From a virus: a stretch of 25,945 nucleotides of DNA. The notes under the pieces are model-generated. The model did not search any database. It was not told the DNA's origin and saw only the letters and a program-made list of their open reading frames with translations. The stretch is taken from IMG/VR virus record IMGVR_UViG_3300036770_003270, positions 1 through 25,945 of that record; one strand, given 5' to 3'. Made by a program: the position numbers and the translations under genes. Below are positions 1 to 25,945 of this stretch, piece by piece. Every line of letters begins with the position of its first letter. The stretch's first letter is position 1.

Positions 1-269
1 TCATTTCCCTTAATCACTAGATTAGGATTCTGGAACTTAATCATGTGCTTAGAGAAGATAGAAGTCTTACCTGCACGGCCTCGGCGCTGGGCTGCCTGAA
101 CTGGCTCCCATCCAAGGGTCATTAAGTCTTCGATTACTCGGCTGGTAGGTACGTGTACGTACTTGTCTGATACCTCACGAGTAGGTTTGTCGATGAAGGC
201 GAAAGGAACTACCGTCTTCAACTCTTCGACCGTCATTACGCGGTCTGCATTGCTGTTTGAAATCATCAT
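1..269 (-). CDS. DUF932-like phage protein, N-terminal part (runs off window)
   Basis: An open frame starts at ATG 269 and reads to the window edge with no stop, giving 89 residues. The N-terminus contains FAFIDKPTREVSDKYVHVPT, then a predicted helix, GWEPVQAAQRR and, near the edge, FSKHMIKFQNPNLVIK. The order PTxxVIxxLxxxGWxPVxAxQ followed by HMIxF is what I know from the N-terminus of DUF932-type phage and plasmid proteins, whose function is unknown. The ATG is preceded by AAAAAGG with a two-base gap; a second in-frame ATG follows directly at 266 and could be the true start. A Bacteroidetes-type promoter lies 25 bases upstream, so this gene probably heads its own transcript. Family assignment is by eye and moderate; the C-terminal two thirds is outside the window. 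Confidence 0.6.
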   Translation of the reverse strand, partial: MMISNSNADRVMTVEELKTVVPFAFIDKPTREVSDKYVHVPTSRVIEDLMTLGWEPVQAAQRRGRAGKTSIFSKHMIKFQNPNLVIKGN

Positions 270-293
270 AACCTTTTTGTTTTTATTAATACT

Positions 294-324
294 TAAAGAT
301 AGTACCTCTCCTGTTAAGAGGCAA
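294..324 (-). promoter_or_regulatory. Bacteroidetes-type promoter for the DUF932-like gene
   Basis: On the minus strand TTG (324-322), a 20-base spacer, then TATCTTTA (301-294). This matches the Bacteroidetes plan TTG / TAnnTTTG except for the last base. The -33 side reads ATAGTTGCCTCTTAA, shared with the promoter at 2358-2388. The A-rich leader to ATG 269 is about 18 bases. Confidence 0.75.
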
Positions 325-329
325 CTATT

Positions 330-563
330 TTAAGAAATAATTCCTAACTTTTTTGCTGTAAGATATCCTACCACCTTACCATCTTCAGTCATATATCGGC
401 GTTTGGTCTTAGGTAGAGTTTCATTCTCCGCTTCTAATTCCTCATGTAAGCTTTTATAGTTCTTTGTATAGTTAATCTCTGAAGAGATTACTCTCCCATT
501 CTCAGACATGAAGTACGTAATCGTAGTTCCGTCTAGATGAGTTTTAGATAAGATCTCTCGCAT
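330..563 (-). CDS. small hypothetical phage protein (77 aa)
   Basis: I do not recognise this protein. It is 77 residues, charged, with no membrane segment. The N-terminal half (TTITYFMSENGRVISSEINY) looks like two beta strands with a turn, the middle (residues 38-55) is Glu- and Lys-rich and probably helical, and the C-terminus ends in TAKKLGIIS. A repeated pattern, SENGRVI near residue 21 and TEDGKVVGYL near residue 59, may reflect two similar strand-turn-strand units. It starts inside the end of the 544-852 gene (20-base overlap), as is usual in this compact genome, and is the last gene before the promoter at 294-324. Coding status rests on strand, packing and length. Confidence 0.6.
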   Translation of the reverse strand: MREILSKTHLDGTTITYFMSENGRVISSEINYTKNYKSLHEELEAENETLPKTKRRYMTEDGKVVGYLTAKKLGIIS

Positions 564-852
564 CTGAAACCTGTTTGATTAACTGGTAAGTATCGATTGC
601 ATCATCGTACATCTCTTCCTGCTCGTAGATCTCCAAGCACTTAGCTAATGCCTGAGGCCATTCTGTAGAGGGTAAGCTGATATCGAATGCAGTATCTGCT
701 CCTTCAAACGTTACTTCAAACAGGTCAGCATGTTTCTTTCTAGCCTGTACAGCTACTCTAATCCCATCTGTAATTGCTTCTGTCACCTGCATATTCTTAC
801 CGGTAAAGAAAGCATCAAACTCTTCTGGGGATTCAAATACAAATTGTCTCAT
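544..852 (-). CDS. hypothetical acidic phage protein (102 aa)
   Basis: Unrecognised protein of 102 residues, acidic, without membrane segments. It has a strand-rich N-terminal half (RQFVFESPEEFDAFF, then IRVAVQARKKHADLFEVTF) and a helical C-terminal half (PQALAKCLEIYEQEEMYDDA, then a further helix). The start ATG overlaps the stop of the upstream gene by four bases (ATGA type), supporting translational coupling, and its stop lies inside the next gene. It belongs to the run of small genes transcribed from the promoter at 1149-1179. No function can be inferred. Confidence 0.65.
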   Translation of the reverse strand: MRQFVFESPEEFDAFFTGKNMQVTEAITDGIRVAVQARKKHADLFEVTFEGADTAFDISLPSTEWPQALAKCLEIYEQEEMYDDAIDTYQLIKQVSDARDLI

Positions 853-1124
853 ATGTAGCGAACAGTAAAGTTATTTTGTTTAGTAGCAACTCGGTTACTT
901 TCTGAAAAGTATACCGGTCCTTCGTATACATAGGTTCGCATAGGTACCCATGGGTTAGACTTTTGAGTAAACTCAGGCTCAGTAATCCGACGAGGTCCGT
1001 CGTAAGAGCGAAACGTCTTTGCAGTAACTCGGTACCAAATACCATCTGCACTTTGAATCTCTAAAACACCTGCGGTATTAAAATCAAACTTGATCTTCTC
1101 CGTCAGTCCTCTTTTCTCGCTCAT
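849..1124 (-). CDS. hypothetical phage protein (91 aa)
   Basis: Unrecognised protein, mostly predicted beta, with WYRVTAKTFRSYDGPRRITE and PWVPMRTYVYEGPVYFSESN. The longest frame starts at 1148, but I choose the internal ATG at 1124: it is preceded by AAATAAAGGTT, the same AAAGGTTATG arrangement seen at 269, and lies 25 bases downstream of a good promoter box at 1149-1156. The longer start would overlap that box. The resulting protein begins MSEKRGLTEKIKFDF. The frame still overlaps the 3' end of the upstream gene by 41 bases. Its stop overlaps the next gene's start by four bases. Confidence 0.65.
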   Translation of the reverse strand: MSEKRGLTEKIKFDFNTAGVLEIQSADGIWYRVTAKTFRSYDGPRRITEPEFTQKSNPWVPMRTYVYEGPVYFSESNRVATKQNNFTVRYI

Positions 1125-1305
1125 AACCTTTATTTGTTTCTTCTTCACTAAATATAGTAAAGATATCTCGATTGAGCAACTTTTCGGATAACTTTTTATT
1201 TTTCTGGTCCTGCTCTAGGAGTTTATCAGCATGCTTCTGAAGAAGGTATTGCTTATTCTTCTCTGAGTCTAGTTGGGGTCTTTGTCTCTTCTTAGGTACT
1301 TTCAT
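1084..1305 (-). CDS. small Lys/Glu-rich hypothetical protein (73 aa)
   Basis: A 73-residue highly charged protein, largely Lys, Gln and Glu, with a predicted long helix from about residue 13 to 45 (EKNKQYLLQKHADKLLEQDQ onwards). No recognised domain and no cysteines. ATG 1305 overlaps the stop of the upstream HNH-like gene by four bases, so translation is probably coupled. Its 3' part carries both the promoter at 1149-1179 and the beginning of the next gene, so this segment has three roles. It could be a small DNA-associated or scaffold protein, but composition is the only evidence. Confidence 0.55.
   Translation of the reverse strand: MKVPKKRQRPQLDSEKNKQYLLQKHADKLLEQDQKNKKLSEKLLNRDIFTIFSEEETNKGYEREKRTDGEDQV
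1149..1179 (-). promoter_or_regulatory. Bacteroidetes-type promoter inside the 1084-1305 gene
   Basis: Minus strand TTG (1179-1177), 20 bases, TATATTTA (1156-1149), followed by G. The spacer itself contains TATCTTTA, so a second, poorly spaced box overlaps. It lies 25 bases upstream of ATG 1124 and within the coding sequence of the preceding gene. Confidence 0.65.
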
Positions 1306-1949
1306 TGTCGAGATATAAATTCATCACCGGGCTTCTTATTATCTTCCCACAGTCCTAACTCTTTCAAGTGGTCTATATGAGCTTGGTCAATCTCCCAATC
1401 GTAGTTTTTAACCTGAAGTTCTATATAGTCCTCCATCTGTTCTACCTGTTCATCCGAAATAGGAGAAGCAGCATAGAGAAAGGAACAATTATAGCAGAGT
1501 AACTCAATGTTGTCTCGATGGTAATTATGTTTGTTCTTATCCTTGAAAGTAAGAATCAAAGGCACTTTACCGTCTAGCAATCTAGCTTCTCCAAACTCAC
1601 ATCTGTTGCACTGCTCAGGCAGATACCCTTCTGCAATCAAAGCTGCTTTAATCTTAGCAGGTTTAAAATGCTCTACCGGAAAAGTTCCGTTTAAGATCTC
1701 TTCTAGAGGAGCTTCTTTAGCACGTCCAGTTAAGAACTTTGGAACACCTTTACCGGCTTGGTTCTTATGAGCTTCAAAGAGAGTTACTCCGTCCTCATTC
1801 TTATACAGAAGAGCATACTTCTTATAGTGAGGGAAGGAACAGTGGAGGTATCGAGCTGCAGCCTTATTAGATTTAGTCATCTTAATGGCTCGTTCGATAT
1901 CCTCTCTGAGGAGGATCTTACTAGGTCTTCCTTTCTTCTTCTCTTCCAC
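1302..1949 (-). CDS. HTH protein with degenerate HNH zinc-binding domain
   Basis: A 215-residue protein with two parts. Residues 1-60 (GRPSKILLREDIERAI, then KAAARYLHCSFPHYKKYA) look like a helix-turn-helix DNA-binding region found in phage regulators and HNH proteins. Residues 110-160 follow the HNH layout: C114-x2-C117, PLILTFKDKN, N142 and N147, then LLCYNC with C152-x2-C155. The zinc cysteines are kept, but the catalytic His position is Phe135 and the final His after C155 is Ser156. It is therefore probably a DNA- or RNA-binding protein rather than a nuclease. The start is GTG at 1949, supported by AGGAGG seven bases upstream; the codon shares its G with the TAG stop of the upstream gene. 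Confidence 0.75.
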   Translation of the reverse strand: MEEKKKGRPSKILLREDIERAIKMTKSNKAAARYLHCSFPHYKKYALLYKNEDGVTLFEAHKNQAGKGVPKFLTGRAKEAPLEEILNGTFPVEHFKPAKIKAALIAEGYLPEQCNRCEFGEARLLDGKVPLILTFKDKNKHNYHRDNIELLCYNCSFLYAASPISDEQVEQMEDYIELQVKNYDWEIDQAHIDHLKELGLWEDNKKPGDEFISRQ

Positions 1950-2335
1950 TATTCTTCCTCCTCTTCTTCGTCGTCCATAACCTCCTCAGGATCTTCTAGA
2001 AGCTTTACATCTTCTTCATCCTCCAGGAACTTATCTGCTTTCTCTTTCAAAGCACGGCTGCTGTCAGCAACGATAGTCTGATCATAGTTCTGAATCTCTG
2101 GCATCTCTTCGGCCAGTCGATCTACTCCAAATTCAAGAGATACCACTCGACGGTAAGTCTCTTCATCTAGAATCTCAATTTCGTTGTAGGTATGGTCTCC
2201 TTCTCCTAGAGTAAGGATACGACCTCGCTTTGCTCCTACTGTGGAGTGATTGACACACGTCTTGGTGTCTGGGAGAGCTTTAATACGAAGAGGGTTGATC
2301 TCTTCCTGGCATACTGTACACAACCGTTTTTCCAT
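1949..2335 (-). CDS. DksA/TraR-like zinc-finger protein with acidic tail
   Basis: A 128-residue protein. The N-terminus has C6-x2-C9-x17-C27-x2-H30 in the context EEINPLRIKALPDTKTC, the spacing and sequence of the DksA/TraR C4 zinc finger (C-x2-C-x17-C-x2-C), with His in place of the fourth Cys. DksA/TraR proteins bind RNA polymerase through the secondary channel, but the long coiled coil of DksA is missing here, so transcription control is only a hypothesis. The middle is mixed, and the last 25 residues are almost all Asp and Glu, ending in six or more Glu. It is first in a transcript from the promoter at 2358-2388. Confidence 0.7.
   Translation of the reverse strand: MEKRLCTVCQEEINPLRIKALPDTKTCVNHSTVGAKRGRILTLGEGDHTYNEIEILDEETYRRVVSLEFGVDRLAEEMPEIQNYDQTIVADSSRALKEKADKFLEDEEDVKLLEDPEEVMDDEEEEEE
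1957..1962 (-). promoter_or_regulatory. strong Shine-Dalgarno AGGAGG that sets a GTG start
   Basis: AGGAGG on the minus strand, seven bases before the GTG at 1949-1947. It lies inside the Glu-repeat codons at the end of the upstream gene. It is the only clear canonical ribosome binding site I noticed in the window and decides the non-ATG start of the HNH-like gene. Confidence 0.65.
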
Positions 2336-2357
2336 ACTTGTTTTTATTTTAACTTTC

Positions 2358-2388
2358 TAAAGATACGAACAAAAAGCTTAAGAGGCAA
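2358..2388 (-). promoter_or_regulatory. Bacteroidetes-type promoter for the zinc-finger gene
   Basis: Minus strand TTG (2388-2386), 20 bases, TATCTTTA (2365-2358). Upstream context ATAGTTGCCTCTTAA is identical to that at 294-324. The 22 bases to ATG 2335 are A/T-rich (AAAATAAAAACAAGT). Confidence 0.75.
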
Positions 2389-2393
2389 CTATC

Positions 2394-2798
2394 CTACTTA
2401 AATTTTTGAAGAGCTTCCCAAACATCTTCGGGAGTGCGGAAGGCAACTTTGTGCTCTTTCTTTCCAACTGTTACTGAGATGTATCCATCCCATTCCTCTT
2501 TTTCGTTGTAATCAATCTCATTTAGGTATAACTCAATAAGGAATACTTGCTCCTTATTAAAGTTCATTCGCATTAGGTTCTCAATTACTCTAAAGAATTT
2601 ATCTTCATAGGCGGTGATATCCATTCCTATCTCTGAAGCTACGAAATCAGTTCTGTCGTTGATCTCTTTTAGTAGCTTGAGTACTTCAACAAATAACTCT
2701 CTATTCATAGCTTCTTTATTTCGAGGTACCTCTTTGATTCGGTACTTCAAAGGTAGTTGTTCTTTTAGAATGCGTCTAAGTATTTCCTTAGGCTTCAT
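2394..2798 (-). CDS. hypothetical phage protein (134 aa)
   Basis: Unrecognised. The N-terminal region (KPKEILRRILKEQLPLKYRI) is basic and helical. The central part has three amphipathic helices (ELFVEVLKLLKEINDR, then ITAYEDKFFRVIENLMRM, then KEQVFLIELYLNEI), and the C-terminus has strands (YISVTVGKKEHKVAFR) followed by PEDVWEALQKF. No membrane segment, no cysteine. ATG 2798 overlaps the stop of the 51-codon gene upstream by four bases, and a weak promoter at 2809-2839 could also serve it. The compact helical form would suit a small binding protein, but nothing specific can be said. Confidence 0.65.
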   Translation of the reverse strand: MKPKEILRRILKEQLPLKYRIKEVPRNKEAMNRELFVEVLKLLKEINDRTDFVASEIGMDITAYEDKFFRVIENLMRMNFNKEQVFLIELYLNEIDYNEKEEWDGYISVTVGKKEHKVAFRTPEDVWEALQKFK

Positions 2799-2950
2799 TT
2801 GCTTACTTTAAATAGACCTAGAAAGCTTTTAAGAGGTAGCTGCTTTCTCTGTGCAAATTGTTCAGCGGCTGATAAACGGCTGAAAGCTATAGTTGAGCCA
2901 ATAACTTCCTGGCTACCATCTATTCGACTGTAGAAAGAATACTTTTTCAT
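2795..2950 (-). CDS. 51-aa basic hypothetical protein
   Basis: A short frame from ATG 2950 to TGA 2795 that encodes 51 residues beginning MKKYSFYSRIDGSQEVIG, followed by AFSRLSAAEQFAQRKQLPL and KSFLGLFKV. The pattern strand, G-S-x-x-V-I-G, then a helix ending in FAxRKxLPLxxFLxLFxV resembles very small conserved proteins of large phages, but I cannot name a family. The stop forms an ATGA overlap with the next gene, strong evidence for real coding in this genome. It fills what would otherwise be a 160-base gap. There is an AAAAAG run at codons 2-3 and an A-rich upstream sequence, but no Shine-Dalgarno. Confidence 0.65.
   Translation of the reverse strand: MKKYSFYSRIDGSQEVIGSTIAFSRLSAAEQFAQRKQLPLKSFLGLFKVSK
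2809..2839 (-). promoter_or_regulatory. weaker promoter-like site sharing CCTCTTAA
   Basis: Minus strand CTA (2839-2837), 20 bases, TCTATTTA (2816-2809). The CCTCTTAA directly after the -33 position is the same as at 294-324 and 2358-2388, and the spacing is identical, but both boxes have a mismatch. ATG 2798 is 10 bases downstream. Confidence 0.4.
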
Positions 2951-2959
2951 AAAAAGAGA

Positions 2960-3301
2960 TTAAGCTTGTGTTCCTAATGCTTGACGAATAATTTTATCTA
3001 CATACTCGATGTAAATAAAGAAGCCGATAATTGACTTGTCTTTAAGCTCTCTATCTCTTTCAACCTGCATACCAAACTGCTTAAGGCCAGCATCAAGCTT
3101 TTCAGCTAGGGCCATAGCAATCTCGTTCTGCTCGGTAGGATTAATTGGACTGAGAGTAGAAGGAATGAATTGTACTTTGATTCCTTTCTTGTTTGGATCC
3201 TCGTTAACGTCTACTTTAAGTACAAACTGTTTGCCCTTGAAGTTAACCTTCGTGGCTTCAGTAATAACGTTTTGGATTTCTTTTAAGAGTAGCTCTTTCA
3301 T
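2960..3301 (-). CDS. hypothetical phage protein (113 aa)
   Basis: Unrecognised 113-residue soluble protein. The order is helix (KELLLKEIQNVITEATK), strand (KQFVLKVDV), strand (GIKVQFIPS), loop with SPINPTEQ, helix (NEIAMALAEKLDAGLKQFGM), strand (SIIGFFIYIEYVD) and a final helix. This is a regular alpha/beta fold of the kind seen in small phage structural or accessory proteins. The promoter box ends only four bases before ATG 3301, so the message may be nearly leaderless. The next gene downstream starts at 2950 after a nine-base gap. Confidence 0.7.
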   Translation of the reverse strand: MKELLLKEIQNVITEATKVNFKGKQFVLKVDVNEDPNKKGIKVQFIPSTLSPINPTEQNEIAMALAEKLDAGLKQFGMQVERDRELKDKSIIGFFIYIEYVDKIIRQALGTQA

Positions 3302-3305
3302 GCTT

Positions 3306-3336
3306 TAAATATAAGAAGAAATTAGTTTCGATCCAA
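3306..3336 (-). promoter_or_regulatory. Bacteroidetes-type promoter with almost no leader
   Basis: Minus strand TTG (3336-3334), 20 bases, TATATTTA (3313-3306), then AAGC and ATG 3301. It overlaps the stop of the 44-codon gene upstream. With a start site about 7 bases after the box, transcription would begin at or next to the ATG. Confidence 0.7.
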
Positions 3337-3456
3337 CTGATCATTGTCCTTATTATAAATAGGACTTACTTTTTTCTTCTTATTTGTCTTGATCGGCTGG
3401 TAAGGACGCAGTTCCTCTTCGTAGCGATCTAGATCTTGCAAATGAATTTTACCCAT
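3322..3456 (-). CDS. 44-aa basic small protein
   Basis: A short frame from ATG 3456 to TAA 3322 that encodes 44 residues: MGKIHLQDLDRYEEELRPYQ, then PIKTNKKKKVSPIYNKDNDQ and LDRN. It is hydrophilic with a basic KTNKKKKV patch and no recognised domain. It starts eight bases inside the end of the glycosyltransferase gene upstream, the same overlap as at 13663/13670 and 17417/17424, which supports it. Its 3' end contains the promoter for the next gene. A function cannot be inferred. Confidence 0.5.
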   Translation of the reverse strand: MGKIHLQDLDRYEEELRPYQPIKTNKKKKVSPIYNKDNDQLDRN

Positions 3457-4636
3457 TTGTTTTGGAATTAATTAAAGTATTCTGGTATTCGTTCATCTGA
3501 ACGATCTCTACTACCATATTACCGAGTTGGAATCGTCCAGGTTCTCCGTACTGTTTAATAATATGAGGTAGCTGTTGAATGATCTGGAAGTCATGGTTCA
3601 TAAACATATCTCTATCTACTTCTAAAAGAATCTCGCAATTCTTTTCATTATCGTAGGGTTTGATTCTTTCTGACAGGCTATAAGAAGTATTTGCCTGCTC
3701 TTTAGCAATGTACTCTGGTGCAATTAAGTTGTAGTCTTTAATGTAAATAGTATCACACCACGGTTCTAATAGTTCTAAGAAAGTAGATGTTCCTGCTTCA
3801 AGTATGATTCCAATATTGTACTTAGGAGTGATGACTGGTTTCATTAACGGGTCATGCTGTACAGGAGTACCCCATTTGCGTATAAAGTTACGCATATTTT
3901 TTTCAGTAGTATACAGCCACTCTTGTGAGTTTTTTCCTGCAGCACCACCGGCATGTTTGTTAAATCTAGATCCTCTAGAAGTAAAATGGTATACTAGAGC
4001 ATCCCAGCTCTGCAGGACTTGATACCCGTTAAGCACAAATCTATTAAAAAGATCGGAATCTTCTTTTGACTGAGGAGCGAATAGTTCATCGTGTCCTCCT
4101 ATAGCTAAGAAGTCTTCTTTGTACATACACCAGGGAGCAAATATACCTTCAGTTACTCTATCTTGCTTTAGCTTCTCACTCTGCTCATACCAGATCTGAT
4201 GATCAAACTCATTAGCTTCTATTCCGTAGTTGCGGGTAATCTTTTCTGGACCTACTGGATGAAGGGGAGGTTCTACTCTGGTAGCAGATACAACTGTACC
4301 TCTTTTTAAATGCTTAAGAATATTCTTATCAAAGTCTTTGCATACCACCATATCGGCATGGAAAGCCATAATAACATCGGTACGGGCCATCTCAATACCT
4401 TTATCAAACATACCTACAATCCCGATGCGTTCAGGTCCTGGATTGTGATATGTGATTAGGTATTCATCCTGGACTTGCTGTGAAGCAATCCATTCAGTTG
4501 TGCCGTCTGTGCTTGCATCATCTAATACCAGTACCTCATGTCTAGTATCTAGATCACGAATAGACTTGTAAGCTAATTGTAGAAACTCTAAGTTGTTCCT
4601 AGAGGGAATAACAAAAGTTATTTTAGTTGAATTCAT
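3449..4636 (-). CDS. GT2-family glycosyltransferase with extra C-terminal domain
   Basis: 395 residues. The N-terminal 240 residues form a GT-A, family 2 transferase: ITFVIPSRNN at residues 6-14, nucleotide-binding LVLDDASTDGT around 37-46, a DXD-like AFHADM at 91-96, and an acceptor/base region with GGHDELFAPQSKEDSDLFNR. Such enzymes move a sugar from a nucleotide sugar to an acceptor in the cytoplasm. The last 140 residues (from about MKPVITPKYNIGIILEAG) are not part of the core and could be a second small domain that selects the acceptor. It has no membrane segment. A promoter ends six bases before its ATG, so it may also be expressed apart from the rest of the locus, of which it is the last transferase. 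Confidence 0.85.
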   Translation of the reverse strand: MNSTKITFVIPSRNNLEFLQLAYKSIRDLDTRHEVLVLDDASTDGTTEWIASQQVQDEYLITYHNPGPERIGIVGMFDKGIEMARTDVIMAFHADMVVCKDFDKNILKHLKRGTVVSATRVEPPLHPVGPEKITRNYGIEANEFDHQIWYEQSEKLKQDRVTEGIFAPWCMYKEDFLAIGGHDELFAPQSKEDSDLFNRFVLNGYQVLQSWDALVYHFTSRGSRFNKHAGGAAGKNSQEWLYTTEKNMRNFIRKWGTPVQHDPLMKPVITPKYNIGIILEAGTSTFLELLEPWCDTIYIKDYNLIAPEYIAKEQANTSYSLSERIKPYDNEKNCEILLEVDRDMFMNHDFQIIQQLPHIIKQYGEPGRFQLGNMVVEIVQMNEYQNTLINSKTNG

Positions 4637-5342
4637 ATGTACTAAATATACGTAATAACCTCTCCGGTACCAACTTGTATTTTTCTAACTTTGTAATGGT
4701 TTCGGTTGAGGGCTTAAAAGCAACAACCTTTGGAGAGTTTGCTCGTGCTAACCTTTCATCTAACCCAGTCATTCCTATGTTGTAATCATAAGGTACCTCT
4801 GTAATAAAGTCTCTAAGCTGCTCTATGTTTTGATTGTAGAGCAGATTGAATATGTTCTCATCTCCAATCTGAAGTAGAGTAGGATGTGAATCGTTAGATT
4901 CAATAAAATCTTTACAAAGCTGCCAAAAAGGCAGGCTTGTTGGTTTTATAAATAAGCTTCCGGTGTTCCACTGTGTAAAGTTTATATACTTACACGCTCC
5001 AATCTCTCCATCAAATTCTGGTAAGGTCATTGAATAGGTCTGCCAGTCATCGAAGTCATGAAACCAGAACGGTTCTCCTATATGCTTGTAGTAAATTAAC
5101 TCCCAGATACCTAATAGCTTATTAAAGTACTTATTATACGTACACTCGTGAATGCTTTTAATAATTTTAACTTCCCTATACTCAAATGGTAGGTTGGTAA
5201 GAATAATAATATCAGAAGGTTCCCATCCTAACTCGATACTGTTATCAATTTGAGCTTTAAAATATTTAAACAGTTCTGCTTGGTGCCATTCTTTTCCATA
5301 TGTACCTCGGACAAAGTCCTGAAAGATCATTACGTTTTTCAC
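4623..5342 (-). CDS. putative glycosyltransferase (GT-A, DXD)
   Basis: 239 residues. The features that suggest a GT-A transferase are a parallel alpha/beta N-terminus (MIFQDFVRG, then IIILTNLPFEY), a DXD-type FWFHDFDDW with D96, D98 and D99, a later GSLFIKPT and GDENIFNLLYNQ. The last two recall the NxGxxxF and DQ-type motifs of GT8-like proteins. I therefore read it as a divergent transferase using a metal-bound nucleotide sugar. It overlaps the epimerase upstream by four bases and the next transferase by 14, so it is part of the same operon. No membrane segment. The family assignment is tentative; a hydrolase is unlikely. Confidence 0.6.
   Translation of the reverse strand: MKNVMIFQDFVRGTYGKEWHQAELFKYFKAQIDNSIELGWEPSDIIILTNLPFEYREVKIIKSIHECTYNKYFNKLLGIWELIYYKHIGEPFWFHDFDDWQTYSMTLPEFDGEIGACKYINFTQWNTGSLFIKPTSLPFWQLCKDFIESNDSHPTLLQIGDENIFNLLYNQNIEQLRDFITEVPYDYNIGMTGLDERLARANSPKVVAFKPSTETITKLEKYKLVPERLLRIFSTYEFN
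4643..4673 (-). promoter_or_regulatory. Bacteroidetes-type promoter inside the glycan locus
   Basis: Minus strand TTG (4673-4671), 20 bases, TATATTTA (4650-4643), then GTACAT and ATG 4636. It lies inside the 3' end of the 4623-5342 coding sequence. It can drive the last transferase and the small genes below it separately from the main locus. Confidence 0.7.
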
Positions 5343-6175
5343 AGCACACTTTTTATATAATCTTCTAGTTCTCTTCTAGGATCCCATCCCAGTACCCACT
5401 TTGCAGTTGAACTTGTGTTGAGAGTGTCTCTAGCCTCTCCGGGCTTAGCATCGGTATAGATAGGTTCAATACCAAACATCTTAGCTACTTCATTAACCGA
5501 GTGATTCTTTCCTCTTCCTAATTCAAATTCAAACCCCTGTACTTCGTTCTCCATAATCAGGATAAGAGCATCAACGATATCGTCGACATGGGTGAAGTCT
5601 CTGCGCTGTTCGCCATCGCCGTAAATGTAACAGGGTTCTCCTTTCTCGATATTATTAAGCCATCTTCCAATTAAAGTAGTATAGCCTCCTTCTAGAAGCT
5701 GGTGAGGTCCGTAAACATTATAAAAGCGAGCAATAGTAGCTTCTAATCCATAATGCTTTCGGTACAGCTCAATAATCTCTTCTCCGATATCTTTTGAGAA
5801 GGTGTAAGGGTTCTTAAACTTACCACTGTGTTTAGAAGAAGAACCTCCATAAATAACAGGCACTTGAGCTCTAGCACACCAATCAACCAGCTTCATAGTA
5901 CCTAGAGCGTTTACTTCAAAATACTCTTTAGGATTTAGAAACGAAGGCTGTATGCGAGCAATAGCTGCCATATGAAAGACAAACTCAGGACTGATCCAAG
6001 TATAGTCTGTAATATCTCGGAGATCGTATTCCAAGTATTCACAGCCTTCTATGTGATTGCTTTTTAGTCCTGTGTTGTAGTTGTCAATCGATACTACTTG
6101 ATGACCTTCTTTGAGAAGCCTTTTAACTAAATTTGTACCTACAAAGCCTGCACCGCCTGTAACTAATACTCTCAT
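5339..6175 (-). CDS. NAD-dependent sugar-nucleotide epimerase/dehydratase (extended SDR)
   Basis: 278 residues. Rossmann motif VTGGAGFVGTNL with G7-x2-G10-x2-G13, Asp31 at the end of strand 2 (SIDNYNTG), the HMAA segment at 68-71, Ser112-114, and the catalytic Y124-x3-K128 in NPYTFSK. Later motifs include ARFYNVYGPHQ and RDFTHVDDIVDAL. This is the extended SDR family of GalE-type 4-epimerases and dehydratases, somewhat short (about 280 rather than 310-340). It probably converts a nucleotide sugar, for example at C4, for one of the neighbouring transferases. The substrate cannot be told by eye. It overlaps both neighbours by four bases. Confidence 0.9.
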   Translation of the reverse strand: MRVLVTGGAGFVGTNLVKRLLKEGHQVVSIDNYNTGLKSNHIEGCEYLEYDLRDITDYTWISPEFVFHMAAIARIQPSFLNPKEYFEVNALGTMKLVDWCARAQVPVIYGGSSSKHSGKFKNPYTFSKDIGEEIIELYRKHYGLEATIARFYNVYGPHQLLEGGYTTLIGRWLNNIEKGEPCYIYGDGEQRRDFTHVDDIVDALILIMENEVQGFEFELGRGKNHSVNEVAKMFGIEPIYTDAKPGEARDTLNTSSTAKWVLGWDPRRELEDYIKSVL

Positions 6176-7092
6176 AATTCTATTTGTTTTAAAAATACTT
6201 CTTCACAATAAAGTTCCTGATAGAGTTCTTTTGCTTTTATAGAACATTCATCATAAAATACCCTGTCTGTTTGTAATTGACCTGCTAGCTTTCTAGCCTG
6301 TAAGACATCTCCTCTCTTAACTGATAGTTCTGGGAATAAATCTCTCTGAGTATTAATATCGTTATATCCTATGCAAGGTACTCCAAGGTAAGCACAGTTC
6401 AAAGGGAACTGTCCAGCAGATGCTTGATAGGTCTGTACGCCGTACCTGCATTTAGAAAGCTCATACATAAAGTCTTTCCAGACCATCCATGGTAAATAAT
6501 CTACTCCGTTATTCTCTTCTCCAGCTTTGAACTTACCGCTCTTGAATCCTACCATCGGTAATTCAAATGAGCTACCAATCACCCAAGCATCAAAGCCTCT
6601 GTAGGTTGTATGCCAGTTACCGGCTACAAATACTTTGTCTTCTTTCTCTGTTGCTTGAGTAATTACGTCTGTGATCATTAATGTAGGAAGCACTTTAGCT
6701 TGCTTGCCTGTAATGCCTGTGAAATATGGAACGTCTATGTCGTTGTGACATAAGACAGCATCAGCAGCATACAACTGCCGGTAGTACCATACCATTGCTG
6801 GATAGGATTCGTCCTGCCAGTCCCAGTGGGTACTCTCCTGCATTACATAAACCTTATCAGCTACTTCTCTTACTTTCTCTATTAAAGGAAAGTTTACCTG
6901 TGCTAAATACTCTCTGTTCTTTTCCTTAGGAACAATTACAATAGCTATATCCTGATGCTGGGTTGGTAGTTGATTAATTGGATAATGTACAGCATCTAGA
7001 GCACAGATCCAAGCCTGGTCTGTTCTCATGTTAGGATTATCTCTTGAGATCTTTCCTGAGTATCCTCCTTCAGTTATGAATGCTATTTTCAT
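6172..7092 (-). CDS. putative GT-B glycosyltransferase
   Basis: 306 residues. The fold appears to be two Rossmann-like halves: KIAFITEGGYSG and IAIVIVPKE at the N-terminus; a second half from about KVFVAGNWHTTYRGFDAW followed by CRYGVQTYQAS and FPLNCAYLGVPCIGYND. The last stretch has the form of the donor-binding loop of GT-B enzymes (P-x-N/x-E-A-x-x-x-G-x-P-x-I), but the two glutamates of the GT4 EX7E motif are not present. It could be a divergent transferase or a sugar-binding relative. The four-base overlaps on both sides put it in the glycan operon. No membrane segment. Confidence 0.55.
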   Translation of the reverse strand: MKIAFITEGGYSGKISRDNPNMRTDQAWICALDAVHYPINQLPTQHQDIAIVIVPKEKNREYLAQVNFPLIEKVREVADKVYVMQESTHWDWQDESYPAMVWYYRQLYAADAVLCHNDIDVPYFTGITGKQAKVLPTLMITDVITQATEKEDKVFVAGNWHTTYRGFDAWVIGSSFELPMVGFKSGKFKAGEENNGVDYLPWMVWKDFMYELSKCRYGVQTYQASAGQFPLNCAYLGVPCIGYNDINTQRDLFPELSVKRGDVLQARKLAGQLQTDRVFYDECSIKAKELYQELYCEEVFLKQIEL

Positions 7093-7658
7093 ATGTGCTG
7101 TAGGGTTGTGTAGTAGTTTGGCACTTGAGGTTGAAAGTATGAGACTTTACAATCAAATAAAGACTCATCTAAATAAGCTCTTCCACCAGCACCGCTAATA
7201 TATTCAGTAGCATCTAATGCTCTGCATATATCTGCTAGTCTCTGACTGGAGCTAGTTGTTATGTTTAGCTCTGAACTTAATATCATCGGAGTAGTAATGT
7301 TTAATGCCTGTCTGCAGTACTCAATAGAAGCTAAATTAATATCAACTAAACGATTACTACTGTAGATCTTTGAGAGATCCTTCTTAAATGTTGTTTGTAA
7401 TTTATTTGTTATAATTCTTCTCCATTTAGGATTAGAACTAACAACTACCTTATTGATTGACTTTGTATTCGCTTTTGGTTCTACTTCAACTGTAAACCAT
7501 TCATCAACTCCATTTGAGTTTAGAAACTTATTTCTGTTTTGAAAGTTATTCTTTGTATACTGAACGTCATCAAGTACAACAAATAGGTCTGCTGCTTGCA
7601 TCTTCTGAAAGAAGCCAAGGTACGGAAAATGTTCTGGTTGATGTATTGATACCCTCAT
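7089..7658 (-). CDS. WbqC-family protein
   Basis: 189 residues from the chosen start. The N-terminus MRVSIHQPEHFPYLGFFQKM, then ADLFVVLDDVQYTKNNFQNR and WFTVEVEPK, is the pattern of the WbqC family (Q-x-x-x-F/Y-P-x-x-G-F-F, then D-x-x-V-x-L-D-x-V-Q-F, then NRN). WbqC proteins occur in O-antigen and other surface glycan clusters, often near DegT aminotransferases; their precise reaction is not settled. The longest frame begins at 7676, but ATG 7658 forms a four-base overlap with the stop of the aminotransferase upstream and places the conserved motif at residue 1, so I use it. Pairing with a DegT-like gene fits known neighbourhoods. Confidence 0.85.
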   Translation of the reverse strand: MRVSIHQPEHFPYLGFFQKMQAADLFVVLDDVQYTKNNFQNRNKFLNSNGVDEWFTVEVEPKANTKSINKVVVSSNPKWRRIITNKLQTTFKKDLSKIYSSNRLVDINLASIEYCRQALNITTPMILSSELNITTSSSQRLADICRALDATEYISGAGGRAYLDESLFDCKVSYFQPQVPNYYTTLQHI

Positions 7659-8341
7659 ACTATGATTGACACCCAATCTATTTTACCAATATACGAATTA
7701 ACTTCCGGGCAATCAACTCCATCTGTAATTTTATGCAGAGGAGTGTAAGGTTCTCTTTTAGACTGTTCGGTGTAATACATTCCTCTTAACCAGGCGCTCT
7801 CTTGACCAATTAACTTTACTCCGGCATTCTTTAACTCTTGAGCTAATTCAACTCTTCTGTTAAACTTCTTCTCTATAAGTTCAGGCCAGTGTTTAATATC
7901 TGCTGGGGGTAGGTCGACTTGCTCATCTAAGAATAGAACTCCTCCTCCGTTAAAGTCTAGCCACTTACTCTTATTTGTAGAAGTAACTACAACATCGGCA
8001 TTCGCTCCTAAGTTAGGTAGACCATGACATTGGCTAAGATCTTCAATGATCTTTAGATCTGTTGTATTACGAATCATCTCTACACTAGCTCTAATACCGA
8101 ACATATGAGGTACAATTACTGTATCAGCATCAGATGCTTTGAGTGTAACCTCCTCAGGAGATATCTGCAAGTCCTTGTTACAATCTACAATAATAGCTTC
8201 ACATCCAGCAAGCCATACTGCTGCTAGAATATCTGTGCAGGTATAAGTTGGAATGATAACTCTCTTTGACTTTAAATGCTCAAGAGCTTTTGTAAGAGCT
8301 TCAGTGCCTGATTGTAACTGATAGGCGTACTTCTTATACAT
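7655..8341 (-). CDS. short DegT/DnrJ-like PLP aminotransferase (no C-terminal domain)
   Basis: 228 residues. Aminotransferase landmarks are SGTEAL (11-16), VIIPTYTCTD (28-37), IIVDC (50-54), IIEDLSQCHG with Asp101, and TSTNKSKWLDFNGGG, in which Lys126 stands where the PLP Lys of the DegT/DnrJ/EryC1/StrS family should be (four residues before the Gly run). Such enzymes aminate keto sugars. Usual length is 370-400 residues; here the C-terminal small domain is missing, and the protein ends some 90 residues after the Lys. No frame remnant of the missing part is evident because the WbqC-like gene starts directly at the stop. It is either a minimal enzyme or one that has lost aminotransferase activity. 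Confidence 0.75.
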   Translation of the reverse strand: MYKKYAYQLQSGTEALTKALEHLKSKRVIIPTYTCTDILAAVWLAGCEAIIVDCNKDLQISPEEVTLKASDADTVIVPHMFGIRASVEMIRNTTDLKIIEDLSQCHGLPNLGANADVVVTSTNKSKWLDFNGGGVLFLDEQVDLPPADIKHWPELIEKKFNRRVELAQELKNAGVKLIGQESAWLRGMYYTEQSKREPYTPLHKITDGVDCPEVNSYIGKIDWVSIIV

Positions 8342-8991
8342 TAACGTACCATCTTTAGAACATCAAATGCCTCTGCGTACTTTACTCCAGCTTGAGTACC
8401 TCTGTACTTGGCCAGAGTTTCAATACCGTCTAAGATATCAAAGCCGTGTTGATTAAACTTCTGTATTTGACTATCATGTGCTTGACATCCGGCTAGCTTT
8501 GTTATTAATGTCTCTGTGATGTCAACGTAATAGTTTGCTACTGGATAGGTTGTTGTAATTCTAGGAAGAGGTACTTGCTCATAACAGAGAACGTTCTTTA
8601 CTAGTCTAGTAGCAGCCATTGTAGCTGATAGAGTATTGATATGGTCCTGGTGGGTATCCCCAGCCCAGTGAGTGTATACGAAGTCAATACCTCTCTCCTT
8701 AACTATTTTTTCAATAAAGCTAACTGACTCAGAATCAAAAGGAACTTTAGTATCTTGGAATGGTCCTAAGATTAGTTCCGCTCCTAATACATCTGCTGCT
8801 CTTTGTGCTTCTTGTTGACTGATGCTAGCATCTCTAGTAATTTCATTAGTATGAGCATCCTTTACATCGCTCTGAGTCATTACAAGTAGTGTGACTCTAT
8901 CACCACTATTGAGATGTTTTCTTAAAGTGCCAAAGCATCCGAATTCAATATCATCTGGATGTGCTCCAATTGCTAAAACATTATAAGGCAT
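8341..8991 (-). CDS. PIG-L/LmbE-family zinc deacetylase
   Basis: 216 residues. The N-terminal motif AIGAHPDDIEFGCFGTL carries H11, D13 and D14, and a second motif THWAGDTHQDHINT has H114 and H117. These are the zinc-binding residues and catalytic Asp of the PIG-L/LmbE family (N-acetylglucosaminyl-PI and related sugar deacetylases). Length is typical. It may remove an N-acetyl group from a sugar in a growing glycan or nucleotide sugar, producing a free amine. It shares 11 bases with the transferase upstream and one base with the aminotransferase below, so the three act in one operon. Confidence in the family is high; the substrate is unknown. Confidence 0.9.
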   Translation of the reverse strand: MPYNVLAIGAHPDDIEFGCFGTLRKHLNSGDRVTLLVMTQSDVKDAHTNEITRDASISQQEAQRAADVLGAELILGPFQDTKVPFDSESVSFIEKIVKERGIDFVYTHWAGDTHQDHINTLSATMAATRLVKNVLCYEQVPLPRITTTYPVANYYVDITETLITKLAGCQAHDSQIQKFNQHGFDILDGIETLAKYRGTQAGVKYAEAFDVLKMVR

Positions 8992-9949
8992 CTTTCCAAG
9001 ATTTAAATTTATAACCGGGGTTGAATAAATTAGCTAAGTTCATACTGCTTGCTTGATAAGCTCTCTTATACCAATCGTGCTGCTCTCTTAATAGTCCAGT
9101 ATTAGTAGAATCTATTCCAGCTTCTCCTTTTACCCTGTAACGTTTACTATGATGCTTTCTGTTATGTACTAGTAATATGTTTCTGATAACGTATTGAGGT
9201 ATGTTACCTAGTAACTTGTTTGTCATGTGCATCATAGCTGTATCTTCATGAACAAAGAACATACCCTTTGGTATATTAGCTCCTGCTTTAACTACCTCAG
9301 AAGAAATAACTAAACCACAACCATTAAACTTATGCTGTGGGAGTGTGAGTACTTCTAGCTCTTCTGTCTCATCGTTGATAGCATTCATCTCTGCTTCTGA
9401 CATAGTATAACGTAATGACCACCAGTTAGTAGTATCTCCTTCAATAAAAGGTTTATCTGTAAACTTAGGATGTTCTAGAGGTTTCCAGCTATCATCCCAC
9501 ATCTTACATCCTCCGAAGAAGGCTAGGTACTTAGGAGACTGTTGATTAACCTGTTGATGTAGTAAATCTAACACGGTAAACATTTGCTTAGGTGCGAGCA
9601 TATCCGACTCTCCCCATACCAGTACGTCAACTTCCTCACAGTACCTTTCATTAAATTCCCTTCTATAGTCGGCAATACTGTGTATATGGTTGTTAATATA
9701 TCTAACAGTAGTTTCAAATCCTTCTGCAGTGAGGGAGTAAATAACTTTGATTATATCATGATACACCTGTAAGAACTCTTCTGAAGTTCCTTCAAACTGT
9801 TCTAGCTGCTCTCCCATCACTACTGTAAAGTCTATCTTAACGTTTTCTTTAGAGTAGTTACTAACAGCGCTCTTTAAAGATGAAATGTACTCTGGTATAA
9901 TTTGTACTTCATACCATTGAACTAAACACCCTATTGCAAATTTCGTCAT
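8981..9949 (-). CDS. GT-A type glycosyltransferase (GT2-like)
   Basis: 322 residues. The N-terminus (MTKFAIGCLVQWYEVQIIPE) and IDFTVVMGEQ resemble a GT-A nucleotide-binding half, though the usual D-D-x-S is not clear. The motif DVLVWGESDMLAP (residues 108-120) is at the DXD position with E114 and D116. The later FNGCGLVISSEVVKAG, then FFVHEDTAMMHM, recalls the acceptor-side G-x-x-x-x-x-R and E-D motifs of GT2 enzymes. It is a soluble protein with no membrane segment. I regard it as a divergent family 2-like transferase. The start at 9949 forms a four-base overlap with the methyltransferase upstream. Confidence 0.65.
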   Translation of the reverse strand: MTKFAIGCLVQWYEVQIIPEYISSLKSAVSNYSKENVKIDFTVVMGEQLEQFEGTSEEFLQVYHDIIKVIYSLTAEGFETTVRYINNHIHSIADYRREFNERYCEEVDVLVWGESDMLAPKQMFTVLDLLHQQVNQQSPKYLAFFGGCKMWDDSWKPLEHPKFTDKPFIEGDTTNWWSLRYTMSEAEMNAINDETEELEVLTLPQHKFNGCGLVISSEVVKAGANIPKGMFFVHEDTAMMHMTNKLLGNIPQYVIRNILLVHNRKHHSKRYRVKGEAGIDSTNTGLLREQHDWYKRAYQASSMNLANLFNPGYKFKSWKDAL

Positions 9950-10458
9950 AAAATATATCCAGTATACTCATCTAAACTTTTCCAGGGCCTGTTAATGTAC
10001 TTTGACACCTCAACCATCAGCTCATATTCAGATTTTCGATTAATATCATCAAATATAAGTGGAACATCTGTATTGAACAACTCTATATGCTTTAAAAAAC
10101 CTCCTCTACCGAACATTCCATTTGGACCGTCTACTAAAATTAGATCGTAGTGCGCTGGTAGGCTATCTTTTAAAAACATTGGATCGTACCACCCTACCTG
10201 CCTTTCAGTATTCTCTCCAGGTAAGTTAGGGGCAGTCCACTCTTTGTCGTAGCTCTTTATAGGAGCAAAAATATACTCAGAGTTATATTTACCCACCCAT
10301 TCAATATAATTTTCAATAGAGTACATTTTATAATGTTGAGCTAGATACTTTGTACCTATGCCGCTACCGAGTTCTAAAATAGTAGAACCTTCTGGTAGAA
10401 TTTCTTTAATAAGATTGTAACAGGACTCTTGAATTGCCCATCCTCCTAGTTTATCCAT
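9946..10458 (-). CDS. class I SAM-dependent methyltransferase
   Basis: 170 residues from the chosen start. Motif I is STILELGSGIGTKYLAQ (residues 25-41), followed by YSIENYIEWVGKY (motif II acidic residue) and YDLILVDGPNGMFGRGGFL (motif IV-like). This is a Rossmann methyltransferase using S-adenosylmethionine. In a glycan locus it probably methylates a sugar hydroxyl or a terminal residue, which in some surface glycans caps the chain. The longest frame starts at 10515 and would overlap the upstream gene by 65 bases; ATG 10458 gives an eight-base overlap as elsewhere in the locus, although no Shine-Dalgarno precedes it. Confidence 0.8.
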   Translation of the reverse strand: MDKLGGWAIQESCYNLIKEILPEGSTILELGSGIGTKYLAQHYKMYSIENYIEWVGKYNSEYIFAPIKSYDKEWTAPNLPGENTERQVGWYDPMFLKDSLPAHYDLILVDGPNGMFGRGGFLKHIELFNTDVPLIFDDINRKSEYELMVEVSKYINRPWKSLDEYTGYIL

Positions 10459-11209
10459 ATAAGTGTTTATAAGTTTTTTCCATCCAATATTGAGATGACG
10501 GTGGGGTTCCGGCATTATAATGGCTTACATACCCGTAATGAGTATGTAACATATCTTCTCCTAAAACTTCAAATCTCATCATATCTTGCATATTCCATTC
10601 ATAACCCAGAACTTTATAATCATTAGGAATATCACGATTTACAAAGAAATTAAACACCGGCTGATCGTTACCAACGCAATATGTGTTCTGCATCCAAATT
10701 AGATTATCGCGGTAATTTTGATAGTATTCCTGAATTGATTTTAGGAACTCTCTATGTTTACTGTTAAATACCATTACACCTGAGTTAAAGTATTTGTAGT
10801 ACGGAAATGTAAAACCGTCAAAGATAAACTTTGAATAGTTTTCAATACTCCTACATACCCAGTCCATGTCCCCAAAGTTACGAATTGCTGTGAATTTACG
10901 TTCTGTTAATTCGAAGATGTTAGGTGCATCAGGTGTAACAATTGTATCGTAATCTACATAGAGTACTTGATCGTATTCTACTTCATTTGCTTCTAAGATG
11001 TCTAAAATATACATCTTGTACCAGTTAGGTTTCATATACTCCAGATCAAAGAGAGGTTGATCGAGTACAAAAATATCACAGTCGTGCCTTTCAGCGTAGT
11101 GTTTCCAGCTCTGTAAAGACCATTCAAAAGCTCCTATAAGAGAATTTCCACCTCCCTCAAACTTCTTATCGTGTATTATATTAATAAGGAATATAATATT
11201 ACGCTTCAT
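10451..11209 (-). CDS. GT8-like glycosyltransferase with intact DXD
   Basis: 252 residues. It has the GT8-like (GT-A) plan: N-terminal strand NIIFLINIIHD, KPNWYKMYILDILEA, then DQVLYVDYDTIVTPDAPNIF with D86-Y-D88 as the metal- and nucleotide-sugar-binding DXD, YFNSGVMVFN, GNDQPVFNFF and HTHYGY at the end. All landmark residues are present, so an active retaining or related transferase is expected. It is clearly paralogous to the next protein upstream (11199-11999). ATG 11209 overlaps that gene by 11 bases. No membrane segment. Confidence 0.8.
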   Translation of the reverse strand: MKRNIIFLINIIHDKKFEGGGNSLIGAFEWSLQSWKHYAERHDCDIFVLDQPLFDLEYMKPNWYKMYILDILEANEVEYDQVLYVDYDTIVTPDAPNIFELTERKFTAIRNFGDMDWVCRSIENYSKFIFDGFTFPYYKYFNSGVMVFNSKHREFLKSIQEYYQNYRDNLIWMQNTYCVGNDQPVFNFFVNRDIPNDYKVLGYEWNMQDMMRFEVLGEDMLHTHYGYVSHYNAGTPPSSQYWMEKTYKHLYG

Positions 11210-11999
11210 AATTTTGCTTTACTAGGTTCCAAGTCTGTTCCATTAAACTGTTGCGCTGTTTTCTGTCAAAACCGCTATACTTCCATAAATTTCCGTACTT
11301 AATAAAGTAGGGCGTTCTATCTTCTTTTAATTGCCAATTATAAGTAAACCAGTTAAACCTATTCATATGATTTAAGTTGAAAGAATTAGGAAGTTCAAAG
11401 CTAAAATCTATGTTATTTTTCTGTAGAAGGTAGTTGTAGACCGGCTGGTCAGTTCCTCTTCCTACTTCTTTCTGCAATTTAAGAATTTCTTCCGTATTCT
11501 CTAAATAGAACTGCTTAAGCTCTTCCAAGAAAGGTATATGCTCTTGAGTAAAGATTTGAAATCCGCAGTCCATATACCTCTTGAGGTCAAATTTTACATT
11601 GGGGAATAAATGTTGATAACTTTTAACACCTTCATTCATCCATCTAATATTCTCCAATGCTTGAAAGACGTTGAGCTTATCTGAGGTCATTTCAAAAAAG
11701 TTTGGAGTATCCCACTTAATCATATAGGATGCATCTACTACTGCTACTTTCCCCCAGTCGTAACTACTAAGCTGATTAGGTAGGTCAAACCAGCGTTGCC
11801 AGGTAACTTTATGCACACCTGTGTTTATGTTGGACGGTGTATTATACTCGTAAAAGATCACACCATGTTTATTGCACCAGTACTCCCAGGTTTTCTTTGA
11901 ATACTCAAAGTACCTAAAGTCGCCATGCTTCTCTAATAGTACTGGATCTGTGCTTACTACTCCTACCCAGAAAACAATATTTTGTTTTACTTGTTCCAT
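11199..11999 (-). CDS. GT8-like paralogue with altered DXD motif
   Basis: 266 residues, aligned by eye over its length with the 10451-11209 protein: NIVFWVGVV, KVTWQRWFDLPNQL, VAVVDASYMIKWDTPNFFEM, YMDCGFQIFTQEH, GTDQPVYNYLLQ. Where the paralogue has D-Y-D it has D89-A90-S91, and the conserved YFNSG is YMDCG. The metal-binding motif is therefore broken, while the GTDQPVYN motif is kept. It may have lost activity, may bind the acceptor or partner with its paralogue, or use another residue. It overlaps the gene upstream by 13 bases. Family assignment rests on the paralogue. Confidence 0.7.
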   Translation of the reverse strand: MEQVKQNIVFWVGVVSTDPVLLEKHGDFRYFEYSKKTWEYWCNKHGVIFYEYNTPSNINTGVHKVTWQRWFDLPNQLSSYDWGKVAVVDASYMIKWDTPNFFEMTSDKLNVFQALENIRWMNEGVKSYQHLFPNVKFDLKRYMDCGFQIFTQEHIPFLEELKQFYLENTEEILKLQKEVGRGTDQPVYNYLLQKNNIDFSFELPNSFNLNHMNRFNWFTYNWQLKEDRTPYFIKYGNLWKYSGFDRKQRNSLMEQTWNLVKQNYEA

Positions 12000-12700
12000 T
12001 TCTTGTTTAAGTACTCTCTTGAAGCTGCTACCTTATCCTGGAATGCCTGTACATTGTGTCGGGCTTTTTGAGAAAAATGTACAGTCTTGTTAGTATAACC
12101 AAAATACTTAGTATCATCACTGCACCAGTAGTTTATAAATCCTTTTTCATCTGCTGTATAGCAGAAGTCCTGACTTTCACAGTCTCCAAAATAATTTTCA
12201 TCAAATGGTCCGACTTTTGAGTATGTTCGTCCTTTAAATAACATTACACCGTCTGTCCATCTTGCTGGGTGTATATTAAATTTTCCCTGGTAGTTTATAG
12301 CTGCACCAATTCTGTTACTGGAAGAATGTGGGCGTAGGCCGAGTACTCCCGCTTTATATTCTGGAGTATTTAGTATATTAATTAAGTCTATTATCCAATT
12401 TGGATTATCTATAAAAGTATCTGATTGTACAAATCCGAGGATATCTTCGTCACCATATTTAATAGTTTCAAAGATTGAATTTAAAGCTCTTGAAATACTA
12501 AATTCTAGGTGTGAAATGCTTTTACTGATTCTACTATCTGTAGGAATGTATTCATTAAACTCAACTAGGGGTACATTTGCTACAAAATAGATTTTAAAGT
12601 CTAAATTATGTAAAGAAAAGTGTTCTACTAGTTGATCTAGACATTTAAATTCCTGCTTAGGATTAGTCATAATAGTGGGGACAACTATGTGAAGTTTCAT
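11987..12700 (-). CDS. GT2-family glycosyltransferase
   Basis: 237 residues. N-terminal MKLHIVVPTI and FKIYFVANVP, then DEDILGFVQSDTFIDNP with D94 and D98 at the DXD position, AGVLGLRPHS, WTDGVMLFKG and a acceptor-side GPFDENYFGDCESQDFCYTA that contains the GT2 (E/D)D pair. The C-terminus is basic and helical. A soluble GT-A enzyme. It ends 13 bases inside the following gene and starts one base after the gene upstream, so it is within the same transcript. The donor and acceptor cannot be guessed from sequence. Confidence 0.8.
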   Translation of the reverse strand: MKLHIVVPTIMTNPKQEFKCLDQLVEHFSLHNLDFKIYFVANVPLVEFNEYIPTDSRISKSISHLEFSISRALNSIFETIKYGDEDILGFVQSDTFIDNPNWIIDLINILNTPEYKAGVLGLRPHSSSNRIGAAINYQGKFNIHPARWTDGVMLFKGRTYSKVGPFDENYFGDCESQDFCYTADEKGFINYWCSDDTKYFGYTNKTVHFSQKARHNVQAFQDKVAASREYLNKKWNK

Positions 12701-12701
12701 A

Positions 12702-13670
12702 TTACCTAAGTTTTACTTTTATTTCTTCCGAAAGATCTGTCCACAGTTGATGATTACGTATATGTTTAGGATGAGAAAATTTATCAAAGAATTTAACAAA
12801 CCCATCTACTGTACTGATACGATTAGGTCTAATCGTAACCTCACTTCTTTCATACCTATCACATTCATCTAAGCCACGAGTAAACGCTTCCCAATATCCT
12901 ACCTGTCTTTGAAGCTGATCACATCTTAACTCTCTAAACTTACCTGGTCGGATCCAGGCATAGTGGTACGTAATGAGATCAGTTGGATACAGCATTCCGT
13001 ACCCGGTTACAGGGTTATGATAATCGTTGGACATAAAGTTTCTCAACATATTTAAATACTTTACTCCTCCTTTATCGTACCTAAAGCAGATCCTTCGAGA
13101 CATATAATTATTATCATGTTGATACTCCGGACCTAACCAGGGCTTAATACGATTTTTCTCAACGTACCAGAAGTTTTGCATATAGTCGATCCATATAGAT
13201 CTAAATCCTTCCCCGGGTTTAATCTGGGTAAGGTAGTGCTGTATTTCCTCTTTGGAGTTTTCATGGTGGAATACATCTCCTTCGTAAGGAAAGATGTAGT
13301 CACCTTCTTCAATTTCAATTCCTACTTCGCTAAAGTTAGTAGTGGCGGCAACGTAGCAATCTGTGGGGGACATATTTGCCCCATACTCCATTTCATTTAG
13401 AATAATTTGAACATCTGGGTGCTTTGTTTGAGCCTGCTCTACGATGTCTTTGAGCTGTGAGAAATCAAATCCTCGCTTACCTTCTCCGTTCAGGGTGTAC
13501 TTTTGTAACCACTCTCGGGTGAGGTACTTATTACCTTCTGTACCGGCAGGAAACATCCCTTCATTTATAATAATGACATCAGGACTAACCGTGTCAATAA
13601 TGTTAGGAATCTGGTGTTTTATTAAATGGCTTTCACAGAAAGTTGGAATGATGACTACTTTTTTACTCAT
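12702..13670 (-). CDS. GT2-like glycosyltransferase
   Basis: 322 residues. N-terminal MSKKVVIIPTFCESHLIKHQ, DVIIINEGMFP (strand with an acidic end), VQIILNEMEYGANM and DYIFPYEGDVFHH, where E130-G-D132 is at the DXD position. The order fits a GT-A/GT2-like transferase in which the N-terminal P-x-x-N/C-E is kept. The rest, with many aromatic residues (IDYMQNFWYVEKN, LITYHYAWIRPG), looks like acceptor-binding loops. No membrane segment. It overlaps the 70-codon gene upstream by eight bases. It is a moderately confident family call; the region after residue 180 shows nothing I recognise. Confidence 0.65.
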   Translation of the reverse strand: MSKKVVIIPTFCESHLIKHQIPNIIDTVSPDVIIINEGMFPAGTEGNKYLTREWLQKYTLNGEGKRGFDFSQLKDIVEQAQTKHPDVQIILNEMEYGANMSPTDCYVAATTNFSEVGIEIEEGDYIFPYEGDVFHHENSKEEIQHYLTQIKPGEGFRSIWIDYMQNFWYVEKNRIKPWLGPEYQHDNNYMSRRICFRYDKGGVKYLNMLRNFMSNDYHNPVTGYGMLYPTDLITYHYAWIRPGKFRELRCDQLQRQVGYWEAFTRGLDECDRYERSEVTIRPNRISTVDGFVKFFDKFSHPKHIRNHQLWTDLSEEIKVKLR

Positions 13671-13875
13671 TTTCTCTAAAAATTTCTATGCAAAGCACAT
13701 TCTTATCGTTAACCAGTATGTATCTTCCGTCCTTAGTGATTAGCTTAGTAAACTGTCCTTGTTTTACATACTCAGAGCTTACTGATTCAAAGGTTCTTTT
13801 TTCTCCGTGAATAAAATGAATAATCTGTGTCACCCATTCTCCTTGTCTCTTAATTGAAGATTCTAAATCTTTCAT
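13663..13875 (-). CDS. small hypothetical phage protein (70 aa)
   Basis: Unrecognised 70-residue protein. It reads as an N-terminal helix (KDLESSIKRQGEWVTQIIHF), a charged loop, then three short strands (FTKLITKDGRYILVNDKNVL) and CIEIF. It contains GEKRTFESV, and the next gene upstream has the similar GEKRTFDEA, which may be chance or a shared element. It sits between a transferase and another small gene inside the glycan locus, six bases after the stop of 13882-14304 and overlapping the transferase by eight bases. No link to glycan synthesis can be shown. Confidence 0.6.
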   Translation of the reverse strand: MKDLESSIKRQGEWVTQIIHFIHGEKRTFESVSSEYVKQGQFTKLITKDGRYILVNDKNVLCIEIFRENE

Positions 13876-13881
13876 AGATAC

Positions 13882-14304
13882 TTACTGCTCTCCTTCTATA
13901 ATGCCTTTAAAAGTAGCATCAATAGAATTTTTCATTCGTCCTCTACTCTCATTTGCTTTACGTAGACGAGCTTCGTTAACCATAAACTTCTCTAAAGTAG
14001 GTTCACCGTCTGTCTTAGTGTAGTAAGCATCGCCAACATCAAGGTCATTTACAATCAAAGTCTCAACGTCTTTTAGTAGTTTAGCTTCATCGAACGTTCT
14101 CTTCTCTCCTACATACTCATACCTACCTGTTGTATAAGTTTCAGTTAGGAGCTCTTCAAGCTTGATTCTAATCTCTGCAACAACACCTTGCTGGTGTGTG
14201 GCTTCCTCTAGTTTACCTTGCTTAGTAAAGTTATATTCTTTAATACGTTCGGTAATTAGTCGATCGAATAGAGCGCTGATAGTATCAATATTAGTTATTC
14301 TCAT
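13882..14304 (-). CDS. phage hypothetical protein, mostly helical (140 aa)
   Basis: 140 residues. The N-terminus ISALFDRLITERIKEYNF followed by a helix with HQQGVVAEIRIKLEELL resembles short helical proteins common in large T4-like phages (ALFDRLIxERIK pattern, role unknown). The middle has YEYVGEKRTFDEAKLLKDVE and the C-terminal part has NEARLRKANESRGRMKNSID. It overlaps the RfbH-like gene by four bases. It may be a misplaced core phage gene that has remained between blocks of transferred glycan genes. No catalytic motif is visible. Confidence 0.65.
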   Translation of the reverse strand: MRITNIDTISALFDRLITERIKEYNFTKQGKLEEATHQQGVVAEIRIKLEELLTETYTTGRYEYVGEKRTFDEAKLLKDVETLIVNDLDVGDAYYTKTDGEPTLEKFMVNEARLRKANESRGRMKNSIDATFKGIIEGEQ

Positions 14305-15590
14305 AATTGGAACTGTTTTACTACCTCTTCAATGTAATTAAAAACTTCTTCAGTGTAGTGAGGTGATGCACCTACAAAGAATACTTTATCTAAGACCTTA
14401 CTTGCTTCTGGGTAGTCTGCTACACTACCTAAGTGTCTATATCCCGGGTGTAGTAAGATATTACCTGCAAAATAGTTTCTAGTTTGAATCTTATTAGCCT
14501 CTAGATGTGCCACAAGCTTCTCTTTTACCTCTCTATTCTCACAGATAAATGGAGTACCGAACCAAGATACATCTGCTTTAGGCAGAGAAGGTACTCCTTT
14601 CACACCTTGAATGTTACCTGTAAAAATCTTTTCAATAGTCTGTTTAGATACTTTTCTATTTGCTTCAATCTCATCTACTCGGTCAAGCTGTACTAATCCA
14701 ATAGCTCCTTGCATATCAAGAGGTTTGAGGTTGTAGCCCATATTATCGAAGATGTACTTGTGGTCAATAATGCCATCGTAGCCTTCTAAGTGCTGGGAGA
14801 ATCTACAACCGCAGCTTCCATTTGGTAAAAGATTAGCGGCACCTACGCAGTAGCAAGCTCTACCCCACCATGAGTAACTCATGATAAGCTTTTTTAACTC
14901 AGCATCGTTAGTGCAGATCATACCTCCTTCACCTGTTGAGATGTGATGAGAAGGGTAGAATGAATTAGAGAATGCTACATAGTATTCATTTAGGTACTTA
15001 CCGTCCCATTTAGATCCTAAACTATCACAATTGTCACCAACTAACAGTAAGTTATGTTTCTGAGCTATCTCTAACAATCTATCAAAGTCAGGTGGGTTAC
15101 CTAGTACAGGCGATACAAAAATAGCTTTAGTACGAGGAGTAATCTTCTCTTCAATCTTATTAAGATCAAAGTTTAATGTCTCCCATTCAATATCGATAAA
15201 GACCGGTGTCAGTTTATTCTGATCAATAACCGAGATGGTGGTTGCAAAGCCTACAGGCGATACAATGATCTCATCTCCATCCTGCCAGTTGTATCTCTTC
15301 TTAAGAGCAGCAATCATAACTAGGTTAGCAGAGCTGCCGGAGTTGACCATGTGAGAGTGAGCAACATTAAACTTGCGGCTAAACTTACCTTCAAATCTAT
15401 TTACAGTCTCACCTGTAGTAACCCACTTACCATTTAAGAAAGTAAATAGGGCCTTAGTAATCTCTTCTGTACCCCAGTAAGGACCTGAGTACCAGACTGT
15501 GCTCTTACCCGGTTCGAACTTCTGTCCGTTGTAGACATAGCTTGGGAGATGATCTCCTACTAACTCTTTTATTTTTTCTAATTCAATCAT
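14301..15590 (-). CDS. rfbH: RfbH/E1-type PLP and [2Fe-2S] sugar 3-dehydrase
   Basis: 429 residues, the usual length. DegT-fold with NSGSSANLVMIAAL (83-96), GDNCDSLGSKWDGK with D186, and SNSFYPSHHISTGEGGMI, where the PLP Lys of aminotransferases is replaced by His (H215 by spacing). That is the hallmark of CDP-4-keto-6-deoxyglucose-3-dehydrase (E1/RfbH) and of ColD. It also keeps an iron-sulfur set: C188-x57-C246-x1-C248, then C260 and C262. The first spacing equals that of E1; the last gap is longer. It should remove the C3 hydroxyl of a 4-keto-6-deoxy sugar on the way to a 3,6-dideoxy sugar. An E3-type reductase partner is not in the window. A promoter lies six bases before ATG. Name is by motif only. 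Confidence 0.88.
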   Translation of the reverse strand: MIELEKIKELVGDHLPSYVYNGQKFEPGKSTVWYSGPYWGTEEITKALFTFLNGKWVTTGETVNRFEGKFSRKFNVAHSHMVNSGSSANLVMIAALKKRYNWQDGDEIIVSPVGFATTISVIDQNKLTPVFIDIEWETLNFDLNKIEEKITPRTKAIFVSPVLGNPPDFDRLLEIAQKHNLLLVGDNCDSLGSKWDGKYLNEYYVAFSNSFYPSHHISTGEGGMICTNDAELKKLIMSYSWWGRACYCVGAANLLPNGSCGCRFSQHLEGYDGIIDHKYIFDNMGYNLKPLDMQGAIGLVQLDRVDEIEANRKVSKQTIEKIFTGNIQGVKGVPSLPKADVSWFGTPFICENREVKEKLVAHLEANKIQTRNYFAGNILLHPGYRHLGSVADYPEASKVLDKVFFVGASPHYTEEVFNYIEEVVKQFQL

Positions 15591-15596
15591 ATAATA

Positions 15597-15627
15597 GTAA
15601 TATAAGAAATTGCTAGCTGTTTTGCAA
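15597..15627 (-). promoter_or_regulatory. Bacteroidetes-type promoter for the RfbH-like gene
   Basis: Minus strand TTG (15627-15625), 20 bases, TATATTAC (15604-15597), then six bases to ATG 15590. It occupies the only real gap (38 bases) within the glycan locus, splitting the locus into an upstream block (20166-15629) and a downstream block. Confidence 0.65.
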
Positions 15628-15628
15628 C

Positions 15629-16360
15629 TTAACTTAAAAGGGTTTTCATTTTTGTCAGAGACATACTAAAGTCTGTGGGGATTAACTTATCATGTACAAT
15701 TGTGGGTTCCACATTAGGACTAGTTTGTTTCGCTAACTGGTACATACTTTTTAATTCGGTACCTAGGTTTAATACTCCTGTAGCTTCTTTCTTAATAGCT
15801 TTTACAACTAAGCTACCTATTATATCTACGTAGTCAAAGTTACCTTCGTGATTAAGCCAGGCAGTAGAAAAGGGAAAAGGTCTCGGCTTATGTGTTGTCC
15901 TAATTAAGAGGTAGTTCTTACTTCTTAACTCTACATACCCGTCCGCCAGTAGCTTAGTATGTGCGTAGTGTGTAGCTTGGTGTACAGGTACATCTTCCTC
16001 TGTCGCTTCTCTTTTAGAGTTAGCATATACGTATGTCGTAGAAATATGTACAAGTTTTATTCCCCAGTAGCTACAGAAGTCTACCAGGTTAGCTACTGCT
16101 CTATAATTAACATCCCAATGCTTCTTTCTGTCGTTTGAATATGTCTCTGTAAAAGCTATGCAGTTGATAATCGTATCATACTTCGGAGTACCGGCTAGCT
16201 TACCAGATTGAGGGTCGTTGTACCAGTTTATAAATGTATCAAAATTAGAAGGATCAGTAATATCAAAATTATCCTTCTTTCTGCTAATAACGTCCCAGCC
16301 AGTTTGCCTGTGTAATTCTGCTCCTAGTAGTCCATCTCCTAATATAACAGTTCGTTCCAT
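15629..16360 (-). CDS. RmlD-like NDP-4-keto-sugar reductase (SDR)
   Basis: 243 residues. N-terminal nucleotide-binding VILGDGLLGAEL (G-x-G-L-L-G), YDTIINCIAFTETYSND, then VHISTTYVYANSKREATEED with the Thr/Ser catalytic region and HYAHTK with the Y-x3-K pair. These are RmlD (dTDP-4-dehydrorhamnose reductase) landmarks; RmlD proteins are about 290 residues, so it is somewhat short. It probably reduces the C4 keto group of a deoxy sugar, and in this place could act after the RfbH-like dehydrase. It directly precedes the promoter of that gene and abuts the GT2 gene upstream (stop and start adjacent). Confidence 0.85.
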   Translation of the reverse strand: MERTVILGDGLLGAELHRQTGWDVISRKKDNFDITDPSNFDTFINWYNDPQSGKLAGTPKYDTIINCIAFTETYSNDRKKHWDVNYRAVANLVDFCSYWGIKLVHISTTYVYANSKREATEEDVPVHQATHYAHTKLLADGYVELRSKNYLLIRTTHKPRPFPFSTAWLNHEGNFDYVDIIGSLVVKAIKKEATGVLNLGTELKSMYQLAKQTSPNVEPTIVHDKLIPTDFSMSLTKMKTLLS

Positions 16361-16987
16361 CTATAAAGTACTGTAATAAGCGTTCTGTCTTTCCTGTCTT
16401 TCGATATCTTTGTGATGTGTAAGACAGTACCCCTCTACCGCTGGAAGGAAAGCAAGTGACTTAAACCCGTTCAGGACCTCATGTACTCTATTTTCCCACT
16501 TAATGTAAGGACTTCTTTTGTAAATACGCCACTGATAGTCTGGGAAGTTTACCCATCCTTCCTCGTTTACATTCCATCTCCACTTCTGAACATGCTCTTG
16601 AGTCAATCCGGAAACTGTATTGATTCTAGGGATTCTTAGTACCTCTACATCGTTGGATTCCAAGATAATAGAAAGATTCTCCATCAGGTACGAGTTGGGC
16701 ATTTCATCAGCATCGATCTGGAAGATATAATCTCCCAAACAGGCCTCTGTTAGAGCATTCTTCATATTAGCAAAATGCCCATCAAAGTGATAGTGAATGA
16801 ATCTAAAAGGAGCAAATGTACTTTGAGATTGAGTTCTTAAATAATCCTCTACTGATTTAGTTCCGTTATTGGAATCGTAGAAGATAACTATTTCATCCTC
16901 TTCTCTTTTATTTTTAATTAAGAAAGGAAGCAATCGTTGTATCTCCACCAGCTCATTACAAACCGTAACTGCATAGCTTATTTTCAT
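16361..16987 (-). CDS. GT2-family glycosyltransferase (WaaE/SunS-like)
   Basis: 208 residues. MKISYAVTVCNELVEIQRLL, DEIVIFYDSNNGTKSVEDYL, then GDYIFQIDADEMPNSYLMEN with D92-A-D94-E95, and the C-terminal YQWRIYKRSPYIKWENRVHE, which resembles the R-x-F-R-x-x-x-x-x-x-x-W-x-x-x-V-H-E pattern of WaaE/KdtX and SunS-type small GT2 enzymes. These transfer sugars to a lipid A core or to peptide; here the acceptor is unknown. The protein is short and soluble. It overlaps the zinc-ribbon gene upstream by four bases. Confidence 0.85.
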   Translation of the reverse strand: MKISYAVTVCNELVEIQRLLPFLIKNKREEDEIVIFYDSNNGTKSVEDYLRTQSQSTFAPFRFIHYHFDGHFANMKNALTEACLGDYIFQIDADEMPNSYLMENLSIILESNDVEVLRIPRINTVSGLTQEHVQKWRWNVNEEGWVNFPDYQWRIYKRSPYIKWENRVHEVLNGFKSLAFLPAVEGYCLTHHKDIERQERQNAYYSTL

Positions 16988-17424
16988 CCCAACTCGTAAA
17001 AACCAATTACCTCTAACGCATCCATAAACTCTCTCTGAGAGAAGTGTTGAGCTCCTTTCATATCCATCTTATGAGTCTGTCCTTCAGGGTACTTGTGTTT
17101 CTCCTCTTGAAGGATAGTAGCTGCCTTAACAGCAGTCCATTTCCAATTCTCTTTAGTGCTGCCGTCAATAAACACCATTCCTTTAGCCGGGAGTGTTACT
17201 GTTGCAGGCATCCATACATGACCATCTTCGTCTTTGTGCAGAAGGTCTTTATAAAGTTCTGGTGAGGACTCTAAGGCGCTTTTTACAGCCTGGCTACCTT
17301 CTGTCATAACAGTTGAGGTAGTAAAGCCGCAACCCATACATAACCAGGTAGTTACCTGTTCGTTGATCTGCTGTTCATAGCAAGCGTTAGAGCCGCATCT
17401 TTTGCAATCAGTTAGCTTATCCAT
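16984..17424 (-). CDS. zinc-ribbon hypothetical protein (146 aa)
   Basis: 146 residues. The N-terminus has two Cys knuckles, C7-x2-C10 and C29-x2-C32, in the frame TDCKRCGSNACYEQ and WLCMGCGFTT, a classic zinc ribbon; a further Cys is at 15. The rest is alpha/beta with VWMPATVTLPAKGMVFIDGS and QHFSQREFMDALEVIGF. I do not know its function. It sits between two transferases and overlaps both (eight bases upstream, four downstream), so it is translated with them, but a zinc ribbon could equally bind nucleic acid. It may be a phage core gene carried along in the locus. Confidence 0.7.
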   Translation of the reverse strand: MDKLTDCKRCGSNACYEQQINEQVTTWLCMGCGFTTSTVMTEGSQAVKSALESSPELYKDLLHKDEDGHVWMPATVTLPAKGMVFIDGSTKENWKWTAVKAATILQEEKHKYPEGQTHKMDMKGAQHFSQREFMDALEVIGFYELG

Positions 17425-18727
17425 TGATCTTATTCAATTTAGGTAGATTTAATTTAGGCATTTCATTTGCTTTCTGCAACTTAGGAAGCTGCAAAGTTGG
17501 TAGCTTTAATTCAACTTGCTTAGCGAAGGTAGGTAGATTGCTTGAGAGAATTTGATCTAATTGCTCTGCCATCTTCTCCCAGCTAAAGTTTGTACGAGAC
17601 TTATACCCCTGTCTCTTTGCTAGCTCCGAGTACTTTTTGTAGTTATCAAACACCATTCGTAGAGCTGTAGCAGCTTCAGCGTCGCTAGGGGTGAACCATT
17701 CCGACTCGGCTAAGATCATTTGCTTCACTGTAGCGCTCTTATGTACATTTGTTAATGTTCCGTTAACTAAGTAGCAGAATTCTTTATCTAAAAAGTCAGT
17801 ATGCCCAGACCATCCTGATGCAATGATGGGTTTGTTCACCAGGCTAAACTCTAACAGGGGTCTTCCAAAGCCTTCGCCTTTGGTAAAGCTAACCATTGCC
17901 TTTACTTTAGGGTGATTGTAGAGATGATTAATTTCCTCATCCGACATCTCTCCATGAATCAAGTAAATATTAGGTAAGGTACCTTTTACAGTCTTTCTGA
18001 TATCATCGATCTTTTTTAGAAGCTGGTCTCTATCTAGAATTGATGCATTAGCTGACTGAGTTTTTAAAATAAGAGCCGGTTGATTCTTTTTATTCTTAAA
18101 TACTTCTAAGAATACTTTAACCATGTATCCAACATTCTTTCGATCTTGTCCAAAGTCACCTTGCAACCAATGTCCTACAAACAGGTATGCAAAGTCTTCT
18201 TTAACTGCTGAAAGGTCAAATTTAGAAGTAGTTGGGAAGTATTTTGTAATATCAACTCCTTCAAATAGTACCTCTACAGGTTTTTTAAGCTCTACTGTTC
18301 CTTTTACCTGTCCGTTCTCCTCTACATTAAATTTAGAACGCTCAAAGGTTTCTTTAGCATGCTGAGAGGATACTAGGTTAAGGTTCATTCTGTTTAATCC
18401 TTCAATCCAACTAGGATCACAGATTGTAGTCTCAATGCCGGCTGTAACACCGATGTTATAATCTCCTACTGCTTGAAACTCATTAGGAACTGTTACTTGA
18501 ATCCAAACATTAGGACGGGCTGTGATATTAGGAACGATTAGTGAGCTAAGTTCGTACTCGTTATGATCCTTTAAATATCCAAATCGAGTATTACCCCAGC
18601 GCTGACTTAGCACCTTTACATCGTACTTCTCTAATTTAAGAAGTGCTTTAACAAAGTCTCTTGATCTTGCTCCGTAGCCGCTATAAGTATCGATCGGGCA
18701 ACTAACTATAACTGAAATCTTATCCAT
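17417..18727 (-). CDS. GT4-family glycosyltransferase with Leu-Pro-rich tail
   Basis: 436 residues, GT-B fold. N-terminal YSGYGARSRDFVKALL is the G-rich acceptor-domain loop; in the C-terminal half, YLFVGHWLQGDFGQDRKNVG is followed by KGEGFGRPLLEFSLVNKPII, with E285-x7-E293 as the GT4 donor-binding motif, and by WSGHTDFL. GT4 enzymes transfer sugars from nucleotide sugars with retention. The core ends near residue 395. Residues 398-432 form an unusual tail with LPTF, LKLPTLQLPKL, MPKLNLPKLN, that is four or five copies of a short LPxL unit with Lys. It could mediate protein binding. It shares one base with the stop of the upstream GT4. Confidence 0.9.
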   Translation of the reverse strand: MDKISVIVSCPIDTYSGYGARSRDFVKALLKLEKYDVKVLSQRWGNTRFGYLKDHNEYELSSLIVPNITARPNVWIQVTVPNEFQAVGDYNIGVTAGIETTICDPSWIEGLNRMNLNLVSSQHAKETFERSKFNVEENGQVKGTVELKKPVEVLFEGVDITKYFPTTSKFDLSAVKEDFAYLFVGHWLQGDFGQDRKNVGYMVKVFLEVFKNKKNQPALILKTQSANASILDRDQLLKKIDDIRKTVKGTLPNIYLIHGEMSDEEINHLYNHPKVKAMVSFTKGEGFGRPLLEFSLVNKPIIASGWSGHTDFLDKEFCYLVNGTLTNVHKSATVKQMILAESEWFTPSDAEAATALRMVFDNYKKYSELAKRQGYKSRTNFSWEKMAEQLDQILSSNLPTFAKQVELKLPTLQLPKLQKANEMPKLNLPKLNKING

Positions 18728-20166
18728 TAGTAAATAACTGGGTGTTTAACGTATTTCTTTGGTAGGGCTTCTACTTTTAAGATGTCGTACTTAGTACGAG
18801 GAGTAAATTGTTCAAAGGCTTGAGTAACGTATTTAATAATGTTTCGCCCCATATTTTTAGCCGACATCATAGCTTCTTCTGATAGAGCCCATTCGTGACC
18901 TGCGAAGCCTCTTTCTTCTCTTTCTTCTTTTGTCATCAAATAAGCTTCCTGGATAGCTTTTGCAACATCTTCAGGTGCGCATCTGTCGTCGAAGATGTAA
19001 GGAGTCGGGACTGAGCCTACTAGCGAGATATTAGAAGGGAAGACTGGGATAGCCCACTTACCGTGCTTCTTATACGTACCTCTGTGGTTAGAAGGAATCT
19101 CAAACGAAGGAGTGTACCAGTTGCCGTTCTCATCTTCAAATCGCATTTGGTCTTGCATACCGCCGGTTACATTGCCGATAATCATAGTACCTGCCATCAT
19201 AGACTCAGTCAAGCTAAGTCCCCATCCTTCATTAGAAGAGATGAGCATGGATACATCCGCTAGGTTGTATAGCCAGTTCATCTGCTCAGCTCCTAATCTA
19301 TCTTGAGAGAAGAATACGTTAACGTAGGCTGGGTCGCAGATTGCATCTCTTACTGCTAGTAAGTCAGTTCCGTTTTGATCAACAGCTTGGGTGTGCATTA
19401 CAAGAGCGCATTTCTTTGCTTTCTCTTCTCCGATCATATCACAGAACTGTCTGTAAGATAGAATCACATCACCGGGTGACTTGCGTCGAATATTTCTTGA
19501 GTTCCAGAATACTACAAACTCAATCTCTTTTCCTTCAAAGATATTCTTTTTAAACTCTAGGTACTTGTCGTAGTTTTTATACTCAGGAGTGATTGGGAAG
19601 AAAAAATCTTCGTTGATGCCGTGAGGTACATACTCGATAATCTTTCCGTTAGCAGCCTCTTCTAATACAAGCCTGTTGATATTAACAGTCTGCTTTGAGA
19701 TACCCATTAATAAGTCACAGCATTCGTAATATGACTTATTATATAGGGGAGCTGGATAGTCATCCCAGATATTAAGATACATCAGAGGCATTTGCTGTCT
19801 GATCTCTCTTTCAATATCGTACAACCAGGTCCAGTATCTAGGATCGGTAAAGTGTAGGATAGCATCAGGTTTTTCAGTTCTAATGATCTCTCTAACGATA
19901 TCAGCTGTTCCGTAACCTGAAGTAGCGTATAATCTTACGTAAGCATCTTCAATTCCTGCTTGTTTACTAACATCAGCAGAAAGATCAAATGCTTTCTTTT
20001 CATCGGGGTGATTCATTGCACCTCCTAAATTAACCCAGTTAAAGTGGTGGGCTGTCTGTATTACGAGCTCTCTTGCCATAGTAGCGATGCCTGAATGCAA
20101 TCGCATATCATCTGAGAGCAGAAGAATCTTTTTTCGTTGATCCTTCGGCAAATAACCTTCTTTCAT
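18727..20166 (-). CDS. GT4-family glycosyltransferase
   Basis: 479 residues, GT-B fold. KKILLLSDDMRLHSGIATMA contains the N-terminal loop; AILHFTDPRYW and LMGISKQTVNINR lie in the acceptor domain; FVVFWNSRNIRRKSPGDVIL and SNEGWGLSLTESMMAGTMII lie in the donor domain, with E313-x7-E321 as the GT4 motif. It is the first gene of the glycan block and begins five bases after the ribbon-helix-helix gene ends. It is soluble. Its size and motif order suggest a full-length active enzyme. The donor cannot be named from sequence. Confidence 0.9.
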   Translation of the reverse strand: MKEGYLPKDQRKKILLLSDDMRLHSGIATMARELVIQTAHHFNWVNLGGAMNHPDEKKAFDLSADVSKQAGIEDAYVRLYATSGYGTADIVREIIRTEKPDAILHFTDPRYWTWLYDIEREIRQQMPLMYLNIWDDYPAPLYNKSYYECCDLLMGISKQTVNINRLVLEEAANGKIIEYVPHGINEDFFFPITPEYKNYDKYLEFKKNIFEGKEIEFVVFWNSRNIRRKSPGDVILSYRQFCDMIGEEKAKKCALVMHTQAVDQNGTDLLAVRDAICDPAYVNVFFSQDRLGAEQMNWLYNLADVSMLISSNEGWGLSLTESMMAGTMIIGNVTGGMQDQMRFEDENGNWYTPSFEIPSNHRGTYKKHGKWAIPVFPSNISLVGSVPTPYIFDDRCAPEDVAKAIQEAYLMTKEEREERGFAGHEWALSEEAMMSAKNMGRNIIKYVTQAFEQFTPRTKYDILKVEALPKKYVKHPVIY

Positions 20167-20171
20167 GTATG

Positions 20172-20354
20172 TTACTTAATGTTTAAATCGTTCTGATTAT
20201 GTACTCTGTCTCTAAAATCGTCATCTGTAAGATAGAGAAAGATTGCTCTATCTGCCAACTTTTGAAAGGAAAATTTGTAGCGTACGCATTGAACTTTAAA
20301 CTCGTCGAATAACTGCTGCTCTACTTTAACGCTTGTCAGCTTTTTGTTGTCCAT
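20172..20354 (-). CDS. ribbon-helix-helix-like small regulator (60 aa)
   Basis: 60 residues from the chosen start: DNKKLTSVKVEQQLFDEFKV followed by RYKFSFQKLADRAIFLYLTD. A strand, LTSVKVE, then two helices is the ribbon-helix-helix (CopG/Arc-like) plan of small dimeric DNA-binding proteins. The longest frame extends to 20465, but its extra 37 residues would overlap the upstream gene; ATG 20354 is preceded by AAAGG and lies within the gap, so I use it. It sits just upstream of the glycan block and could regulate it, which is inference from position. Confidence 0.7.
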   Translation of the reverse strand: MDNKKLTSVKVEQQLFDEFKVQCVRYKFSFQKLADRAIFLYLTDDDFRDRVHNQNDLNIK

Positions 20355-20394
20355 AGCCTTTATATTTTTATATACATATATAAATAGCTTGGAA

Positions 20395-21333
20395 TTACAA
20401 AATGGCTGCGTTACATAAAGGGCTTTTGTTAAACGGACAGAATCTACAATTATTCTTAGAAGCATTCTTGAGGTACTCTTTCTCAGCGTATTCCCCGGTA
20501 TTGGTGAAAGCTTCTTCTACAAATTTATTTAGATTAGCCATAGCTTGACCTCTCTTAATCTTTCCTGAAGCAGGTCTGAATTGCTGTACTCTTTTAGGTA
20601 CAAACTCTCCTCCTTCATAAATCTTTCTCCTTACAATAAAGAACTCAACATCTATACTCTCTACATCGGTATTGAATTGCTTTGCAAAGAATTCTTTGTA
20701 GAATAGTACCTGAGAGATTTTAGTATCGCTTTTCTTTTCGTAATCGCTCCACCCCTTAGTAGAAGTTTTGATATCTAAGATCAAATACTTTCCTAGAGTC
20801 TCGTTATAGAAGACAAGATCTAGATAAGCTTTGAAGTATAGTCCAGGCTTAAGCTGTTGCACAAGCGGTACTTCTACTCCTACTAGGTATGTGCCCTTAG
20901 TCCTAAAGTATATCGAACGTTTTTTCTTTAGGTGATCTAAGATTGCTACTCCATCGTTGTGAAACTCTTGTAGCTCCTGAGGGGTGGTAAAATCCTTATT
21001 AGCGTTATTGAACCTTTCTTTCTTATAAGTCTTCTTCATTCTATCAATGAGATACTCTGATAGGTCAATATCATTAGAAGCTTTTACAGACTCGTTGTAT
21101 AGCACATCTAGCCAGTTCTGGACTGTCTCGTGAAGAGCAGTTCCAAAGACTGTATGAATGCTAGGAGTATAAGGTGCTAGCTTTTTCGGATACGAAAGAT
21201 ACCATTGGTGAGGACAAGTACTATAGATCGAGTACTGACTGTAGGAGATGTTTTTATTCTCCTTTGTGTCGTACTTCTCTACTTTGTACTCACGAACCAG
21301 GCTTACCTCCTTAGGAAGCTTCTTTTTAGCCAT
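20395..21333 (-). CDS. Cas4/RecB-like PD-(D/E)XK nuclease with Fe-S cysteines
   Basis: 312 residues from ATG 21333. SQYSIYSTCPHQWYLSY holds C40, FGTALHET has H68, E154 follows a strand, D172 is in AYLDLVFYN, and ILDIKTS gives D187-x-K189, then Q208. Together these form the PD-(D/E)XK nuclease core of the RecB/Cas4/AddB group. C40 and C296-x2-C299-x7-C307 near the C-terminus match the split four-cysteine set that binds a [4Fe-4S] cluster in Cas4 and AddB. It probably processes DNA ends in replication or recombination. The longest frame starts at 21354; ATG 21333 has GGAAG upstream and lies one base after the previous stop. There is no CRISPR array here. Confidence 0.85.
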   Translation of the reverse strand: MAKKKLPKEVSLVREYKVEKYDTKENKNISYSQYSIYSTCPHQWYLSYPKKLAPYTPSIHTVFGTALHETVQNWLDVLYNESVKASNDIDLSEYLIDRMKKTYKKERFNNANKDFTTPQELQEFHNDGVAILDHLKKKRSIYFRTKGTYLVGVEVPLVQQLKPGLYFKAYLDLVFYNETLGKYLILDIKTSTKGWSDYEKKSDTKISQVLFYKEFFAKQFNTDVESIDVEFFIVRRKIYEGGEFVPKRVQQFRPASGKIKRGQAMANLNKFVEEAFTNTGEYAEKEYLKNASKNNCRFCPFNKSPLCNAAIL

Positions 21334-21334
21334 T

Positions 21335-21694
21335 TTATTTCTTCCACATACCACGAGCCACTAACTGAGCAATGATGCCGTAGTTAGCAAGGTCTTGGTA
21401 GGTGTCCATTAGAGATTCATTCTGAACACTGCGTCGGTTGATCAGCAAGTTCTTCCAGCGGTTAACCTTGTCTGAAATTCTATACCAGAGTCCGGTCAAT
21501 GCAAAGCCAATCTCATCTTCGTTAGCAAGCTGGGTACCTGCAGTGATGTTATGCATTCCGTAATCTAAATGCTTCTTAGCAAAGAGCTCAAACTGCTCTT
21601 GCTGGATTTGGGCATAACCGTTGTAGATAGTCGGGTATTCCTCCTTGAGGATCTCGACTGCGCTTTTTCCGTATGTAACTTTTTCTTCACTCAT
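21335..21694 (-). CDS. DUF1599/Nmad1-like protein
   Basis: 119 residues. FELFAKKHLDYGMHNITAG, FALTGLWYRISDKVNRWKNL and ESLMDTYQDLANYGIIAQL match the order F-x-x-K-x-x-D-Y-G, then R-x-x-D-K-x-x-R-x-x-N-L, then E-S-x-x-D-T-x-x-D-L-A-N-Y that I know from the DUF1599 (nucleotide modification associated domain 1) family. These small helical proteins resemble all-alpha NTP pyrophosphatases and are found in phages. It may act on nucleotides for DNA synthesis or modification. It heads a transcript: the promoter box ends four bases before the ATG and lies directly after the terminator. Confidence 0.75.
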   Translation of the reverse strand: MSEEKVTYGKSAVEILKEEYPTIYNGYAQIQQEQFELFAKKHLDYGMHNITAGTQLANEDEIGFALTGLWYRISDKVNRWKNLLINRRSVQNESLMDTYQDLANYGIIAQLVARGMWKK

Positions 21695-21698
21695 AACC

Positions 21699-21729
21699 TT
21701 AATATAAGAAAAAAGCCCTTGCGAAACAA
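21699..21729 (-). promoter_or_regulatory. promoter overlapping the terminator hairpin
   Basis: Minus strand TTG (21729-21727), 20 bases, TATATTAA (21706-21699), then GGTT and ATG 21694. The TTG is the end of the 5' arm of the terminator hairpin and the hairpin loop, second arm and T-tract make up the spacer. Confidence 0.65.
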
Positions 21730-21734
21730 GGGCT
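21708..21734 (-). terminator. rho-independent terminator after the lysis cassette
   Basis: Minus strand AGCCCTTG (21734-21727), loop TTTCG, CAAGGGCT (21721-21714), an eight-base perfect stem with a five-base loop, followed by TTTTT. It lies 14 bases after the end of the downstream holin gene. It is the only clear hairpin terminator I noticed in the window. Confidence 0.9.
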
Positions 21735-21748
21735 CTTTAAACTTTTTT

Positions 21749-22165
21749 TTATTCTTTCCTCTCTCCTTTGTGAGGATCTATTCGATCTAAGATCTTATTT
21801 AGGTCCCCTATGTGGATGAAGCCAGACATCGAGGCGTTCTTAAGAGCACTTATAAGCTGAAGTAATATGAAAGGTACGATAATAGTTTCAGATAGCCAAC
21901 TGGTTCCTGCAAAGCCTCTTTCGACCATTAGGATAACAGTTAGGAACATAATCCACACTATCGTTCTTTGTAATACTCTTACAGCTTTAAAGGTCTTAAA
22001 ACCTTCTCTTTTAATTCCAGCCAGTATACCGAAAAATCCATCTATAAACACTACAGCAATTAAAGCAAGGTACTGCTCGGCATTACCCATTGTCAGCTCT
22101 AGAAAATAAGAGCATCCAAAAGAAATTGTAGCTGCCACAGATAAAAATACGGTACTGGATTTCAT
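21749..22165 (-). CDS. phage holin (four membrane segments)
   Basis: 138 residues with four predicted membrane segments at about residues 4-25, 33-52, 68-87 and 92-108. VVFIDGFFGILAGIKREGFK is the conserved D-x-x-x-G-x-x-x-A-x-x-x-x-x-x-x-x-S/K segment of the Phage_holin_4 family, followed by the helix VLQRTIVWIMFL. The C-terminal KNASMSGFIHIGDLNKILD with a charged tail also occurs in this family. It would form inner-membrane holes that let the endolysin through. It is adjacent to the endolysin (one base between) and is last before the terminator. Confidence 0.8.
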   Translation of the reverse strand: MKSSTVFLSVAATISFGCSYFLELTMGNAEQYLALIAVVFIDGFFGILAGIKREGFKTFKAVRVLQRTIVWIMFLTVILMVERGFAGTSWLSETIIVPFILLQLISALKNASMSGFIHIGDLNKILDRIDPHKGERKE

Positions 22166-22166
22166 T

Positions 22167-22778
22167 TTACTTTACGTATTCGTAGTACTTTTTAGTCTTA
22201 GAGTTTCTATCTTCTAGACCGTGAGTACCGCCGTTGATGCGCTTAGTAAGTTCTAAAATGGCTGCGTCGTTGATACCCTTGTCACAGATAGCCCACAACT
22301 TATTTCTTTCAAAGAAGAACATAGCTGATTCAAAAGCATATTTAGTAGCAACTGTATCAGGATTGGTTAAAACTTCGTCATTACCTAAGTACTTGGCAAA
22401 TGCCTCGTAGTTAGCTTTACCAGTTAGTTGGAGAGCTCCTCTACCTCTAAACTTCCAGCCGTCACCTGAAGCTTCGTTTCCGTTGCCCATTCTGTCGGCG
22501 TAAACTCTGTTAGCGATCTTTTCTGGCTGACGAGCGTAAGACTCTTCTAAATTACCTGGGAAGTACTTTCCGAAGATACCTTGCAGGCCTTGGGCAGAGT
22601 AGTTTAGATTCTCAGAGAAAGCTTTGAAGCCTCCTGTCTCGTGTGCTGTTTGAGCAAAGAAGTGTGCTGCTCTAACCGGAGTTAACTTGTAGAACTCCAT
22701 TGCCTTTTTCATTGTACCTGGACCGAAAGCACCGTCTGCGGCTACTCCGATCTTCTCTTGTAAACTTTTTAAACTCAT
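22167..22778 (-). CDS. GH19-family endolysin
   Basis: 203 residues. It begins with a short segment with GVAADGAFGPGTMKKAMEFY (a peptidoglycan-binding-like repeat), then HFFAQTAHETGGF with catalytic-type E47, NGNEASGDGWKFRGRGALQLTG with second acid E102, and ANYEAFAKYLG with an Asn-rich loop. These are the conserved motifs of glycoside hydrolase family 19 (chitinase-like lysozymes) found in phage endolysins. It cleaves peptidoglycan glycan strands at lysis. No signal peptide is visible, so it needs a holin for export, in keeping with the membrane proteins on both sides. Confidence 0.92.
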   Translation of the reverse strand: MSLKSLQEKIGVAADGAFGPGTMKKAMEFYKLTPVRAAHFFAQTAHETGGFKAFSENLNYSAQGLQGIFGKYFPGNLEESYARQPEKIANRVYADRMGNGNEASGDGWKFRGRGALQLTGKANYEAFAKYLGNDEVLTNPDTVATKYAFESAMFFFERNKLWAICDKGINDAAILELTKRINGGTHGLEDRNSKTKKYYEYVK

Positions 22779-22780
22779 AA

Positions 22781-23023
22781 TTATTCTTCGTCGTTTTGTT
22801 TTTTACCCCCAAAAATCTTACCAGCTTCAGCGATACCAAATGCACCTAATGTAATCATTACAAAAGAGTTGAAAATCGTATCACTAATTACTAATTGATT
22901 TCCCATAATACCTGTTACGATGTCAGCTCCTGCGAAGATAGCCATCACCGTGAAAGAAAGAAATCCAACGATAGTCTTCTCGTTGAAGTCATTCTTATCT
23001 TTAAAAATATCCCAAAATGCCAT
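22781..23023 (-). CDS. small two-helix membrane protein, candidate second holin
   Basis: 80 residues with two hydrophobic helices at about 17-37 (TIVGFLSFTVMAIFAGADIV) and 49-70 (TIFNSFVMITLGAFGIAEAG), a charged N-terminus (FKDKNDFNEK) and a charged tail (GGKKQNDEE). Size and topology match class II holins and related phage membrane proteins. It directly precedes the endolysin (two bases between) and follows a 77-base gap with a probable promoter. It could be the true holin, an antiholin, or a helper of the four-helix holin. Confidence 0.65.
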   Translation of the reverse strand: MAFWDIFKDKNDFNEKTIVGFLSFTVMAIFAGADIVTGIMGNQLVISDTIFNSFVMITLGAFGIAEAGKIFGGKKQNDEE

Positions 23024-23085
23024 AAATTGTTGTTTAATAAGTTTAACTTAGAGAACTGATTAAGAAAACAATTACTGGCAACCAT

Positions 23086-23117
23086 TTAATATAAATAGCC
23101 CTAATCTAGCGCATCAA
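23086..23117 (-). promoter_or_regulatory. probable promoter for the lysis cassette (21-base spacer)
   Basis: Minus strand TTG (23117-23115), 21 bases, TATATTAA (23093-23086). This is the same pair of boxes as at 21699-21729 but with one extra spacer base. It lies about 60 bases upstream of ATG 23023, partly inside the end of the exported-protein gene. The 77-base gap 23024-23100 holds nothing else I recognise apart from TATTTATA at 23097-23090 on the minus strand. Confidence 0.45.
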
Positions 23118-23523
23118 CGATGGCTTTTTTAACTGCTATTGAAAATTCTGTTCTTTCGAACGGTAAGTTTTCATCTTGAAGCTGCATTAATGTAGCAGCA
23201 ACGTTTGTATTAGCTCTACCTACTCCGTGATATACTTGTGAGCCGATTGCAACATCTACTTCAACGATTGTCTTCTTTTGTTTGAATTCGAATGGTCCGA
23301 TTCTAACTCCCTGGGTTGGTGCTTTGATCTCAGTTACTGTAACGTAGACCGGACTAGCATTCTCATCTGTGGAAGCACATAACGGGTTACCTCTTTCCAT
23401 TAGAACGTCTTCTGTGATCTGTCTAAGACCAAAAGTAAATTTTTGATTATCGATTCCAGCTATACTGGATTGAGAGCCTACGCTAGCTACGTAGAAGCAC
23501 ATGGCAAGGATTGGATTGATCAT
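23101..23523 (-). CDS. small exported hypothetical protein (140 aa)
   Basis: 140 residues. The first 18 residues (MINPILAMCFYVASVGSQ) are hydrophobic with a GSQ end, like a Bacteroidetes signal peptide. The mature part is beta-rich: PVYVTVTEIKAPTQGV, FEFKQKKTIVEVDVAIG, VYHGVGRANTNVAATLMQLQ, then a final helix with RTEFSIAVKKAIVDALD. The run VEVDVxxxxxxYxGxGxAxT resembles a secreted lipoprotein-like beta fold, but I cannot name a family. It overlaps the PA14 gene by four bases. The location of the product is probably periplasm or cell surface. Confidence 0.65.
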   Translation of the reverse strand: MINPILAMCFYVASVGSQSSIAGIDNQKFTFGLRQITEDVLMERGNPLCASTDENASPVYVTVTEIKAPTQGVRIGPFEFKQKKTIVEVDVAIGSQVYHGVGRANTNVAATLMQLQDENLPFERTEFSIAVKKAIVDALD

Positions 23524-24620
23524 TGTAAAGTTTGTCCGTTTATGGTTGTTTTATGTTTACCGGTGCCCATTATGTAGAATCGATTCTGGTTATCCTCAAT
23601 CTTGAGCTGGGTTGGGAAGTATGTGTTATAATAATTAGTGTTTGGATTTGCTTCGATATCTAACTTTTCTGCTTCTGTAAAGACGTATTTGTTATGGTAG
23701 AAGGTATTGCTCCATAGCATGTAGCAGAAATAGATATCGTCCCAGTCGAAGGTAGAACTATTATTGCAGTCACAGGTATAGAAGTCCCAGCTCTGAATCG
23801 GGGAAAGATTCGCCTTCTTATACATCATATAGTTCATATCCTGATCAGTGATAGTATGAAACTTAGCTGATACGTCAACAGTAACTCTGTAGGGCCAGTT
23901 AGAGGAATTAGTCCAGGAAGCCTGGCCGGAAGCATTTGTATTTTTAGTTCCTTGACTTATCCAACCGGAAGATGCTATTCCTATTTCGTTTAACTGTAGA
24001 GTCCAAGTAGATTGAGAAGGTCTTCTCCATCTTAGAAGTAATCCGTCACCACCTCCGTACTCCTGCATCCTTGCTACAACTGTATATTGAGTTCCTGCAG
24101 TCATTGAATAGTTTCCGTATTTGTAAGGGCCAACACCTTTGCCGCCATAGTATTCAATTACTGAAGTTCCATTGATTGATAAATCAGAACCATCATCGGA
24201 TGCTATACCGAAGGAATAAGTGCCAGTTTCTGTAGCAACAAAAGTGAATGTTACTTCTGTAGAGTAATAATCGCCGTTATTTGGAACTGATGCTCCTGCT
24301 GATGTTAGTGTCCATGCACTAGTGAAGTTTAGAGAGGATGTCGCACTCATACTGCCTTGCCACCATAGAGTTGTTGCGCTCCAGGCAGTACTAAATAGTC
24401 TATTCATCTCAGTACGAGTAGAAGGATACTGAGCATACTGAGAAGTATTTCCGTTACCGAAATGTGTTCTAAATATCCTTACCGATGTTGTTCCGTTACC
24501 TGTAGTAATAAAATGCTCAACTGTGATAGGTATACCACTTACATCCTGAGTACCTATTGGAGTGAGGGTGATTGTCTGCCCAAAAGCAAAGAAAGGTAAT
24601 ATGCAGAGCAGCCACTTCAT
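23520..24620 (-). CDS. exported PA14-domain protein
   Basis: 366 residues. Signal peptide MKWLLCILPFFAFGQ (Bacteroidetes-like end ...FGQ). Residues about 60-215 form a PA14 domain: TEVTFTFVATETGTYSFGIA, SDDGSDLSINGTSVIEYYGG, TAGTQYTVVARMQEYGGGDG and LLLRWRRPSQ. PA14 domains are beta barrels that bind carbohydrate. The C-terminal 120 residues contain CDCNNSSTFDWDDIYFCYML, a dockerin- or EF-hand-like segment with alternating Asp, plus three Cys. It overlaps the barrel gene upstream and the small exported gene by four bases each. It could be a carbohydrate-binding surface protein for host contact or superinfection control. Confidence 0.85.
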   Translation of the reverse strand: MKWLLCILPFFAFGQTITLTPIGTQDVSGIPITVEHFITTGNGTTSVRIFRTHFGNGNTSQYAQYPSTRTEMNRLFSTAWSATTLWWQGSMSATSSLNFTSAWTLTSAGASVPNNGDYYSTEVTFTFVATETGTYSFGIASDDGSDLSINGTSVIEYYGGKGVGPYKYGNYSMTAGTQYTVVARMQEYGGGDGLLLRWRRPSQSTWTLQLNEIGIASSGWISQGTKNTNASGQASWTNSSNWPYRVTVDVSAKFHTITDQDMNYMMYKKANLSPIQSWDFYTCDCNNSSTFDWDDIYFCYMLWSNTFYHNKYVFTEAEKLDIEANPNTNYYNTYFPTQLKIEDNQNRFYIMGTGKHKTTINGQTLQ

Positions 24621-25945
24621 AATAACATTTTTGTTCCTGTTGATAGTTGGTAGTTAAGTATATCTGCATTCCATTGATAAGCTCCTGAGAAGGATAAGCT
24701 CCATTTAAACTTATTAGTTAGTTTGATATCCAGGTTAGCTAAAGGTACCAATAGAATGCCGGACTTATACCACTGTCCTTCATAATAAAATATGTAAGGA
24801 GAATAGATTCCTAATGCCATTATGTTAGCTGAGATAGTTCTACCTCCTTTAAAGTTAGTAAATCCTCCTCCAACTAGTGACCAGTTCTGGAAGCCGCTCT
24901 TACCAATTGAACCGATTGTAAAGTTGGTTCCGCCCATCCAGGTAACGATTCCTGTCTTTTGAGCTGCTAGAGCAGTTGTTGTATTAAAGATATCAGACTT
25001 AAAGTTAGTCATCACAGAGTTGGAGAATACCCCCATAAACCCTTTCGCTTTGTAACTACCGTACAATGTAGTATTCAAAACATTTTCACCGGTAGTGAAA
25101 TTCAGATTAACTCCTTTAATAAAGTTCTGCTTGGTGTTGACATGAGTCAGGGACATATTGAACCTGAAATTGTCGTTACCAGATTGTTGAATGTCGGAAG
25201 AGTTTCTAATGGCAACAAAGTCACCGGAGCCAATCAGAGCTCCTCTTCCTATTTTTTCTTGCTTGTTTTTTTGCTTTTGACCTCCACCCCCGCCGCCTCC
25301 TTCTGACGACGAGTTTTCTGATTCACCTCCCGAGGCTGTTGTTGTATTGTCTGAAGTTCCTCCGGATGAGCTAGCTCCTGCATCTCCTGTAGACGTATTG
25401 CCAGTTCCGCCTCCGTCAGCTCCAGATTGTCCAGAACTCGGATTGCCTGTCGCTCCTCCTGAACCGCCGTCCGGGCGGCCTGAGTTGCCTCCGCCTGACG
25501 AACCAGAGCCTCCAGTTCCTGAACCTCCTCCGGTACTTCCGCCAGAACCCGAACCAGAGCCCCCAGAACCAGAACCACCGCCAGTACTACCGCCAGAAGA
25601 CCCCCCTGAGCTGCCTGAAGAGCCTGTTCCGGAACCGCCGGAGCTAGACCCAGAGTTACTACCGCCATTCCCAGAACCACTAGAGCCGCTACTAGAAGAA
25701 TTCGAACTGTTGTCATTATTACCTGTATTTGAAGTTCCACCACCTGTTACTGCACCGCCACCCGGAATGGCTGATGTACCGATACTGCCACCGATTCCGG
25801 CAGCAATGTTAACTATGCCTGATACGTTATTGACCGTATTAGTACCAACAGTTGCATTTGATCCACTTGTGATAGCTGTTCCGTTGCCAGCGCAGGGGTT
25901 ACTTCCTGGAGGAGCAGCTGCGTTAATAGTTTGGACCCAAAGCTC
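24617..25945 (-). CDS. large protein with Gly/Ser-rich linker and barrel-like C-terminus (N-terminus cut by window)
   Basis: A frame open from the window edge (25945) to the stop at 24617: 442 residues, with the N-terminus missing. Residues 1-60 are Ala-, Ile- and Asn-rich (NTVNNVSGIVNIAAGIGGSI). Residues 61-222 are nearly all Gly, Ser, Thr and Asn. After GGQKQKNKQEKIGRG come NDNFRFNMSLTH and about 180 residues of alternating strands (NTTLYGSYKAKGFMGVFS, then WSLVGGGFTNFKGGRTISAN, then FKWSLSFSGAYQW) as in an outer-membrane beta barrel, although it ends in ...TKMLL without a terminal Phe. The ATG at 25156 is internal to this frame, so the true start is outside the window. The frame is supported by the Gly/Ser composition. 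Confidence 0.75.
   Translation of the reverse strand, partial: ELWVQTINAAAPPGSNPCAGNGTAITSGSNATVGTNTVNNVSGIVNIAAGIGGSIGTSAIPGGGAVTGGGTSNTGNNDNSSNSSSSGSSGSGNGGSNSGSSSGGSGTGSSGSSGGSSGGSTGGGSGSGGSGSGSGGSTGGGSGTGGSGSSGGGNSGRPDGGSGGATGNPSSGQSGADGGGTGNTSTGDAGASSSGGTSDNTTTASGGESENSSSEGGGGGGGQKQKNKQEKIGRGALIGSGDFVAIRNSSDIQQSGNDNFRFNMSLTHVNTKQNFIKGVNLNFTTGENVLNTTLYGSYKAKGFMGVFSNSVMTNFKSDIFNTTTALAAQKTGIVTWMGGTNFTIGSIGKSGFQNWSLVGGGFTNFKGGRTISANIMALGIYSPYIFYYEGQWYKSGILLVPLANLDIKLTNKFKWSLSFSGAYQWNADILNYQLSTGTKMLL
25280..25765 (-). repeat. low-complexity Gly/Ser-coding tract
   Basis: About 486 bases coding for residues 61-222 of the edge protein, dominated by GGx, TCx/AGx and ACx codons with many GGSG, GSGSG and GGSTGGGSG units, not an exact tandem. 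It is richer in G+C than the rest of the window. A 164-codon frame in another phase across it is an artefact of the composition. Confidence 0.9.

Follow-up and report, generated by a model that had tools for sequence, protein, structure and literature searches.

Gene content of the locus

The window, by which we mean the whole stretch analyzed, is the 25.9-kb IMG/VR virus contig IMGVR_UViG_3300036770_003270 (25,945 nucleotides), a fragment of a large T4-like phage. Its nearest cultured relative is Flavobacterium phage vB_FspM_immuto (NC_055915; 160 kb), hereafter immuto, which encodes a T4-type portal, major capsid protein, tail sheath and tail tube. The flanks and core of the window are syntenic with immuto gp181-gp169 at 53-68% protein identity. 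An earlier reading of the letters by a model (the sequence-only reading) had taken the window to be phage DNA, and synteny with a complete, cultured phage genome bears this out and leads us to reject a segment of bacterial chromosome. The host is placed in Bacteroidota through the relatives.

The locus consists of 21 ORFs at 3449-20166, every one on the minus strand in the window ORF list. Most overlap by 1-14 bases, the widest gap is 38 bases, and the 65-base overlap of I and J is probably a matter of start-site choice, with the start of I probably nearer 10458. The almost gapless operon of about 17 kb that the sequence-only reading had described was exact in coordinates and gene order, and the phage lysis genes it had seen nearby are a holin and a GH19 endolysin. 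The surrounding features are as follows:

24617-25945, minus: 3' part of a Ser/Gly/Thr-rich protein, orthologue of the signal-peptide protein immuto gp018; candidate acceptor
22167-22778: GH19 endolysin, lysis gene upstream of the locus
21749-22165: holin, lysis gene upstream of the locus
20395-21354, minus: W, PD-(D/E)XK nuclease, conserved upstream border
20172-20465, minus: V, small gene, conserved upstream border
2960-3301, minus: g8, conserved downstream border
2394-2798, minus: g7, conserved downstream border
1949-2335, minus: DksA-like, conserved downstream border
1302-1949, minus: HNH, conserved downstream border

The Ser/Gly/Thr-rich exported protein is conserved in immuto (gp018) and in relatives G005, G006, and G025. 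A CsgG-like reading of immuto gp017 was dropped, as it had no Pfam match.

Core genes

18727-20166, minus: U, GT4 glycosyltransferase (Pfam PF00534) that opens the invariant core
17417-18727, minus: T, second core GT4, after U (Pfam)
16984-17424, minus: S, core orphan protein of 146 aa, present in 26 related regions
16361-16987, minus: R, third core glycosyltransferase, GT2 (Pfam)

U and T belong to GT4 by their Pfam domain together with an EX7E motif, which is invariant across alignments of 28 homologues of U and 27 of T. The best PDB match to the U profile is chlorovirus B736L (E = 2.7 × 10−14), and the same protein is the best-placed solved relative of T (E = 1.5 × 10−4); T is also related to U, with an hhalign probability of 98%. 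U matches Gtf1 (4pqg) very weakly in sequence (E = 0.026). T was present in 36 of the 37 records tested. With a pI of 8.8 it is basic, where the remaining glycosyltransferases of the window are acidic to near neutral. Membrane-associated transferases are often basic, and this property of T counts against the reading of a virion-protein acceptor.

The N-terminus of S is Cys-rich, the cysteines not all being invariant. Its structure model has a pLDDT of 92, and despite that confidence finds no match in the PDB; the single BFVD match is to an unnamed phage protein. In R, the DxD motif is invariant among the aligned homologues.

Cassette genes

15629-16360, minus: Q, RmlD-like NAD(P) sugar reductase (Pfam)
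14301-15590, minus: P, RfbH-type 3-dehydrase with DegT fold (Pfam, family-profile match and sequence)
13882-14304, minus: O, small protein that recurs in other cassettes
13663-13875, minus: N, small protein also in immuto
12702-13670, minus: M, putative GT-A glycosyltransferase of unlisted family (model-based)
11987-12700, minus: L, putative GT-A with QSDT motif (sequence; no library match)
11199-11999, minus: K, GT8-like protein paralogous to J, DxD motif altered
10451-11209, minus: J, GT8 glycosyltransferase (Pfam)
9946-10515, minus: I, methyltransferase-like, ELGSGIG motif (sequence; no Pfam match)
8981-9949, minus: H, putative glycosyltransferase from a family that recurs in other cassettes, its GESD motif invariant
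8341-8991, minus: G, PIG-L de-N-acetylase (Pfam; closest NCBIfam family is BshB1, with a score under the cut-off)
7655-8341, minus: F, half-length DegT-like aminotransferase (Pfam)
7089-7661, minus: E, WbqC family protein (Pfam)
6172-7092, minus: D, putative GT-B glycosyltransferase (weak)
5339-6175, minus: C, SDR nucleotide-sugar epimerase/dehydratase (Pfam)
4623-5342, minus: B, putative glycosyltransferase, FHDFDD motif (no library match)
3449-4636, minus: A, GT2 glycosyltransferase (Pfam), last gene of the cassette in most relatives

Roughly eleven glycosyltransferases had been proposed by the sequence-only reading, and that number separates into six that are well supported, two weakly supported, and three recognized by motif only. 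Above the curated Pfam cut-off are A and R (GT2), J (GT8), and T and U (GT4). K, a paralogue of J, has diverged from it (21% identity, E = 4 × 10−20), and the DYD motif of J reads DAS in K. The weak and motif-based cases (D, M, B, H, and L) probably also encode transferases. D is weakly GT-B-like by profile (E = 0.05). For M, sequence searches of Pfam, PHROG, and the PDB gave no match and the PDB profile search was also empty; the top matches of its low-confidence model are GT-A enzymes (E = 0.016, probability 0.97). Acidic DxD-like motifs are present in B, H, and L, none of which has library or profile support, and for H the PDB profile search returned nothing. Profile comparison supported neither a GT-A kinship of H and M to R nor a relationship of D to U. 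One structure-prediction alignment left out a phage-record row and two rows with dubious start sites.

The calls made for the other enzymes held up, namely the 3-dehydrase P, reductase Q, epimerase/dehydratase C, aminotransferase-like F, WbqC protein E, and PIG-L protein G. The nearest family to P is RfbH, the CDP-4-keto-6-deoxyglucose 3-dehydrase, with E = 1 × 10−105 and 354 bits, which is under the RfbH cut-off of 423, and P has His at the position of the aminotransferases' PLP lysine, SFYPSHHISTGEGG. For the proposed methyltransferase I, the ELGSGIG motif stands and a library match does not.

A fixed core and an exchanged cassette

The sequence-only reading had suggested looking for the same cluster in related phage genomes, and it is there in 25 metagenomic contigs and in immuto, the 26 genomes in which we compared the architecture. 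The order PD-(D/E)XK nuclease, V, U, T, S, R hardly varies among them. After R comes a cassette which, counted as far as the first flank gene, has 4 to 17 genes and spans 3.6 to 13 kb where both borders are visible. Its end, in most genomes that reach it, is a family-A GT2 followed by g8, g7, DksA, and HNH. The window carries the W-V-U-T-S-R core, the cassette, and the A-g8-g7-DksA-HNH flank of an immuto-like glycan locus, an architecture that the sequence-only reading could not have seen. The immuto locus is the same locus as that of the window, with core and flanks syntenic (U and T are gp181 and gp180), and its cassette is shorter, with 8 genes after R that are mostly different ones.

Cassette content over the 26 genomes comes to 120 gene families, 72 of them confined to one genome, counts that are approximate, since ORF calling was automatic, families were formed from blastp matches, and several cassettes run beyond the sequence retrieved. 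Other cassettes add methyltransferases, nucleotidyltransferases, a pyruvyl transferase, a GT10, NeuB, UDP-galactopyranose mutase, and dTDP-sugar isomerase. The borders are sharp at the nucleotide level. Flank and core align between the window and its relatives at 72-81% identity, with 77-81% across the core, and the similarity breaks off at window position 16363, within the final codons of R, in G005, G020, L092, and L106; the immuto alignment, at about 66% identity, ends at 16363 as well. A second similar block lies in the downstream flank (75-82% in G005 and G020), and between the two blocks there are just short patches of DNA similarity. Judged from these alignments, the locus is laid out like a serotype locus whose variable part is exchanged as a whole.

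Distribution among phages

Loci that encode U number at least 598 in the viral contig collection, and a search of the prokaryote genome collection gave 11 matches, all in metagenome-assembled genomes. The remoter relatives are Microcystis phage Mel-JY01, the host being as given in its record, and Rhodothermus phage RM378. U, T, and R are found together in phages of Flavobacterium and Microcystis; RM378 has U and R, and sequence searches detected no homologue of T in it. Immuto and RM378 have diverged to the point that only 14 immuto ORFs have a blastp match at E < 10−4, and U comes fifth by E-value in that comparison, behind capsid, terminase, portal, and sheath. Hence U behaves as a core phage gene and not as a passing acquisition. 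We found no open paper describing the glycan locus of immuto, and immuto is absent from Nilsson 2020 (PMC7077304).

Membrane proteins and the lipid-linked pathway

The claim that the locus is without a membrane protein holds across relatives, as 415 locus ORFs from 27 genomes include 3 borderline hydrophobic segments, versus 50 in 439 control ORFs. The polyprenyl-phosphate initiating transferase family Bac_transf (PF02397) was found in 0 of 37 related records, and the Wzx flippase family Polysacc_synt (PF01943) in 0 of 29, with bacterial controls positive in both searches. By these two families and the membrane segments, the locus does not have the make-up of a Wzx/Wzy- or ABC-type surface polysaccharide locus. 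That neither membrane proteins nor the two lipid-linked-pathway families turned up supports the cytoplasmic, non-Wzx/Wzy reading put forward earlier, and we infer that the glycan is assembled in the cytoplasm, on an acceptor that may be soluble or membrane-bound. Soluble transferases could also extend host lipid A-core or lipid-linked oligosaccharides by way of the host flippase and ligase.

The acceptor of the glycan

The reading that we favor, at about even chances, is that the locus assembles a glycan for a phage-encoded acceptor, most likely a Ser/Thr-rich virion protein, and that the cassette varies that glycan. U, T, and R would act in the cytoplasm of the infected cell, building an invariant linkage oligosaccharide on the phage-encoded acceptor, most likely on Ser/Thr of a fiber or other virion protein with Ser/Thr-rich repeats. 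Cassette enzymes would take NDP-sugars from the host, modify a part of these, and lengthen and cap the glycan. In the window, P and Q would probably yield 3,6-dideoxy sugars, and G, F, and E de-N-acetylated or N-acylated amino sugars. A cassette swap would then alter the glycan on otherwise similar phages, and the possible gain is shielding from host surface or defense factors, or altered adsorption.

Because U, T, and R are common to phages of Flavobacterium and Microcystis, and U and R also to RM378 of Rhodothermus, a host-specific acceptor is unlikely, and an acceptor carried by the phage would account for a shared core and changing outer enzymes more simply than would glycans on the envelopes of three phyla. 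Strongly Ser/Thr-rich repeat proteins, many of them among virion genes, occur in immuto (gp101, ASYATTASY), G012 (PTISVTPTIS), G025 (GTSGSSGTSG), G005 (GTTGTATQG), G006, and Mel-JY01 (GSSGTSGTRG), in a survey that covered genomes with the locus; the argument is weak, since such fiber repeats are widespread in phages. A 1,227-codon ORF of Mel-JY01, annotated as FkbM methyltransferase, contains a T-like GT4 domain (E = 5 × 10−10) and sits between two Ser/Thr-rich repeat proteins, beside a structural gene. That position likewise points to a virion-protein acceptor.

An unlikely reading, which still has to be taken seriously, is that the enzymes extend or replace host LPS/LOS or a lipid-linked glycan with the help of the host flippase and ligase, so that neither competing phages nor, perhaps, the progeny would adsorb to cells already infected or to debris. 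Cyanophage clusters that are likewise polymorphic between relatives have been given this explanation (PMC7824862), enzymes typical of O-antigen (RfbH-like, WbqC) are in the cassette, and lipid-carrier transferases need not span the membrane. Weighing against it, the same core pair or trio is found in phages of different phyla, whose envelope glycans should differ, and the lipid-carrier initiating transferase and flippase are absent from all records searched. Moreover, none of the annotated genes of immuto is an integrase, which makes long-term seroconversion unlikely. We regard as improbable a product other than a glycosylated virion, be it a free or secreted oligosaccharide, a secondary metabolite, or a glycosylated exported phage protein. 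Exported phage proteins do lie near the lysis genes, the Ser/Gly/Thr-rich one being conserved, and a second cyanophage cluster has been interpreted as secondary metabolism (PMC7824862), but the locus is without an export or efflux gene, and the compared stretches of RM378 and Mel-JY01 contain no homologue of the exported protein.

The sequence-only reading had offered DNA as the other acceptor beside a virion protein; the virion protein remains the best candidate, and DNA is now disfavored. An oligosaccharide placed on modified phage bases as protection against restriction seems to us very improbable. Phage glycosyltransferases do build diverse glycans on DNA, according to Pyle 2024 as cited in PMC12619734, and the deazaguanine genes of immuto indicate active base chemistry. 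QueC, for deazaguanine, is in 14 of 28 related records, and a subgroup of relatives without QueC encodes a putative hydroxymethylase, a 214-aa protein of the TS family matching T4 dCMP hydroxymethylase (E = 2 × 10−16) and thymidylate synthase (E = 9 × 10−17), in which the catalytic-site Asn is, by eye, replaced with Asp. The putative hydroxymethylase is confined to that subgroup, the window itself being a fragment, and the complete genomes of RM378 and Mel-JY01 have no match to PF00303 or QueC. The core is thus the same with deazaguanine genes, with the putative hydroxymethylase, or with neither, which speaks against a DNA acceptor, and DNA glycosylation would not usually involve about ten variable transferases plus dideoxy and N-acyl sugars.

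Returning to the virion-protein acceptor, the wider proposal that this is a phage serotype system, in which a conserved cytoplasmic glycosyltransferase core glycosylates Ser/Thr-rich virion fibers with horizontally exchanged cassettes in phages of hosts from several phyla, is one we put forward tentatively, as rather less than an even prospect. If true, surface-sugar variation, so far mainly bacterial, becomes part of phage biology, and exchangeable virion serotype loci bear on adsorption, host defense, and phage typing. The question of what such clusters target has stood since the cyanophage genomes, and is now testable by standard glycoproteomics because vB_FspM_immuto can be cultured on Flavobacterium sp. 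LMO8.

Comparison with known systems

In streptococcal serine-rich repeat adhesins, an adjacent GT4 pair, GtfA/GtfB, together with further glycosyltransferases carries out cytoplasmic O-glycosylation without a flippase, and the U/T pair resembles GtfA/GtfB by analogy only. Virus-encoded glycosylation is established in the chloroviruses, which glycosylate their own major capsid protein and which include PBCV-1 and NY-2A, the latter the source of B736L (PMC4691112). This putative glycosyltransferase is the nearest solved relative of U and T, but the chloroviruses are unrelated viruses of eukaryotes, and the acceptor there is known to be the major capsid protein. Mycobacteriophage glycosyltransferases glycosylate capsid and tail tube (Freeman 2023, cited in PMC12619734); as described in that source these are one or few per phage, without an exchanged cassette, and the likeness is by description, not by sequence.

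The closest parallels in gene content are the large glycan clusters of the T4-like cyanophages P-SSM2 and S-SSM7 (Sullivan 2010, PMC3037559; Iyer 2021, PMC7824862), and likewise S-SM2, which have been interpreted as LPS remodelling or possible stuffer DNA (PMC3037559; PMC7824862). In light of P-SSM2 and S-SSM7, the earlier statement that a phage normally has just one or a few genes of this sort was too strong, and since the cyanophage clusters are long known, glycan clusters as such are nothing new in phages. Both types have many glycosyltransferases, epimerases, and sugar enzymes in a T4-like phage and are polymorphic. Shared core genes do not join them, since tblastn with U, T, and R in 50,697 phage records reached no P-SSM2-type cyanophage, Mel-JY01 being the sole cyanophage. 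Unlike the cyanophage clusters, the type in the window sits at a single fixed locus, where the core is invariant and the borders of the cassette are exact, and it occurs mainly in Bacteroidota phages. This combination of a fixed core with an exchanged cassette between sharp borders is what is new here.

Glycosyltransferase genes

Two GT8-type genes, J and its paralogue K (window 11199-11999), belong to the glycan locus, and in K the DxD motif has lost its second Asp, reading DAS versus the DYD kept in J. K may lack catalytic activity or serve as J's partner. In the more distant relative, Microcystis phage Mel-JY01, the core GT4 genes U and T have these counterparts:

L006:13442-14933 (Mel-JY01 83441-84932), U, annotated as two ORFs
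L222:4750-8430, large ORF with a T-like GT4 domain and an FkbM methyltransferase annotation

This split of U over two annotated ORFs may reflect a disrupted gene or an error in sequencing. The large ORF has a structural gene beside it, along with proteins of the collagen-like GSSGTSG type; a prolyl 4-hydroxylase is annotated at 146571-147170 of the same record.

Apparently exported proteins

Three domain-bearing proteins, two of them from Flavobacterium phage immuto (stretch L008), have apparent signal peptides:

L008:10527-11525, immuto gp013
L008:12691-13422, immuto gp015
window 23520-24620

Between them they carry a cohesin domain together with the C-terminal sorting domain of type IX secretion (Por), a domain of the C-type lectin kind and a PA14 domain, and from these domains and the signal peptides they appear to be phage surface proteins exported via the host. 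Near the lysis genes lies another, conserved family, whose members share a linker rich in Ser, Gly and Thr and a conserved domain at the C-terminus:

24617-25945, window
L008:14444-15868, immuto, signal peptide present
G005:85302-86849, related phage
G006:86342-87829, related phage
G025:74178-75596, related phage

Possible base-modification genes

A gene at window 21335-21694, with a DUF1599 match (nucleotide modification associated domain 1), adjoins a PD-(D/E)XK nuclease gene. Related phages encode a 214-aa thymidylate synthase (TS)-family protein:

L208:13043-13687
L188:686-1321
L205:3654-4301

It is confined to a subgroup of relatives without the deazaguanine gene QueC, which other relatives possess, suggesting that phages of a single group use different base modifications, by QueC or by a putative hydroxymethylase gene, whose product matched T4 dCMP hydroxymethylase and thymidylate synthase about equally well.
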